Below, piece by piece: positions 1 to 64,000 of a stretch of DNA of 64,000 bases. Position numbers and translations under genes: made by a program. Source of the stretch: Devosia sp. A8/3-2 (lineage in GTDB: Bacteria > Pseudomonadota > Alphaproteobacteria > Rhizobiales > Devosiaceae); the NCBI GenBank assembly GCA_025452255.1, contig CP104974.1:2210156-2274155 (forward strand), in the 5' to 3' direction. The stretch's first letter is position 1, and each line of letters opens with the position of its first letter. The notes under the pieces were generated by a model. The model searched no databases. It was given only the letters and a program-made list of their open reading frames with translations, and was not told the DNA's origin.

Positions 1-1008
1 ATGGCCGCGGTCTTGTCGTCAAAGGTCAGCGACAGGCGGCCCGCGCTATCGTCGAGCGCCGAGATGAAGTCGGTGGTGCGGTTGTCGACCAACGAGACGA
101 AATTCTCCGTCCGCTCGCCAAAGGCATTGGTCAGCGTATTGCCGGCCGTTTCCAGCGCCTAGGTCAGATTGCCGCCGCTTTCCACGATGGTCCCGGAAAT
201 GCGCTGGCTGATCATGTCGAGATCGAACACCGGGCCCGTATGGCTCTCAGTGATGGCCTCGCACGCGCTCGGTATTGGTGAGCACGCTTTGCGCTGGCTG
301 GCCAATTCGGCGATCAGCGCACGCATGCGTGATTCATTGTCCGAATAGGTGCGTTCGAGTGCGGTAACCTCGTTGTGGATCATCACTTCGAGTTCGCCGG
401 CGCGCGAGAGGGCGCGTTCCAGCCCATCGCCCAGCGCATTGACTTCGCGGCGCACGGCCCGGCCCACCGAGGCGACCTTGTCGGCGGCGGTGACTTCGGG
501 CTCGGCCGGGCAGAATGGCGGCTCGGGTGATCGAGGACGCGGCATTGCGCAGGTCCTGGGCGCGGCGGAACAGGGTGGCGACGCCGAAAAAGCCCAATAC
601 GGGCAGGATCATGATGGCCGCGAGCGCGATGAAATCGATGCTGCTGGCAAACTGGCCGAAATTGCTCAGCTGGCTGCCATAGCGCAGATAGCCGGCCGCG
701 CCCGTAGCCACGAGCCAGATGACCGAGAGCGCCAGCGCTACCCAAGTGGGGGCCGAGGATGAACGGCTCTGCAGCGTATAAAGCAGCTTGGAGGTGGGGA
801 ATCGATCGTCATTGGCCACGGCGCCGGCCTGTTGGGCGATCTTGTCCGCAGCGCGCAGGCGCTCGGAACGCGCAGGATTGGCCGCGCGCTTTTCCGGGGC
901 TTTTTCCGGCGTACTGTCGAGATTGAACACCGAGTCCTTGAGGGCGTCTTCAACGGCAGAAAAAGCCGAGGCGGCGGGATCGTTTGGGGGTGTCGAATTC
1001 TGCGCCAT
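1..1008 (-). CDS. Growth pole ring (GPR)-like giant membrane protein, N-terminal part
   Basis: The gene runs off the left edge, so only about the first 335 residues are present. It starts at ATG 1006-1008. A charged N-terminus is followed by two hydrophobic segments (about residues 85-105 and 125-150), then a long alpha-helical, Ala/Glu/Arg-rich region (ADKVASVGRAVRREVNALGD, HNEVTALERTYSDNESRMRA). This matches the N-terminus of the apolipoprotein-like GPR proteins of Rhizobiales, known in Agrobacterium to organise polar growth. The reading frame is broken near 500-540 and 240-300, and a TAG at 159-161 interrupts an otherwise continuous frame; its CCTAGG context would read Gln if it were CCCAGG. 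I treat these as consensus errors. Family assignment is from memory of the sequence pattern. Confidence 0.7.
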
Positions 1009-1361
1009 ACTCTTTACTACTCTCGCGTCGACTTCACAGCGATAGGGCGGCAAACTGGCGGTGTGTTAACCCCCAACCCGTTTCCGGGCCGATGGTCAAA
1101 TGGAAACAATTCGATGCAAATGCCGCGCATTATTTCCGCACCACCGCTGCCGCGCTGGTTCAAAATCCATACATACATTCAATTTTACTCAAACCGAACG
1201 CTTTCTTACCCAAAGGTTAATTTTTTGGGGAGAACGAGGGGCATCAAAAACGGCAAAGAACGGCGAAGATGTGGCTTAATTGCCTGTTCATCCGGCGCTT
1301 CTAAGCTTGTCCAGCGGTTTTGCTCCTGTGGGCTCCGTAGCCGCTTTTGTTAAGGAGTTCG
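1009..1361. other. Divergent intergenic region between GPR and Hpt genes
   Basis: About 350 bases between two divergent genes. It is richer in A and T than its surroundings (notably 1155-1235) and must hold both promoters. Isolated TTAA half-sites occur, but no spaced CtrA box, tRNA or convincing hairpin was seen. An AAGGAG ribosome-binding site at 1352-1357 belongs to the Hpt gene. Confidence 0.5.
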
Positions 1362-1762
1362 ATGGATGGCCCAGCGGTTTCCCGCGTTCTGACAGCGCCA
1401 CCCCTGTCCCGGTTCTGCGCCGGGCGCGCCCCATCGATCTGGTGCATCTGGCCAAGCAATGCACGGGCGATGCAGCGCTGGAACACGAAGTGCTGCGCCT
1501 CTTCGACACCACGATCAAAATCTATCTCGCGCGCCTGCTGGCTGCGACGGCTCCCGACCAGTGCTGTTTACCCTTCACACGATCAAAGGCGCCGCCGGCA
1601 GTGGGCGCCTTCACCATTGCCGACTCGGCCAAGGCGATGGAGGCGGATGCCGGGGCAGGACGGGCCATCAATTCCGAACAGATCGAAGACCTCAAAATGG
1701 CGGTGGAGGAAGTCAGCGTGTTCATTGCCGACGTGCTGAGCAAGGATTTGAGCTGGGAGTAG
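1362..1762 (+). CDS. Hpt (histidine phosphotransfer) domain protein
   Basis: Small single-domain protein of about 133 residues. The downstream part reads [18 protein letters not shown] and [10 protein letters not shown] in one frame, whereas the phosphorylatable histidine motif [10 protein letters not shown] is legible only in the +1 frame around 1573-1603. One base lost near 1565 and two near 1606 would restore a continuous Hpt domain ([13 protein letters not shown]). Taken at face value the current frame lacks the active-site His. The start is chosen because AAGGAG at 1352-1357 lies 4 bases before ATG 1362; that ATG is in a different frame from the body, implying another indel near 1370-1420. 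It probably relays phosphoryl groups in a two-component phosphorelay; its partner is unknown. Confidence 0.6.
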
Positions 1763-1871
1763 GGGGCTAAAACACCCCCATTTGACCACCACCCTTGCCT
1801 TCCCCTATAGAGCGCCCAATATTTGTTGCGCTTCGCAGCCCGCCGCGCCGGGCGCCCAAAGGCAAGTTTCC

Positions 1872-3474
1872 ATGAGCATGTCCCTCGCCGCCGAGACACC
1901 GTCTCGCGCCATCACTGAGCCCTATCGCACCCGCCGGACCTTTGCGATCATCTCGCACCCGGACGCGGGCAAGACCACGCTGACCGAGCGGCTACTTGCC
2001 GCTGCCGGCGCGATCCAGTCTGCCGGCGCGGTGCGCGGCAAGGCCGGCACGCGCTCGACCCGTTCGGACTGGATGGAAATGGAGCAGCAGCGCGGCATTT
2101 CCATCACCTCCTCGGTGATGACCTTTGACTATGACGGGCTGACGCTGAACCTGCTCGACACCCCCGGCCACTCGGACTTTTCCGAGGATACCTATCGCAC
2201 GCTGACCGCCGTCGACGCCGCCATCATGGTGATCGACGCCGCCAAGGGTATCGAAGCGCAGACTCTCAAGCTGTTCGAAGTCTGCCGCCTGCGCTGACAT
2301 CCCGATCATCACCTTCATCAATAAGGTCGACCGCGAGGGTCTGTCGCCGCTCGAGCTGATCGATGAAATCCGGGGCAAGTTGGCGCTCGACCTCACTCCG
2401 GTGCTGTGGCCCATCGGGCAGGGCGTCGATTTCCACGGTTATCTCGATCTGCTGGAAAAGCGCGTGCTGAGCCCCCGGGGCAAGCCGATTGCCGAATACA
2501 ATGCCATCGAAGACCTGCTCGACAACGATAGTCTCATCGAAGACCCTGTCTTCATGACGGCGCTCGAGACCCTCGAAATGGCCACGGCCATGCTGCCGCC
2601 CTTTGATCTTGAAACCTTCCATGCCGGGCATCTTAGCCCCGTGCTGTTCGGCTCTGCCCTCAAGGGCATTGGCGTGGCCGAACTGCTGCGCACGCTGGGC
2701 GAATGGGGCCCCGAGCCGCGTCCGCAGCCCGCCATTCCTGCGCCCATCGAGCCCGCCGACAAAAAGGTCACCGGGTTCGTGTTCAAGGTGCAGGCCAATA
2801 TGGACGCCAATCACCGCGACCGTATCGCCTTTGTCCGCCTCTGCTCGGGCACATTCACCCGCGGCATGCGGCTGAAGAATGTGCGCTCGGGCAAGGACAT
2901 GGCCGTTTCCAACCCCATGTTCTTCTTCGGCAATGACCGCGAACTGGCCGAGCAGGCCGTTGCCGGCGACATTGTCGGCATCCCGAACCACGGCACCCTT
3001 TCGGTGGGCGATACCCTCACCGAAGGCGCGACGATCAATGTGACGGGCATTCCGAACTTCGCCCCCGAAATCATCCGCCGCGTGCGCCTGACCGATCACA
3101 TGAAGACCAAGCAGATGGCCAAGGCGCTGTCTGACCTGTCCGAAGAAGGTGTTACCCGTGTGTTCCGCCGGGTCGTTGGTGCGGATTGGATCGTGGGCGT
3201 GGTTGGCCAGCTGCAGCTCGAAGTGCTGTCCTCACGCGTCGCCAAGGAATATGGCGTGCCGATCACCTTTGAGAGCCTCAATTACGAAGTCGCCCGCTGG
3301 ATTGAGAGCGATGATCCCAAGGAATTGGAACGCTTCATCGCCGCTCAGAAGATGAACATTGCCGAAGACCGCACCGGCTCCCCGGTGTTCCTCGCGCAAA
3401 ACGCTCGGTGGGCCGACCGCGCCAAGCAGGATTTCCCGAAAATCCGCTTCCTCACCACGAAGGAACGGCATTGA
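1872..3474 (+). CDS. prfC: Peptide chain release factor 3
   Basis: Class II release-factor GTPase that recycles RF1/RF2 from the ribosome. The G1 P-loop HPDAGKTT lies at residues 29-36, the G3 motif DTPGHSDF follows, and the G4 motif NKVD lies just after a frameshift. At 2296 an extra T (GCGC-T-GACATC) creates a stop after VCRLR; removing it continues directly into [15 protein letters not shown]. The corrected length is about 534 residues, normal for RF3. ATG 1872 is preferred over an upstream in-frame ATG because the N-terminus then matches family length. The stop overlaps the TTG start of the next gene. Confidence 0.9.
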
Positions 3475-4641
3475 CCGACCGTATCGAAGAGTTCCTGAGC
3501 GCGGTGAAATCGGCCTTTGCCGGCAACACGCTGGTCAAGCTCAAGCTGGCTGGCTATCACGGCGGCGAAGCCGATCTCAAATCCATCGACGTCAAGAAGA
3601 TCGTCGCCAAGGGGGTGGAGAAGTTCAGCTTCACCTTCCATTACAAAACGCGCGACATCATCAAAAACCAGATCCAGCCCGAGGCCCCGGGCAATCTGCG
3701 CATTGCGCTCCACGACGAGTTCCGCAGCGCCCAGCTTGCCACCACCGAGTTCGACATGAGCTTTGAGCGCAATGGCGACAAAATCCGCCTCAAGCGCAGT
3801 GAAGTCGTCGGCCGCGAAGCCCCCTCGACCGACCACAACCGCGCCAAGAACCGCCCGCTGGCCGAGACCAATAAGCCCTATCTGCATGCCCTTGGCATCA
3901 CTGGCAAGGATGGCGTCGTGCGCAACGACGCGCAGGATAAGTTCCGCCAGATCAACAAGATGGTCGAAATCTTTGCCCCCTTGATTCAGGCGATCAAGGC
4001 CGAAAAGCCCCGCATCGTCGATATGGGCGCGGGCAAGGGGTATCTGGATTTCGCGCTCTACGATTACCTCGCCAATGTCGCCAATCGCCCCGCCGAGATC
4101 GTCGGCGTCGAAATGCGCGACAAGCTGGTTGAGGATGGCAATGCCACCGCCGCCCAGTCGGGTTTTGATGGCCTGAGCTTCCAGCCCGGCACCATTCTCG
4201 ACCACGACGCGACCGGCGCGGATGCTGTCATTGCCCTGCATGCGTGCGACACGGCCACCGACGACGCCATTTTCAAGGGCATCGCTGCTGGCGCCTCCCT
4301 CATCGCCGTTGCCCCCTGCTGCCACAAGCAAATCCGCCGCCAGATGGAAGCCGGCAGGCCCGAGGACACGCTATCGAACCTGCTCCGCCACGGCATCTTC
4401 ATGGAGCGCCGAGGCCGAAATGGTCACCGACGCCCTGCGCGCTTTATCTTGAGCTGAACGGCTACCGCACCAAGGTGTTCGAGTTCGTCTCCGACGCGCA
4501 CACGCCCAAGAACAATCTGATCGTCGCCGAAAAGACGGCCGCGTCGGCCACGACCGCGCCGCCATCCTCAAGCAGATCGCTGATACCAAGGCCATGTTCG
4601 GCATCGAGCGACATTATCTTGAGGGGCTGCTCGGGCTTTAG
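3471..4641 (+). CDS. Class I SAM-dependent methyltransferase
   Basis: Begins at TTG 3471, overlapping the prfC stop (ATTGA) with AAGGA just upstream, so translational coupling is likely. An N-terminal unassigned domain of about 120 residues precedes a Rossmann methyltransferase fold with motif I IVDMGAGKGYLDF (near residue 180) and a later IALHACDTATD and APCCHKQIR segment typical of the Methyltransf_32/METTL25-like group. The frame breaks near 4411 (CCAGG read as CCGAGG), near 4430 (GCGCGC shortened) and near 4545. The corrected protein ends LEGLLGL at the TAG of 4639-4641, about 390 residues. Substrate unknown. Confidence 0.75.
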
Positions 4642-4775
4642 CTCTTCACCTCTCCCTTTGGGGGAGAGGTCGGCGCATCGCGCCGGGTGAGGGGGCCTTT
4701 GTTGGGGTGGTGCTGGAAAAGGCCCCTCACCCGCCCCAAGAGGGTCGACCTCTCCCCCAAGGGAGAAGTGAAGAG
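4642..4775. repeat. Intergenic inverted repeat (REP-like, family C)
   Basis: Two outer arms, CTCTTCACCTCTCCCTTTGG at the left and the complementary CCAAGGGAGAAGTGAAGAG at the right, enclose an inner pair built on GGTGAGGGGGCC and GGCCCCTCACC. The whole element can fold into one long imperfect hairpin of about 130 bases. It lies directly after the methyltransferase stop and may also act as a terminator. Confidence 0.8.
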
Positions 4776-4890
4776 GGCCCGCCTGGCACGTAGCGCCCTT
4801 GCTGGCGCAATCCCGCAATGCCATCCACAGGGTTCCTAAACTGCCACCCAGCCTCTATATCCTTGGTGAACAGCAAGCCCTTAGAGACCA

Positions 4891-5211
4891 ATGACCAAGA
4901 TCACTTTCGTCCAGCAGGACGGCACGCGTATCGAAACCGAAGGCCAGAATGGCGCCACCGTGATGGAAACTGCCATCATGAACGGCATTCCCGGCATTGT
5001 TGCCGAATGCGGCGGCGCCTGCACCTGCGCCACCTGCCATGTCTATGTCGATGACGCTCGGACCGAAACGGTCGGCGCCCCCTCGAACATGGAAGAAGAC
5101 ATGCTCGACTTCGCCTTCGACGTGAAAGCCAGCAGCCGGTTGTCGTGCCAGATCAAGGTCAAGGACGAGCTGGACGGCCTCGTCGTCCACGTGCCGAGCC
5201 GGCAGGGCTAA
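4891..5211 (+). CDS. [2Fe-2S] ferredoxin, adrenodoxin type
   Basis: A 106-residue ferredoxin. The cluster ligands are visible as CGGACTCATC (Cys-X5-Cys-X2-Cys, about residues 40-48) with the fourth Cys in SRLSCQIK near residue 86. It carries electrons between a reductase and a redox enzyme in the cytoplasm. A second ferredoxin of the same type lies at 11462 and a ferredoxin-NADP reductase at 10343, with CysI between them. Start ATG 4891 matches family length. No frameshift is seen. Confidence 0.92.
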   Translation: MTKITFVQQDGTRIETEGQNGATVMETAIMNGIPGIVAECGGACTCATCHVYVDDARTETVGAPSNMEEDMLDFAFDVKASSRLSCQIKVKDELDGLVVHVPSRQG

Positions 5212-5267
5212 GCAGCGCACTCTCCCCGGCACACACTCCGCTGGGCTGAAACCCTGCACTATCCTCC

Positions 5268-5361
5268 CCACCGTTCTCCCTCGGACTTGATCCGAGGGCC
5301 GCTCTCAGCGCGGCAGGAATACGAGAAGGCTCTCGGATCAAGTCCGAGGGAGACACGGTGG
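5268..5361. repeat. Intergenic inverted repeat (REP-like, family B)
   Basis: Nearly perfect arms CTCGGACTTGATCCGAG at left and CTCGGATCAAGTCCGAG at right, extended outward by CCACCGT and CACGGTGG. Each arm is itself a short palindrome. It is distinct in sequence from the other repeat families in this window. Confidence 0.85.
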
Positions 5362-5572
5362 GCGTTAGGCGATCCAGTCCCTGCCGTATCCAGAGAGTAA
5401 AATTTTCTCCGCATCCCCGACGCAAAGATTCATTTAGCGGGTTTGTGGTATTCCCATTGTCGGCGTTCTGCGCCACGCCTTGCTAGGGAAATATAAAAGC
5501 TATTGAATTTCAACGCCTTGTGTATTCGGGCCGGAGTGGATTATTTTGCCCGCCACTCACAACAGGGTTCCA
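5362..5572 (+). promoter_or_regulatory. Leader/promoter region of the cysG operon
   Basis: About 210 bases with markedly higher A+T (5395-5545) than the flanking coding DNA, upstream of the sulfate-assimilation operon. A local GGCGTTCTGCGCC hairpin (5461-5473) precedes an AT-rich tract at 5486-5510. It probably contains the promoter and an operator for sulfur control. I could not match it to a defined riboswitch or to a known regulator site. Confidence 0.4.
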
Positions 5573-6966
5573 ATGGGTTATCTCAACACATTTCCGTTGA
5601 GCTACAAGGTACAGGGTCTGCGCATCGTCATCGTCGGCGGTGGTGAAGAAGCCCTAAACAAAGCCCGGCTGGTGACTAAGACGACCGCTCAGGTCGTGAT
5701 TATATCCCAACAGATCGAAGCCGATTTTTCCGGTCTCACTGTCACCCTGATCGAGCGCGATTTCATCGCCGCTGATCTCGACAATACCGCTCTGGTTTTC
5801 GTCGCCGAAGAGGGCGCTGCCGCCGACCGCGCCAAGGCCGAAGCCCGCGCCCGTGGCATCCCGCTCAATGTGGTCGATGTCCCCGCCGAATGCGATTTCT
5901 ACACGCCCTCCATCGTCGATCGCGCGCCGCTCACCGTCGCCATCTCCACCGAAGGCGATGCGCCGGTTCTAGCCCGTCTCGTCCGCGCCCGGATCGAGGC
6001 GATGCTGTCGCCCCGCATTGGCAAAATTGCCAGCCTCGCCGGTGGTTTGCGCCACAAGGTTGAAAGCCTGATTCACGACGGCGCCGCCCGCCGCCGCTTC
6101 TATGAGGCGCTGGTGACCTCGCCTGCCATCGAAGCCGCCGAAGCCGCAGGGCAGGGCGCCAGTGCCGCTGAAACCTTGCTGGCCCAGCACGCCGATACCG
6201 CCCACGCAACTGGCGTGGTCTGGCTGATCGGCGCCGGCCCGGGTTCGGAAGACCTGCTCACCCTGCGCGCCCAGCGGCTGCTGCAGGAAGCCGATGTCAT
6301 CGTGCATGATCAACTCGTGCCCGATGCCGTGGTGCAGATGGGGCGCCGCGATGCCGAGCAGATTTCCGTCGGCAAGGCCAAGGGCCATCACAGCTTCAGC
6401 CGGGCCCAGATCAACACCCTGATCGTTCGCCTCGCCAAGGAGGGCAAAAGGTTGCCCGCCTCAAATCCGGCGACCCGATGATTTTCGGCCGCGCCGGCGA
6501 GGAAATCGCCGCCCTGCGCAAGGCTGGCGTGCCCTATCAGATCGTGCCCGGCGTCAGCGCAGCACTCGCCGCTGCTGCCGACACCGCCACCCCGGTCACC
6601 CTGCGCAAAGTTTCCAGCGGCTTCGTCATGGCCACTGCCCATGGCGCTGACGATAGCGACCTGACCCATTGGGCCGCGCTCGCCCAGTCCGGCCTGACGC
6701 TGGCGCTCTATATGGGCAAGTCCATCGCGCCTGAAGTCGCCGCCCGCCTGATCGAGCAGGGCGCGAGCGCCGCGCTGCCCATCGGCATCGTGGTCAATGC
6801 GGGCCGGGCCGACAAATCCACCTATTCCGGGACACTGGGAACGCTAGCGGCCAACGCCGTGGCGTTTGCCGATGGTCCGGCAATCATTTTCGTAGGCGAA
6901 GCCGTTGAGGCCGGTGATTGGGCAGATGCTGCCCAGCTCACCGGTATGAGCTTCAAAGTAGCGTAG
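5573..6966 (+). CDS. cysG: Siroheme synthase (multifunctional CysG)
   Basis: Makes siroheme for CysI from uroporphyrinogen III. The N-terminal half is a precorrin-2 dehydrogenase/ferrochelatase with Rossmann motif IVIVGGGEEA near residue 22. The C-terminal half is uroporphyrinogen-III C-methyltransferase with GAGPGSEDLLTLRA, GDPMIFGRAGEE and VPGVSAALAAAA. The frame breaks near 6450, where one G of an AAAAGGG run appears lost; restoring it joins EGK to RVARLKSGDP. ATG 5573 is chosen over an upstream TTG (5546) by alignment length. It is the first gene of a tight operon, 4 bases before the DUF2849 gene. Confidence 0.92.
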
Positions 6967-6970
6967 CAGC

Positions 6971-7294
6971 ATGGAAATTCTGACTGGCAATGAGCTGACA
7001 TCGGGCGGGACGGTTTATCTCGACGCCCACAATAACTGGGTCGAGGACCTGCAAGCCGCCCGGCTCTTCGGCAAGGAAGAGACGGCCGAGCGCGATGCCG
7101 CTTTGGTGGCCACCAAGGCCAGTGGCCGCGTCATTAGCCTTGAAATCGAGGAAGTGAGCCGGGCGGACGGCGTTATCGTCCCCAAGCGCTTGCGCGAACG
7201 TATTCGGGCGGCGGGCCCCACCGCGCCCCTGACATTGAACGGCGAGATTTACGACCGCCAGCATCTGGATGAGGACGGTCATGTATCGATATGA
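6971..7294 (+). CDS. DUF2849 protein of the sulfite reduction operon
   Basis: A 107-residue protein (MEILTGNELTSGGTVYLDAH at its start) matching the DUF2849 family, which in alphaproteobacteria is regularly encoded between cysG and cysI. No catalytic motif is evident. Its 3' end overlaps the start of cysI by 14 bases, pointing to coupled translation and to a role with sulfite reductase, perhaps in assembly or electron delivery (inference). Confidence 0.85.
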   Translation: MEILTGNELTSGGTVYLDAHNNWVEDLQAARLFGKEETAERDAALVATKASGRVISLEIEEVSRADGVIVPKRLRERIRAAGPTAPLTLNGEIYDRQHLDEDGHVSI

Positions 7295-8938
7295 CGAATT
7301 CGACGCGGCTTTCGTTGCGGGCCGCACCAGCCAATTTGCCGATCAGGTCAAGCGCCGCCTCTCAGGCGAGCTGAGCGAAGATCAGTTCCGCCCTCTGCGG
7401 CTGATGAACGGGCTCTATCTGCAACTGCACGCCTATATGCTGCGCATCGCCGTTCCCTATGGCACGCTGTCGAGCAAGCAGATGCGCAAGTTTGCCCATA
7501 TCGCCCGCACCTATGATCGTGGCTATGGCCACTTCACCACACGGCAGAACATCCAGTTCAACTGGCCCAAGCTCAAGGATATTCCGGTGATCCCGGAAGA
7601 GCTGGCCTCGGTGGAAATGCATGCCATCCAGACCTCGGGCAATTGCATCCGCAATGTCACCGCCGACCATTTCGCCGGCGCTGCTGCCGACGAGATCATC
7701 GATCCGCGCCCGATTGCCGAAATCCTGCGCCAGTGGTCGAGCCTGCATCCCGAATTCAGCTATCTGCCGCGCAAGTTCAAGATCGCCATGACCGGCGCGC
7801 CGAACGATCGTGCCGCCATTCGCTTCCACGATATCGGCCTGCAAGCTGCGACCAATGCTGCTGGCGAAATCGGCTGGGAAGTCTGGGTCGGCGGTGGCCT
7901 TGGCCGCACGCCGATGATCGGCAAGCTGATCAACAGCTTCGTGCCCAATGAGCATCTGCTGGCCTATCTGGAATCCATCATGCGGGTCTACAACCGCTAT
8001 GGCCGCCACGATAACAAGTACAAGGCGCGCATCAAGATTCTGGTGCACGAAGAAGGCCTTGAGACCATCAAGGGCCGGGTCGAGGCCGAATTCGCCGAAG
8101 TGCGCGGGGGTGTGTTGACCCTGCCGTCCGAGGAAGTGGACCGCATCACGGCCTATTTCGCTCCGCCGCAATTCAAGGCCCAGCCCGCCACCAAGATCGA
8201 TGTGGCCTATCAGTCCATCATCGACCCCGCCTATGGCCGCTGGCTCGACCACAATATCAATTCGCACCGCGAAGCCGGTTATGCCTCGGTCACCATCTCC
8301 CTCAAGCCCGTTGGCGGCGCGCCGGGCGATGCCACCGACAAGCAGATGGACGACATTGCCGATATCGCCGAGCGCTATGCGTTCGACGAATTGCGCGTCA
8401 CCCACGAGCAGAACTCGGTCCTGCCGCATGTCGCCATTGCGGACCTGCGCACGGTCTATGACGCGCTGGTCGCCACGGGCCTTGCCGAAGGCAATACGGG
8501 CCTGATCACCGACATGATCTGCTGCCACGGCCTCGATTTCTGCGCCTCGGCCAATGCCCGCTCGATCCCCATCGCGCAGGAAATCTCGCGCAAATTTGCC
8601 GAACCCAAGCGGCAGGCCGAAATCGGCGATCTCAAGATCAAGATTTCCGGCTGCATCAATGCCTGCGGCCACCACCATGTCGGCCATATCGGCATTCTGG
8701 GCGTCGAGAAAAAGGGCGGCGAGCTCTATCAGATCACCACGGGCGGCGACGCCACCGAGCACGCCTCTGTGGGCAAGATCATCGGCCCCGGCTTTGAGGC
8801 CGATGCCGTGCCCGGCGCCATCAGAAACGCTGGTCGATACCTATATCGCCAAGCGCAAGCGCCGACGAAAGCTTCATCGCCGCCTATCGCCGCTCGGGCG
8901 AGGCGCCGTTCAAGGAGGCCCTCTATGGGACTGCCTAA
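7281..8938 (+). CDS. cysI: Sulfite reductase hemoprotein (ferredoxin-type CysI)
   Basis: Reduces sulfite to sulfide with siroheme and a [4Fe-4S] cluster. The cluster/siroheme cysteines are C415 and C421 (CCHGLDFC) and C458 and C462 (GCINACGHHH). ATG 7281 is chosen because MYRYDEFD is the usual start. Two single-base insertions near the end (about 8822, ATCGAA read as ATCAGAA; about 8872, extra A) shift the frame. Corrected, the protein ends KEALYGTA at the TAA of 8936-8938, about 552 residues. Without correction it appears to read into cysH. No CysJ flavoprotein is nearby, so ferredoxin is the likely electron donor. Confidence 0.92.
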
Positions 8939-10199
8939 GATGCTGCAAACCCAGCCGGCGCATGACAAGCTGCGCGCCCTCGGCATTCTTGCCCTCAACG
9001 GCATGTTCGACGAGATGGACGCCGTCGCCGTGCTGCGGCAGGCGGCCCATGACATCCTGCCGGGCGATCTGGCGGTTGTCTCGTCCTTCGGCGCGGATTC
9101 GGCGGTGCTGCTGCATCTCGTGGCGCAGGTCGATCCGAGCCTGCCGGTCTATTTCCTCGAAACCGGCAAGCATTTCCATGAAACGCTCGATTATGTCGAA
9201 ACGCTCAAAAAGCATCTCGGCCTGATCAATGTGCATGCCCTCCATCCCAATTCCGAGGATGTGAAGCGGTTCGACCCGACCGGCGATCTCTGGGAAACCG
9301 ACCCTGATTCTTGCTGCCATATTCGCAAGACCGAGCCGCTGGAGCCGGTCACCGAGCAATATGGCGGCTGGGTCACGGGCCGCAAACGCTTCCAGACCAA
9401 GGAACGCGGCGTGCTGCCGCATTTCGAGCTGACGAGCGACGATCGCATCAAGGTCAATCCGCTGGCCTATTTCACCGATGCCGATGTCAACCAATACAAG
9501 ATCGACCACGGCTTGCCCGAGCACCCGCTCTTCGCTAAGGGCTACAAGTCGATCGGCTGCGCGCCCTGCACCTCGGTGGTTGCCGAGGGCGAGGACCAGC
9601 GTGCCGGCCGGTGGCGCGGCCTCAACAAAAAAGAGTGCGGCATCCATTTCGATTTCAACGGAGCGATCGCCAAGCCGATGACTGCCGCGACCAAACACAA
9701 TCTGTGGAAGGATGGCGCCTTCATCGCTGACCCGTTCCATGAATGGGCCGAAGGCGACGACCCCGCGAGTGTCAGCTACAAGCATGTGCCGCTGGCCGTG
9801 TTCTCGGCCAATCGCGATGCCGTGCTGGCCAATCCGCATCCGCTGGGCCTGCTGATCGTTCCGGGCGACCGGATCGAGGACGCCGAGGCTGATCTCGCCC
9901 GCTTTGCCTCCATCGCCATCAAATTCCCCGCCTTTACCGATGGCCGCGGCTATTCGGTGGGCCGGCTGCTGGCCGAGCGCTATGGATATGGCAATGAAAT
10001 CCGGGCGATAGGCGATGTGCTTCAGGATCAGATTCCGCTGATGCGCCGCTGCGGCTTCAATGCCTTCGTCGTGTCGCATGAGCCGACAAGGCAAGCCCTG
10101 ATCGAGAACCGCCTGCCAGAAGTGGCGCTGTTCTACCAGCCAGTGGGCATTACTGAAGTCCCCGCCGGCACGCGCCCCTTCCTTCGCCGCGCCCATTGA
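8925..10199 (+). CDS. cysH: Assimilatory APS reductase (CysH) fused to a DUF934 domain
   Basis: About 424 residues. The first 240 are a CysH-type reductase with the [4Fe-4S] cysteines C130, C131 (SCCHIRK) and C212, C215 (GCAPC) and catalytic C238 (ECGIHF). Those cluster cysteines indicate adenylylsulfate rather than PAPS as substrate. After a linker of about 20 residues the protein continues in frame as a DUF934 domain (LWKDGAFIADPF to the end), usually a separate gene. AAGGAGG at 8912-8918 is 6 bases before ATG 8925, which decides that start over ATG 8940; it overlaps the end of cysI. Whether the fusion is natural or comes from a lost stop cannot be decided from this sequence alone. Confidence 0.88.
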   Translation: MGLPKMLQTQPAHDKLRALGILALNGMFDEMDAVAVLRQAAHDILPGDLAVVSSFGADSAVLLHLVAQVDPSLPVYFLETGKHFHETLDYVETLKKHLGLINVHALHPNSEDVKRFDPTGDLWETDPDSCCHIRKTEPLEPVTEQYGGWVTGRKRFQTKERGVLPHFELTSDDRIKVNPLAYFTDADVNQYKIDHGLPEHPLFAKGYKSIGCAPCTSVVAEGEDQRAGRWRGLNKKECGIHFDFNGAIAKPMTAATKHNLWKDGAFIADPFHEWAEGDDPASVSYKHVPLAVFSANRDAVLANPHPLGLLIVPGDRIEDAEADLARFASIAIKFPAFTDGRGYSVGRLLAERYGYGNEIRAIGDVLQDQIPLMRRCGFNAFVVSHEPTRQALIENRLPEVALFYQPVGITEVPAGTRPFLRRAH

Positions 10200-10240
10200 G
10201 GTAAGTGGAGCGGGTTTGTCACATTAACCCACCGGGTTGG

Positions 10241-11368
<1,128 letters not shown>

Positions 11369-11461
11369 TTCCTGCATTGCGGTTTATTGCTAAGCGCCGC
11401 CTTCCCCTTGCGGGGAGGCCGGGAGAGGGGTATGGACGCCCCAAGAGTTGAGGAAGCGCCC

Positions 11462-11783
11462 ATGAAAATCCAAGTCACCGACCGGGCCGGCGACGTCCAC
11501 GAGCTTGAAGGGCTCTGAGGGCTGGCGCGCGATGGAAGTGATCCGTGACTGGGGCCTCAACATCAAGGCCGAGTGCGGCGGCGCGCTCAGCTGCGCCACC
11601 TGCCACGTTTATGTCGACAAGGACTGGATGGACGTGGTCGGCGCCCCCAGTGACGAGGAAGAGGATATGCTGGATAGCGTCGGCGATGTCCGCGCCAATT
11701 CGCGGCTTTCCTGCCAGATATTGATGAGCGACGCGCTGGATGGGCTCAAGCTGACTTTGGCGCCGAGTGCTGCCAAGGATTGA
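11462..11783 (+). CDS. [2Fe-2S] ferredoxin, second copy
   Basis: About 107 residues. Ligands are visible in [10 protein letters not shown] and SRLSCQIL. The start is ATG 11462 ([17 protein letters not shown]). An extra T near 11515 (CTCGAG read as CTCTGAG) produces a stop; removing it gives [12 protein letters not shown]. It lies about 90 bases after the FNR gene and may be co-transcribed. It is only moderately similar to the first ferredoxin, so the two may serve different partners. Confidence 0.85.
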
Positions 11784-11822
11784 GGCACCACGGACCTCAG
11801 TACCGCCAAAATTTCTATCCAC

Positions 11823-11915
11823 CCACAATGTCATCCCCGCGAAAACGGGGACCTCTGTTTTAGGGGTCTGGGGAAGGAAACGGAGGTTCCCGCTTTCGCG
11901 GGAATGACATTGTGG
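11823..11915. repeat. Inverted repeat (REP-like, family A)
   Basis: Arms CCACAATGTCATCCCCGCG and CGCGGGAATGACATTGTGG are complementary apart from one mismatch and enclose an inner pair GGGGACCTC/GAGGTTCCC. It lies between convergent genes. Confidence 0.85.
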
Positions 11916-11941
11916 TCGGTCCGGGGAATGTCGGCAGAAGG

Positions 11942-12514
11942 CTATTCCGCCGCAACATCCAGCGCGTTATCGCCATAACGCTCGATAAACCCAGCAAACT
12001 TGTCCGTCCAACCCGCCAGGAACGTCGCCGTCGCCTCGTCGGTCACTTCCAGCTCATCCGTAATCAGGCCCGGCTTCATGGTGAAATACATTTCTGGCTG
12101 CCCCATGAGGATGAGGCCATAGACCGGCAGGATGGACCGCAAATGGCCCCGGCCCGCCGCCGTGCCAACGGCCCCGACAGACGCGCCAATCAGCGCCGTA
12201 GGCTTGCCGTGCCGGGAGCTTTGCCCCCGGGGCCGCGAGCCCCAGTCCAACGCATTCTTGATCAGCGCGGGGAAGGAGCGGTTGAATTCGGGCATGGCAA
12301 TCAGCACGGCGTCGGCGCCTTCCACCAGCTGCTTGAACTGGGTGACCGCGGCGGGCGGGTTGCTCCACAATTCATTGTCATAATGGGGCAGGCTGCCCAG
12401 ATCGGCATAGTTGAATTTTAGCTTGCCGCCGGCCAGCTTTTCCAGCGTCTGCGTCAGCTTGCGGTTGATGGAATCGGGGCTCAGGCTGCCAACGAGGACG
12501 GCGACGGTTTTCAT
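11942..12514 (-). CDS. NADPH-dependent FMN reductase
   Basis: A 190-residue flavodoxin-fold oxidoreductase of the NADPH-FMN/chromate-reductase group. The N-terminal GSLSPDSINRKL binds FMN phosphate, and MPEFNRSFPALIKNALDW is the signature loop. Such enzymes reduce quinones, chromate or azo compounds with NAD(P)H. It is transcribed divergently from an HxlR regulator 95 bases away, a typical inducible pair. Confidence 0.85.
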   Translation of the reverse strand: MKTVAVLVGSLSPDSINRKLTQTLEKLAGGKLKFNYADLGSLPHYDNELWSNPPAAVTQFKQLVEGADAVLIAMPEFNRSFPALIKNALDWGSRPRGQSSRHGKPTALIGASVGAVGTAAGRGHLRSILPVYGLILMGQPEMYFTMKPGLITDELEVTDEATATFLAGWTDKFAGFIERYGDNALDVAAE

Positions 12515-12609
12515 GATGGACCCTATGGTATCCGTTAGAGACTGACGCTATATGAGTGACTGTCTCCAATGCCGCAAGACGGCACTTTTGCGATACGTCA
12601 GGCACTTAA

Positions 12610-13032
12610 ATGAAACCAATTGAGCCCCACCACGATTGCCGCCCGGTCAGCGAAATCCTGCACCAGATTGGCGGCAAGTGGACCGTTCTGATCATCAACA
12701 AACTCAGTGAAGGCCCGATGCGCTTCGGCGAAATCAAGCGGGTGATCGGCGGCATCAGCCAGAAAGTGCTGACCGCAACACTGCGCGATCTGGAAATGGA
12801 CGGCTTCGTCACCCGCACCGTAACGCCCTCGATTCCTCCCCGGGTCGATTACGAATTGACCGAGCTGGGGCGTGACCTGCAGGGGCCGCTCCGAGCGCTC
12901 GGAGCTCGGGCCGTCGACAACCGTCCCAAAGTCATCGCCGCAAGGATGCGCTATTTCGATGCCCATCCCGACGCCATGCCCAAGCCCAAGGGCCGGGTGG
13001 CCCTCCATGCGCCGCTGCTGGCGGCGGAATAG
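12610..13032 (+). CDS. HxlR-family transcriptional regulator
   Basis: A 140-residue winged-helix protein with the family core CRPVSEILHQIGGKWTVLII and GGISQKVLTATLRDLEMDG followed by the wing PRVDYELTELG. HxlR proteins bind DNA as dimers, usually to sense electrophiles or redox stress. The divergent FMN reductase is the probable target. A single Cys near the N-terminus (residue 10) could be a redox sensor (inference). Confidence 0.88.
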   Translation: MKPIEPHHDCRPVSEILHQIGGKWTVLIINKLSEGPMRFGEIKRVIGGISQKVLTATLRDLEMDGFVTRTVTPSIPPRVDYELTELGRDLQGPLRALGARAVDNRPKVIAARMRYFDAHPDAMPKPKGRVALHAPLLAAE

Positions 13033-13059
13033 GGCAGGGTTGCACCCAAGCTTCTAACG

Positions 13060-13101
13060 CCATGATGTCACCCCCGGCGAAAGCCGGGGCCCATCCTGAG
13101 A
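13060..13101. repeat. Half element of an intergenic repeat
   Basis: CCATGATGTCACCCCCGGCG then AAGCCGGGGCCCATCCTGAG: a short hairpin (CCCCGGC/GCCGGGG) resembling one arm of the palindromic repeats elsewhere in the window. Confidence 0.55.
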
Positions 13102-13150
13102 TCGTAGTATCAGGCAAGCTTCTTCCGCAAAAACCAGCGGACGCGTTTCC

Positions 13151-14167
13151 CTAATTCACCTTTCCCGCATCCGCCGTCACCTTGGTCAGTTCCGGAATAA
13201 AATCGCGCACCATGGGCTGCTTCTGCGTCTCGAACGGCAGCGGCCGCACCACGCGCATGGCCGCAATGCCCACCCGAACCGTCATCAGCCCATTGACCAC
13301 GCCTTCGCCCAGCCGCGCTGATAGCTTGGCCGCCAATCCTTGGCCCACCAGTTGCTCGACAATGCCATCCGTCAGCACCGGGCCACCCGTGACCGCCAGA
13401 TGCGCCAGCACCGCCCCGGTGAGCCGCCAAGAGCCGAAAAAGCTCGGGCGGGCTCCGTAGAGCGCCGCAATGGCCCCTGCCAGCCGGATGCTCTCATAAA
13501 TCACGAAGGCAATGTCGACCAAGGCGCGCGGCGACACCGCCGTCACCAGTGCTACCCGCCGTGCTGAGGCCGCCGTCAGCGTCTTGGCCCGCCCGTCGAG
13601 CGGCGCCATCAGGCTGCGCTCGGCCAGCGCAATGGCCTCATGCCCATCAAACAGATGGGGCAGATTATCGGCTACACGTTGCCGCGCCCGTGCCAGATCG
13701 GGCCGGGCCGCATAAATGGCCTCCAGCCGCTCCACCACATGCTTGGCCTTGTGCTGGTCATTCTCGGCAGTGGCATCAGCCGCATCGTTCCGCAGGTGAT
13801 CGAGCACTTTCAGCCGCCGCAGCGCAAACATTTCCCGCGCCGCCAGCACCAATACGGCCAGCACGAACAGCACCAGCACGCCGATGCCAACCCAGCCCAG
13901 CCATTCATTGCGCTCGAACAGGTCGCGGATCAGCCGGTCAGCGGCCAGTCCCAGCCCCGCTGATAGCAGCACGCCGCCCGTGGTCCGGGCCAGCCGGCCA
14001 AGCCAGCCCATGGGGCGCGGCGGCAGCGCGGCGAGGGTTTCATCCATAGCCGGGTCAAAATCGATCTCGGCAATCTCCACCTTGGCCGGTGCGAAGGCGC
14101 GCGGCACGCGCAGCGCTTCGCTGTCCTCGGTGATCGTCGCTGTCGGGCGGGCAATGGGGCGTTTCAT
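13151..14167 (-). CDS. YcjF/TIGR01620-family inner membrane protein
   Basis: About 338 residues. Two adjacent hydrophobic segments (about 80-100 and 105-130) lie in a TIGR01620/DUF697-type protein, with the C-terminal membrane-associated region GILTVRVGIAAM-like near the end. The start ATG 14165-14167 overlaps the TGA of the upstream gene (ATGA), indicating a two-gene operon. The pair corresponds to the ycjX-ycjF envelope-stress pair of enterobacteria. Molecular function is not established. Confidence 0.8.
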   Translation of the reverse strand: MKRPIARPTATITEDSEALRVPRAFAPAKVEIAEIDFDPAMDETLAALPPRPMGWLGRLARTTGGVLLSAGLGLAADRLIRDLFERNEWLGWVGIGVLVLFVLAVLVLAAREMFALRRLKVLDHLRNDAADATAENDQHKAKHVVERLEAIYAARPDLARARQRVADNLPHLFDGHEAIALAERSLMAPLDGRAKTLTAASARRVALVTAVSPRALVDIAFVIYESIRLAGAIAALYGARPSFFGSWRLTGAVLAHLAVTGGPVLTDGIVEQLVGQGLAAKLSARLGEGVVNGLMTVRVGIAAMRVVRPLPFETQKQPMVRDFIPELTKVTADAGKVN

Positions 14168-15610
14168 GCGAGCCAATCTCCCACCAGATAATCCAGCGTT
14201 CGGTCAAACCGGATATGGGGCAGGACCACGTCGCCGGCCGCATTGCGGTCGAGCTTTTGCGGCGGGGTGAAGCGCAGAAAGTTCAGCGCCACGGGCGTTC
14301 CATCCTCGAATAATGAATCCGGCCGCTCCGGTAAGTCGCCGGGAAATAGAGCGATTTCGGTTTTGCCATCATAGCTCGTGCCATCCAGCACCTCACCCGC
14401 CATCGGCGTGCCGATAATGGTGGGCAGCGTCTCGCCATTCTCAACAATGCTGCCCTCACGCGTCGCGCGAATGCCCGCCAATGCAATGGACTTAGTCTCC
14501 GCCCCGGCAAAGCGCGCCCGCTTGCTGGCGCTGGCCACCAGCCGGTTGAGGATCGCCTCCAGCCGGTCGTGGCTGGTGTGATGCACATGGTCGGCCTTGG
14601 TCGCGGCAAACAGGATCCGGTCGATTTTGCGCATGAACGGGCGCAGCAGCGGATTGCTCTCGCCCTGCCGGAAGCAGGACAGCACTGCCGTCAGTGCCGT
14701 CTCGAGATCCGCCACTGCAGCCGGCCCGGCATTGAGCGCGCAGCGTATCGACCAGCACCACCTGCCGATCCAGCCGGGCAAAATGATCGTGGAAGAATGG
14801 CCGCACGATGCGGTCCTTATAGGCCTCGTAGCGATGCTCCAGCATGGCATAAAGGCTCGATGAGCGCGCCTGCTCCGAAGGCGGCAGCGGCGCAAAGGTC
14901 AAAGCCGGCGACCCCTCAAGATCACCCGGCAGCAGGAACCGGCCCGGGGGCAGGGTGGACAGCGCCCCATGCTCCCGGCTGCGCCTGAGATAATCGGTAA
15001 ATGCCGCTGCCAGCTTTTCCGCATCGGAATCGTTGGCTTCCTTATGCGGATCAATCGAGCCCAGCAGTTCAAGGAAAGGCTTGGCCTCCTTGCCCGAGCC
15101 GGGGCGATGCGCCCGCTCCAGCGCCTCGGCGCTCCATTCGGCAAAGGATAGGCCGAGCAGCGGCAGATCGAGAATCCATTCGCCGGGATAATCGACAATA
15201 TCGAGATTAAGCGTCGAAGGCCCGCGCAGCCCCGAATACCAGTGCTTGGATTGATATTTGAGCACGATGCGCAGCTGGGAAATCTGCCGCGTGCTGTCGG
15301 GCCACACCGGCACCCTGCCGGTCAGCGCCTCCAGATGCCGTTCATAGGCAAAGCGGGGAATAGTCGCATCAGGATATTCCGCCAGCCGCGCGCCGATAAA
15401 CCGCCCCTCCGCCAAAGCGGTAAAGCCCGGCAGGCGGCCGCCTGTCAGCAGATTGTGCACCAGTGCGGTAATGAAAATGGTCTTGCCCGCCCGGCTCAGT
15501 CCGGTCACCCCCAGCCGCAGCGTCGGGGTAAAGGCGCCGGTCGCGGCGTCGCTCAGGTTGGCCGGGGCAATGCCCAGTTCGTCGACGATGGTGGTTGGAG
15601 ATTGAGCCAA
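14164..15610 (-). CDS. YcjX-like P-loop GTPase (DUF463)
   Basis: About 480 residues. Walker A GLSRAGKT and Walker B-like DYPGEW are followed by AATKADH, the base-specificity motif of a GTPase. Start: TTG 15608-15610 is preceded by GGAGG at about 8 bases; longer frames upstream lack a site. One frameshift near 14740 separates VVLVDTLRA from LNAGPAAVADLE. It overlaps the YcjF-like gene by 4 bases. The family is linked to membrane stress responses in proteobacteria; its exact role is unknown. Confidence 0.82.
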
Positions 15611-15752
15611 ACGTCGAGCCTCCAGTGTGCCCGCAGAAAGTAAGGGCTGGCGGCGACAATGCAAGAGCGGCGTGCAAGTGGCGTCCGCCACACTATCCAC
15701 AAGCGATGATTCCGCTGGTGCCGCCAAGTGCTTGAGCGACCAGCCAAAAGCT

Positions 15753-15792
15753 ACGTCGTCAAAACGTCATGCAATTGTCGCCCGTCTGTCAG
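15753..15792 (+). promoter_or_regulatory. Tandem Pho box (PhoB-binding site) before phoX
   Basis: Four 7-base units occur with an 11-base period: ACGTCGT (15753), ACGTCAT (15764), TTGTCGC (15775) and CTGTCAG (15786). They match the PhoB half-site CTGTCAT at 4, 5, 4 and 6 of 7 positions. Two adjacent Pho boxes 60 bases before a phosphatase start are what phosphate-starvation control would require. Confidence 0.7.
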
Positions 15793-15851
15793 CCGCACTC
15801 CCTACAGATTGGAACGGTTCAAAACTTCCGGGCTGTTGAGGAGCTTTCACG

Positions 15852-17836
15852 ATGAACGACCGGGCCCCCATTTTTAAGACGTCCCAGCTCGAAGCGGCCG
15901 ATGCGCCGCCGCGCAATATGACTGCCAATCCCACTATGGGCGAGCTGATCAGCGCGCGTTTCTCGCGCCGCGGGTTCCTCCGGGGTTCGCTGGCTGTGTC
16001 GGCCATTGCCGCCACCGTCAGTCCGCTGGCCCTTCTCACCGCCCGGGATGCCAAGGCAGCCGGCGGCTCGGCCTTCTCCTTCCCCGAAGTGGAAGCCGGC
16101 ATCGACGAGACCCACCACGTCGCCGAAGGCTATGATGCCGATATCCTGCTGCGCTGGGGTGATGGCCTGTTCCCCGACGCCCCCGAATTCGACCCGACCG
16201 CCCAGACTGCCGAGGCCCGGGCCCGCCAGTTCGGCTACAATAATGACTATGTCGGCTATATCCCCTTCGAGGATTCCTCCGAACATGGCCTGCTCGTCGT
16301 CAACCATGAATATACCAACCCGCATCTGATGTTCCCCGGCATCGTAACGCTGGCCGAGGGCGAAATGACCCTCAACCCGCTCAGCAAGGAGCAGGTGGAT
16401 ATCGAATTGGCGGCTCACGGCGGCACCATTGTCGAGATCCAGAAGACCGACGGCAAATGGGCTGTGGTCAAGGATGGTGCGCTCAACCGCCGCATCACCG
16501 TCAATACCGAAATGGAAGTCACCGGCCCCGCTGCCGGCCATGCGCGCCTGCAGACCGTCGCTGATCCCTCCGGCAAGAAGGTGTTCGGCACCATCAACAA
16601 TTGCGCCGGCGGCGTCACGCCCCGGGGCACCTATGTGATGGCTGAAGAGAACATTCACGGCTATTTCGCTGGCGAATTGCCGGCCGATCACCCGGAAGCG
16701 GCGAACTATGATCGCCTTGGCATTCCGGAAGGCTCCTATGAATGGGCTAATTTCTACGACCGGTTCGACGTCTCCAAGGAGCCCAACGAACCCAACCGCT
16801 TCGGCTATATCGTTGAAGTCGACGTGATGGACCCCAACTCCATCCCCAAGAAGCGCACCGCTTTGGGCCGCTTCAAGCATGAAGGCGCCGAGTCGATCGT
16901 CAACAAGGACGGTCGCGTGGTGTTTTATCTCGGCGACGACGAGCGCTTCGACTACGTCTACAAGTTCGTCACCACCGGCAAGTTCAACCCCGATGATCGC
17001 GCCGCCAATATGGACCTGCTCGACGAAGGCACGCTCTACGTTGCCAAATTCGAGGAAGATGGCACCATTGCTCGGCTGCCGCTGGTTCAGGGCGAAGGCC
17101 CGCTGACCGAAGCCAATGGCTTTGCCAGCCGGAGCCGACGTCGTCATCGCCACCCGCCTTGCCGCCGATCTGCTCGGCGCCACCAAGATGGACCGCCCCG
17201 AAGACATCCAGCCGAACGGTGTCAACGGCAAGGTCTATGTCATGTTGACCAACAACACCAAGCGCACCGCCGAGCAGGTGGACGCCGCCAACCCGACCGC
17301 TGAGAATGCCTTCGGCCACATCATCGAAATCGCCGAAGCCGATGGCGATTTCGCCTCGACCACGGGCACACGGGAAGTGCTGCTCAAATGCGGCGATCCC
17401 ACGATTGCCGAAGTGGGCGCGACCTTCTCGACCGACACCACCGTCAACGGCTGGTTCGGCATGCCCGACAATTGCGCGGTGGATTCGCTGGGCCGCCTCT
17501 GGGTCTCGACCGATGGCAATAACCCCACCGCCACCGGCCGTACCGATGGTCTATGGGCGGTGGATACCGAGGGCGATGCCCGCGCCACTTCCAAGCTGTT
17601 CTTCCGCGTGCCGGTCGGCGCCGAAATGTGCGGTCCGCTCTTCACCCCCGATGACGAAACGGCCTTCGTTGCCGTGCAGCATCCGGCCGATGGCGGCGAC
17701 GATTGGGAGGGCTTTGGTCGCGTCTCCTACTACGAAGACCTGTCGACCCGCTGGCCGGACTTCGACTGACGCGATGCCAGTGCGTCCCTCGGTTGTCGTC
17801 ATCACCAAGCAGGGTGGCGGCAAGATCGCGGTTTAA
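15852..17836 (+). CDS. phoX: PhoX-family alkaline phosphatase (Tat-exported)
   Basis: About 660 residues, DUF839/PhoX family, a calcium- and iron-dependent periplasmic phosphomonoesterase. The Tat signal is SRRGFLRGSLAVSA at residues 38-51. Family segments include VVNHEYTNPHL and GTINNCAGGVTPRGT, with GMPDNCAVDSLGRLW near the end. Frameshifts occur near 17130 and at 17768, where an extra T (GACGAC read as GACTGAC) makes an early stop; the corrected end is TKQGGGKIAV at 17836. A tandem Pho box precedes it and a terminator follows. Confidence 0.9.
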
Positions 17837-17855
17837 GCCATTGGCGCTCTAAACA

Positions 17856-17884
17856 AAAAACCGGCCCCTCACGGGGCCGGTTTG
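17856..17884. terminator. Bidirectional rho-independent terminator
   Basis: Perfect hairpin AAACCGGCCCC-TCA-CGGGGCCGGTTT with A- and T-runs on either side, between the convergent phoX and metA genes. Confidence 0.9.
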
Positions 17885-17891
17885 CATTTGG

Positions 17892-18801
17892 TTACTTACC
17901 AATCTCGTCCATGTCATAGGGTGTCGTCTGGTAGATCTCGTTGATCCAGTTCTGGAACAGCAGATGGGCATGGCTGCGCCAGCGGTTTTCCGGCACCACG
18001 CTGGTGTCCCCGTTGGGGAAGAGGTTGGTCGGCGGCGGTGTGTCGAGGCCCGATTTGATATCGCGCTCATATTCGTCGGCCAGCAGAACGGTTGTCATAT
18101 TCCGTGTGATTGAGGAAATAGACCGCCCGGTGCTTGAGGTCGCCCAGCATGGAGACGCCGATCTCCGCATTGTCGATCAGCACTTCGAGGTTCTCGCCCA
18201 GCGTGGTCCGATCGATGTCGTTGTAACGCGATACCGGGATCATCGGGCTGTCCGAAAACCCGCGCAGGAAGGGCGAGCGCGGATTGGTTACTTGATGGCG
18301 GAATACGCCGAAGGCCTTGTTGTCCATGCGGTAGCGCTTAGCGCCATGGAAATGGTGCAAAGCGGCCTGCGCCCCCAGCAGATGAACATGGTGTGGTGCA
18401 CATTGGTCTTGGTCCACTCCATGATGTCGAGCATTTCGGGCCAATAGCGCACCTCTTCAAAGGGCATATTGGCGATGGGCGCGCCGGTCACGATAAAGCC
18501 GTCGAACTTCTTGGTCCGCACCTCTTCCCGTGTCTTGTAGAAGGTCTTGAGATAATCCTCGGAGGTGTGCTTGGACTGATGGTCGGTGATGCGCACCAGC
18601 GTCAAATCCACCTGCAACGGCGTCGAGCCGATCAGCCGGGTGAACTGGGTTTCGGTGCGCTCCTTGTTGGGCATCAGATTGAGCAGGCCGATTTCGAGCG
18701 GCCGGATGTCTTGCCGCGCGGCGCGTGGAATCCATTACATAGACGCCCTCATCCTCAAGGGTCTTGCGGGCAGGTAGATTGTCGGGAATACGAATAGGCA
18801 T
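17892..18801 (-). CDS. metA: Homoserine O-acyltransferase MetA
   Basis: About 303 residues; activates homoserine for methionine synthesis. The nucleophile Cys is in [13 protein letters not shown], and LNHTEYD carries the downstream catalytic His. Frameshifts occur near 18088 (extra base in CGTTCGCTGG), near 18345 and near 18725; each side aligns. ATG 18801 starts [11 protein letters not shown]. The acyl-donor determinant region reads [12 protein letters not shown]; in characterised homologues the residue after GAP-X is Gly (succinyl) or Glu (acetyl), here Ala, so donor choice is not predicted. No SAM riboswitch was seen in the short upstream gap. Confidence 0.88.
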
Positions 18802-18869
18802 ATCAGCCTCTTAAGCGAGAATGATCGGAAAGCGATTCAAGGCCGGCGCGTCTCCAATGGGAGAACGCG

Positions 18870-19739
18870 CTAACGCATTCGCTTCTCGATCGCTGCGGCC
18901 ATCAGGTCGACGAATTCGTCGCCGTCGCGCACCATGGCGAGGTCGGACGCTTCTGACGACATAGCCAGAAATTATCCGCCAGCGCCTGATAGCGGGGCAG
19001 GCGGTCATGCAGCAGCGCTTCAAAGCCCCGGGCGCCGAACCCGGCGGGATCAACGTCGCAATCCTCGGCGATCTTGTTGAGCGCCTTGTACTCGGCCCAT
19101 TTCTCGACGAGGAAGGGCGGGCGGTAATACATCGGCTTGGGGCTCTGCTTGAAGCGCCGCACCAGCTCGGCGGCGTCCTTGTCGGTGCCGCGAATGTAGA
19201 GCAGGGCGGTCAGAAGCGGCCAAAGTCTTGACCACCGGGTCTTCCGGGTCGTTGGGGTTGATGACCTCGATCAGCGAGCCGCCGGTATCGGCGATGAAAT
19301 CGTCATAATCATACAGCGCCTTGGCCCGCTCGATGAAGTGCGGCACATCCTGCAAGGCGGCGATCTCGGCGATACGATGCTGCTCTGGCGGCGCTGATAT
19401 TCGGCCAGCGGCAGCCCACCCTTGTCCGGATTGCCGGGCGTGCCGAGATAGCTCGACAGCGGATCGAGATTGTCAGAAGGTGATATTGGACGAGATATAG
19501 ATCGAGTCCGAGCGCAGCAGATCGGCCGAGAAGGGCACCTTCATGGCCTCGCGCTTGAAATTATCGACGATATATTCGCCCATATAGCGTGTGCCGATGC
19601 GGTAATCGGCCGAATAATGGAACCAGCGCGACGCCCGCAGCATATTGCTCAGCCGCGTCTTGCCAACGCCGGCCATGCCAAACACCGTCACGGTGCGGCG
19701 CTCGGCCTTCACGAACTCATCGGCGGACTTGAACAGCAT
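18870..19739 (-). CDS. P-loop ATPase conserved in Rhizobiales
   Basis: About 288 residues after correction. The Walker A motif GMAGVGKTRLSNML lies near residue 20, followed by YRIGTRYMGEYIVDNFKREA, ISSNITFDNLDPLSSYLG and DVPHFIERAKALYDYDDF. I recognise this as an ATPase widespread in Rhizobiales but with no assigned function. At least five indels break it (near 18918, 18954, 19213, 19390 and 19478); three are extra T/A bases in CGA and one is a CCAGG site. The corrected stop is the TAG at 18870-18872. It is divergent from flgE and downstream of nothing flagellar, so a motility role is only suggested by position. Confidence 0.7.
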
Positions 19740-19904
19740 AGCGGTGGTGATCCCAGGCGTAGTGCCTTGTGCATTAATGCACTTGCCGCCATCAGACAAG
19801 CGGGCGGCAATTTCTGCCAGTGGGCCCGGACTCAATTGCCGGGTTTTCGCCGCAATTGCCCGGCCTGCGAGCAAATTATCCTTTAAAATCAATGCCAAGT
19901 GCAG

Positions 19905-19921
19905 TTGGCACTCTACTTGCT
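19905..19921 (+). promoter_or_regulatory. Sigma-54 promoter of flgE
   Basis: TTGGCACTCTACTTGCT has the required GG (19907-19908) and GC (19919-19920) separated by 10 bases, near the TTGGCAC-N5-TTGC consensus, about 55 bases before the flgE ATG. TGCCAA/TTGGCA form an inverted repeat over its left part. Half-sites TTGCCGGG and TTGCCCGG at 19840-19863 may bind an activator. Confidence 0.85.
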
Positions 19922-19973
19922 CATCTACGTGCTGAACAGGCGCAACCAGCGCGAGCAGTTTCAGGAGTTTTTG

Positions 19974-21748
19974 ATGGGCATTTACGGGGCTCTTTCCAGT
20001 GCGGTTACCGGTCTGCGGGCGCAGGCGCATGCGCTGGAGAATATCTCCGGCAACATCGCCAATTCCCAGACCACCGGCTACAAGCGCATCGAGACCGACT
20101 TCCTGGATCTGATCCCCGACGCGCCCGTCAAGCGCCAGTGCCCGGCGCCGTGCTGGCGCAGTCGCGCGGCACCAATGACATCAAGGGCGACATCAAGACG
20201 GTGTCGAACGAGACCTTCATTGCGCTCAATTCCAACGGCTTCTTCGTGGTCGAGCCCAAGAACGGGCAGGCTGATGGCGATGGCACCTTTGCCGGCACCA
20301 ATTTCTATACCCGCCGCGGCGATTTCGAGATCGACAAGGACGGCCTGCTGGTCAACGGCGCTGGCTATTACCTCAAGGGTCTGGCGATTGATCCTGCCAC
20401 CGGCAACGTCTCGGGCTCGGCCCCCGCAGTCATCAAGCTGTCCAATGCCTTCCTGCCCGCCCAGCAGACCACGCGCATCAATTACCGAGCCAACCTGCCG
20501 CAATTGCCCAAGACCGATGCCTATAAGGCCTCGGTGCCCAATAGCGAGCTCATGCGAGCGGGCGATTATCTGCCGAGCACCTTTACCCCGGCGCGGTCCA
20601 CTTCGACCAGGGTATTCACCACCGATCCGACCGATCTGGTGGGCGAGTCCCCTGACCATTGCGATCAGCGGCACCGCCTTCAACTACAATTTCTACTCCG
20701 CCGCTGCCGGCGCTCCGCCCGCCAATAACGCCTCCAACATGTACATCAACACCGATGGCAAGACGGTCGCGCAAGTGCTGGCAGAAGTGCAGACCCATAT
20801 GCAGGGTCGCCCGAATGCGGCTGGCTCAACCGTCGGCATTGCGACCGTCGCTCCCGATGCCGGCAAACTGCAGATCACCATGCCCGCCAATTCGGGTTTC
20901 ACTATGAGCGCTTCGACCAGCGCCGGGCTTTCGACCTCGTTCACCACCACGCCGCCAATCAGCTCCGTGCCCAATGGCACGCCAGTGAACGCGATCTCCG
21001 CCAATCAGAATGCGCAATTCCTCACCAACACGATCCCGGCCGGCTCCATCACGGTTTACGCCCAGAACGGCGCCCCGGCCGAGGTGACCATGCGCTGGGC
21101 CAAGGTCGATAGCGCTACCAGCACCCCGCCCGGCACCGACACCGGCACCTCTACTACATGTCCAACGGCAATGCCGCCGGTACGGAGACGCAGTGGACCC
21201 GCGTCAACGAAACCTTCCAGTTCGCCGCCAATGGCTCGCTGGCAGCTCCTACGGGCGGCGCGACCACGCTGACCGGCCTCAATATCAACGGCGTTGGCGT
21301 TGGCGATGTCGAATTGCGCTACGACACCAACGGCTTGACGCAGTTCGCCGATGTGAACGGCAAGGCGAATACCTCGACGCTGAACCAGAACGGCTATGGC
21401 GCCGGCGAATTCGTCTCCGTCGCCATCAATGACAATGGCCGGGTGGTCGCCACCTATTCCAATGGCGAACGTATCGACATGGCGCAGGTGGTGACGGCCA
21501 ATTTCAACGCCATCAACTCGCTCAAGCGCCTCGATGGCGGTGTGTTCGCGTCAACATCGGAATCGGGCGAGGCCATTCTGGACCTCACCGGCCGGGGCAT
21601 TATGGGCGGCGCGCTCGAGGCGTCCAATACCGATATTTCTGACGAATTCACCAAGCTGATCGTGACCCAGCAGGCCTATGCCGCCAGCACGCGCATCGTC
21701 AGCGCGGCCGACAAGATGCTGCAGGAAGCCCTCAACATGATCCGCTAG
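19974..21748 (+). CDS. flgE: Flagellar hook protein FlgE
   Basis: About 590 residues. The N-terminal rod/hook motif SAVTGLRAQAHALENISGNI and C-terminal QQAYAASTRIVSAADKMLQE form the conserved D0 coiled coils; a variable, low-complexity Ser/Thr/Asn-rich middle forms the outer hook. Start ATG 19974 has AGGAG 6 bases upstream. Frameshifts occur near 20137 (CCAGG read as CCAG), 20650 and 21153 (lost C). Secreted by the flagellar export apparatus. Preceded by a sigma-54 promoter and followed by flgK and flgL. Confidence 0.92.
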
Positions 21749-21817
21749 CCGCAGCGGCGACAGTTTGGGCTCGCGGTATTGGCTGCGGACCCGGTTCTCG
21801 CGTGAGGAGCCCAAGAT

Positions 21818-23664
21818 ATGGGTTTGACGACATCTCTGACAAATGCGGTTTCGGGTCTGCGCACCAGCCGAGATGCGCTTTCCATCCTCAGCCGCAACGT
21901 GGCCAATGCCGGCACGCCGGGCTATCACCGGCAGTCGCTCAACGTCGTCGACTACAATTCGCAGAACAGCAGCTATGCCCGCACGCAGGGCACGGTACGC
22001 GCCTTCAATACCAGCCTCCAGACCTATTACACGCGCCGAGTCAGCGACGCCGCCAATTCGGGCATCCGAGCCAATTATCTTGATCGCCTGCAGGGCGCGC
22101 TGGGCAAGCCCGGCACCGCCGGCTCGCTCGACACCATCTTTGCCGACCTGCAGAAGAGCCTGCAGGGCATTGCGACCAGCCCGGACGATTACGCGGCCCG
22201 CTCGCAGGCTGTCGCCTCCGCCCAGACCATGGCCGAGACGCTCAATCGCCTGTCCGGCACCATCCGGGGCATGCGCCAGAAACCGAAGGGCAGATCGCCA
22301 GCCACGTTAACAATCTCAACGGCATGCTCAATTCGCTCGCCGAAGTGAATAACCGCCTGCTCGACACGGGCATGACCGATTCCGCGCGTGCCTCCTTGCA
22401 GGACCAGCGCGATCGCCCGGTGTCGGGGGTTGCCGAGCTGGTGGATGTGCAGGCCGACTACCGCCCAAATGGCACCGTCTCGCTGATGACCCGCTCCGGC
22501 GTCGGTTTATTGGACAATGGCGTCGCGCAATTCTCCTTCGAAAGCGCCGGCAATCTCTCCCCCAATTCGCAGTTCAATGTCGATCAGAACCAGACCTCGG
22601 TCGGCAAGCTGATCCTGACCACCCCGTCGGGCCTCAAGCTCGATCTGGTGGCTCAGGGCATCCTACAGGGCGGGGAATTGGCAGGCCTCGTCACCCTGCG
22701 CGACCGGACCTTGGTCGAAGCCCGGGACCAGCTCGACGAGATCGCCGCGGGCCTTGCCCGAGCCTTCTCGACCAAGACGGCGCAGGGCACGGCCGCGAGC
22801 GCTAGCGGCGCTTCGGGCTTCGATTTGAACTCGGCCAATATCCAGCCCGGCAACGATATGGTGCTGACCTATACCGAGAACGGCGTCGAACGCCGCGTTC
22901 GGGTGGTCAACAGCACCGATGGCAAGGACTACGTCGACGCCACAGGGCAGCGGGTCATCAGCATCAATCTGTCTGGCGATGCGACGGCGGCGGCAAACAT
23001 GCTGGGCAGCAAGCTGCCCAACCTGACGATCAGCAGCACAGGCGCGGGTAATATCCGCGTGCTCGATGCCGGCGCGGGCGGGCCAACCACAGTCAAGTCG
23101 GCCGCCGTGCGCACCACAGCGTCAGGCGTGCAGGGCGATGGTCTGGCCTTCAACCTGTTCGTCGATCAGGGCAATTCGTCCTTCACCAATAATCTCAATG
23201 GCAACCCACCGCAGAAGCAAGGCTTTGCCGCCCGTATCACGATCAATAGCGCGATCCCGGCCGACAATCGCCTGATGGTGCAGCACGAAGTGGGCGGCAC
23301 GCTGGGCGATGCCGACCGTGCCAATTTCGTCATCGGCCAGCTTAACAACCTTAAATTCGTCTCCGGCGGTAATCCGGCGGATTCCAAGAATTTCCAGCTC
23401 AACGGCAATCTGGGCGAGGTGATCGGCCGAGTTCTCAACTTCCGGGGCTCCAGCATCAATGCGGCCCTGACTCAGTCCGATGACCGCCAGCTGACCCTCG
23501 ATACCATCGTGGATCAGATGTCGTCCGAATATGGCGTGGACGTCAACGCCGAGATGGCGCGGCTGATGGAGCTGCAAAACGCCTATGCCGCCAATGCCCG
23601 CATCGTGTCGGTGGTCAAGGAACTGCTCGACGCCCTGTTTGCTTCTGACCTGAGGAGACCCTGA
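21818..23664 (+). CDS. flgK: Flagellar hook-filament junction protein FlgK
   Basis: About 615 residues. The N-terminus SLTNAVSGLRTSRDALSILS and the C-terminal MELQNAYAANARIVSVVKEL are the hallmark terminal helices. The frame breaks near 22280, where CCAGGAA reads CCAGAA; restoring G gives RQETEGQIASHVNNLN. A nearby CCCGG at 22418 (Pro) is probably CCTGG (Leu). The stop immediately abuts flgL (TGAATG), with GAGGAGA inside the 3' end serving as the flgL ribosome-binding site. Confidence 0.92.
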
Positions 23665-25600
23665 ATGATCGTCAACAAGTCGATGTATCCGATCCAGACC
23701 GGGTTCTCCGTTATCTCGCGCATGCAGGATCGCTTCGCCACGCTGCAGACCCAGCTGGGCACCGGCATGAAGGCGTCGACCCCGGCCGAAATGGGGAACG
23801 ATTTGCCCATGTCGATATCGGTGCGCTCGCGCCTCGCCAAGATCGATTCCTTCTCCGCCAATATCGACACGGTCAATCTGCGCCTGAGCTTTCTCGACAA
23901 TGCCATGGCGCGTTTCTGACAAACTCGAGGCCGAAGGCCGCAGCTCAGCCGTGCAGGGGCAATACGGTACCAATAATATCAATCTCGCCACGCTGCCCGG
24001 CCTGTCCTATGGGCGGCTGGATGAGCTGGTGACCATGCTCAATTCCGATATTGCCGGCCGCTATCTATTCGGCGGCTCCAATACCGACAAGGCGCCGCTG
24101 CCCGATACCACGACGCTGCTCGAAGGGCAGGGCGGTCGCGCCGGCTTCAAGGCTGTGGTCACCGAGCGCAAGGCCGCCGATGCCGGCATTGACGGGCGCG
24201 GGCGGCTGCAATCCTCGCTGGCGGCAGGCACCACTACGGTCAATCTGGCCGAGGATGGCGTGCATCCCTTCGGCATGAAGGTCTCCACCGTTTCCACCAC
24301 CAGCGGCGCGGTCACCGTTTCGCAGCCCATGGCGGGTGGCGGGACACTGGGCAACCAGGTCGGCGTCACCTTTGCACCTGCGCCCGCCGAGCAGATCAAA
24401 GCCGGCCAGACCATTTCCATGGGCTTCACGCTGCCCGACGGCACCGAAACACAGATCACCATGAAGGCGATTGCCGCTGCGGATGGCCCGCCGGGCGTCA
24501 ATGAATTTGAAATCGGCGCCGACGCTGAGCTGACCGCCGCCAATTTCAAAACCGCCCCGGATAAGAAACTGGTCGAAGTGGGCGGCACCACTCTGGCCGG
24601 CGCCTCGACCTTCGCCGCCTCGCAGAACTTCTTCAACGGCGCGGGCAGAACCCGTGCTGCGCGTTGAATACGACCCCGCCACCGGGGGCAGCCCCGCCAC
24701 GGCCACCAGTCTGCGCGTAGCAAGCGCCGCCGATACCGTCATGTGGTATAGTGGCCAGACTCCCGCAGTCGCCGCCGAGGGCCCGGGACGTCTCGAAATC
24801 GGCACCAATGGGGCCACGGTCACCTTGGGCGAGAAGCTGCCCGTCTCGGCCGCGCATGGCTTCCAGATTAGCGGCATTTCGGCTTCCACCGCCAGCATCG
24901 CCACCGCCCCTTCGACGGCCAATCCCTCCGCTGTCACCGCCCAGTTCACCGCCGTTCCCGCCCCCGGCGAAACCGTCAATATCACCCTGACCGAACCGAA
25001 CGGCACCACCCGCACCATGGCGCTAACCGCCGTCGTCGGCAAAGCCGGCCCGGGCCAGTTCACCATCGGGGCTGATGTGAATGCCACCGCGGCCAATTTC
25101 TCCAAGGCCCTGACCGGCGTCGTCACCGATGCAGCCATCTTGGCCGAAGGCAATCCGCGCCAGAGCGTTACCGCCCAGATCGATGATTCCACTCGCGTCA
25201 ATTACGGCCTCCGGGCCAATGAATCGGGCCTTTTGGCCCTGATGCGCACCACTGCCGCCATGTCGGTCGAAACCTATCCCGATGGCGATCCGACCGCCAC
25301 GGGCCGCTTCGATGCTATGGCCGAACGCCAGCAATCGGCGCTGTCGGAATCTCACAATGTCGAGCGCGGCTCGGTCGAAATCCTTACCATGGAGCTGGGC
25401 ATGGCCCGCAGCGCCTCAACAACACCACCACCCGCCACACCAATTACAAGCTGCAACTGGAAAACCTGCTGAGCAGCGTTGAAACGGTGAGCAAGGAAAA
25501 CGTCGCCATGGAAATCCTGGCCCTGCAAACGCGCCTCCAAGCCAGCTACCGGGCCACCTCCATGATCAGCCAGCTCAGTCTCGTCAACTTCATGCGCTAG
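23665..25600 (+). CDS. flgL: Flagellar hook-filament junction protein FlgL, expanded form
   Basis: About 640 residues, roughly twice a typical FlgL. Starts NKSMYPIQTGFSVISRMQDR and ends LQASYRATSMISQLSLVNFM, the flagellin-like terminal helices. The inserted middle holds two related modules, one containing MKAIAAADGPPGVNEFEIGA and the other LTAVVGKAGPGQFTIGADV, each followed by TAANF: an internal duplication. Indels near 23917 (TTCGAC read as TTCTGAC), 24648 (GGCGAA read as GGCAGAA) and 25410 break the frame. The stop is TAG 25598-25600. Confidence 0.9.
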
Positions 25601-25663
25601 GGGCGCGGCGCGACCTGCGCTCCCGCAGCGGCGCTATCCTACCTACTGGGTCACCCCCAAACA

Positions 25664-25693
25664 AAAAAGCCCCTGCAATGCGGGGCCTTTTCA
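25664..25693. terminator. Terminator between flgL and flaF
   Basis: AAAAAAGCCCCTGCAATGCGGGGCCTTTTC: a GCCCC/GGGGC hairpin with A-run before and T-run after, usable from both convergent genes. Confidence 0.85.
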
Positions 25694-25710
25694 TTCGTTT
25701 CACCACTCAC

Positions 25711-26077
25711 TCAGTTCGCGCGCAAACCTTGCGCCAGCTGGCGGTTGATGTTGATCAGCGTGTCGAGCCGATTGGGAGACACCGGATCAAGCAGGATTTC
25801 ACGCGTCTCGTTGAGAATGTATATACCCAGATTGGCGATGTTCTGGCGTACCATGGCCGGCAGCGCGTTATCTTCGCGCGTCACCGAGGTCATGAAGATG
25901 GTCCAGAGCTTGCGGTTGAAGGTCAGCGCGCCCTTGAGCACTTCGCTGTCAGCCGGCCAGTTGTCGCGTACGGATTGCAAGCTCGCAGCGGATTTGATGA
26001 GCAGCGCAGCTTCACGTTCGCGGGGATTCAACCGTCTTGGCCGTCGTCTGGTAGGCTGCCGCGCCGTATTGCTGCAT
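25711..26077 (-). CDS. flaF: Flagellar biosynthesis regulator FlaF
   Basis: About 121 residues. The start ATG 26075-26077 gives MQQYGAAAYQTTAKTV, the FlaF N-terminus, but the frame shifts near 26030 before NPREREAALLIKSAASLQSV; one extra T explains it. FlaF promotes flagellin translation or secretion, acting opposite to FlbT. It is followed by a terminator and overlaps the 3' end of flbT. Confidence 0.88.
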
Positions 26078-26453
26078 GCTCAAACAGGTCCTGTTCGTAC
26101 TGAATCAGCTCTTTGGCTGTCTTGAGTGCTTTGTACAGGTCGCCAGTTAAGATGTCGTTATTGATACGGTCCGCAATTGAAATTGTGGAGGGCGCGGCGG
26201 TCACGAAATCGTTGATCAGCGCGAAATATTCGTCCCGCAGCGTCGTGATGTCTTCCCGGATATACATCAGCTGCACGGCCGAGTAGATGCGCTTGGCAGG
26301 GGTGTCGGCAGTCTCGGTGGTCAGGATATCCTTTTCGCGCAGAATGGGTGCCTTGCCGTCGATAAACAGCCGCGAGCGCTGTTCGGAATTGGTGATGATG
26401 CAATTGCCCACCAGCAGTTTCTCGCCGGGCTTGAGTTCGACCTTTAGCGCCAA
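26028..26453 (-). CDS. flbT: Flagellin translation regulator FlbT
   Basis: About 140 residues with LKPGEKLLVGNCIITNSEQ and REDITTLRDEYFALINDFV, matching FlbT. In Caulobacter FlbT binds the flagellin mRNA leader and destabilises it. AAGGAG lies 6 bases before TTG 26453, which gives MALKVELKPGEK and is preferred over the upstream GTG 26468 whose first codons contain that site. The 3' end overlaps flaF by about 50 bases; the last 15 residues are doubtful and an indel may hide an earlier stop near the flaF ATG. Confidence 0.85.
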   Translation of the reverse strand: MALKVELKPGEKLLVGNCIITNSEQRSRLFIDGKAPILREKDILTTETADTPAKRIYSAVQLMYIREDITTLRDEYFALINDFVTAAPSTISIADRINNDILTGDLYKALKTAKELIQYEQDLFEHAAIRRGSLPDDGQDG

Positions 26454-26532
26454 GGCATTCTCCTTCACATATTCGTTTCGGCGCTCACACTAGCGCCATT
26501 TGCGGCGCTTTCTAGTCCGAGCGGACAAAGAA

Positions 26533-26556
26533 AAGGCGGGCCCGAAAGCCCGCCTT
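26533..26556 (-). terminator. Terminator of the flagellin gene
   Basis: AAGGCGGGC-CCGAAA-GCCCGCCTT hairpin followed, on the minus strand, by a run ending in CTTTTCTTTG, just after the flagellin stop. Confidence 0.85.
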
Positions 26557-26578
26557 CCTCAAGCTATAACTGAAGCGA

Positions 26579-27990
26579 TTAACGCAGCAGCTGCAGGATG
26601 CTCTGGTCAGCTCGGTTGGCCATCGACAGGGTCGAGGTGCCCAGCGACTGGCGGGTCTGCAACGCCATCATGTTGGCAGCTTCTCGGTTCATGTCGGCCG
26701 GGGTCAGGTTGCCAGCACCGGTTTCGAGCGTGTTGATCATGGACTTGGTGAAGTCCTGACGGTTCTGCACGATCGACAGGTTCGAGCCGAAGGACGAAGC
26801 CTGCGAGACGAGACCGAGTTCAGTGCGCCCTTGACTCGGTCAAGGAAGGCGTCGATGCCAGCGTCGCTGTCCGGGTCCTTGGCGGTCAGGGTCGTCGACA
26901 GCTTGAGGTTGGCGGCGTTGACGGCATCTTCACCCTTGCTCTGGATGTCGATCGAGGAGGTGCCGGTTTCGTTGAAGGTGATCTTCAGCTTGTCGCCACG
27001 CAGCAGGTTGATACCGTTGAACGAAGCATCGTCCGACAGCTTGTCGAGCTGGTCGCGCAGTTCGTTGAACTGGTTGGCCAGATCGGCACGCACGGCGTTA
27101 CCAGCGATTTCCGAGGCAGTGGTGCCACGGGTCACGTCGAGCGCACGGGTCGACAGGTTCTCGATGCGCAGCTTGCCGTTGTCGTTGGACGCGCGGATAT
27201 TGCCCTTGAGATCAACGTTCTTGTTGATTTCGGAGACCAGCTCGTCGGTCGACTTGGCAGAGATCACATCGGCACCGAAGCCAACAACAGCCGCACCGCC
27301 GGCCACGGAACCATCAGCGACGGTGATCGCGGTGCCGGTGCTGTTGGACAGCTTGATCTGGCCATTTTCAACCTTGGCGGTAACGCCAGTGCTGTCGCCG
27401 TTGAGGTCAACAGCAGCGTTGATCTTGTTGGCAATGTCGGTGGCGGTGTCGCCGGTAGCCAGCACGATATCAACAGTGGTTTTGCCATTGGCAGCAATGG
27501 TGAAGGTGTCGCCATCGTTCGCAGCGTCAACCTTGTTGTCCACGAGACCGGTAAGGACCGAAGTCTTCTGAGTCTTGATCAGCGAGACATCGACGGCAGT
27601 GTCGCCGACAGCGCCTTCTTTAAAGCTGATATTGCTTGCGGTGACGTTGGTCGGATCGATCGTGTAGGACTGGGTCTGGAACGACTTGTCCTGACGGGCT
27701 CGGCGCAGGGTCGACTGCATCGATTCCGGTGTTTTGGTGATCGAGGTCAGGCCGTTATTTGCCGCTTCGATGGTCTTGATGCCGTTAGCCATCGAGTCCA
27801 TCAGGTTGTTCAGGTCACCGGCGCGGCTGTTGAGCGACGCGGCAGTGAAGAAGTTCGTGGGATTGTCGAGTGCCGAGTTGACCTTGTTGCCGGTCGACAG
27901 GCGATCCCGGGTCTTGGCCATCAGCGTCGCTGTGTTCTGCAGCGAGGAGAGGTTGGACCGGACGGAAGCGGTAAGATTGATATCAGCCAT
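26579..27990 (-). CDS. fliC: Flagellin
   Basis: About 470 residues. Flagellin N-domain SNLSSLQNTATLMAKTRDRL and C-domain MMALQTRQSLGTSTLSMANR are intact. A central Flagellin_IN-type module includes DTATDIANKINAAVDLNG. The frame is lost near 26820 between RVKGALNSV and LGLVSQASSFGSNLS; the sequence is compatible with collapse of a short direct repeat (CTGAACTCGGT). GGGAAC precedes ATG 27990. Located directly upstream of flbT and flaF, its translational regulators. The roughly 100-base leader has no sigma-54 site that I can see. Confidence 0.92.
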
Positions 27991-28194
27991 GGTAAAGTTC
28001 CCTTTCTAGGAGACTCGTATTTGCTTTGACGCCTCATTCTGAGACAGCGTGGAGCATGCACGGGGCGGCATAAAAAATCGTTAATTTGCTGCCGCAGCTT
28101 GCGTTGATATTCAGGATTACCCAGCCCGGTTAAAAGCCGGTGAAGAGCCGGCTATCGGGCGTAATCCGGCGGAATCTGGGCCTCCAGACAGAAC

Positions 28195-28217
28195 AAAGCC
28201 CCGTTGTCCGGGGCTTT
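28195..28217 (-). terminator. Terminator of the small hypothetical gene
   Basis: AAAGCCCCG-TTG-TCCGGGGCTTTT: GC-rich hairpin flanked by A- and T-tracts, downstream of the leftward gene at 28251. Confidence 0.8.
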
Positions 28218-28250
28218 TGTGGCAAGGGCAAGACTTTGGGGTCCGATGTA

Positions 28251-28583
28251 TCAGGCCATTAAGTCTTTCAGCCGCGCCATGGATTCGGGGGAATGGTCGC
28301 GGAGCCGATGCGCTGATACAGCTCGGCCAGCGTCTGTGGCGTTGGGGCAAGGGCGCCAGCAATCACTGCTGCCGCGAACATGGCAGAAGAATCGCGCGCA
28401 GGTGCCTCCTGTTCGCGATCGCTGGAGCGCTCCTCGCGGTCCTGGTTCGGCTTGGCATTCTTGGGGGCAGGTGGCGCGCTATAGGGCAGCACGGTGCGTT
28501 CTGCCCGGCGCGGCGCGGTAGCGATAGTCCGTAATACTGGTGTGACTCGGGCCAATCGGCTCGGGTGCGATTGCAGTGACCAT
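28251..28583 (-). CDS. Small hypothetical protein in flagellar cluster
   Basis: About 110 residues after correction, starting MVTAIAPEPIGPSHTSITDY and ending ESMARLKDLMA at TGA 28251-28253. Indels near 28523 (GGCGAACG read as GGCAGAACG) and 28289 break it. The middle is rich in Pro, Glu, Arg and Asp, likely disordered, with a hydrophobic stretch SAMFAAAVIAGALAP. I do not recognise the family. It sits between flagellin and the flgN-flgJ-flgI operon with its own terminator, so a flagellar accessory role is possible but unproven. Confidence 0.5.
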
Positions 28584-28696
28584 GACGCTGTCCTTGCATA
28601 TACGAATGCAGTGGCAGCCTAGGCACGAACAGATTGTGGCGCACTTACCGGTTTAGCGCGGATTAGATTCAAATGCGGGAGTGCGCCGCCGAGCCC

Positions 28697-29163
28697 CTAC
28701 ATCGACCGATTAACGGCAATCCCCCGCGCCGAGCTCGCCGGATCGGACGCCACCGCGCCAGCCCGGCCATAAGTCTTGGCCTTGTTCTGCTGCCCAACGA
28801 TCTGCGCCACATCGGTCAGCAGATCCTCGGTCACAGTGCGGGCCGTTGCCAGCACACGCAAATTCTCGGCCATTTGTGTGGCCGGGCTTTCATGCCCCTG
28901 TTTGAGTCGGTCGATGGCCTTGGGCGCCTCCGCACGCAGGCGATCGCCCCGGCGCTGCACGGCACGGGCAAAGCCCACATAATCCTGCGCCAGCCGTGTC
29001 TTGTCCGGCGTCAGCGTGCTGGCCTGCTTGATATGGCCGGTGCGCAGCAGCACGGTTTCTGGTTCATGATATCGACAAGCGCGGCGAGGGCGACTTCGGC
29101 CATCTGGCACAGATCGTCGGCCGGCAGGCTGTCGAGGGCGGCGAGGCGGGCTGCGGCGGTCAT
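28697..29163 (-). CDS. FlgN-like flagellar export chaperone
   Basis: About 155 residues, predicted all-helical. The segment ETVLLRTGHIKQASTLTPDK followed by TRLAQDYVGFARAVQRRG fits the FlgN pattern (Glu-X2-Leu-Arg then Leu and Lys at fixed spacing). FlgN chaperones FlgK and FlgL. A lost G at a CCAGG site near 29065 breaks the frame. Start ATG 29163 lies 2 bases after the stop of the FlgJ-like gene, so the two are co-translated. Confidence 0.7.
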
Positions 29164-29165
29164 GC

Positions 29166-29485
29166 TCAATAGGCTCCCTTGGGGATTGTCATTCTGTTCT
29201 GGGAATTGGCGGCTTCCTGCAAGGTCAGCAGGTCGCCCATCAGCTGGTCGGCAATGCCGAGCCCGCCATTTTGCGCCATGGCATTGGCGAGTTGTTCCGA
29301 TTGCATGGAGCGCCGGTTTCCTCGCCAAAGCCGCCGCCGAAACCGTTCTCGTTCTTGACGCTTTCGAACATGGTTTTGGTCAGGGTGTTGAGGAACACGC
29401 CCTCGAATTCCTCGGCCTGCTGGCGCACCTTGGGGACTCGGCTGGCGCTGAGGGTCGAACCGGGCTTGGCGATGGCCTCGACCAT
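29166..29485 (-). CDS. Rod-binding protein (FlgJ N-domain type)
   Basis: About 107 residues. VRQQAEEFEGVFLNTLTKTM and GGLGIADQLMGDLLTLQEAA mark the rod-capping domain of FlgJ without the muramidase half, the usual alphaproteobacterial form. The frame shift near 29314 (ACCTGGCGC read as ACCGGCGC) is at a CCTGG site. Its start overlaps the flgI stop by one base (TAATG). Confidence 0.85.
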
Positions 29486-30620
29486 TACAGCACCTCGATT
29501 TCGGCTTGCAGCGCGCCGGTGGCCTTGATGGCCTGCAGGATCGCGATGAGATCGCGCGGCGCTATGCCCAGCGCGTTGAGCCCATCCACCAATTCCTGCA
29601 GCGTCACTGATTCATTGACCACGGCCAGCGCCTTGTCCGAGGCGAAGACCTCCAGATCAGTGCTCGGCTCCACCGCCGTCACGCCATCGCTGAACGGGGC
29701 GGGTTGCACGATGGTCGGGTTCTCGGCAATGGTCACCGTCAGGTTGGATTGGGCGACGGCAACGCTCGACACCCGCACATCCTTGCCCATGACGATAATG
29801 CCCGAATTCTCGTCGATGACGATCTTGGCCGGCTGGTCGGTTTCAACCATCAGCTGCTCGATATCGGTGAGCAGGTCGACAATATTGCCGTTGAAGCCGC
29901 GCGGCAGGGTGACACGCACCGTGGCCGGGTCCTCCGGCGTTGCCGTGGGCACGCCGATGAAATCATTGATCGAGAGCGCAATGCGCCGTGCCGTGGTCAG
30001 GTCGGGATTGCGCAGCGCCAGCCGCAGCGAGGTCTGCGAGCCGAGATGGAAATCGATCTCTCGCTCGATCACCGCACCCGAGGAAATCCGCCCCGTGGTC
30101 GGCACACCCGAAATGATCGTGGCGGAATCGCCCTGCGCCTTGAAGCCGTTGATATTCACCGGGCCTTGAGCAATGGCGTAGACCTCGCCATCGGCGCCCA
30201 GCAGCGGCGTCACCAGCAGTGTGCCGCCCTGCAGGCTATCGGAATCGCCCAGCGCCGCCACCGATACGTCGATGCGCGAGCCCTGTGTGCCGAAAGGTGG
30301 CAGGTTGGCAGTGACCATGACGGCGGCGACATTGGCGGTGCGCACATTCTCGCCCGCCGTATTGACGCCCAGCCGTTCCAGCATGGATTGCAGCGATTGC
30401 TTGGTGAAGGGGGAATTGTTGAGCCGGTCGCCCGTGCCGTTGAGACCAACCACCGGGCCGTAGCCGACCAGCTGGTTTTCCCGGACGCCCTCCATGTCGA
30501 CAATGTCCTTGATGCAGCTGCCGCAGCGAAGGCATCGGCCATCGGGGCCAGCAGCAGGGCGGCACTGAGGGCAGTCGCCGCGAGCCGTCGCAAGATCATG
30601 TGCATCGTCATCCCCGTCAT
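29485..30620 (-). CDS. flgI: Flagellar P-ring protein FlgI
   Basis: About 378 residues. A Sec signal peptide (LRRLAATALSAALLLAPMAD) precedes KDIVDMEGVRENQLVGYGPV, the FlgI signature. The frame breaks near 30520 just after the signal peptide. ATG 30618-30620 is chosen because GGAG lies 7 bases upstream. It assembles into the periplasmic P ring, needs FlgA (46104) as chaperone, and heads the flgI-flgJ-flgN operon under a sigma-54 promoter. Confidence 0.93.
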
Positions 30621-30661
30621 CGGGCCGCTCCATCCCCATGGCGCGGCATTTGACGAAGACA

Positions 30662-30679
30662 TTGCGAAAAGCGTGCCAA
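30662..30679 (-). promoter_or_regulatory. Sigma-54 promoter of the flgI operon
   Basis: On the minus strand TTGGCACGCTTTTCGCAA has GG and GC separated by 10 bases and a full TTGGCACG -24 element, about 45 bases before the flgI start. Confidence 0.82.
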
Positions 30680-30784
30680 GCTGCAATTTATGCGGCAAAC
30701 CTTTGAAATAAATGGGCTTTATGTTTGTTTTGCCGACGCTGGAGGTCGCGATAGCCTAGCGCTAAGCAATTCTTGCCGGGTCGA

Positions 30785-30800
30785 TTAAGCTCTTGTTAAC
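30785..30800 (+). promoter_or_regulatory. CtrA box before fliX
   Basis: TTAAGCTCTTGTTAAC is a perfect TTAA-N7-TTAAC, the binding consensus of the cell-cycle regulator CtrA, 42-57 bases before the fliX start. Confidence 0.75.
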
Positions 30801-30806
30801 GCCTTG

Positions 30807-30821
30807 CGGCAGATTTTGCCG
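30807..30821. promoter_or_regulatory. FlbD/ftr-like palindrome before fliX
   Basis: CGGCAGATTTTGCCG, one of four related 15-base inverted repeats in flagellar intergenic regions here. A half-site TTGCCGGG lies at 30773-30780. Assignment to FlbD is inference from context. Confidence 0.55.
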
Positions 30822-30841
30822 GGGATAGGCACCGAACTGAT

Positions 30842-31270
30842 TTGAGTCTGGCTTTGCGCATCGAAACCAATACTCGCACCAATGGGGTCAGCGGCCGCAG
30901 CGCCGCGGGCCGCGCTGGCTCGGGCATGGCCTTCGTTCCGGCGGGCCAAGACAATGCCGTGCGCATAGCCGCTGCCGCGCCCATGGCCGCCAGTGCCGGC
31001 ATCGACGCGATCCCGGCACTGCAAGCCGTCGAAGACCCGCTGGCCGGCAAGAAGAAACGCGCCATTCACCGCGGCGCGACGCTGCTCGACACGCTCGACG
31101 CCATCAAGGCGGACCTGTTGATCGGCCGCGTCGGCGCCGAACGGCTCGATCAACTGATGATCCTGCTCGGCGAGGTGCGCGAGCGCTCCATGCCCGGGCT
31201 CGATGCCGTGCTCGACGACATCGAACTGCGCGTCCGAGTCGAACTGGCCAAGCTGGGCCGGTTTCTCTAG
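30842..31270 (+). CDS. fliX: Flagellar assembly regulator FliX
   Basis: About 142 residues. A Pro/Ala-rich N-terminal half is followed by the FliX core IPALQAVEDPLAGKKKRAIH, ATLLDTLDAIKADLL and LDAVLDDIELRVRVELAKLG. In Caulobacter FliX couples completion of the early basal body to FlbD, the sigma-54 activator. The start is TTG 30842 or, giving the usual MRI beginning, TTG 30854. The stop TAG shares the CTAG with the convergent DoxX gene. Confidence 0.85.
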   Translation: MSLALRIETNTRTNGVSGRSAAGRAGSGMAFVPAGQDNAVRIAAAAPMAASAGIDAIPALQAVEDPLAGKKKRAIHRGATLLDTLDAIKADLLIGRVGAERLDQLMILLGEVRERSMPGLDAVLDDIELRVRVELAKLGRFL

Positions 31271-31659
31271 CGCCGGGGCAGGTTCAGCTTGCCATCCAAG
31301 CTCCGAGCGCCGGGCCCAGCAAAGACCAGATAGAGATAGATAAAGCAGAACAGGATGGCGCCGGTCCCCATATTGACCGCGGGGTAAAAGCCCATGGGCG
31401 CATGCCCGATCCAATAGCCCACCGCCATCATGCCCGACAGGATGAATGCGGCTGGCCGGGTGAATAGCCCGATGGTCACCAGCGCGCCGCCCACCAGTTC
31501 GAGTACGCCGGCGGTGGATGTCATCGCGTCCAGCGGCACCGGAAATGGTACGGGAAAGCCAAAGAGTTTCTGCAGGCCGAAATGCACGAAGAGCAGGCCG
31601 GTGATAATTCTCAGGATCGCCGGGACATAGGGCGACAGGCTGTTCAATCTCGCAATCAT
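31267..31659 (-). CDS. DoxX family membrane protein
   Basis: A 130-residue protein with four hydrophobic segments and the family start PAILRIITGLLFVHFGLQKL, followed by VLELVGGALVTIGLFTRPAA. DoxX proteins are small integral membrane proteins, some tied to redox stress; this one has no assigned substrate. Its stop overlaps that of fliX in the opposite direction. Confidence 0.85.
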   Translation of the reverse strand: MIARLNSLSPYVPAILRIITGLLFVHFGLQKLFGFPVPFPVPLDAMTSTAGVLELVGGALVTIGLFTRPAAFILSGMMAVGYWIGHAPMGFYPAVNMGTGAILFCFIYLYLVFAGPGARSLDGKLNLPRR

Positions 31660-31833
31660 AGTTAGTCCCCTCAGACATGATGGAGCCAATGGGCATTATA
31701 CCCGTTCCTCACCACGACGACCAATGGGGGGCGTATTCGACAGCAGGGGCGAAGTTTTTGCATAGTTATGTCGAAGCCCGCTCCGGCCGCTCGTTGCGGC
31801 AGTGAAGTCGATGATCACCACGCGGAGCCTATC

Positions 31834-32481
31834 ATGATCCCCACCATTACCGCTTTTGAACGCTCGCCCGACCGCGGCCGGGGATTGGCCCACGACATGC
31901 GCGTGCGCTGGGCCCTCGAAGAGGTGGGCCAGCCTTATAATGTCCGGCTCGTCTCCTTCGCCGCAATGAAGCAGCCCGCCCATCGCGCGCTCCACCCCTT
32001 CGGGCAGATCCCCACCTATGAGGAGGGCGATCTGGCCCTGTTCGAGTCCGGCTCGATCGTGCTCCACATTGCCGAGCATCATGTGGGCCTGTTGCCCGGG
32101 GATGCCAAGGCAAGGGCCCGCGCCATCACTCGGATGTTTGCCGCCGCCAGCACGGTAGAGCCGCCGATCCTCGAACTGCAGACCCTCAAATTCGCCGAGG
32201 GCGACAAGCCTCGGTTCGAACAGCGCCTGCCCATGGTCAAGGATCGTATCCGCGCCTATCTGCGCGACCTCTCCGCCCGTCTTGGCGATGCCGAATGGCT
32301 CGATGGCGATTTCAGCGCGGGCGATTTGATGATGGTCCATGTGCTGCTCCGGCTGCGCCCATCGGGAATCCTCGACGAATTTGCCACTCTCTCCGCCTAT
32401 TGCGACCGCGCCCGAGCGCGCCCTGCCTACCAGCGCGCCTTCGCCGCCCAATTGGCGGTCGCTACTGGCAATGGCGGCTAG
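31834..32481 (+). CDS. Glutathione S-transferase family protein
   Basis: A 215-residue GST with thioredoxin-like N-domain (ITAFERSPDRGRGLAHDMRV) including PFGQIPTYEEGDLALFESGS, where the cis-Pro and Glu-Ser contact glutathione, then an all-helical C-domain (DFSAGDLMMVHVLLRL). ATG 31834 is chosen by domain alignment. Substrate unknown. Confidence 0.87.
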   Translation: MIPTITAFERSPDRGRGLAHDMRVRWALEEVGQPYNVRLVSFAAMKQPAHRALHPFGQIPTYEEGDLALFESGSIVLHIAEHHVGLLPGDAKARARAITRMFAAASTVEPPILELQTLKFAEGDKPRFEQRLPMVKDRIRAYLRDLSARLGDAEWLDGDFSAGDLMMVHVLLRLRPSGILDEFATLSAYCDRARARPAYQRAFAAQLAVATGNGG

Positions 32482-32536
32482 ATCGACGTTCATCGATCCG
32501 GCTTGCCCACCCGAAAAAAGACGCTACCAAATCAAT

Positions 32537-32556
32537 CGTGAGGTACGTACCTCACG
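32537..32556. promoter_or_regulatory. Perfect 20-bp palindromic operator
   Basis: CGTGAGGTACGTACCTCACG is a perfect palindrome with no spacer, 20 bases before the start codon of the next gene and next to its ribosome-binding site (GGAGGGAGAG). It has the form of an operator for a dimeric TetR- or HxlR-type repressor. Confidence 0.75.
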
Positions 32557-32575
32557 TTTGGAGGGAGAGCCAAAA

Positions 32576-33226
32576 ATGCAGGACTTCAAGGTCGAACCGG
32601 AATTCACCATCACCGATGAGCAATCACTACGCAGCCTGTTTCCGGCGCAAACGGCGCTGGCCATTCACAAGTGCCAAAACCGGCTCGACACCCACGCGCA
32701 GGCCTTTATCCGGCGCTCGCCCTTCGTCTGCATTGGCACCCAGAATGCCGATGGCCGGGCCGATGTCAGCCCGCAGGGCGATCCGGTTGGCTTTGTCGAA
32801 ATTCTCGATCAGCACACCACGGCCATCCCCGATCGCCCCGGCAATAATCGGCTCGATAGCTCGGTCAATATCCCGGCTAATCCCAATGTCGGCCTCTTGT
32901 TCATCATTCCGGGTTTTGACGACACCTTGCGCGTCAATGGGCAGGCGACCCTCGTGACCGATCCGGCCATTCTGGCGGGCATGAGCGTCAATGGCCGCCT
33001 GCCGAAGCTTGCCATCGTGATCAAGGTCAGCGAGGCCTTCATGCATTGCGCCAAGGCGTTTAGGCGCTCGCATTTGTGGGACCCGGAACACTTCCGAGAC
33101 CGCCATGACATGCCCTCGCTCTCCAAGATCATCCTGGACCAGACCACCGGCGCCCCCAGTGATGCCGAAGCGATGCGCCAGATCGATGCCGACCTCGAAG
33201 TCGAATACAAGAGGTCGATGTACTAG
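32576..33226 (+). CDS. Pyridoxamine 5'-phosphate oxidase-like flavoprotein
   Basis: A 216-residue split-barrel FMN protein of the pyridoxamine-phosphate-oxidase superfamily (RSPFVCIGTQNADGRADVSP, then DRPGNNRLDSSVNI and VGLLFIIPGFDDTLRVNG). It resembles the MSMEG_1061-type subgroup of uncharacterised oxidoreductases. ATG 32576 has GGAGGGAGAG upstream. A perfect palindrome sits just before it, so it is likely under a dedicated repressor not encoded next door. Confidence 0.8.
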   Translation: MQDFKVEPEFTITDEQSLRSLFPAQTALAIHKCQNRLDTHAQAFIRRSPFVCIGTQNADGRADVSPQGDPVGFVEILDQHTTAIPDRPGNNRLDSSVNIPANPNVGLLFIIPGFDDTLRVNGQATLVTDPAILAGMSVNGRLPKLAIVIKVSEAFMHCAKAFRRSHLWDPEHFRDRHDMPSLSKIILDQTTGAPSDAEAMRQIDADLEVEYKRSMY

Positions 33227-33272
33227 CCAGGGCAGGGGCCCGGCCTGCTGCAAACAGCGGCCGGGCGTCAGC

Positions 33273-34143
33273 TCATTTCGCCGCGGCAATGCCGTTGAGG
33301 GCGGTCATGTCCTCTTCCGACAGCACGATATCGGCCGCGAACAGGTTTTCCTTCAGATGCGCCACCGAGGATGTGCCGGGGATCAGCAGGATGTTGGGCG
33401 AGCGGGCCAGCAACCGTGCCAGCGCCACCTGCATCGGGGTGGCGCCCAGCCGGCTCGCCACATCGGATAGCGTGGACGATTGCAGTGGGCTGAAGCCGCC
33501 CAGCGGGAAGAATGGCACATAGGCAATGCCCGCCTGCGCCAACTCGTCAATCAAGGCGTCGTCCTCGCGATGCGCCAGATTATACTGGTTCTGTACGCAC
33601 ACGATCGGCGCGAGCTTGCGCCCTTCGGCCACCTGCGCCGCGGTGGCATTGCTCAGCCCGATATGGCGCACTAGGCCTCGGCTTTGCAGCTCCGCTAGTG
33701 CCGAAAGGGGCGCCTCGATCGATCCCTCGGTCGGCCCCATGCCGAACATGATCCGCAGGTTGACCACTTCGAGCACGTCGAGGCCCGGGTTTTTCCTGGT
33801 TATCCTCCACCGCCTGCGCCAGGTCTGCAGCGGAATAGGCCGGCAGCCGGGAGGCGTCCGCCCTGCGCACGGCGCCGATCTTGGTCACGATGACCAGATC
33901 GTCCGGATAGCTCAGTAGTGCCTCGTGGATCAGCTGGTTGGTAACATGCGGCCCATAAAAATCGCTGGTGTCGATATGGTCGATCCCTCGGGCGATGGCT
34001 TCGCGCAGCACGGCGCGGGCGGCGTCCGGATCGCGCGGTGGCCCGAACACGTGGGGGCCGGCAAGTTGCATTGCGCCATATCCCGAGCGCTTCACACGAC
34101 GCGAGCCCAAGCCAAAAGTTCCGGCTGCTGCTAAGTTGGACAT
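33273..34143 (-). CDS. Aldo/keto reductase
   Basis: About 290 residues, TIM-barrel NAD(P)H oxidoreductase. DHIDTSDFYGP carries the catalytic Asp and Tyr, VTKIGAVRR the Lys, and LLIPGTSSVAHLKENL binds the cofactor phosphate. The frame breaks near 33787 at a probable CCTGG site (now CCCGG with an extra A); corrected text is EDNQENLGLDVLEVVNLR. Transcribed divergently from a LysR regulator 92 bases away. Confidence 0.87.
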
Positions 34144-34235
34144 GATCATCTCCATTGCTACGCCGCCAAGATAAGGTTTGCCCATTGCTAGGATAATGGG
34201 TCACAATCCGCACGGGCTGTCCGACAAGGCGTACA

Positions 34236-35159
34236 ATGAATCCCGATCTCAATGACCTTAGGGCTTTTGCGGCCGTCGTGCGAACTGGCGGCTTTCGCGA
34301 TGGCGCCCGCGAAACGGGCAAGAGCGCGTCCAGCCTGAGCGATGCCGTCCGCAGGCTCGAGGCCGGATTGGGCGTAAGGTTGCTCAACCGCACCACCCGC
34401 AGCGTGCTGCCCACCGAAGCGGGCAGGGACCTGTTGGCCCGGCTGGAGCCCGCCTTGCAGGAAATCCGGGCGGCCATGGATGTGGTCAATGCCCATCGCG
34501 AACAGCCCATGGGCACGCTGCGGCTCAATGTGCCGGTCAGCGCGACCCGCACCGTGTTGCCCGCCATCATTCCCGCCTTCCTCGCCGCCTATCCCGATAT
34601 CAGGGTCGAGATCGTTGCGGAGGAGAGCTTCGTTGATATTCTGGCCACCGGCTGCGACGCCGGCATTCGCTATGAGGAACGCCCGGCCCAGGACATGATC
34701 GCCGTGCCGATCGGCCCGCGCGTACAGCGCTTTGCCCCAGGCGCGTCCCCCGCCTATCTGGAACGTCGCGGCCGGCCCGAACACCCGCGCGATTTACTCA
34801 ACCATGCCTGCCTGCAAGGCCGCTTTCCCAGCGGCGTCTTGTTCTCTCGGGATTTCGAGCGTGACGGCGAGAAAGTGCGCATCGAGCCGCATGGCCCGCT
34901 CATCGTGCAGGCCGGCGCCGCGACGGAACTGGCGATCGACGCCGCCATTGCCGGCACCGGCATTGTAGCGCTGTTTGAAGATTGGCTGCGCCCGCATTTC
35001 GTCAGCGGCGCGCTCATGCCGGTGCTCGAGCCATGGTGGGTCAGCTTTTCGGGGCCCTTCCTCTATTATCCCGGCCGCCAGCTGGTGCCAGCGCCGCTGC
35101 GGGCCTTTGTCGATTTCGTCAGGAAGATGCAACATTCTATGCCGGCCAAAGGGGAGTAA
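34236..35159 (+). CDS. LysR-family transcriptional regulator
   Basis: A 307-residue protein. N-terminal helix-turn-helix LRAFAAVVRTGGFRDGARET with SASSLSDAVRRLEAGLGVRL, then a periplasmic-binding-type effector domain (TLRLNVPVSATRTVLPAIIP). Divergent from the aldo/keto reductase, which is the probable target. The effector is unknown. Confidence 0.92.
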   Translation: MNPDLNDLRAFAAVVRTGGFRDGARETGKSASSLSDAVRRLEAGLGVRLLNRTTRSVLPTEAGRDLLARLEPALQEIRAAMDVVNAHREQPMGTLRLNVPVSATRTVLPAIIPAFLAAYPDIRVEIVAEESFVDILATGCDAGIRYEERPAQDMIAVPIGPRVQRFAPGASPAYLERRGRPEHPRDLLNHACLQGRFPSGVLFSRDFERDGEKVRIEPHGPLIVQAGAATELAIDAAIAGTGIVALFEDWLRPHFVSGALMPVLEPWWVSFSGPFLYYPGRQLVPAPLRAFVDFVRKMQHSMPAKGE

Positions 35160-35166
35160 AGCCGAT

Positions 35167-35553
35167 ATGGACGACAGGACCAGAACCGGCGGGTGCCTCT
35201 GCGGCGCCGTGCGCTACCAAGTCTCCGGCGAGCCCTATATCGCCGGCCTATGCCACTGCACCAAGTGCCGAAAGCTGACCGGCTCGGCCTTTTCGGCCAC
35301 GGCAAACTGGCGCCGGGATCAGTTCGTCCTGACCGGCACTGTGCAAACCTATGACCGGCGCCAATTCTGCCCCGCCTGCGGCTCGCGCCTCTTCTTCCTG
35401 TTCGAGGGCGGGGTGGAAATCTTCCTCGGCACGCTGGACGACGCCCCCTACGGCATCACGCCCGATCTTGAAGTCTGGACCACCCGCCGCGAACCCCGGC
35501 TGCCGCCCGTGCCCGGCGTCGACCTGCATGAGCAAAACCCGCCGCCGCTGTGA
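35167..35553 (+). CDS. GFA/CENP-V family zinc protein
   Basis: A 128-residue protein. Zinc ligands are visible in GGCLCGAVRY, LCHCTKCRKLTG and FCPACGSRL, the glutathione-dependent formaldehyde-activating (GFA) fold. It starts 7 bases after the LysR stop and may be co-transcribed. Catalytic role in this family is often unproven. Confidence 0.87.
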   Translation: MDDRTRTGGCLCGAVRYQVSGEPYIAGLCHCTKCRKLTGSAFSATANWRRDQFVLTGTVQTYDRRQFCPACGSRLFFLFEGGVEIFLGTLDDAPYGITPDLEVWTTRREPRLPPVPGVDLHEQNPPPL

Positions 35554-36339
35554 CTAGCCGCAGTGCTGCAGCATGCGTTGACCGAGCGGGAGACGACGCC
35601 AAGACAACAGTCCGGCGAAATCATCCAGTCCCGGAGCGCCGGGCTGCTTGCGAACTGCGGACGTCTCTGTTCTCGGCCGGGTGGCCAGCCAGATAACGTG
35701 GCGTGAGCCGCGGCTTTTGCCATTGGCCCGGATGCGTTCTTCTTCCACCGTGAAGCCCGCGCTGCAGGCGCTGGGTAAAGGCGCGGTCCGGTGCCGAGGC
35801 CCAGATGGCCAGCACCCCGCCCGGACGCAGCGCGGCCCTCGCGGCCTTGAGGCCCGTCATGCTGTAAAGCGCGTCATTGGTTTCGACGGTCAAGCCATCG
35901 GGGCCATTGTCGACATCGAGCAGGATGGCGTCATAGCCCCCTTGGTCGAATTGATCAGCCGCCGCACATCGACAACCTTGATGTCAACGCGCGGATCATC
36001 CGAGCAATCGCCAAAAATGCCCGCCATCGGCCCCTTGCCCCAAGCCACGATGGCTGGCATCAATTCGGCAACGGTGATCCCGGCCGTCGTGGGCAGCGCC
36101 GTAAGCGCCGCCCGCAAGGTGAAGCCCATGCCGAGCCCCCAATCAACATATGCGCCCGCGGCCGATCGCTGATCCGCGCCCATGACAGCCCCGCCATGGC
36201 CTCTTCTGACCCGCTGAGCCGGCTGTTCATCAAGGCAATCGTGCCCAGCATGATGGAGAATTCGTCAGCGCGCTGGATCAGGCGCATGTCCCCCGGCCAT
36301 CGGGCAGCGGAGCGGTATCGATCAGGACCCGGGGTTCAC
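35554..36339 (-). CDS. Spermidine synthase-like methyltransferase-fold protein
   Basis: About 260 residues after correction. Motif I is MLIGGLGMGFTLRAAL, followed by ITVAELMPAIVAWGKGP and DAILLDVDNGPDGL. This resembles the short spermidine-synthase-like proteins of Rhizobiales rather than SpeE. Indels near 35765, 35950, 36138 and 36290 break it, mostly homopolymer losses. GTG 36339 is tentative: it recovers LIDTAPLPDG ahead of RLIQRADEFSIMLG. Confidence 0.68.
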
Positions 36340-36582
36340 GGCAATTCTTTCGGAAGGACGGTTCTGGACTTACTCTATCGATTGTGTTCCGCGGCAGCTG
36401 CAAGCGAAAGCCGACACTGCGTCAGACCGCCCCTCATTCATCAAACCGTCGCCGATTATCGGCTACACGGCCGGCACGAGGCGGTTTGTCGCGTTGTCCA
36501 CTGGGTCATTTGTGTGCTTGCCCGGGGTCGCCTGCGCGCATATATAGGCCGCCTAAGGGGTGCATTGGAGTTGAGTCTGCTG

Positions 36583-37001
36583 ATGTCTTCGGTTGTTGAC
36601 CTAGTTGAATACCGGCCCAGTGATGATGAGCCGTTCATGAATCCGCGCCAGCGCAGTATTTCCGGGCCAAGCTGAATACGTGGAAGGACGAGATCCTTCA
36701 TGAAAGCCGCGAGACGCTCGCAAATCTTCAGGAAGAAAGCCAGAACCATCCCGATATGGCCGATCGTGCCAGCTCGGAGAGCGATCGCTCGCTGGAACTG
36801 CGCACCCGGGATCGCCAGCGCAAGCTGATTTCCAAAATCGACTCCGCGCTCAAGCGCCTTGACGATGGCACTTATGGCTATTGCGAGGAAACCGGGGACC
36901 CGATTGGGCTGGCCCGGCTCGATGCAAGGCCGACCGCTACGCTCAGTCTGGAAGCCCGAGAAATGCATGAGCGCTGCGAAAAGGTCTATCGCGACGAATG
37001 A
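36583..37001 (+). CDS. dksA: RNA polymerase-binding factor DksA
   Basis: About 139 residues. The coiled coil (ADRASSESDRSLELRTRDRQ) carries the tip Asp-X2-Ala of DksA. In the C-terminal finger (YCEETGDPIGLARLDARP and HERCEKV) only two of the four zinc cysteines remain, a degenerate finger common in alphaproteobacterial DksA. A lost base near 36652 splits the frame. DksA with ppGpp reprograms transcription at the stringent response. A strong terminator follows. Confidence 0.9.
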
Positions 37002-37030
37002 TCCGATAGCCTGATGCCGAGAAGAATTAG

Positions 37031-37059
37031 GGGCCCGCAGCGATGCGGGTCTTTTTTTG
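37031..37059 (+). terminator. Terminator of dksA
   Basis: Stem CCCGCA/TGCGGG with a GCGA loop, followed by CTTTTTTT. Confidence 0.9.
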
Positions 37060-37208
37060 CCTATCGAGCGCGCATGGCGATCATTTCTGATCAATTGTTA
37101 GGCGGTCAAGTTTATCCGTATTTGCCAAATGACTGTGGGGTAACGATTTTGTGGCTGGCATAGGTCTTGCAGCTCCCCGGTGGAAATTATCCGCAGAGGA
37201 CGTGACAT

Positions 37209-37994
37209 ATGCAAAGACGGCTTTTCCTTTCCTTCGCCACGCTGACCACGGCGGCATTGGGCGCCACCCTGCCGGCCTATGCCGATGCGCTTGAGAACAT
37301 CAAGGCAGCGGGCACGATCAAGATCGCCGTGCCGCAGGATTTCCCGCCGTTCGGCAGCGTTGGTACCGATTTGCAGCCGGTTGGCTATGATGTCGACATG
37401 GCCAAGCTGATCGGGGAAAAGCTGGGGGTGGCCGTGGAACTGGTGCCGGTCACCAGCGCCAATCGCGTACCCTATCTGCAAACCGGCATGGCCGACCCGG
37501 TCATTTCCAGCCCGGGCAAGAATGTCGAGCGTGAGGCGGTAATTGATTTTACCGATGCCTATGCCCCGTTCTTCAACGGCGTCTTCGGCCCGGCAAATGT
37601 GTCGGTGGCAGCGCCAGCCGATCTGGTCGGCCACAAGGTGGGGGTCACGCGCGGTTCGGTGGAAGATCTGACGCTGACCGAGCTGGTTGGCGACGGGGTG
37701 GATATCAGCCGCTACGAAGACAATAACGGCACCATTTCGGCGTTTCTGTCCGGTCAGGTCGAGCTGGTCGCCACCGGCAATGTGGTGGCCGCCGCCATTC
37801 TGGAGCGCAATCCGCCGATCCGCCCCGAGCTCAAATTCTCGGTCAAGGATTCGCCCTGCTATATCGGCCTTAACAAGAACGAGCCGGCCCTGCTGGCGGC
37901 CGTCAATGCGATCATTGCCACGGCCAAGACCGATGGATCGCTCGAAGCCATTTCCCAGCAATGGCTGGGTCAGGCCCTGCCTGCCGATCTCTAG
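37209..37994 (+). CDS. Amino-acid ABC transporter substrate-binding protein
   Basis: A 261-residue periplasmic binding protein: a Sec signal (FATLTTAALGATLPAYA) then the polar amino-acid binding fold (IKIAVPQDFPPFG, GYDVDMAKLIGEKLG, VIDFTDAYAPFFNGVFG). Four genes in order (binding protein, two permeases, ATPase) form a complete importer. Substrate not deducible from sequence; the family takes glutamine, glutamate, aspartate or similar. Confidence 0.9.
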   Translation: MQRRLFLSFATLTTAALGATLPAYADALENIKAAGTIKIAVPQDFPPFGSVGTDLQPVGYDVDMAKLIGEKLGVAVELVPVTSANRVPYLQTGMADPVISSPGKNVEREAVIDFTDAYAPFFNGVFGPANVSVAAPADLVGHKVGVTRGSVEDLTLTELVGDGVDISRYEDNNGTISAFLSGQVELVATGNVVAAAILERNPPIRPELKFSVKDSPCYIGLNKNEPALLAAVNAIIATAKTDGSLEAISQQWLGQALPADL

Positions 37995-38059
37995 CGCTTG
38001 AAACGGGAGCGCCGCGCCAATCGGCGCTCCATCCTGTTCGCGCCCCGGAGGTGCCCGGC

Positions 38060-38733
38060 ATGCGCTATCAGCTCAATTTCGACTGGCTGCCGCAATATTT
38101 GCCGATCCTGATCGAAGGGATTGGCGTTACCATCTATCTCATCGTGGTGGGCGCCGTTATCGGCTGTCTGCTCGGCATTGTCTGCGCTCGGACGCGGGCG
38201 CTGGGGCCAAAGCCGCTGCGGCCTCTGGTCGGCGCCTATGTCGAGCTGATCCGCAATACCCCGTTCATGATCCAGCTCTTCTTCATCTTCTTCGGTCTGC
38301 CCTCGCTGGGCGTGCAGATGAACCAATTGCAGGCCGCGAGCCCGGCCATGATCGTCAATCTGGGCGCCTATAGCTGCGAAATCATCCGCGCCGGCATCAA
38401 TGCCACCCCGCGTGGTCAGTTCGAGGCGGGGGCCAGCTCGGCCATGGGCCGCTTCCAGACCTTCCGCTATGTCGTACTGGTTCCGGCGCTGCAGCGGATC
38501 TGGCCGGCGCTATCCTCCCAGATCGTCATTGTCATGCTTGGATCGGCCGTGGTGTCCCAGATTGCCGCCGAGGATTTGAGCTATGCGGCCAATTTCATCC
38601 AGTCGCGCAATTTCCGGGCCTTCGAGACCTATATCGTCTCGACCCTGATCTATCTGGCCCTCTCGGTTTTGCTGCGCCAGTGCTGTCCGGGGTTGGCTGG
38701 GCGCTGTTTCCCAAGCGAAAGGCGGCACAATGA
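38060..38733 (+). CDS. Amino-acid ABC transporter permease 1
   Basis: About 224 residues of the HisM/GlnP type, with several membrane segments (LIEGIGVTIYLIVVGAVIGC) and the cytoplasmic EAA loop GQFEAGASSAMGRFQTFRYV. The frame breaks near 38691, where CCAGGTG reads CCAGTG; restored, it ends VGWALFPKRKAAQ. The stop overlaps the next start (ATGA). Confidence 0.88.
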
Positions 38734-39386
38734 TCGAGTTCACTTTCTGGGATATTCTGCGCAATCTGCTGCTCGTGCGCGCTGGACCGTCCTGTTGTCG
38801 CTGGTTTCCTTCTTCGGCGGTGGGCTGGTGGGGCTGCTCATCATGTTCATGCGCGTCAGCCGCAATCGCGTGCTGGCCGGATTGGCGCGTCTCTATATCG
38901 AGATTTTCCAGGGCACGCCGCTGCTGATGCAGCTCTTTTTGTCCTTCTTCGGCCCGGCGCTGCTGGGCATGGCCGTGCCCGCCTCGGCTGGCGGCCGGCC
39001 CGGCTCTAACCCTGTGGAGCGCGTCTTTCCTCGCCGAAATCTGGCGGGGCTGTGTCGAGGCTATCGCCAAGGGCCAGTGGGAAGCTTCGGCCAGCTCGGG
39101 CATGGGCCGGCTGCAACAGATGGCCTACGTCATCCTGCCGCAAGCGCTCCGTATCGCGGTGGCGCCCACCGTCGGGTTCTCGGTGCAGGTGGTTAAGGGC
39201 ACGGCGCTGACCTCGATTATCGGCTTTGTCGAACTGACCAAGGCAGGCACCGCCGTCACCAACGCCACGTTCCAGCCCTTCCTCGTCTATGGGCTGGTGG
39301 CGCTCATCTATTTTGCTCTGTGCTGGCCCCTATCCAAGAGCAGCCAGTTCCTCGAAAGGAAGCTCAATGCCGCTCATCACCATTGA
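38730..39386 (+). CDS. Amino-acid ABC transporter permease 2
   Basis: About 218 residues, second permease of the heterodimer. IEIFQGTPLLMQLFLSFFG is the family segment, and the EAA loop reads GQWEASASSGMGRLQQMAYV. Indels near 38776 and 38985-39003 (CCTGG sites) interrupt it. Its end overlaps the ATPase start by 20 bases. Confidence 0.86.
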
Positions 39387-40092
39387 CGGAGTCAAGAAGC
39401 GCTTCGGGGACAATGAAGTGCTCAAGGGCATCGATTTCGATATCGAGCGCGGCGAAGTCATCGCCATCATCGGCAAATCGGGATCGGGCAAATCCACCCT
39501 GTTGCGCTGCATCAATGGGCTTGAAACCATCGATGAGGGCGCCATTTCGGTGGCGGGAGAGCATGTGCTGACCAGTGAGGCCGCCTTGCGTGCGCTGCGC
39601 CTCAAGATCGGCATGATCTTCCAGCAGTTCAATCTCTTCCCCCATCTCACCGCCGGCCGCAATGTCATGCTCTCGCAGATGGTGGTGCGCAAGACCAAGG
39701 CGGATGCTGCCGAGGCCATGGCCCGCAAGACGCTGGACCGGGTGGGGCTGGCCCACAAATTCGACGCCTATCCCGATGAGCTGTCGGGCGGCCAGCAGCA
39801 GCGCGTCGCCATCGCGCGGGCGCTCGCCATGGAGCCGATCGGCCTGTTATGCGATGAGATCACTTCGGCGCTTGATCCTGAGCTGGTCAGCGAAGTGCTG
39901 GCCGTCGTCAAGGAATTGGCGGGGGAGGGCATGACGCTGGTGATGGTGACGCACGAAATGCGTTTCGCCCGCGATGTCTGTAGTCGCGTCGTGTTCATGC
40001 ATCAGGGGCGGGTGCATGAGATCGGGCCGCCCGAGACGGTATTCGCCAATCCTTCGACCCCCGAGCTCAAGCAGTTTCTGGGCATGCTCTAG
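39367..40092 (+). CDS. Amino-acid ABC transporter ATP-binding protein
   Basis: A 241-residue ATPase with Walker A GKSGSGKST, Q-loop FQQFNLFPH, signature LSGGQQQR, Walker B LLCDEITSALD and the switch His in VTHEM. AAGGAAG precedes ATG 39367. It powers the importer encoded just upstream; a terminator follows. Confidence 0.95.
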   Translation: MPLITIDGVKKRFGDNEVLKGIDFDIERGEVIAIIGKSGSGKSTLLRCINGLETIDEGAISVAGEHVLTSEAALRALRLKIGMIFQQFNLFPHLTAGRNVMLSQMVVRKTKADAAEAMARKTLDRVGLAHKFDAYPDELSGGQQQRVAIARALAMEPIGLLCDEITSALDPELVSEVLAVVKELAGEGMTLVMVTHEMRFARDVCSRVVFMHQGRVHEIGPPETVFANPSTPELKQFLGML

Positions 40093-40108
40093 CCTGCAAT
40101 GGACACGC

Positions 40109-40133
40109 AAACGGGGCCGCTGCGGCCCCGTTT
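40109..40133. terminator. Bidirectional terminator
   Basis: AAACGGGGCCGC-TGCGGCCCCGTTT, a near-perfect hairpin between the convergent transporter and curlin genes. Confidence 0.88.
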
Positions 40134-40155
40134 ATCATTATCGGCACCATAAAGC

Positions 40156-40575
40156 TCAGAAGCCGAACACACCGGTGACGCTGGACTGGCCGTTGCCGTT
40201 CTGCACGCAGGAGCCATTGGTGTTTTCGCCGAACTGGAACAGGCCGCAATTATTGCCATTCCCGTTCTGCTCGATCGTGCCGGTATGGCCATTGCCCTCC
40301 TGCACGAGCACCCCGTGGTTGCCGCTGCCGTTCTGCAATATCCCGGCCGCATTGCCGAAGCCGTTCTGGTCGACATTGGCGCCCGAGCCGTTAAAGCCCT
40401 TGAATAGCGAATACATCTGCAGCCCCGTGCCAAGCGCCCGGGCTTGCTCCGGATCGGTGGGGGCATAGCTGATGGAAACCCGGCCGCCGGCGCTGGCCGG
40501 GGTGGCAATCGCGGCGACGCCGATGGCGGCAGCGACAAGGGCGGCAAGGGTGGTCTTGATGATCTTGGTGGTCAT
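40156..40575 (-). CDS. Curlin-repeat protein (CsgA-like)
   Basis: A 139-residue exported protein with signal peptide (TLAALVAAAIGVAAIATPASA). The mature part has repeats of the curlin type, each with Gln-X-Gly and Asn-Gly spacing: DQNGFGNAAGILQNGSGN, HGVLVQEGNGHTGTIEQNGN and QNGNGQSSVTGVFGF. These stack as amyloid beta-strands in curli fibres. Two Cys are present in the last repeats. Likely the major or minor fibre subunit; the secretion gene csgG is not in this window. Confidence 0.85.
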   Translation of the reverse strand: MTTKIIKTTLAALVAAAIGVAAIATPASAGGRVSISYAPTDPEQARALGTGLQMYSLFKGFNGSGANVDQNGFGNAAGILQNGSGNHGVLVQEGNGHTGTIEQNGNGNNCGLFQFGENTNGSCVQNGNGQSSVTGVFGF

Positions 40576-40716
40576 GGCGTCTCTCCTGTTTGTTTTGTGC
40601 TGGGGTGATCCAGCTGATGATCTGACTATGCAGGGGAGTGGCTGAACCGATCTGGAGCGGGGCATTCATATGGCGTTCAGTGGCTGGATGCGGCGCTCCG
40701 CCATGCCCAAACAAAG

Positions 40717-40740
40717 AGGGCTCCAGCGAACTGGAGCCCT
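40717..40740 (-). terminator. Terminator downstream of csgH
   Basis: AGGGCTCCAG-CGAA-CTGGAGCCCT perfect stem followed on the minus strand by CTTTGTTTGG. Confidence 0.8.
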
Positions 40741-40763
40741 GTTGCAGGTGTTGGGATATTGAT

Positions 40764-41158
40764 TCAGGAGCGAGTGACAAGATCCTGATCGCAATCAAGT
40801 TTTTGCCGTTGGCGGTCACCTCGAACACCGAGTCATAGCGGGAGCCCGCATTGATCATGACCTTGCCGAGCGAGACGGTGTCATGCGCGGAAGCCGAGAA
40901 ATTGCCGCCCTGACTGATATTGGTGCTGCCGCCCGAACCTGAGCTCTGCAGCCGGAACTGGTAGGAGCCGTTGACCGCCACATCGGTCTGCAGGGCGCCT
41001 TCAAGCATGAGCATGCCGTTCTGGGTGGTCGAATTTATTCCGCATTGCACCGGGGCGGCGCTGGTCGTTCCTGCCCGGCCGCCGGTTACGGCAAAAGCAG
41101 CAAGGCCCGGGCCCAGAACCGCGGGGATGATGCTTAAACGTTTGTCGAAACTGAGCAT
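40764..41158 (-). CDS. csgH: Curli assembly chaperone CsgH
   Basis: About 131 residues. Signal-like N-terminus, then QCGINSTTQNGMLMLEGALQ and YQFRLQSSGSGGSTNISQGG with FSASAHDTVSLGKVMI, matching the CsgH beta-sandwich that blocks premature curlin aggregation in alphaproteobacteria. A shift near 40798 hides the end; the other frame gives DCDQDLVTRS with TGA 40764-40766, and the Cys there would pair with the N-terminal Cys. It lies between the two curlin genes. Confidence 0.8.
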
Positions 41159-41179
41159 TTCAATCTCCCTTCTAGGATG

Positions 41180-41207
41180 AAGCCGGAAGGGGAAACCCTT
41201 CCGGCTT
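41180..41207 (-). terminator. Terminator of the second curlin gene
   Basis: AAGCCGGAAGGG-GAAA-CCCTTCCGGCTT, a long perfect hairpin immediately after the curlin stop. Confidence 0.85.
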
Positions 41208-41220
41208 TACGCATCAGGCA

Positions 41221-41653
41221 TCAGGGGCAGGACTGCACCACTGCGGAGACGTTGCCGGCACCGGCCTCGGTTGACATTGGCATCGCAGCCATTGCCGACC
41301 TGCACGGTGGCCGCGATATTGCCGCTGCCGTCCCGGCTCGTGGTCGAGGTGTGATTGGTGCCGAACTGGCCGACGCCGGCGGCATTGCTATTGCCGTTCT
41401 GCCGTGTACCGGCTCGGTTGTTGACGCCCTGCTGGCCGATGGCGCCGACATTGTTGTGGCCGAACTGCTGGCCGATGGCGGTGTTCCAATGGCCGGTCTG
41501 GTCGATGCCCAGATTGTTGTTCCAGCCAGCCCGGTAACCACCGGCGGCATTGTTGGTGCCCCACTGGTTGACCCAGACGCCGGCCGCCATGGCGGGCGCG
41601 GCGGTGACAGCGAGAACGGCGGCGATGGCGGTGGTGATGACGATGCGCTTCAT
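41221..41653 (-). CDS. Curlin-repeat protein (second)
   Basis: About 144 residues with signal peptide (IAAVLAVTAAPAMA) and repeats such as NLGIDQTGHWNTAIGQQFGH, NNVGAIGQQGVNNRAGTRQN and GNSNAAGVGQFG. Near 41264 CCAGG reads CCGAGG; without the extra G the end is VNQAGAGNVSAVVQSCP at 41221. Repeat composition resembles CsgB-like nucleators as much as CsgA; the subunit role cannot be assigned. Confidence 0.83.
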
Positions 41654-41791
41654 TTGACTTCTCCTGTTTGGCGGCGCTCCCTCCGAGCGCTTTCTGCCGA
41701 TGACGATTGGTTTAAACAGGCGAGCCGGAACGCTGACTGAACCCGCGATTCAGTTTCCGTTCATTCTCAAAGAAAAGTGAAATGGGCGGTT

Positions 41792-43375
41792 TTACCCCAG
41801 CGCAATCTCCCGCTCGATGCCGATGGCATCGAGGAAATCGCGATCATGGCTGACCACCAGCAAGGCCCCATCATAGCCCCGCAATCCGGCCTCCACCTGC
41901 TCGATGGCGTGAATATCGAGGTGGTTGGTCGGCTCGTCCGAGATCAGCAATTGCGGCGGGTTATTGCCGCCGATGGTGCAGGCGAGGCCTGCCCGCAGGG
42001 TTTCCCCACCACTGAGCGTGCCCACCACTTGCAGCGCCGCATCGGCCCGGAACATGAAACGGGCCAGCGCCGCCCGCCTGGTATTCTCATCCGCATCAGG
42101 ATTGAGATGGCGGAAATTGTCGCGAATGCTGAGGGCCGGGTCGAGCAGGCTCACCGTCTGGTCCAGCAGGGCATAGGGCGCCGAGATTCTGAACTGCACC
42201 AGCCGCCGGTGGCAATTCGCCGGTCAGCAGCCGCAACAGCGTCGTCTTGCCCGAACCATTGGGCCCGGTAATGGCGACGCGCTCCGGCCCGACAATGCCG
42301 AACGAGGCATTGGCGATGATCGGGGCATCAGCGACTGGCCCGCCGCTCAGGCTATCCACTTGCAACACCGTCCGGCCAGCCGGCAGGCCCGAGGGCGTCA
42401 GCGAGACGGAGAGCGGAGTCAGGATTTCGATCTGCGATCTGGCCTCGTTGGCGGCTTCGGAGGCCTCGTCGCGCAGGCGATTGGCCAGCGCGAATTTCCG
42501 CCGCTGGTATTCTCCGAGTTCTCCTTCATGCCGCCCAGCATGATGCGCGGAATGTCGCCCTTGGCCGCCTTGCGCTTGCCGGCGCTATCCTTGCGCGCCT
42601 TCTTTTCGGCAACGGCCTGAAGCTTGCGGTCGACTTCGGCCACCTTGCGTTCAGCCGAGGCCAATTGGTGTTCGGCCGAGGCCAGTTCCAGCGCCTTGCG
42701 CTCGCTATAATGGTCCCAATTGCCGCCATAGCTCTTGGCACCCGGGCTGGTCAGTTCGACGATGGCATCCATTTCGCGCAATAGCGTGCGGTCATGGCTG
42801 ACCACGATCGCCCCGCCGCGCCAGCGGTGCAGCAGGTCGGCCACGGCCTGCCGCCCATCGGCGTCCAGATTATTGGTGGGCTCATCGAGCAGGATCATGT
42901 CGGGTTTAGCGAGGATCAACCGCGCCAGCGCCAGCCGCGTGCGCTGGCCACCACTGAGCGTCGATATCAAGCGGTCGGTATCGAGCGCCGGCAGTTGCAC
43001 ATCGGCCAGCGCAGTCTCGATGCGGCCGGGCAGGGACCAGTCGGCTTCTCCGGCGTCTTCGGCCGTGCCCAGTCCTTGTTCGAGACGATCCAGCCGCGCA
43101 AGGTCAGCGGCGACGCCCAGATGGCCGGCGACGGTTTCAGCGGGGTCGACCTGAACGGATTGTTCCAGCACGCCAAGCGTGCCGGTCACACTGACTGAGC
43201 CGGATAGCGGCGACAAATCGCCCGTGATCAGGCGGAGCAGGGTGGATTTGCCCGTGCCGTTACGGCCGATCAGCCCCGTGCGTTCATTGCCGAAGCTGAG
43301 GTCGAGACCGGTGAAAAGTGGCTGATTGTCAGGCGTGGAATAGGAGAGCTGGTGCAGCGTGATGGAGGCGGGCAT
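41792..43375 (-). CDS. ABC-F family ATPase
   Basis: About 528 residues with two nucleotide-binding domains: GRNGTGKSTLL, LSGGQRTRLALARL and LLDEPTNNLDADG in the first; GPNGSGKTTLLRLL, LSGGETLRAGLA and SDEPTNHLD in the second. A charged linker lies between (EKKARKDSAGKRKAAKGD). No membrane segments, so an ABC-F protein acting on the ribosome rather than a transporter. Indels near 42487 (CCTGG read as CTGG) and 42200 split it. Exact subfamily not resolved. Confidence 0.86.
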
Positions 43376-43512
43376 GAACGGATTCCGAATGAGCGATGCG
43401 GGCGAGGCAGTCGGTCATCGAGAATTCCATTGGGTACCGTCCGGTCTGTGCTGCGGGTGGGGTGAAGATAGGCAGGGTGGTGGAGATGTCAAGTTTGGGT
43501 ACGCCAAGCGAA

Positions 43513-43633
43513 GAGTACCCCCTCCTAACCTCCCCTGAAAAGGGGGAGGAATCTGGCCGGGGGGCTTGCAATTATGGTGCCTCACTCTCGAACTGTCCCT
43601 CCCCTATCAGGGGGAGGCTAGGAGGGGGTACTC
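43513..43633. repeat. Intergenic inverted repeat (family D)
   Basis: GAGTACCCCCTCCTA at left and TAGGAGGGGGTACTC at right are perfect complements, with inner CCTCCCC/GGGGGAGG pairs. Sits in the 276-base gap between the ABC-F and carboxypeptidase genes; nothing else was seen there. Confidence 0.85.
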
Positions 43634-43651
43634 CGATGACTGGGCGTATCC

Positions 43652-45148
43652 CTACGCCAGATACCGCTTCTTCAAATGCGCCTTGAAGAAGTCCGCATTC
43701 AGCGGCTCACCAGTCGCCCGGGTGATCAGATCAGGCGTCGACCAGCGTGAGCCCCGGCTCCAGATGTTGTCCGAGCGCCATTGGTTGACGCCAGTGAAAT
43801 CGCCCTTACGAATATCGTCGCGCACGCCCGGCTGCACCTTTTCCAGCGCCGCCCATTGCTGTGCCGCGATCATGGCGCCCAGTGTGTAGCTGGGGAAATA
43901 GCCGAAGGCGCCGCCGGGCCAATGCACGTCCTGCATCGGGCCATCCTTGGGGTCGGCCGGGGTCGAAAGGCCCAGATATTCGGTCATCTTGGCGTCCCGG
44001 GCCTCGGGGATCTGGCTGGCTTCCAGCTTGCCGTTGACCGTGTCCTGTTCCAGCTCGTAGCGCAGGATGACATGGAGCGGGTAGGTGACTTCGTCGGCAT
44101 CGACGCGGATATAGCCGCGCTCGACATGGTTTACCTCGCTCAGAATATCGGCGATGTCCCAGCCGGGAATGGCGTCCTCGCCCAGATGCAGATGCACCAG
44201 CGGCAGGGCGAATTCCCAGAATTCGGGGCTGCGCGATAGCTGCATTTCCACAAACAGGCTTTGGCTTTCGTGAATGCCCATGCCGCGCGCCTTGCCCAGC
44301 GGCCAATGCGACCATTGCTTGGGCAGGCCCTGCTCGTAAAGGGCGTGGCCGGTTTCGTGCAGCACGCCCATCAGCGAGGACAGGAATTCGTCGGTGCGGT
44401 AGCGCGTGGTCATGCGCACATCGGTCGGCACGCCGCCACAAAAGGGGTGGTGCGATACGGCCAGCGAGCCATGGGTGAAATCAAAGCCCACCGCGCGCAT
44501 GGCGGCCGGGCCAAGTCTGCGCTGCTTTTCAATGGGGTACGGACCGCTCAGCGCCTTGCGCGGTCGCTTGGCGAGGCGTTCTTCCCGGGCCGCCAGCGCC
44601 TCGGGGACGAAGCCCTTGAGGAAGCTCTTGAGATCGCCGAACACCAGATCGAGATCGGCGGTGCGGTTGCCGGGATCGTATTGTTCCATCAGCGCGTCAT
44701 AGGGCGCGAGTTTGAGCGCCTCGGCTCGCAATTGCGCCTCTTCACGCACCAGCGCCACGACGCCTTCGAGCGCAGGCAGGAAGCTGACCCAGTCATTCTT
44801 GGCGCGCAAATCGCGCCAGAGCTGCTCGGAGCGCATGGTGGCGACAGTGCGGCGCTCGACGAATTCGGTGGGCAGGCAGGTGGCGTTGATATAGCTGCGC
44901 CGGAATTCGACCAGCGCCAGCTTCTGGTCTTCCGACTCAACCTCGTTTTCCGCCGCCGCGATCCAGTCGGCGATTTGAGGCGCGGTGGATTGGGCATGAT
45001 AGAGCCCGGCCGGGTTCGACATGGCCTCGGCCCGCTTTTCCCCGCCGCCAACGGCCATATGGGTGGCTTCGTCAGCGCCCAGAATGGAGAGCGCATGTTC
45101 CAGCGCTTCGAGTTTGCGGCCGAGATCGTCGAGTTTGCTGAAGGACAT
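43652..45148 (-). CDS. M32 metallocarboxypeptidase
   Basis: A 498-residue zinc carboxypeptidase of the Taq family. The active site HETGHALYEQG (HEXXH) lies near residue 265, followed by GIHESQSLFVEMQL, which carries the third ligand. Start ATG 45148 gives MSFSKLDDLGRKLEALEHAL. No frameshift is apparent, making it one of the longer intact frames here. Confidence 0.93.
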   Translation of the reverse strand: MSFSKLDDLGRKLEALEHALSILGADEATHMAVGGGEKRAEAMSNPAGLYHAQSTAPQIADWIAAAENEVESEDQKLALVEFRRSYINATCLPTEFVERRTVATMRSEQLWRDLRAKNDWVSFLPALEGVVALVREEAQLRAEALKLAPYDALMEQYDPGNRTADLDLVFGDLKSFLKGFVPEALAAREERLAKRPRKALSGPYPIEKQRRLGPAAMRAVGFDFTHGSLAVSHHPFCGGVPTDVRMTTRYRTDEFLSSLMGVLHETGHALYEQGLPKQWSHWPLGKARGMGIHESQSLFVEMQLSRSPEFWEFALPLVHLHLGEDAIPGWDIADILSEVNHVERGYIRVDADEVTYPLHVILRYELEQDTVNGKLEASQIPEARDAKMTEYLGLSTPADPKDGPMQDVHWPGGAFGYFPSYTLGAMIAAQQWAALEKVQPGVRDDIRKGDFTGVNQWRSDNIWSRGSRWSTPDLITRATGEPLNADFFKAHLKKRYLA

Positions 45149-45369
45149 GGCAGGCTCCAAATTTGCGCCCAGAGGTGTTCCATAGCTCGGGGTCGAGGGC
45201 AAGACATGCCCACAAAAGGGGAAGAGGCGCAGCCGGGGAGACTGCGCCTCTGGGGAAGGCCGGATCTGTTCTGGAGCCGGCCGGGCAAGGTCCTTCTGGA
45301 CCCCGCCGGGAGAACCCGGCCGCACCATTGGGGGAATGTGCGGCGGGAAACTGGGGAAGGGGATCCTGC
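45149..45369. other. Intergenic region with hairpins after flgH
   Basis: Contains AGAGGCGCAG/CTGCGCCTCT (45223-45251) and further GC-rich short inverted repeats up to 45330. No T-run follows, so a rho-independent terminator for the leftward flgF-flgH operon is possible but not certain. Confidence 0.45.
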
Positions 45370-46107
45370 CTAGAAAGGCAGGATGGCATCCATGACCTGC
45401 TGGCCATAGCGGGGCTGCTGGACATCAGTGATCTGGCCGCGACCGCCGTAGGAGATGCGGGCTTCGGCGATCTTGGCCGAGGGGATGGTGTTATTGGCGC
45501 GGATATCGGAGGGGCGCACGATGCCGGTGACAATGAGGTCACGCACTTCGAAATTCACCCGCACTTCCTGGCGGCCTTCGATCACCAGATTGCCGTTGGG
45601 CAGGATCTGGGTGACGACAGCAGCGACCGAGGTTTCCAAGCTTTCCGAGCGATTGACCGAACCCGCGCCCTTATTAGCCATGCCCGAGGTGAAATCGACG
45701 GCGGCGGAAGGATCGATGGCGCCGGCCGAGACGTCCTTGATGGCAGTGCCCGGGATGCCGCCCATGCCGGCGCTATTGGTGGCGCTGCGGCTCGAATTGG
45801 TGGCGTTGTCGATCTGGGCGCTGTCATTGATGGTGACGACGATGGTGAGGATATCGCCGATACGGTGGGCGCGCTCATCCTTGAAGAAGCCGCGGGCCGA
45901 AGTGCGATAGAGCGAATTGGCTCGGTAGGTGTCGGCAATGGCTTCGGGCATCGGCATGCGCACCGGCTGGTAGCCGGCCATGGTGGTGGGGTCCTCGATG
46001 GCGGTCAGCACCGGAGCCTTGCCGACATTGGCGAGGCGATCGGTGGTGGTGCAGGCGACCGGGGAGCAGGTGAGCAGCAGGAGGGCGGAGAGTTTGACGA
46101 GCATCAT
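45370..46107 (-). CDS. flgH: Flagellar L-ring protein FlgH
   Basis: A 245-residue lipoprotein; lipobox SPVAC places the lipidated Cys at residue 19. NSLYRTSARGFFKDERAHRI and GDILTIVVTINDSAQIDN are FlgH signatures; GRQEVRVNFEVRDLIVTGIV follows. Forms the outer-membrane ring of the basal body. Starts overlapping the flgA stop. Last gene of flgF-flgG-flgA-flgH. Confidence 0.95.
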   Translation of the reverse strand: MMLVKLSALLLLTCSPVACTTTDRLANVGKAPVLTAIEDPTTMAGYQPVRMPMPEAIADTYRANSLYRTSARGFFKDERAHRIGDILTIVVTINDSAQIDNATNSSRSATNSAGMGGIPGTAIKDVSAGAIDPSAAVDFTSGMANKGAGSVNRSESLETSVAAVVTQILPNGNLVIEGRQEVRVNFEVRDLIVTGIVRPSDIRANNTIPSAKIAEARISYGGRGQITDVQQPRYGQQVMDAILPF

Positions 46108-47063
46108 TTTAGGGCTCCTGAGCTAGAGGCCGGCAATTGAAAGGGGGCGGCGCTGACTTCGACGGCGCCGGCGGCAATGGCAGTGGCGTTGATGACGCGC
46201 TTGGAGATGAGGTTGAGCACCTGTACCGGCCCGCCGGTGGCGGCGCTGGTAATGGCTCGGCCCTTGACGGTCAGCGTCATCGGGCCCTTGCGGAAATAGA
46301 TGGTGACCAGCTGGTTCTTGGCGATCAGCTGGGGGATGGCGACGTCGGATGGCTTGAGCATCATGCCCTCCCGGGTCTGGCGGGTCAGCGCCATGCCCAC
46401 CAGCTGGTTGAGCTGGGCAATCCCGGCGGTATCGGCAAAGCGCAGCGCCACGGGGCGCATTTCGATATCGTCGGACGACAGCACGGCGCCGGCGGGCAGG
46501 TTGGCCTTGAGATGGGGCGCGTCGATCATCAATTCGAGCGTGCCGGCGACATCGAGCGGCTGGGCTTCACCGGCAATGGCGAAGCGGGCGGTAAAGGCCC
46601 CCGTGCCCGGCAGGTAGCGCACGCTGATAATGCTGGCGGGCTCGGCGACCGGCTCGGCGTTGAACGGGGCGATCCCGGTGTTGAACAGCATGTCGGCCGT
46701 CATGCCATCGGTGATGATGCCGCGCTGGCGTAGGTCAGCGGTGATCAGTGCGGTCAGGCTTGATTCATCCACGACGCTGCTGGCGCGGGTCACGCGGCTG
46801 GCGGTAGCGCCGCTGCTGTCGAACCCGGTAATGCCCACACGTGCGGCGGCGGCGGTGATGTCGGCCAGCGGCACAAGTCCGCTGGTGCCCGGCTTGGGCG
46901 AGCGGAACAGGGGCTGCTCGGCGTCGATCCCGGCCCGGTCGAACATGTCGCCCACCGTGACCACCGCCGCCGAGACGACGATGTCGGTCTTGAGTACGGG
47001 CGCGGCAAAGGCGGTGCCGACCAGCAATGTGGTGGCGAGAGCGGCAAGCAACGTGCGGGTCAT
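46104..47063 (-). CDS. flgA: Flagellar P-ring assembly chaperone FlgA
   Basis: A 319-residue periplasmic protein with signal peptide (TRTLLAALATTLLVGTAFAA). The SAF-type C-domain contains LPAGAVLSSDDIEMRPV and QLVTIYFRKGPMTLTVKGRA. Needed for FlgI polymerisation. No frameshift. A GGGAG site precedes ATG 47063, inside the gap after flgG. Confidence 0.92.
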   Translation of the reverse strand: MTRTLLAALATTLLVGTAFAAPVLKTDIVVSAAVVTVGDMFDRAGIDAEQPLFRSPKPGTSGLVPLADITAAAARVGITGFDSSGATASRVTRASSVVDESSLTALITADLRQRGIITDGMTADMLFNTGIAPFNAEPVAEPASIISVRYLPGTGAFTARFAIAGEAQPLDVAGTLELMIDAPHLKANLPAGAVLSSDDIEMRPVALRFADTAGIAQLNQLVGMALTRQTREGMMLKPSDVAIPQLIAKNQLVTIYFRKGPMTLTVKGRAITSAATGGPVQVLNLISKRVINATAIAAGAVEVSAAPFQLPASSSGALK

Positions 47064-47075
47064 CTGGGCGCTCCC

Positions 47076-47859
47076 TTAGCGAAGTTGGCTGGTGGCCTGC
47101 ATCATCGTGTCGGCGCCAGAGATGATGCGTGCATTCATCTCGTAGGCGCTGCTGCGGCGATGAGGTCGGCGATTTCGGTGACCGAATTGACATTGGCCAT
47201 TTCCGAGATAGTTCTGCAGCAGATTGCCGGTGCCATCCCGATTGGGCAATTCCACTGGGCCGGGCCGCTGGCGGCGGTTTCGGTAAACAGGTTATCGCCC
47301 AGCGATTCCGAGCCCGATTTGTTGACGAAGCGGGCGAGCTGCAGCTGGCCCAGTTCGGTGGGGTTGGTGTCGTTGTTGAGATAGGCTTCGACCACGCCAT
47401 CGGCCGAGATCGATACCGAGGTGGCGGTGCCCGGAATGGTGATATTGGGCTCGATGGCATAGCCGCTCAGAATTGACCAGCGTGCCCTCGGCGCTGCGCT
47501 CGAACGAGCCGTCGCGGGTATAGCCGGTGCGGCCATCGGGCATGGTGACCATGAAGAAGCCTTCGCCGCGGATGGCGACGTCGAGCTCGCGTTCGGTCAT
47601 GTTCACATTGCCTCGGCTCATCACGCGAGGCGTGGAGACGGTGCGCACGCCCGAGCCGATCTCGAGCCCGGCCGGCAGCATGGTGCCCCGGTCCGAGGTT
47701 TGCGACCCTGCACGGCTGATCTGCTGGTACAGCAGGTCCCGGAATTCGGCGCTGGCGCTTGTAGCCAGTGGTGCGCATGTTGGCGATATTGTTGGAAATG
47801 ACTTCGACGTTGCGTTCCTGAGCGCTCATGCCGGTCGATGCGATGTAGAGAGCTTTCAT
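47076..47859 (-). CDS. flgG: Distal rod protein FlgG
   Basis: About 261 residues. Starts [20 protein letters not shown] with [12 protein letters not shown]; the C-terminus reads [20 protein letters not shown]. Indels near 47762, 47470 (TTCGAG read as TTCTGAG), 47208 (CTCGAA read as CTCGGAA) and 47150 break the frame. Stop TAA 47076-47078. Confidence 0.92.
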
Positions 47860-47875
47860 GGCTTTTCCTCAGGGC

Positions 47876-48616
47876 TTAAGCGTTGGCATCGCCGAGACGC
47901 TGAATGGCCGAGCGGCGGAGCTCGTCCTGCTTGCTCGTCAGCGAGGCGATGGATTCTGTAGGAGCGGGTGACGCGGATCATCTCGGCCATTTCGGACACG
48001 CCCGACACATTGGAGCGTTCGACAAAGCCCTGCATGGCGCTAGTATTGGTGGCGGCCACGGGCGTGCCACCGGCATAGAGATTGCTGCCCCGGCGCGTCA
48101 GGTCCTGCACATTGGCGAATTCGACCGAGCGCAGCCGGTCCTTGGGGCCGGCGCTGGAGCTGACCGAGCCGTCGGCGGCGATCTGGATGCCGCTTTCTTC
48201 GGGGCCGAACTGGATCGGGCCGCCTTCGCCGAGCACCGGATTGCCGTTGAGGTCGACCAGCGTGCCGTTATTGCTGATCTGGAAGGAGCCGGACTTGGTC
48301 CAGCGCTCGCCGGCGCCGGTCTGCACGGCAAAGAAGCCTTCGCCATTGAGCGCGACATCGAGCTCATTGCCGGTCTGCACCATGGCGCCGCCCGACATGT
48401 CATGCATCGTCGCCCAGTCCTGTACATAGGACAGCGGCTGGTCGTGGTCTGGAAATCCCGGTCGCGGGCGACCGGCATGATATATTCTTCAAACAGCAGG
48501 TTCTCGGCCTTGAAGCCGGTGGTGTTGATGTTGGCCATATTGTTGGCCACCACATCCATCTGCCGCTGTAGCGCGATCTGCCTGCTGAGGCTGATCAGTT
48601 GCGCGTTTCCGATCAT
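47876..48616 (-). CDS. flgF: Proximal rod protein FlgF
   Basis: About 246 residues. Starts MIGNAQLISLSRQIALQRQM with NNMANINTTGFKAENLLFEE; central LNGEGFFAVQTG is the rod signature. Indels near 48452 (CCAGGAC read as CCAGAC) and 47960 interrupt it; the corrected end is SAIQRLGDANA. First gene of the leftward operon, under a sigma-54 promoter. Confidence 0.92.
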
Positions 48617-48683
48617 TGCTGATCCCCGGTGTTAACGTCCCCGAAGCCGCCGACTTCCCCAAGCCTTGGCCTCGCCGTTTACA

Positions 48684-48701
48684 TTGCAGAAACCATGCCA
48701 A
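48684..48701 (-). promoter_or_regulatory. Sigma-54 promoter of flgF operon
   Basis: Minus strand TTGGCATGGTTTCTGCAA: GG and GC separated by 10 bases, about 70 bases before the flgF ATG. Confidence 0.82.
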
Positions 48702-48787
48702 GTCGGAAAATTTAATAAAATCATATGGATAGGATTTTGGCGCTTAGCCTTGCCGGGTTAGTTCTTTCCCCTGCGGCAAAAGCTGCC

Positions 48788-48802
48788 CGGCAAATTTTGC
48801 CG
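48788..48802. promoter_or_regulatory. FlbD/ftr-like palindrome between flgF and fliL
   Basis: CGGCAAATTTTGCCG is a perfect 15-base palindrome, the cleanest of four related sites; a half-site TTGCCGGG is at 48750-48757. It lies between a leftward sigma-54 promoter and a rightward CtrA box. Confidence 0.6.
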
Positions 48803-48817
48803 CTTTGGGGTGCATTT

Positions 48818-48836
48818 GTAACCAATCGTTAACCAT
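48818..48836 (+). promoter_or_regulatory. CtrA-like box before fliL
   Basis: GTAACCAATCGTTAACCAT fits TTAA-N7-TTAACCAT with one mismatch, about 65 bases before the fliL start. Confidence 0.65.
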
Positions 48837-48898
48837 CCGGCGCTTAGCTGGACGCAGAGCCGGAATCGTCCGGAATTCCTCGTGTTTGGCAGGTTGGC

Positions 48899-49392
48899 AT
48901 GGTCGCTGAAGCAGAAGCCGGTGAAAGCGCCACCCGCAAGAAGGGGATACCCGAGCTCTTCCTCATTATCGGGGCCGCTGCCGTGGTCGTGCTGCTGGGC
49001 GGCGCGGGTCTTTATTATTTCCTCTCCTCGGGAAGCTCTGCCGAAGGCGCGGCCGATAGCCATGGCGCCACTGCCGCTGCGGCGGCGCCGACCTTTATTT
49101 TCAACCTGCCGCCGATGACGGTCAATCTCAGCAATGAGGCTGGTGGGGAATCCTTCATGCGGCTCACCATCGCGCTTGAAGTGGCCAATCAGGACGTGAT
49201 GACCGCCATCCAGCCCAGTCTGGCCAAGGTGACCGATGCGTTCCAGGTCTATCTGCGCTGAGCTGCGCAAGAGCGATCTGGAAGGTTCTGCCGGCATTTA
49301 TCGCCTCAAGGAAGAGCTGACGCGCCGCGTCAATGTTGCGATCTATCCGCAGCGTCGAGAGCATTCTGTTCAAGGAAATCTCGGTGCAGTGA
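48899..49392 (+). CDS. fliL: Flagellar basal body protein FliL
   Basis: About 164 residues: short cytoplasmic N-terminus, one membrane helix (FLIIGAAAVVVLLGGAGLYY), periplasmic domain with NLPPMTVNLSNEAGGESFMR. Frameshifts near 49261 (GCGAG read as GCTGAG, producing an early TGA) and near 49355; the corrected end is VESILFKEISVQ. Its TGA shares a base with the fliM ATG. FliL surrounds the stator. Confidence 0.9.
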
Positions 49393-50547
49393 TGGCTGGA
49401 CCAACCGATCAAGACAAGCTGTCGGAAAACTGGGGCCTCGATGCCGCCTCGGGCAAGTCCGAGGAAGCGCGCCGCAGAAGCTGCTGCCGAATGGGCGGCG
49501 ATGATCGAAGGCGCCGCCGGTGACGGGGAAGACAGCGGCGATCGCGTTCTCAATCAGGACGAGATCGATAGCCTGCTCGGGTTCGATGCCAGTGTGGGCA
49601 GCAATGTCGAGCTGACGGGCGTGCAGGCGCTGATCAATTCGGCGCTGGTCAGCTATGAACGCCTGCCCATGCTCGAAATCGTCTTCGACCGCCCGGTGCG
49701 GCTGACGACCACCTCGCTGCGCAATTTTACCTCCGACAATGTGGAGGTCACGCTCGACTCCATCTCCTCCGTCCGCTTCGGCGATTATCTCAATTCCATT
49801 CCGCTGCCGGCGATCCTGTCGGTCATTCGGGCCGAGGAATGGGAGAATTACGGGCTGTTGACCGTTGATTCCTCGCTGATCTATTCGATGATCGACGTGC
49901 TGCTGGGCGGCCGTCGCGTCGGCGGCAATATTCGTGTCGAGGGTCGGCCCTATACCACGATCGAGCTGGCGCTGGCGCGACGGATGATCGAGGTCATTCT
50001 CGACGATACCCACCGCGCGTTCGAACCGGTGACGCAGGTCAATTTCAAGCTCGAGCGCATGGAAACCAATCCGCGCTTTGCCGCAATTTCCCGGCCGGGC
50101 AATGCCGCGATTCTGATCGAACTCCGCATCGAGATGGATGATCGCGGCGGCAAGATCGAAATCCTGTTGCCCTACGCCACGATCGAGCCGATCCGCGAAC
50201 AGCTGCTACAGATGTTTATGGGCGAGAAATTCGGCCGCGACCCGATCTGGGAGGGCCATCTGGCCACCGAGATCTATTCGGCCGATGTCGAGATCGAGGC
50301 GGTGCTGCATGAGCAGGAGGTTCCGCTGTCGCGCGTGCTCAACCTCAAGACAGGCGACATGGTGATGTTTGAGCGCACGCCATCCGATCCGGTGCGCCTG
50401 CGCTGCGGCGATGTGGAACTCACCGAGGCCATTATGGGCCATATCGGCAATCATGTTTCGGTGCGGGTTACCCGCCCGCTCAATCCGCCCAAGGTCACCA
50501 TGGCGGCCTTTGAGGAACTCGACGACGACACAGTGGAAGGACGATGA
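49392..50547 (+). CDS. fliM: Flagellar motor switch protein FliM
   Basis: About 385 residues. VLNQDEIDSLLGFD is the FliM signature; YERLPMLEIVFDRPVRL and LLGGRRVGGN follow, and the SpoA domain near the end reads RVLNLKTGDMVMFE. An indel near 49480 separates the true N-terminus (MAGPTDQDKLSENWGLDAA) from the body. The C-ring component that binds CheY-P. Overlaps the next gene by 4 bases. Confidence 0.93.
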
Positions 50548-50976
50548 TGTTCGGTTTGCCCCTCGGGATATTCGTGGAAGGCGCGGTCGCCGTTCTTCTG
50601 GCTCTGACCATCGGCTATTGCATGGTCCTCAACCAGCGCCTCAAGCGGCTGCATGCCGACAAGGACGTGATGCGCCAGATGGTGGCGGACCCGGTGGGTG
50701 CCACCAATCTGGCCAACCGGGCGATCAAGGAACTCAAGCAGACGGCGGTAGAGGCTGATCTGTCGCTCAATTCCCGCCTTGAGGAAGCCGAGCGCTTCAG
50801 GAATCGAATTGGCCAATCACGTTACCTCCGGCACCGCGCTGATGGAGCGCATCGCCAAGATCACCAGCGTGGCCCGGCAGAGCCGAGCCGCCGAGCCGGT
50901 GGAACAGCCCAACAAGGTGCAGTCGGCGCTCGAACAGCTCTCCTCCCGCGTCCGCAATCGTGGGGTTGCCGCGTGA
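50544..50976 (+). CDS. DUF6468 protein in motor operon
   Basis: About 144 residues. One N-terminal membrane helix (GIFVEGAVAVLLALTIGYCM) then a charged helical region (RLKRLHADKDVMRQMVADPV, TALMERIAKITSV). The frame shifts near 50800. I match it to DUF6468, which has no known function and is found next to fliM/motE in alphaproteobacteria. It overlaps both fliM and motE by 4 bases, so its product should be made stoichiometrically with them. Confidence 0.75.
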
Positions 50977-51978
50977 AAACGGTTCGCCTGCTTCCTGTCG
51001 TGGTCATGGCCGTCGCGGCCCTCTTGGTGTTCAAGACCATCGGTCTGGTCACCAATGGCGGCTATGTGCTTGCCGGCGTGACCACCGCAAGGGCGGCAGG
51101 CGCTACCGGCAGCGAAGCTGCGCCAAGCCAGCCGGGTGAACCCACCCTCGACGATTCCGCGCCGACACTGTCCGACACGGCCCCGACTTTGGGGGCTGCC
51201 GAGACCGCGGCGGGCGGGCATGGCGAAACGGCTCCGGCCGAAAGCCCTGCGGCTGACCATGCCACTCCGGCATCCGCGACATCGGGCGACAATTGCGTTG
51301 CTGTCGATGCTGAATTGAAAGAAAACGGCTCGGTGACGACGACAGCCCCGGCTGCCGCTGGCCATGGCGAGGCCGCCCCCGCCGAAGGCGCTGCCGCCGA
51401 TCCGGCCACCAGCAGCTTTGTGGATTCCATGGCGCTGGATTGTTTCCCCTCGGGCGATGCGGTGCCGATGCAGGTCAATGCCAGCGGCATGCCCGTGCCC
51501 ATGACCAATGTGCAGGGCGGCTCGGCCACCGAAGAAAGCATCCTGCAATCGCTGGCCGCGCGCCGCACTGAACTCGAAGCCTACGAGAAAGATCTGGCCC
51601 TGCGCGCTTCGCTGGTCGATGCCGCCGAAAAGCGCGTGGCCGAGCGGCAGACGACGCTGGAGGCGCTGGAGGCGCAGATTTCCACGCTGGTCGATCAGCG
51701 CCAGGAAATGGAAGCCGGGCAATTTGCCGGTATCGTGGCCATGTACGAGACCATGAAGCCACGCGATGCCGCCAATATTTTCAATGCCTTGGACATGGAT
51801 GTGCTGTTGCGTGTCGCCAAGACCATGAACCCGCGCAAGATGTCTCCCATCCCGGGCGGCAATGGATGCCGCCCGGGCGCAGGAGCTCACCGTGCGCATG
51901 GCGGCGCTGGCCGATCAACCGGCAGCCGAGATGACGCCGGACGACTCGGCGGCCCTGCCGCAGATCGTGGGGCAATAA
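50973..51978 (+). CDS. MotE-family flagellar protein
   Basis: About 335 residues. A membrane anchor or signal (LLPVVVMAVAALLVFKTIGL), a long Ala/Pro/Glu-rich periplasmic linker of about 150 residues with repeated AAGGHGETAPAE/AAGHGEAAPAE, a coiled coil (VDAAEKRVAERQTTLEALEA) and a C-terminal MgtE-N-like domain (MKPRDAANIFNALDMDVLLR). In Sinorhizobium, MotE is a periplasmic chaperone of MotC. GTG 50973 overlaps the preceding TGA. A CCTGG site near 51853 is corrupted (CCCGGG). Confidence 0.8.
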
Positions 51979-52071
51979 GGCTTTGTCACTATTGGAGTAA
52001 GCCGCCGTTAAGCCCGGCACGCTATGGGTTAGGCACAAGAGTTTGTGTAACCCACGTGTTTTCATGGTCCC

Positions 52072-52086
52072 GGCAAGAATAGCCGG
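52072..52086. promoter_or_regulatory. FlbD/ftr-like palindrome before the TPR gene
   Basis: CGGCAAGAATAGCCG, an imperfect member of the 15-base palindrome group, about 40 bases before the TPR gene start. No sigma-54 or CtrA site was clear in this 146-base gap. Confidence 0.45.
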
Positions 52087-52124
52087 TGCCGAAGACTCGT
52101 CAGAGTGCGTTGGGGTAGCGGCCG

Positions 52125-55100
52125 GTGAAGACCGCAATACTTGCAGGCTGGCAGAACGCCGGGCGTGCGTTGGCAATATATGCGGCGGTGGCGCTCTGCG
52201 TCGTCGTGCCCGCTTTTGCCCGGGAGCAGGGCCAGCTCTACGTGACCCGGGAAGACGGCTATGGCCGGCTGATCCTGAGTTTCCCCGGCCTTGATCGCCT
52301 TCCCAGCTACAAGATGCGCATCGAAAACGGCGTGCTTTCGATCGAGTTCGGCGAGCAGGTTTCCGTCATCCTGCCCGATGTCGGCACCACCATGTCCGAC
52401 TATCTCTCTGTGGCTCGTGTTGATCCCGACGGGCGCGGCCTGCGCATGGGCCTGCGCAAATCCTTCAATTTCAATCGCATCGAAGCCGGCGAAAAGCTCT
52501 TCATCGATCTTCTGCCCACCAATTGGCAGGGCATGCCCCCGCCTTGCCGCAGGAAGTGGTGGACGAGCTGGCCGAACGGGCGCGGTTGGCCGCCATCCGC
52601 GCGGAGCGTGAGCGCAAGGCCGCCGATGCCGAAGCGCTGAAGCCTGAGGCCAATGTCCGCATTGGCCGCAATCCCACTTTCCTGCGTCTGCAATTTGATT
52701 GGACCGTGCCGACCACGGCGGAATACGTCCAGGATGGCCAGACCGGCCATATCGCTTTCTGAATGGCCGGTTGGGGTCGATATGCGCGCCCTCCCGGCCG
52801 ATCTCCCCGCCGAGATCGTCGGCGTCGACAGCGCCGTCACGCCCGATGGCGCCAATGTCACCCTGCAATTGGCCGAAGGGGTAACGCCGCGCTTCTACCA
52901 GAATTCGTCGCGGCAATTCGTGCTCGATATCGATATTGCAGGGCAGTCCCTGCCCAGCTTCCGGGCGGCCGAGCTCGCCGAAGCCGTCAAGGTTCCCGCC
53001 AGTGCTGGTCCGGCGGGGGAGGTGGGCGGTGCCCCACGCATTGGCGCGTTGCAGGCCGAAGCGCCGGGCGAGACGGTAAAGCCTTTCGTCAATGTGGTGG
53101 GCTCTGACAATCCGGGTCGTCTTCCCGTTCGAGCAGGATACGCCTGCCGCCGTGTTCCGGCGCGGCGATACGGTATGGATGATTTTCGACACCACGGCCG
53201 GCATTGCCCCACCCGCCCAGTCGGACGAGCTTGATGCCCCGGCCGACGAATTCTCGGTGATTGCGGCCGGCGATACGCAGGTGGTGCGGGTCAATCTCAA
53301 TCAGGATCGCCTTGGCCAGCCTTGGGTCGGAAGGCATGGCACGGGTGCTGTCCCCGGGCGACACCGTGCTGACCCCGACCGAACCGATCCAACTCAGCCG
53401 CCGCCGTGACGTCGAAGGCTCGTTTGAGATCGTCGCCAATATCGCCCGCCCGGCCAAGGTGCATGATTTCCACGATCCCGACGTGGGCGACATGCTCAAG
53501 GTGGTCACCGCCTATCCGCCGGCGCGCGGCATTACCGAGGCGCTGGACTATGTCGATTTCTCGGCGCTGCGCAGCGTGCATGGCCCGGTGATCAAGCCGG
53601 AGACGGATGGCCTCGCCATGGCCATCGATGCCGATCTGGCTGTTATTTCGACGCCGGGTGGGCTGACGGTTTCGGCGCTCGATGGCCCACGCACCATTGG
53701 CAGCGGCGCTGCCGAGGGTGTGCGCGGCAGCTTTATCGATCTGGCCCGGCTCGAACAGCCCGACCCGAGGGCCTTCGCCGCCCAACGCGATGCATTGCTG
53801 GCCAAAGCCGCAGAGGCCGATGGCGCGCAGCTGATGTGGCCCGGCTCGATCTGGCCCAATATTATCTCGCCAACCAGCTGTCCTATGAGGCAATCGGCGT
53901 GCTGCGGGTGCTCGAAAGCCAGCTGCAGTCGATGGCGCTGACCCGCAAGCTGCGGATGAGCACGGCCATCGCCGATACCGTGGCGCACCGTCCCAAGGAG
54001 GCCCCGGCCATTCTGAATACCTCGGCCATGGCGCAGGAGGTCGATGGCCTGTTCTGGCGCGCCATTGCCCGCGCCGATGCCTATGATTTCAAGGGTGCCA
54101 AGCTGGATGCTCTCGAGGCCGCGAGCGTTGCCGCTTCCTATCCGGCATGGGCGCGCAATCGCTTCTATTTCGCCGCCATGCGGGCAGCAGTCGAAACCGG
54201 CGATAGTGCCGTGGCCGAGCGCTTTCTCAGCCGGTGGATTTCGCCAGCCTCAATGGCGAAGACAGCAGTCTTTATCACCTGATGTCGGGCCGGATCGACG
54301 AGGCCAATGGCCGGGTCGACGAGGCCATCGACACCTATGGTCAGGTCATCGCCGCCGATATCCGCCCCACCCGCGCCGAAGCGGTCTATCGCACGCTCTA
54401 CCTGCTCGATCAGGCCGGAAGGCTCGATCTGGCCAAGGCTTCGCAGACGCTGGCGGCGGAAGCCTTGCTATGGCGCGGCAATCCACTCGAAGCCGATATG
54501 CAGAAGCTCTTGGCCGAGTTCTATTTCCACGACGGCGATTACCGGCTGGGTTTTGAAGTGGTGAAGCAGGCCGTCGGCACCTATCCCGACGGCGCCTCGA
54601 CCAATGCCATGCGCGATGCCGCCCGTGCCGAGTTCGGCGCGCTGTTCCTGGATGGCAAGGCCGATACGCTGGGGCCGGTCGAAGCGCTCAGCCTCTATTA
54701 TGATTTCCGTCATCTCACCCCGCCCGGCCGTCGTGGCGACGAGATGATCCGCAATCTGGCGCGGCGACTGGTACGGGTCGATCTGCTACCCCGGGCTGCC
54801 GAATTGCTCGAATACCAGCTCGACAATCGCCTGCGCGGTGTTGCCAAAACGCAGGTCGCCACCGACCTTGCGGTGATCTATGTCGCCGATCGCAAGCCGC
54901 AGGAGGCGCTGCGCGTGCTCAATGCTACCCAATTGCCGGGCCTGCCGGAATCCCTCGTGCGTCAGCGCCGGCTGCTCGAGGCCCGCGCCATGATCGATCT
55001 GGGCCGCGACGTGCTGGCGCTCGACATGGTGCGCGACATGGATGGGCGCGACGTGAGCCTGTTGCGCGTTGACGCCCATTGGAAATCGCAGCGCTATGTC

Positions 55101-55469
55101 GAAGCCAGCGAAATGCTGGAAGCGCTCTATTCCGAACCCAACCAGACCGACGCCCCGGGCCAGTCCGAGCGGATGAGCGTCATCAAGGCAGCGGTGGGCT
55201 ATGTCATGGCCAATGATACGCTGGGCCTGTCCCGCCTGCGCTCCAAATTCGCCGACCGCATGGTCACTTCACCGGAATGGCCGCTGTTCGACTATGTCAC
55301 CGGCCCGATCCGAGTCGACAGCCTCGAATTCAAGAAGGTTGCGAGCCGGGTATCCGGCGTCGACGGCCTCAACGCCTTCCTTGCGGCCTATCGCCAGACC
55401 TATGGCGGCGAGGACGCCCCGGCGCCGCTCTCCGCCAGCCAGCCCGATGCAGGATTGGCGGCGCTTTAA
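52125..55469 (+). CDS. Large periplasmic TPR protein of the flagellar locus
   Basis: About 1,114 residues after correction. GTG start with signal peptide (YAAVALCVVVPAFA). Residues about 35-330 are beta-rich with AMIN-like features (LYVTREDGYGRLILSFPGLD; PTFLRLQFDWTVPTTAEYVQ). From about 560 to the end the protein is helical TPR (LAQYYLANQLSYEAIGVLRV; MSGRIDEANGRVDEAIDTYG; VIYVADRKPQEALRVLNATQ). At least six indels break it (near 52545, 52761 [TTCGAA read as TTCTGAA], 53098, 53330, 53845, 54233). I know no name for it; position after motE suggests a periplasmic motor or stator scaffold (inference). Its stop overlaps that of fliP. Confidence 0.7.
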
Positions 55470-56287
55470 CTGCTAACAAAACTTCGCACCAGCGATCCGG
55501 CCACCAGATACCAGCCGTCGACCAGCACGAAAAAGATCAGCTTGAACGGCAGCGAGATCACCACCGGGGGCAGCATCATCATGCCCATGGACATCAGCAC
55601 CGATGCCACCACCATGTCGATGACCACGAAGGGCAGGAATAGCAGGAAGCCGATTTCGAAGGCGCGGCGCAGTTCCGAGATCATGAAGGCCGGCACCAGC
55701 AATTGCAGCGGGATCGCCTCGGGCTCGGCCGGCACTTCGGCGTCGGTCAAATCGAAAAACAGCTGCAAATCCTGCTCGCGCACATTGGCGCGCATGAATT
55801 CATGCAGCGGCGCCGATCCCGCTTCGAATGCCTCGGCCACCTCGATCTGACCCGCCAGCAGCGGCGCAATGCCCCGGTCATAGGTCTGCTGCAGCGTGGG
55901 CTGCATGACGAACAGCGTCAAAAACAGCGCCAGCGACACCATCACCGAATTGGGTGGTGCGGTCTGTAGCCCGATGGCCGTGCGCAGCAGCGACAGCACC
56001 ACCACGATACGGGTGAAGCTGGTCACCATCACCGAGATTGATGGGGCCAGCGACAACAGCGTGATCAGCCCGATGAGCTGGACGGCTCGCTCGGTCAGCG
56101 TCGCTTCGTCGCCGAAATCGATCGACAGGTTTTGCGCATAGGCCGGGCCCGGCAGCGCCAGCACAGCAAATGCGGCAAGGCCGGCAAGAACGAGCAGGCG
56201 CCGCGCACGGCGCGGCGAAGCGTCAGTTCCGGTTGGCCGTGCTATCGCCGTCGACAAGATCAGTGCCTTCCACGTCCTGCTGTGCAC
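55466..56287 (-). CDS. fliP: Flagellar export apparatus protein FliP
   Basis: About 264-274 residues. A cleavable-type signal (VLAGLAAFAVLALPGPAYA) precedes the FliP core: LAPSISVMVTSFTRIVVVLS, APPNSVMVSLALFLTLFVMQ, VPAFMISELRRAFEIGFLLF and GMMMLPPVVISLPFKLIFF. The start is uncertain: ATG 56287 lies within fliO, whereas TTG 56257 has a GGAAGG about 8 bases upstream. Forms the export gate with FliQ and FliR, which here lie on the opposite strand. Confidence 0.9.
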   Translation of the reverse strand: MHSRTWKALILSTAIARPTGTDASPRRARRLLVLAGLAAFAVLALPGPAYAQNLSIDFGDEATLTERAVQLIGLITLLSLAPSISVMVTSFTRIVVVLSLLRTAIGLQTAPPNSVMVSLALFLTLFVMQPTLQQTYDRGIAPLLAGQIEVAEAFEAGSAPLHEFMRANVREQDLQLFFDLTDAEVPAEPEAIPLQLLVPAFMISELRRAFEIGFLLFLPFVVIDMVVASVLMSMGMMMLPPVVISLPFKLIFFVLVDGWYLVAGSLVRSFVSS

Positions 56288-56855
56288 TGTCTTCTTTAGC
56301 TGAGTCGGCGGGTCCCGAAGCCGGTTTGTCGGACTTTCCCGCCTTTACTGCGGGTTCGGCCGGTTCCACCGACCGCATCAGCCCGGTCTGTCGCAACGAG
56401 CGGGGCCCGCGGGGCTTGTCGGCCAGCTGTTCGACCACGGCAACCGGAGCAACAACCGGCTCGGGCGCCACGGGCGGCGCGGGTTTGGGGGCAGGGGCCG
56501 CTGGCTGCACCGGCTTGCGGCCCAGCATCGGCACCGGGCGCCGGCCGGAAGCGAGCGCGGTTTCATCGACCGCTATGCCGGTTTCGATCACCACGTCCTG
56601 CGGCCCGCCGATCAGCACCAGATGCTCGACATTGTCGCGCCGCACGATCAGCAATTGCCGCTTCTGGTCGACGGCCGGGCTATCGATCACCGCCAGTCGC
56701 CTATTGCGCCCGCGCGCCACTTTGCCGGTGGCGCCATAAAGCAATTTGAGCAGCCACACGGCGAGAACGATCAGCACCAGCACGATGCCGAGCGCGAAGA
56801 CCACGGTGAGGATGGAGTTTTCCGTACCGCCGAACAGGCTGGTGATGAACTGCAT
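56223..56855 (-). CDS. fliO: Flagellar export protein FliO
   Basis: A 210-residue protein with one membrane helix (LTVVFALGIVLVLIVLAVWL) and the small FliO domain RNRRLAVIDSPAVDQKRQLL, VRRDNVEHLVLIGGPQDVVI; then a Pro/Ala/Lys-rich tail of about 100 residues, probably disordered. FliO helps assemble FliP. Divergent from flgB. Confidence 0.88.
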   Translation of the reverse strand: MQFITSLFGGTENSILTVVFALGIVLVLIVLAVWLLKLLYGATGKVARGRNRRLAVIDSPAVDQKRQLLIVRRDNVEHLVLIGGPQDVVIETGIAVDETALASGRRPVPMLGRKPVQPAAPAPKPAPPVAPEPVVAPVAVVEQLADKPRGPRSLRQTGLMRSVEPAEPAVKAGKSDKPASGPADSAKEDSAQQDVEGTDLVDGDSTANRN

Positions 56856-56944
56856 AATGGCTCCCAGAACGTGCCGACCCGAATCCGGGCGGCATAAGCG
56901 GCATATATTGCCTATTTGGCCGCAGCAATTTGCAAATTGCGAGG

Positions 56945-56961
56945 CAGGTGCTGGTATTGCA
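56945..56961 (+). promoter_or_regulatory. Sigma-54 promoter of the flgB operon
   Basis: CAGGTGCTGGTATTGCA: GG (56947-56948) and GC (56959-56960) are 10 bases apart with a perfect TTGCA -12 element; the -24 element is weaker. About 85 bases before flgB. Confidence 0.68.
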
Positions 56962-56969
56962 GGGGTTAA

Positions 56970-56988
56970 TTAACACTTGATTAACCAT
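56970..56988 (+). promoter_or_regulatory. CtrA box before flgB
   Basis: TTAACACTTGATTAACCAT is a perfect TTAA-N7-TTAACCAT, just downstream of the sigma-54 element. Confidence 0.75.
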
Positions 56989-56991
56989 GAC

Positions 56992-57006
56992 CCGGCAAGA
57001 TTTGCC
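56992..57006. promoter_or_regulatory. FlbD/ftr-like palindrome before flgB
   Basis: CCGGCAAGATTTGCC: arms GGCAA/TTGCC of the same 15-base palindrome group, 4 bases after the CtrA box. Confidence 0.55.
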
Positions 57007-57044
57007 CATCGCGCATTATCAAAGACTCGCGGGGGTATCGGCCG

Positions 57045-57452
57045 ATGGGCCTTATGGACATGCCGGTTTTTGCCGCGCTCACCGACAAGATGCGCTGGCA
57101 TCAGGCCCGTCAAGGCCTGCTTGCCGAAAACGTTGCCAATGCGGAAACGCCCAATTACCGCGGCCGTGATCTGGCGCAGTATGATTTTGCCGACCAGATG
57201 GGCGGTTTCTCCTCGGCCAGCGTCACCACGCTCGCCACCCAGCCGATGCACTTTTCCGTGTCCAGCAGCGAAGGCGGCGCGTTCGGCGCCCAGCGCATGG
57301 CCAATTTCGAAATCACGCCGGAGGGGAACGGGGTTTCCCTCGAAGACGAGATGATGAAGGTCACCACCAATATGATGGACTATCAGGCCGCCACCACGGT
57401 CTACCAGAAGTCGATCAAGATCCTCAAAACCGCGCTTGGCCGCTCGGCCTAG
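57045..57452 (+). CDS. flgB: Proximal rod protein FlgB
   Basis: A 135-residue rod protein: PVFAALTDKMRWHQARQGLL with ENVANAETPNYRGRDL, and a C-terminal MMDYQAATTVYQKSIKILK helix. First gene of the rightward flgB-flgC-fliE-fliQ-fliR-flhB operon. ATG 57045 fits family length. No frameshift. Confidence 0.94.
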   Translation: MGLMDMPVFAALTDKMRWHQARQGLLAENVANAETPNYRGRDLAQYDFADQMGGFSSASVTTLATQPMHFSVSSSEGGAFGAQRMANFEITPEGNGVSLEDEMMKVTTNMMDYQAATTVYQKSIKILKTALGRSA

Positions 57453-57463
57453 GAGCCTCAGAC

Positions 57464-57873
57464 ATGGATTTCAATTCCTCGCTCCGCATTGCCGCCACGG
57501 GCCTGCATGCCCAAACGGCCCGCATGCGCGTCATCGCCGAAAATATCGCCAATGCGGACTCGGCCGGCAAGGCGCCCGGCGATGAGCCTTACTGCCGCCG
57601 CGTCCCCACCTTTCAGGCCCAGTATGATGCCGAGGTGGGGGCAAGGTCGTCGAAGTGGGGCGCCCGGCCTATGACATGAGCGATTTCACCAGCCGCTACG
57701 AGCCCGGCCATCCGGCCGCCGATGCCAGCGGCTATGTGCAATATCCCAACGTCAATACGCTGATCGAGACGATGGATATGCGCGAGGCCCAGCGCACCTA
57801 TGAAGCCAATCTCAACGTCGTCACCGTCACCCGGCAGATGCTGGGCCGCACGCTCGACATTCTGCGCGGCTAA
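57464..57873 (+). CDS. flgC: Proximal rod protein FlgC
   Basis: About 137 residues: SSLRIAATGLHAQTARMRVI with ENIANADSAGKAPGDEPYCR; C-terminal YEANLNVVTVTRQMLGRTLD. One G is lost from a G-run near 57640; restoring it gives AEVGGGKVVEVGRPAYDMSD. Confidence 0.93.
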
Positions 57874-57893
57874 GCGCGACAAGGACAAGCCAG

Positions 57894-58223
57894 ATGGTCA
57901 CCACGCCCTTCAATGCCGCTACCGCTGCCTATGGCAATGCCAGCCGCCTGATCAACCAGGCGGCCAAACCCACCACCGATCTCAGCGCCGCAGCGGGCGG
58001 ATCGGGCAACAATTTCGCTAACATGCTGGCCCAGCAGGTGCAGGGCGTGATGGATGCTGGCAAGACCTCGGACGCCATGGCGCTCGACATGGTCAATGGC
58101 AAAGCCAATGTGGTGGATATGGTCACCGCCCTGAGCCAGACCGAGCTGGCCATCGAAAGCATGGTCACGGTGCGCGACAGGGTGATCTCGGCCTATGAAG
58201 AAATCATGCGGATGCCGATCTGA
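57894..58223 (+). CDS. fliE: Flagellar hook-basal body protein FliE
   Basis: A 109-residue protein whose C-terminal part (MVNGKANVVDMVTALSQTEL, AIESMVTVRDRVISAYEEIM) is the FliE signature. Connects the MS ring to the rod and needs export through the FliPQR gate. Confidence 0.92.
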   Translation: MVTTPFNAATAAYGNASRLINQAAKPTTDLSAAAGGSGNNFANMLAQQVQGVMDAGKTSDAMALDMVNGKANVVDMVTALSQTELAIESMVTVRDRVISAYEEIMRMPI

Positions 58224-58299
58224 CACTGACCCCCGCGCGGGAATGGCGCGGGGCGAGTAGAATGGGCGCGTGGCGACGATCTGCCCGACAGGACCTGCA

Positions 58300-58566
58300 A
58301 TGACCGGCGCCGAAGTTCTCGACATTTCCACCGATGGCATCTGGACGCTGATTATCGTCGCCGCGCCGATGATGATCGTGGGCCTGCTGGTCGGCGTGGT
58401 CATCGCCCTGTTCCGAGCCCTGACGCAAATTCAGGAACAGACCCCGGTCTTCGTGCCCAAGATCATCGCCATTTTCATCACCATGCTGATCACCTTGCCA
58501 TTCTCGGGCGCCACCATGGGCGGCTATATGAACCGGGTGATCGACATGATTATCGTGGGCGGCTGA
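58300..58566 (+). CDS. fliQ: Flagellar export apparatus protein FliQ
   Basis: An 88-residue protein with two membrane helices (IIVAAPMMIVGLLVGVVIAL and IIAIFITMLITLPFSGATMG). ATG 58300 chosen by family length. Its TGA shares a base with the fliR ATG (TGATGA). Confidence 0.94.
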   Translation: MTGAEVLDISTDGIWTLIIVAAPMMIVGLLVGVVIALFRALTQIQEQTPVFVPKIIAIFITMLITLPFSGATMGGYMNRVIDMIIVGG

Positions 58567-59309
58567 TGATCACGATCGGGCTGGATTGGCTGCCCAATAC
58601 CGCCTTTGTCTATCTGCTGCTGTTTTCCCGCATCGGTGCCATCCTGATGCTGATGCCTGCGCTGGGCGAAACCATGATCCCGGCGCGTATGCGGCTGGCT
58701 TTTGCCCTCGCCTTCACCCCGGTGGTCTATCCGCTGCTGGCGCCCAACCTGCCCACCATGCCGGTCGATTTCATGGGCATTGTCGGGCTGATCTTCCATG
58801 AATTGGCCATTGGCCTCATGTTGGGCGCCATTGCCCGCATCACCGTTATGGCGACGCAAGTTGCAGGTGCGGTCATCGCCTTCCAGTCCGGGTTGAGCGC
58901 CGCCATGGCCGCCGATCCGACCCGTGCGGGCGTGCAGGGCGCGGTGTTCGGCAGCTTTCTGTCCTTCCTCGGCGTGACGCTGATCTTTGCCACCGACCTG
59001 CATCACGTCGCATTGGCCGCGACCTATGACAGCTATGTAGTGTTCGGCGTCGACGCGCCCCTGATGTTCGACGACGCTGCGCAATTGGCGCTGCGCACCG
59101 TCGCCAGCGCCTTTTCCATCGGCATCCAGATGTCGGCGCCGTTCATCGTTTTTGGCCTCGTCTTCAACTCGGGTGCCGGCATCCTCGCCCGTCTGATGCC
59201 GGCGCTGCAGGTGTTTTTCCTGCTGATGCCGGCCAACGTGATGGTCGGGCTGGTGCTGTTTGCCTTGCTGCTGACCATGATGATGGGGTGGTACATCACG
59301 GGATTCTGA
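58566..59309 (+). CDS. fliR: Flagellar export apparatus protein FliR
   Basis: A 247-residue membrane protein; LLLFSRIGAILMLMPALGET and VAGAVIAFQSGLSAAMAADP are FliR signatures. Forms the export gate with FliP and FliQ. No frameshift. Confidence 0.94.
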   Translation: MITIGLDWLPNTAFVYLLLFSRIGAILMLMPALGETMIPARMRLAFALAFTPVVYPLLAPNLPTMPVDFMGIVGLIFHELAIGLMLGAIARITVMATQVAGAVIAFQSGLSAAMAADPTRAGVQGAVFGSFLSFLGVTLIFATDLHHVALAATYDSYVVFGVDAPLMFDDAAQLALRTVASAFSIGIQMSAPFIVFGLVFNSGAGILARLMPALQVFFLLMPANVMVGLVLFALLLTMMMGWYITGF

Positions 59310-59337
59310 AAATCATCTGGCGATATGGAGGGGCTAA

Positions 59338-60418
59338 GTGTCAGACGAAGCGCCTGAGCAGGCCAGTAAAACTGAGGACCCCTCCCAGAAAAAACTGGAG
59401 GACGCCCATAAGAAGGGTGATGTCGCCAAGAGCCGGAGGTAACCACCGGTTCATGCTGCTGGGCTCGGCCACCATTTTCGCCATGATGGCGCCCTCGACC
59501 AGCGCCAGCCTGATGCAATCGCTCAAGGTGGTGATGACCAATGCCGATCAATTCGAGCTGGGCGGCTCGGGCTTTGCGGTATTCTTCAACGGGCTGGCGC
59601 TGGCGCTGCTCGGCACCATTCTCGTGCCGCTGGCCATCCTGACCTTCTGCGGGGTCGCCGCCAATCTCATCCAGCATCGGCCCCTGATCTCGACCGAACC
59701 GATCACCCCGAAATTCTCCAAGATTTCCCCGCTCGCCGGCTTCAAGCGGCTGTTTTCGACGGAATCCTCGGTCAATTTCGGCAAGGGCCTGCTCAAGATC
59801 TGCATCGTGGGCACGGTGCTGTTCTACGTGGTCTGGCCCGAACGCGACCGGCTCGACACCATGATGACGGCCGATCCGCTCATCATCCCGGCCGATTTCC
59901 GGGAGATCGGCCTCAAGATTTTCGGCGCCACGCTGGCCGTGCTGACCATCATCGCGCTGGCCGATTACATCTATGTCCGCCAGAAATGGTGGAAGCGGCA
60001 GATGATGACGGTTCAGGAAACCCACGACGAATATAAGCAGATGGAAGGCGACCCCAAGATCAAGGGCCGCATCCGCCAGATGCGACAGGATCGCGCCTGC
60101 AAGCGCATGATGGCCTCGGTACCCGATGCCACCGTGGTGATTACCAACCCCACCCACTTTGCCGTCGCCCTCAAATACGACCGCTCGATGGGCGCCCTGC
60201 AATGCGTCGCCAAAGGCGCCGATGCCGTGGCGCTGCGCATCCGCGAGGTGGCCAAGGAAAACGATGTGCCCATCGTCGAGAATCCCCCACTGGCCCGCGC
60301 CCTGTTTGCCAGCGTCGATATCGACGACGTCATTCTCGGCGAACATTTCCGAGCCGTCGCCGAAGTCATCGGCTTCGTCATGCGCCTCAAGAAACCGAGC
60401 GGCTGGAAGGCGGGGTAG
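59338..60418 (+). CDS. flhB: Flagellar export switch protein FlhB
   Basis: About 360 residues. Starts GTG 59338 with GGAGG upstream; N-terminus EDPSQKKLEDAHKKGDVAKS. Four membrane segments follow; the cytoplasmic part has the autocleavage motif NPTH (VVITNPTHFAVALKY). Two deletions only 17 bases apart break the frame: CCAGG at about 59432 and CCTGG at about 59449 both read CCGG; restored text is KSQEVTTWFMLL. Controls export specificity. Confidence 0.93.
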
Positions 60419-60460
60419 GGCGCCGACGAAACGGTGGTGCGTTACGCAACCTATCCCACC

Positions 60461-60571
60461 CACCGTGTCATCCCGGCGTAGGCCGGGATCCGAGTCCGTG
60501 GCGATCCGCAACCATCCAGCGCCGGGATGGCCTTCAACATGGATTCCGGCCTCCGCCGGAATGACGCCGTG
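60461..60571. repeat. Intergenic inverted repeat
   Basis: GTGTCATCCCGGCGTAGGCC at left and GGCCTCCGCCGGAATGACGC at right, with inner GGCCGGGATCC and GGATTCCGGCC. A palindromic repeat of the general form common in alphaproteobacterial intergenic DNA. Confidence 0.75.
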
Positions 60572-60747
60572 ATTGTTTGAGGCGCGGAGCACCCTGCAGC
60601 CAAAAGGCTCGGTGTCACACTAAGTGGCGCTTTTTCACGTCGGTGTTTATAACTTTGTTCACCCTCCCAACGGGTCGGTTCCTTTGCTAGACCTGTCGCA
60701 GGCCCTGATTCTGCCCCGACTCACCGTCATCCGGAGCACCACGACCC

Positions 60748-63317
60748 ATGGCATCGACGCCGCTCGGCGAGGACACCTATCCCGATCCACTTCTGGCCTC
60801 CGAGCGCAGCAGCGCCGGGCTGTGGCGCGTCGTGGCCCCGGGCGTGGCCCCGGTGGCGTTGGCCGTCGCCTTTTCTTTCTTCAGCGACCGGATCCCGATG
60901 GACTCGGTGATGACCTTTGTCGGCATATTGGCCGTGGTCGGCGTGTTCTGCCTGTTCGGGCTGGCCGCGGGCCTGTTCCGCTTTGCCGGCAATGAGGAAC
61001 GCCGCACCATTTCCGGCGCCGTGGTCGATAGCCTGCCATTCGGAGCCGTCGTGTCCGATCGCGACGGCAAGATTTCCTACGTCAACGCCCACTATGGCAA
61101 TTTCAGTGGCGCGCTGAACAATGGGCTGCCGGTGGGCGTGCCGCGCCTGTTTGCCGGCCAGTCCGACGCCAGTGAGGCCATTTACCGCCTGTCCCGCGCC
61201 GCCAAGGATGGCCGCAGTGCTGTCGAGGATATTCGCCTCGTCGGTGGGCTGGGCGGCTCGCAGGCCGAGAGCGCGCCCCTTCTGGTATCGCGTCGCCGTG
61301 CGCCCCTTGCCCGAGAGCGACGAAACCAAGAAGCCGCTGGTCATCTGGTCGGTGGAAGACATTACCCGCGACCGCGACAACAATGAGAGCGCCTTCCGCG
61401 ACCTGCAGCGCGCCATCGATTATCTCGATCATTCCCCGGCCGGCTTCTTCTCGGCCGATGCGCATGGCCGCATCCAATATCTCAATTCGACGCTATCCGA
61501 TTGGCTCGGCTATGATCTGGCCGAGTTCAATGCCGGCCATCTGGGCCTGTCGGATATCGTGCGTGGCGATGGCGCCACCCTGTTGATGCGCGGCCGTGGC
61601 GATGGCGAGATTTCCACCGAAATCATCGATATCGACTCGGTGCGCCGCAATGGCACCAGCCTGCCGGTGCGCCTGCTGCATCGTGCCGCCCGCATGGCCG
61701 ATGGCGAACTGGGCGAGACGCGCACCCCGGTGCTCGATATGTCCAGCGCCCCCGATACCGAGGAAGAGCTGCGGGCCGCCGAAGTGCGCTTCTCGCGCTT
61801 CTTTAACGACACGCCCTTTGCCATTGCAACGCTCGACGGCGAAGGCCGCATCATCCGCACCAATGCTCCTTTCGGGCGCATCTTCAAATGGTCGGGCGAG
61901 GAAAAGAGCCTCGAAATGCAGCCGCTGAGCGAGCTGATCGGGGAGGGGAGCCGCGACAAGTTTGCCCGCGCCATTGGCGACGCCACTGCCAATCGCTCGG
62001 AAATCGAGCCGGTCGATGCCCTGCTCAATGCCGAGGGCGACCATGCCGTGCGGCTTTATCTGTCGGCGTCCGAGCTCAGCGAAGGCTCGGCCGAGCAGGT
62101 CAATGTCTATGCCCTCGACATGACCGACCAGCGCAAGCTCGAAGCCCAGTTCGCCCAGAGCCAGAAAATGCAGGCCGTGGGCCAGCTGGCCGGCGGGGTG
62201 GCGCACGACTTCAACAATCTGCTGACCGCCATTATCGGCTTTTCCGATCTGCTGCTGCTGAAGCACAAGCCGGGCGATCCCTCGTTCAGCGAATTGATGC
62301 AGATCAAGCAGAATGCCAATCGCGCAGCGGGTCTCACCCGACAATTGCTAGCCTTCTCCCGCCGCCAGACCCTGCGTCCGCAAGTGCTCGAACTGCCGCT
62401 GATCGTCGATGACCTGACTGTGCTGCTCAAGCGCATGATCGGCGAGAAGAACACGCTCACCGTTGAGCATGGCCGCAATATCTGGCCGGTTCGCGCCGAT
62501 GTCGTGCAGCTCGAACAGGTCATCATTAACCTCGTGGTCAATGCCCGTGACGCCATGCCCAATGGCGGCGCCATCACCATCCGCACTTCCAATGTTGAGC
62601 AGGCCGATGCCGAGCGGCTGACCTTCGAGGGTATGGTGCCGGCCGATTTCGTGCTCATTGATGTGCAGGATACCGGCACCGGCATGAGCCAGGACGTCAT
62701 CGCCAAGATTTTCGAGCCCTTCTTCACCACCAAGGAATTGGGCAAGGGCACGGGCTCGGGGCCTGTCGACGGTCTATGGCATCGTCAAGCAGACCGAGGG
62801 TTATATCTATCCGGTCTCGACCGTTGGCGTTGGCACCACGTTCAAGATTTTCCTGCCCCGCCATGTGCCCAATGAGAACGAAGTGGCCGGCAAGGTCGCC
62901 GTCGCCGCCCCGGCACGTGACCTGACCGGTCAGGAGCGCATCCTGCTGGTGGAAGACGAGGAAAGCGTGCGCGCCTTCTCCGCTCGCGCCCTGCGTGCCA
63001 CGGGCTATGAAGTGTTCGAGGCCGATGGCGGCGAAGAAGCGCTCGAAGTGCTCGAAGATATCGACTTCAAGATCGATCTGATGATTTCTGACGTCGTGAT
63101 GCCGGAAATGGACGGGCCGAGCCTGCTCAAGCATGTGCGCAAGCAAATGCCCGATCTCAAGGTGATTTTCGTCTCCGGCTATGCCGAGGAAAGCGTACGC
63201 CGCGATATCGAGGATGATCAGAGCGTGGACTTCCTGCCCAAGCCCTATTCGCTCGATCAGATCAATTCCAAGGTCAAGGAAGTGCTGCAGCGGCTGGGCA
63301 AGGGCGAAACCAATTGA
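60748..63317 (+). CDS. cckA: Cell-cycle hybrid histidine kinase CckA
   Basis: About 855 residues. Two N-terminal membrane helices (residues about 35-75), two PAS-type domains (starting near 100 and 230, plus RFFNDTPFAIATLDGEGRII), HisKA with the phosphorylated His near 486 (GGVAHDFNNLLTAIIGFS), HATPase (VVNARDAMPNGGAITIRTS; DTGTGMS) and a C-terminal receiver with the phospho-Asp near 780 (ISDVVMPEMDG) and VSGYAEESVRRDIED. The order is that of CckA, which drives CtrA phosphorylation via ChpT. Frameshifts near 61278 and 62757 (CCTGG site) split it. CtrA boxes occur in this same window. Confidence 0.88.
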
Positions 63318-63709
63318 ACGAGATGGGGCGTTTCGCCGGCCCCTCCGAGTTCAACGTGCTGGGTGAGCCCCTGCAACCCTGTTCCAGCGATCCGCTCACC
63401 GGCTTTTTCCGCACCGGCTATTGCGCCGCCGGCCCTGACGGAGCGGCAGTGCATCTGGTGTGCATCGAAGCGACCGATGAATTCCTCGAATTCTCGGCCT
63501 CCGTCGGCAACGACCTCTCCACGCCGCATCCCGAATATTCATTTCTGGGTCTGGTGAGCGGCAACCGCTGGTGCCTCGTCGCCGGCCGGTGGGCGCAAGC
63601 CCACGCCGCCGGCAAGGCGCCCAAAGTGTTCCTGCGCTCGACCAATCAGGCCGTGCTCAGCCTTATCCCCATTGGGGTTCTCAAGGCTTATGCTCTGGAT
63701 TTGAACTAG
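63314..63709 (+). CDS. DUF2237 family protein
   Basis: A 131-residue protein matching DUF2237: FNVLGEPLQPCSSDPLTGFF, then HLVCIEATDEFLEFSASVGN and DLSTPHPEYSFLGLVSGNRW. Three conserved Cys are kept. Function unknown. TTG 63314 overlaps the cckA stop; ATG 63323 (MGRFAGPSEFN) is an equally good start. Confidence 0.85.
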   Translation: MNEMGRFAGPSEFNVLGEPLQPCSSDPLTGFFRTGYCAAGPDGAAVHLVCIEATDEFLEFSASVGNDLSTPHPEYSFLGLVSGNRWCLVAGRWAQAHAAGKAPKVFLRSTNQAVLSLIPIGVLKAYALDLN

Positions 63710-63750
63710 GCTGGGAAGGGGGCGGGTAAAGTCTCCGTAGCTGGCCCCAC

Positions 63751-63840
63751 CCACCATGTCATCTCCGCGAAAGCGGGGACCTCCGTTTCTCTTGCTGCTT
63801 CTCCAAACAGAGGTTCCGCTTTCGTGGAATGACACAGTGG
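63751..63840. repeat. Inverted repeat (REP-like, family A)
   Basis: CCACCATGTCATCTCCGCGA and the complementary GTGGAATGACACAGTGG, with inner GGGGACCTC and GAGGTTCCG. Same core as the elements at 10241 and 11823, more diverged. Confidence 0.75.
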
Positions 63841-63858
63841 AAGCTAGGAAATGGGAGC

Positions 63859-64000
63859 TAACTCCATCCCTCAGCCAGCAACGCATCGAGATGCTGGAAA
63901 CTCATTTCCATCCCCTCAGCCATGCCCGTCGCCGCGATTTGATCCCGCAGGGCCTTGGACGCATAAGTCAGCCGATTGACCACCGTGGTCCCCTCCGGTC
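63859..64000 (-). CDS. SRPBCC/AHSA1-family protein, C-terminal fragment
   Basis: Only the last 46 residues are in the window, reading leftward to TAG 63859-63861: TTVVNRLTYASKALRDQIAA then GMAEGMEMSFQHLDALLAE. This is the C-terminal helix of the SRPBCC (AHSA1-like) domain. The remainder lies beyond 64000. Confidence 0.65.

Follow-up and report, generated by a model that had tools for sequence, protein, structure and literature searches.

Many open frames are broken in the assembly of this Devosia genome, which raises the question of whether the genes have decayed or have been misread. The window that we analyzed (64,000 bases; G000:C1:2210156-2274155) is part of the main replicon, a chromosome of the genus Devosia. 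It is collinear with the genome of a sister species, G006, and 91% identical to it across 58.9 kb aligned; the whole genome is about 90% identical to G006 where aligned. A preliminary description had stated that frameshifts in this DNA concentrate at CCWGG and CGA, pointing to modified bases. Both contexts do exceed chance, but most indels fall elsewhere, and the word "concentrate" is too strong.

For counting, only alignments of at least 400 bases and at least 84% identity were kept; shorter or weaker ones were left out. Two samples were used: with one of 464 kb, 298 kb of G006 sequence aligned, and with one of 604 kb, 394 kb. Coding frames were taken as open frames of at least 200 codons in G006, without annotation. 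The aligned coverage of two stretches, A and B, grew as more G006 sequence was added, so a few repeats may sit in the counts. Substitution counts contain natural divergence, for which CCSGG served as control.

We examined 16 positions at which a frame break had been ascribed to an altered CCWGG. For twelve, one or more of three relatives carry CCWGG no farther than 14 bases away, and four lack such support; near the listed positions the word was found at 8 of 15 aligned in G006, 10 of 14 in G015, and 12 of 14 in G010. Position 38691 lies outside all alignments, and at 160, 33787, and 42487 none of the relatives aligned there has CCWGG, which leaves the proposal that the TAG at 160 derives from CCCAGG unsupported. 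The following breaks are among those backed by relatives (no strand assigned):

20137..20141, frame break; CCWGG in G006, G015, and G010
22280..22280, frame break; CCWGG in G006 and G010, not in G015
29060..29065, frame break; CCWGG in all three relatives
29314..29315, frame break; CCWGG in all three relatives
59432..59449, two frame breaks at a distance of 13 bases, each with CCWGG in all three relatives

Not every proposed position is backed by relatives, but the signal at CCWGG is larger than had been claimed. Loss of the word by substitution, which the preliminary description had missed, is the main signal:

1..64000, no strand assigned, whole window; CCWGG at 0.42 per kb versus 3.8-3.9 per kb in three relatives, almost erased

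Only 14 of 219 aligned G006 sites are intact in the window; the other 205 are altered, nearly all via substitution, natural divergence counted in. In the 394 kb sample, CCWGG was intact at 83 of 1,426 sites and CCSGG at 865 of 1,370; 1,222 of the CCWGG alterations were substitutions and 121 were indels. Five other five-base patterns were 51-66% intact in the 298 kb sample. There, mismatch along the positions of CCAGG was 0.08, 0.09, 0.58, 0.36, and 0.18 (0.098 overall), and the replacement words at 1,086 sites included CCGGG (299) and CCGAG (196).

CCAGG is the five-base word with the strongest depletion (189 versus 1,683), and the next seven losers overlap it. Across the whole genome, CCWGGCC occurs 269 times versus 5,316-6,339 in four relatives, whereas the reversed pattern, used as control, is close to normal (1,664 versus 1,730-2,278). 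Words of four to seven bases that do not overlap CCWGG lost little (observed/comparison: CCGCGA 476/647, CGCGA 1,707/1,966, CCCCCC 25/70). A scan of gapped words returned, beyond CC and GG, only weak losers (z about -5.5 to -4.5), several with CAG or CTG, as well as CA(N9)TG (5,268 versus 5,814). The errors are specific to one word, CCWGG, as a Dcm-type methylation error requires.

A basecaller that is weak at CCWGG, with no modified base involved, might produce such a pattern, and errors at homopolymers and at GCGCGC do reveal an imperfect one. However, CCSGG differs by a single letter and is normal, and among 75 genomes of the genus only the present one is depleted (0 of the 74 other assemblies, whose platforms are not stated). 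According to a published study, moreover, Dcm-methylated CCWGG defeats default models but not models whose training included such DNA (PMC6591954). We consider plain weakness of the basecaller highly improbable.

The loss of CCWGG also damages proteins. The nonsynonymous share for codons inside CCWGG versus elsewhere was 0.52 versus 0.04 for CTG, 0.58 versus 0.10 for CAG, and 0.67 versus 0.11 for TGG; that is, the amino acid is altered at 52-67% of Leu, Gln, and Trp codons within the word and at 4-11% outside it. Replacements within CCWGG include 129 of Leu to Pro and 111 of Gln to Arg (by CGG). The depletion is genome-wide, and the protein damage is of a sort that evolution would not permit.

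These counts bear on a true evolutionary loss of CCWGG, either through selection by an EcoRII nuclease against its recognition site or through deamination of 5-methylcytosine. Such a nuclease is encoded in the genome (see below), and products expected from deamination of one or the other strand were found (CTAGG 10 and CCAAG 49 of 1,086). These make up only 59 of 1,086, versus the far commoner CCGGG and CCGAG; the loss is strong at amino acid-altering codons too; and four more genomes of the genus encode a methylase homologue yet show no CCWGG depletion (sequence-level homologues, 64-100% identical to the copy in G004). One of the four, G004, carries methylase and nuclease, and in 120 kb of it CCWGG occurs at 3.84 per kb. 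True loss is therefore extremely unlikely. Restriction avoidance, 5-methylcytosine deamination, and true pseudogenization were tested and judged unlikely.

The preliminary description had proposed a search of the genome for a CCWGG methyltransferase, and a candidate cognate enzyme is present. An EcoRII-type set lies on the 515 kb second replicon: a C5 methylase in two pieces, Vsr, and an EcoRII nuclease. The nuclease has EcoRII-N and EcoRII-C domains (PF09217, 9.6e-46; PF09019, 5e-61) and aligns over residues 5-402 with solved EcoRII (PDB 1na6; 3.6e-97). In this assembly the methylase (PF00145) lies in two frames, with a frame change and TGA stops; G004 has an intact copy, to which the two pieces are 77% and 87% identical. 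As in the EcoRII system, both EcoRII domains are present and the C5 methylase is close to the nuclease on the same strand; here, unlike there, Vsr lies between the two, an HNH gene follows, and the methylase is in two pieces. Pairing of dcm with vsr is known from E. coli. The neighboring nuclease and the erasure of CCWGG point to CCWGG as the predicted methylase target. The gene is broken as assembled, so its predicted activity depends on counting its own breaks as errors too; the genes are presumably intact in the living cell.

The second proposed context, CGA, behaved differently. At 9 of 13 listed positions G006 has CGA and the window has one additional base between C and G; the other four differ. 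At 18954, 19213, and 24648 an additional base is present but the G006 sequence differs, and at 28523 there is no indel versus G006, the nearest being at 28501. Examples, from the alignment to G006, are as follows, the last two being absent from the earlier list:

2294..2296, no strand assigned, additional base in CGA
8822..8822, no strand assigned, additional base in CGAA
47468..47470, no strand assigned, additional base in CGAA
47956..47956, minus strand, additional base in CGAATC, which holds the GANTC of CcrM
60711..60711, minus strand, additional base in CGAATC, which holds the GANTC of CcrM

Of the 66 isolated insertions of a single base that lie outside CCWGG, 27 are C[A]GAA. At sites otherwise conserved over six bases, A was inserted in 55 of 2,866 CGAA, 11 of 3,045 CGAG, 0 of 3,300 CGAC, and 0 of 4,072 CGAT sites. 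The affected word is therefore not CGA at large, as had been supposed; A is inserted at about 2% of C^GAA sites. The narrower word leaves some confirmed CGA sites uncovered, since at 2296, 17768, and 49261, three of the nine, the inserted base is T and CGAA fits on neither strand. Full modification of CGA or TCGA was rejected, TCGA being intact at 1,995 of 2,480.

It is possible, though we lean against it, that these insertions mark a second modification, either N6-methyladenine placed at GANTC by CcrM or a Type ISP mark. When pairs of additional fixed bases around CGAA insertions were tried, CGAATC was the clear best, with inserted A at 11 of 48 sites (23%) versus 52 of 3,133 for other CGAA (Fisher p = 9.5e-10). 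It overlaps GANTC and is the sole strongly affected CGA word. Among 16 XYNYX palindromes, GANTC has the top coding indel rate (20/344; indels of any kind: GAATC 5/136, GATTC 10/111, GACTC 3/54, GAGTC 2/43). A CcrM homologue with N6_N4_Mtase and RAMA domains is encoded (3.9e-133 to solved CcrMI), Type ISP domains lie on the second replicon, C2, and a report on Brucella assemblies describes two potential methylation-related errors at GANTC (PMC12392509). On the other hand, C[A]GA insertions occurred in the 394 kb sample at 11 of 43 CGAATC but at 0 of 32 CGACTC, 0 of 37 CGAGTC, and 0 of 80 CGATTC; GAATC without a preceding C had only 5 indels in 195 sites; and most C[A]GAA insertions, 52 of 63, occur at words other than CGAATC and fit a graded context with G or T before and C two bases after. 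The remaining insertions could be plain context errors of the basecaller. The CGA-type insertions are real, but as a mark they are weaker than CCWGG and only possible. Base modification as the source of errors is supported for CCWGG by the genome-wide depletion, the protein damage, and the EcoRII-type genes, and for the second motif in part only.

Many frames are broken, and completeness as listed is 84% versus 98-100% for 17 of 18 relatives of the same genus, as true pseudogenes in a decaying genome would predict. Short coding indels, however, are overrepresented in contexts prone to error (CCWGG, runs, GCGCGC, CGAA), and the collinearity and identity with G006 also speak against decay, to which we give almost no credence. 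CCWGG with one flanking base makes up 2.6% of coding bases, yet it takes in 30 short insertions out of 278 and 56 of the 369 bases deleted. The remaining 248 insertions and 313 deleted bases, the majority, lie outside it, with A runs, C runs, and GCGCGC prominent. Indels in runs and heteropolymers fit the nanopore platform.

Published cases offer parallels. With default nanopore models, Wick et al. (2019; PMC6591954) report that the consensus in Dcm motifs was wrong at about 0.4%, these errors being about 70% of the total, and A/G and T/C ambiguity has been put down to nearby methylation (PMC11610573). The present case appears to fit this published Dcm-type error: the motif CCAGG/CCTGG is common to both, errors are concentrated there, and the error share of bases is about 0.4% in the Klebsiella study and 0.3-0.4% by arithmetic here. 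That study concerned Klebsiella and Dcm with Illumina truth; ours concerns an alphaproteobacterium whose second replicon bears an EcoRII-type system, seen through the assembly alone. The Modpolish study (Chiou et al., 2023; PMC10687267) likewise describes strain-specific quality loss at a motif, with mismatches the chief error, partly traced to a methyltransferase-encoding system; it differs in concerning Listeria and the motifs GCAGC and GCTGG, with a whole-genome amplification test. Among the matches listed for nanopore with CcrM/GANTC errors, for EcoRII or restriction-modification with Devosia, and for nanopore with Devosia and methylation (titles only), no title concerned this case, which leaves absence unproven.

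We are confident that EcoRII-type CCWGG methylation misread in an unpolished long-read assembly is the best explanation. The assembly would be long-read, most likely nanopore, without short-read polishing. The restriction-modification system of the 515 kb replicon would methylate the CCWGG cytosine on both strands, and a basecaller model untrained on that modification would misread the word, chiefly at AGG on the CCAGG strand, so that CCAGG is read as CCGGG, CCGAG, or CCGTG, or one base is lost or gained. Because such misreading is systematic, the consensus would retain errors at about nine-tenths of CCWGG sites; the approximately 6% intact (83/1,426) fits high, incomplete misreading. The remaining frameshifts would be ordinary long-read indels in A runs, C runs, GCGCGC, and CGAA. 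It may also be, though this is less likely than not as a joint proposition, that an unpolished public assembly doubles as a methylome record: word erasure versus a sister species would name the methylase specificity (CCWGG) without raw signal, and the weaker C[A]GAA insertions would reflect another modification, placed by CcrM at GAATC or by the Type ISP enzyme of the second replicon.

CCWGG is thus very probably methylated in the cell, and many of the broken genes are best explained as sequencing mistakes, the largest group at CCAGG/CCTGG; the assembly is accordingly no proof of true gene decay. Its users would be led to score pseudogenes and Leu-to-Pro or Gln-to-Arg changes that are false, and would overestimate the distance to relatives. 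If 3.6 CCWGG per kb, with about nine-tenths misread, is extrapolated to 4.55 Mb, about 15,000 wrong sites are expected (arithmetic, not counted). A word-erasure test, for which one related genome is enough, could flag public assemblies of this kind and indicate which word is methylated and which methylase is a candidate.

The assembly of the strain, which has two contigs, is listed as 84% complete, against 98–100% for 17 of 18 same-genus relatives; the window occupies positions 2210156–2274155 of its 4.04 Mb main replicon. The closest relative among the genomes searched was a sister species, G006, which is collinear with the window and has a mean identity to it of 91% over the 58.9 kb aligned part (93% over window 7269–10199). 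What stands out most in the genome is the loss of the word CCWGG (CCAGG or CCTGG). Its density is 0.42/kb in the window and 0.38–0.41/kb elsewhere (two 200 kb stretches of the main replicon and 40 kb of the second), compared with 3.8–3.9/kb in G006 and two other Devosia genomes, G015 and G010. When 394 kb were aligned with G006, 83 of 1426 CCWGG sites were intact, 1222 were substituted, and 79 and 42 carried a deletion or an insertion, respectively. The control word CCSGG, one letter away, was intact at 865 of 1370 sites; dividing the CCWGG rate by the CCSGG rate gives misreading at about nine in ten CCWGG sites. The preliminary description had attributed frameshifts at CCWGG to long-read errors at a modified motif. 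This was correct and understated, as erasure is genome-wide and mostly by substitution. Of the 16 CCWGG coordinates it gave, 12 lie close to a CCWGG of one or more of three relatives, three lack such a counterpart, and the remaining one was not alignable.

On the CCAGG strand (n = 1086), the commonest products were CCGGG (299), CCGAG (196), CCAGA (73), and CCGTG (63); the products that 5mC deamination would give, CTAGG or CCAAG depending on the strand, numbered 10 and 49. Survival depended on the next base: sites followed by A were intact in 48 of 292 cases and those followed by any other base in 35 of 1134. CCAGG/CCTGG was the most depleted of all 5-mers (189 versus 1683, scaled from G006), and the eight most depleted 6-mers and 16 listed 7-mers all contain it. 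The first unrelated 6-mer to show a loss was CCGCGA (476 versus 647; 464 kb of the main replicon against G006). Across whole genomes, CCWGGCC occurs 269 times in the strain and 5316–6339 times in G004, G006, G010, and G015, while the reversed pattern, used as a control, is near normal in the strain (1664). Among 75 genomes of the genus, the CCWGGCC count fell below the control count in none but this one; the lowest other ratio, picked by eye, was that of G064 (1036 versus 916).

The effect on proteins was analyzed in open frames of G006 by comparing the outcome, in the strain, of codons touching CCWGG with that of codons elsewhere. Nonsynonymous changes affected 52% of 469 CTG codons at CCWGG (3.9% of 4448 elsewhere), 57.5% of 379 CAG codons (10.4% of 2943), and 66.7% of 177 TGG codons (10.5% of 912). 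The top CTG and CAG outcomes were Leu to Pro (129), Gln to Arg (111 as CGG and 60 as CGA), and Leu to Ser (72). Because Leu, Gln, and Trp codons at CCWGG are so often changed, evolutionary loss of the word was rejected; we judged that no lineage would bear such changes proteome-wide.

The preliminary description had also supposed a CCWGG methyltransferase in this strain, and a candidate is encoded on the 515 kb second replicon, C2:

C2, about 146.8–150.0 kb, all on one strand: C5-cytosine methylase (in two pieces); Vsr mismatch endonuclease; nuclease in which the EcoRII-N and EcoRII-C domains are both present

EcoRII cuts CCWGG. The nuclease matches solved EcoRII over residues 5–402 (3.6e-97) and had no match in G006, G010, or G015. 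The EcoRII-type gene set is the likely cause of CCWGG erasure. Against an intact copy in G004, the two parts of the methylase show 77% and 87% identity. Since the breaks in the methylase gene are a frame change near an A run and TGA stops, one of them at a C[T]GA-kind place, they are probably errors of the sort found in the rest of this assembly. Methylase homologues are present in 5 of the 75 genomes; those of G083, G080, and G049 have 64–68% identity to the G004 copy and may differ from it in specificity. In the other four carriers CCWGGCC is not depleted (G004, 5459; G083, 5074; G080, 2327; G049, 3570), and therefore gene carriage alone does not erase the word from an assembly, whereas misreading of methylated DNA would. 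The EcoRII-type genes have as a neighbor an HNH protein (L125:15611–16273, minus strand) with similarity to Type IV nucleases that are methyl-directed (PADLOC mREase_IV, 4.1e-20), which is unexpected next to a methylating system. In the methylase region of G004 (L194; G004:C1 581584–585588), the 2.7 kb that align with the strain include a single CCWGG, a density below the 3.8/kb of the G004 sample that may be due to chance.

Outside CCWGG, the leading kind of one-base insertion was an A between the C and G of CGAA (C[A]GAA). Inserted A was found in 55 of 2866 CGAA, 11 of 3045 CGAG, 0 of 3300 CGAC, and 0 of 4072 CGAT words; with a looser filter, C[A]GAA insertions affected 63 of 3181 CGAA and 11 of 48 CGAATC. 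Inserted T was spread over CGAC (11 cases), CGAG (12), CGAA (8), and CGAT (7). Many T insertions represent the other strand of TCGA sites, and some, e.g., at window 2296, 17768, and 49261, fit CGAA on neither strand. GAATC, contained within CGAATC, is a CcrM site, and a homologue is encoded on the main replicon:

C1:3815037: CcrM homologue, by sequence match

GANTC has been linked with CcrM (PMC12392509). In the present alignment, GANTC had the highest coding indel rate (20/344) among 16 XYNYX palindromes, followed by AANTT (9/406). GACTC and GAGTC together still had 5 indels in 97 coding sites, in favor of CcrM. However, 52 of the 63 C[A]GAA insertions lay outside CGAATC, GAATC without a preceding C had 5 indels in 195, and no C[A]GA insertion was found in 149 CGACTC, CGAGTC, and CGATTC sites. 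A Type ISP enzyme on C2 is another possible source; on the whole, we consider a modification-linked cause of these insertions less likely than not. The second modification at CGA that had been proposed earlier is plausible only in part. Nine of the 13 CGA coordinates first listed have one extra base within a CGA of G006, three have an extra base where G006 differs, and one has no extra base.

The Type ISP restriction-modification enzyme (L127:637–3552; C2 near 298.5–301.4 kb) is 971 aa long, with Type_ISP_C, ISP_coupler, and N6_Mtase matches; at a distance of about 9 kb there is a second, short match to N6_Mtase. On the main replicon, a second N6_N4-type methylase (L130:1438–2445, minus strand; near 3457 kb) adjoins a frame that is helicase-like by eye. 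C[A]GAA insertions were strand-biased on the contig (46 minus versus 17 plus, p 3.5e-4; 394 kb sample of the main replicon). Some CCWGG outcomes were also lopsided (first base C to T, 30 and 54, versus 15 and 34 for the mirror images). Both biases likely reflect consensus calling.

Short indels in a 309 kb coding alignment amounted to 278 insertions and 369 deleted bases, of which CCWGG plus one flanking base (2.6% of coding bases) accounted for 30 and 56, respectively. Coding indels also fell at GCGCGC (40/361), AAAAAA (9/31), and CCCCCC (8/34); homopolymer and heteropolymer errors are listed nanopore error classes (PMC12392509). The depletion of CCGCGA, which does not overlap CCWGG, may stem from deletions of the GCGCGC type or from some further context prone to error. 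An intergenic inverted repeat spotted by eye at window 5276–5355 (TCGGACTTGATCCGAGG and its complement about 50 bases further) and a similar pair at about 4640–4780 are perhaps REP-like elements.

Published nanopore precedent fits this case. Wick et al. (2019; PMC6591954) report that, with default models, about 70% of consensus errors were in Dcm motifs and that Dcm-motif errors made up about 0.4% of bases, a problem absent with models trained on methylated DNA; in our strain, 3.6 sites/kb with nine in ten misread similarly give 0.3–0.4% by arithmetic. Chiou et al. (2023; PMC10687267) describe strain-specific motif errors in Listeria that were gone after amplification. Lohde et al. (2024; PMC11610573) attribute A/G and T/C ambiguity to nearby methylation. 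The main change in our strain, A to G, is a confusion of this kind, although no CCWGG motif appears in their table. The Dcm-type error phenomenon is already known; this Devosia genome adds an instance of it for which a probable methylase can be named.
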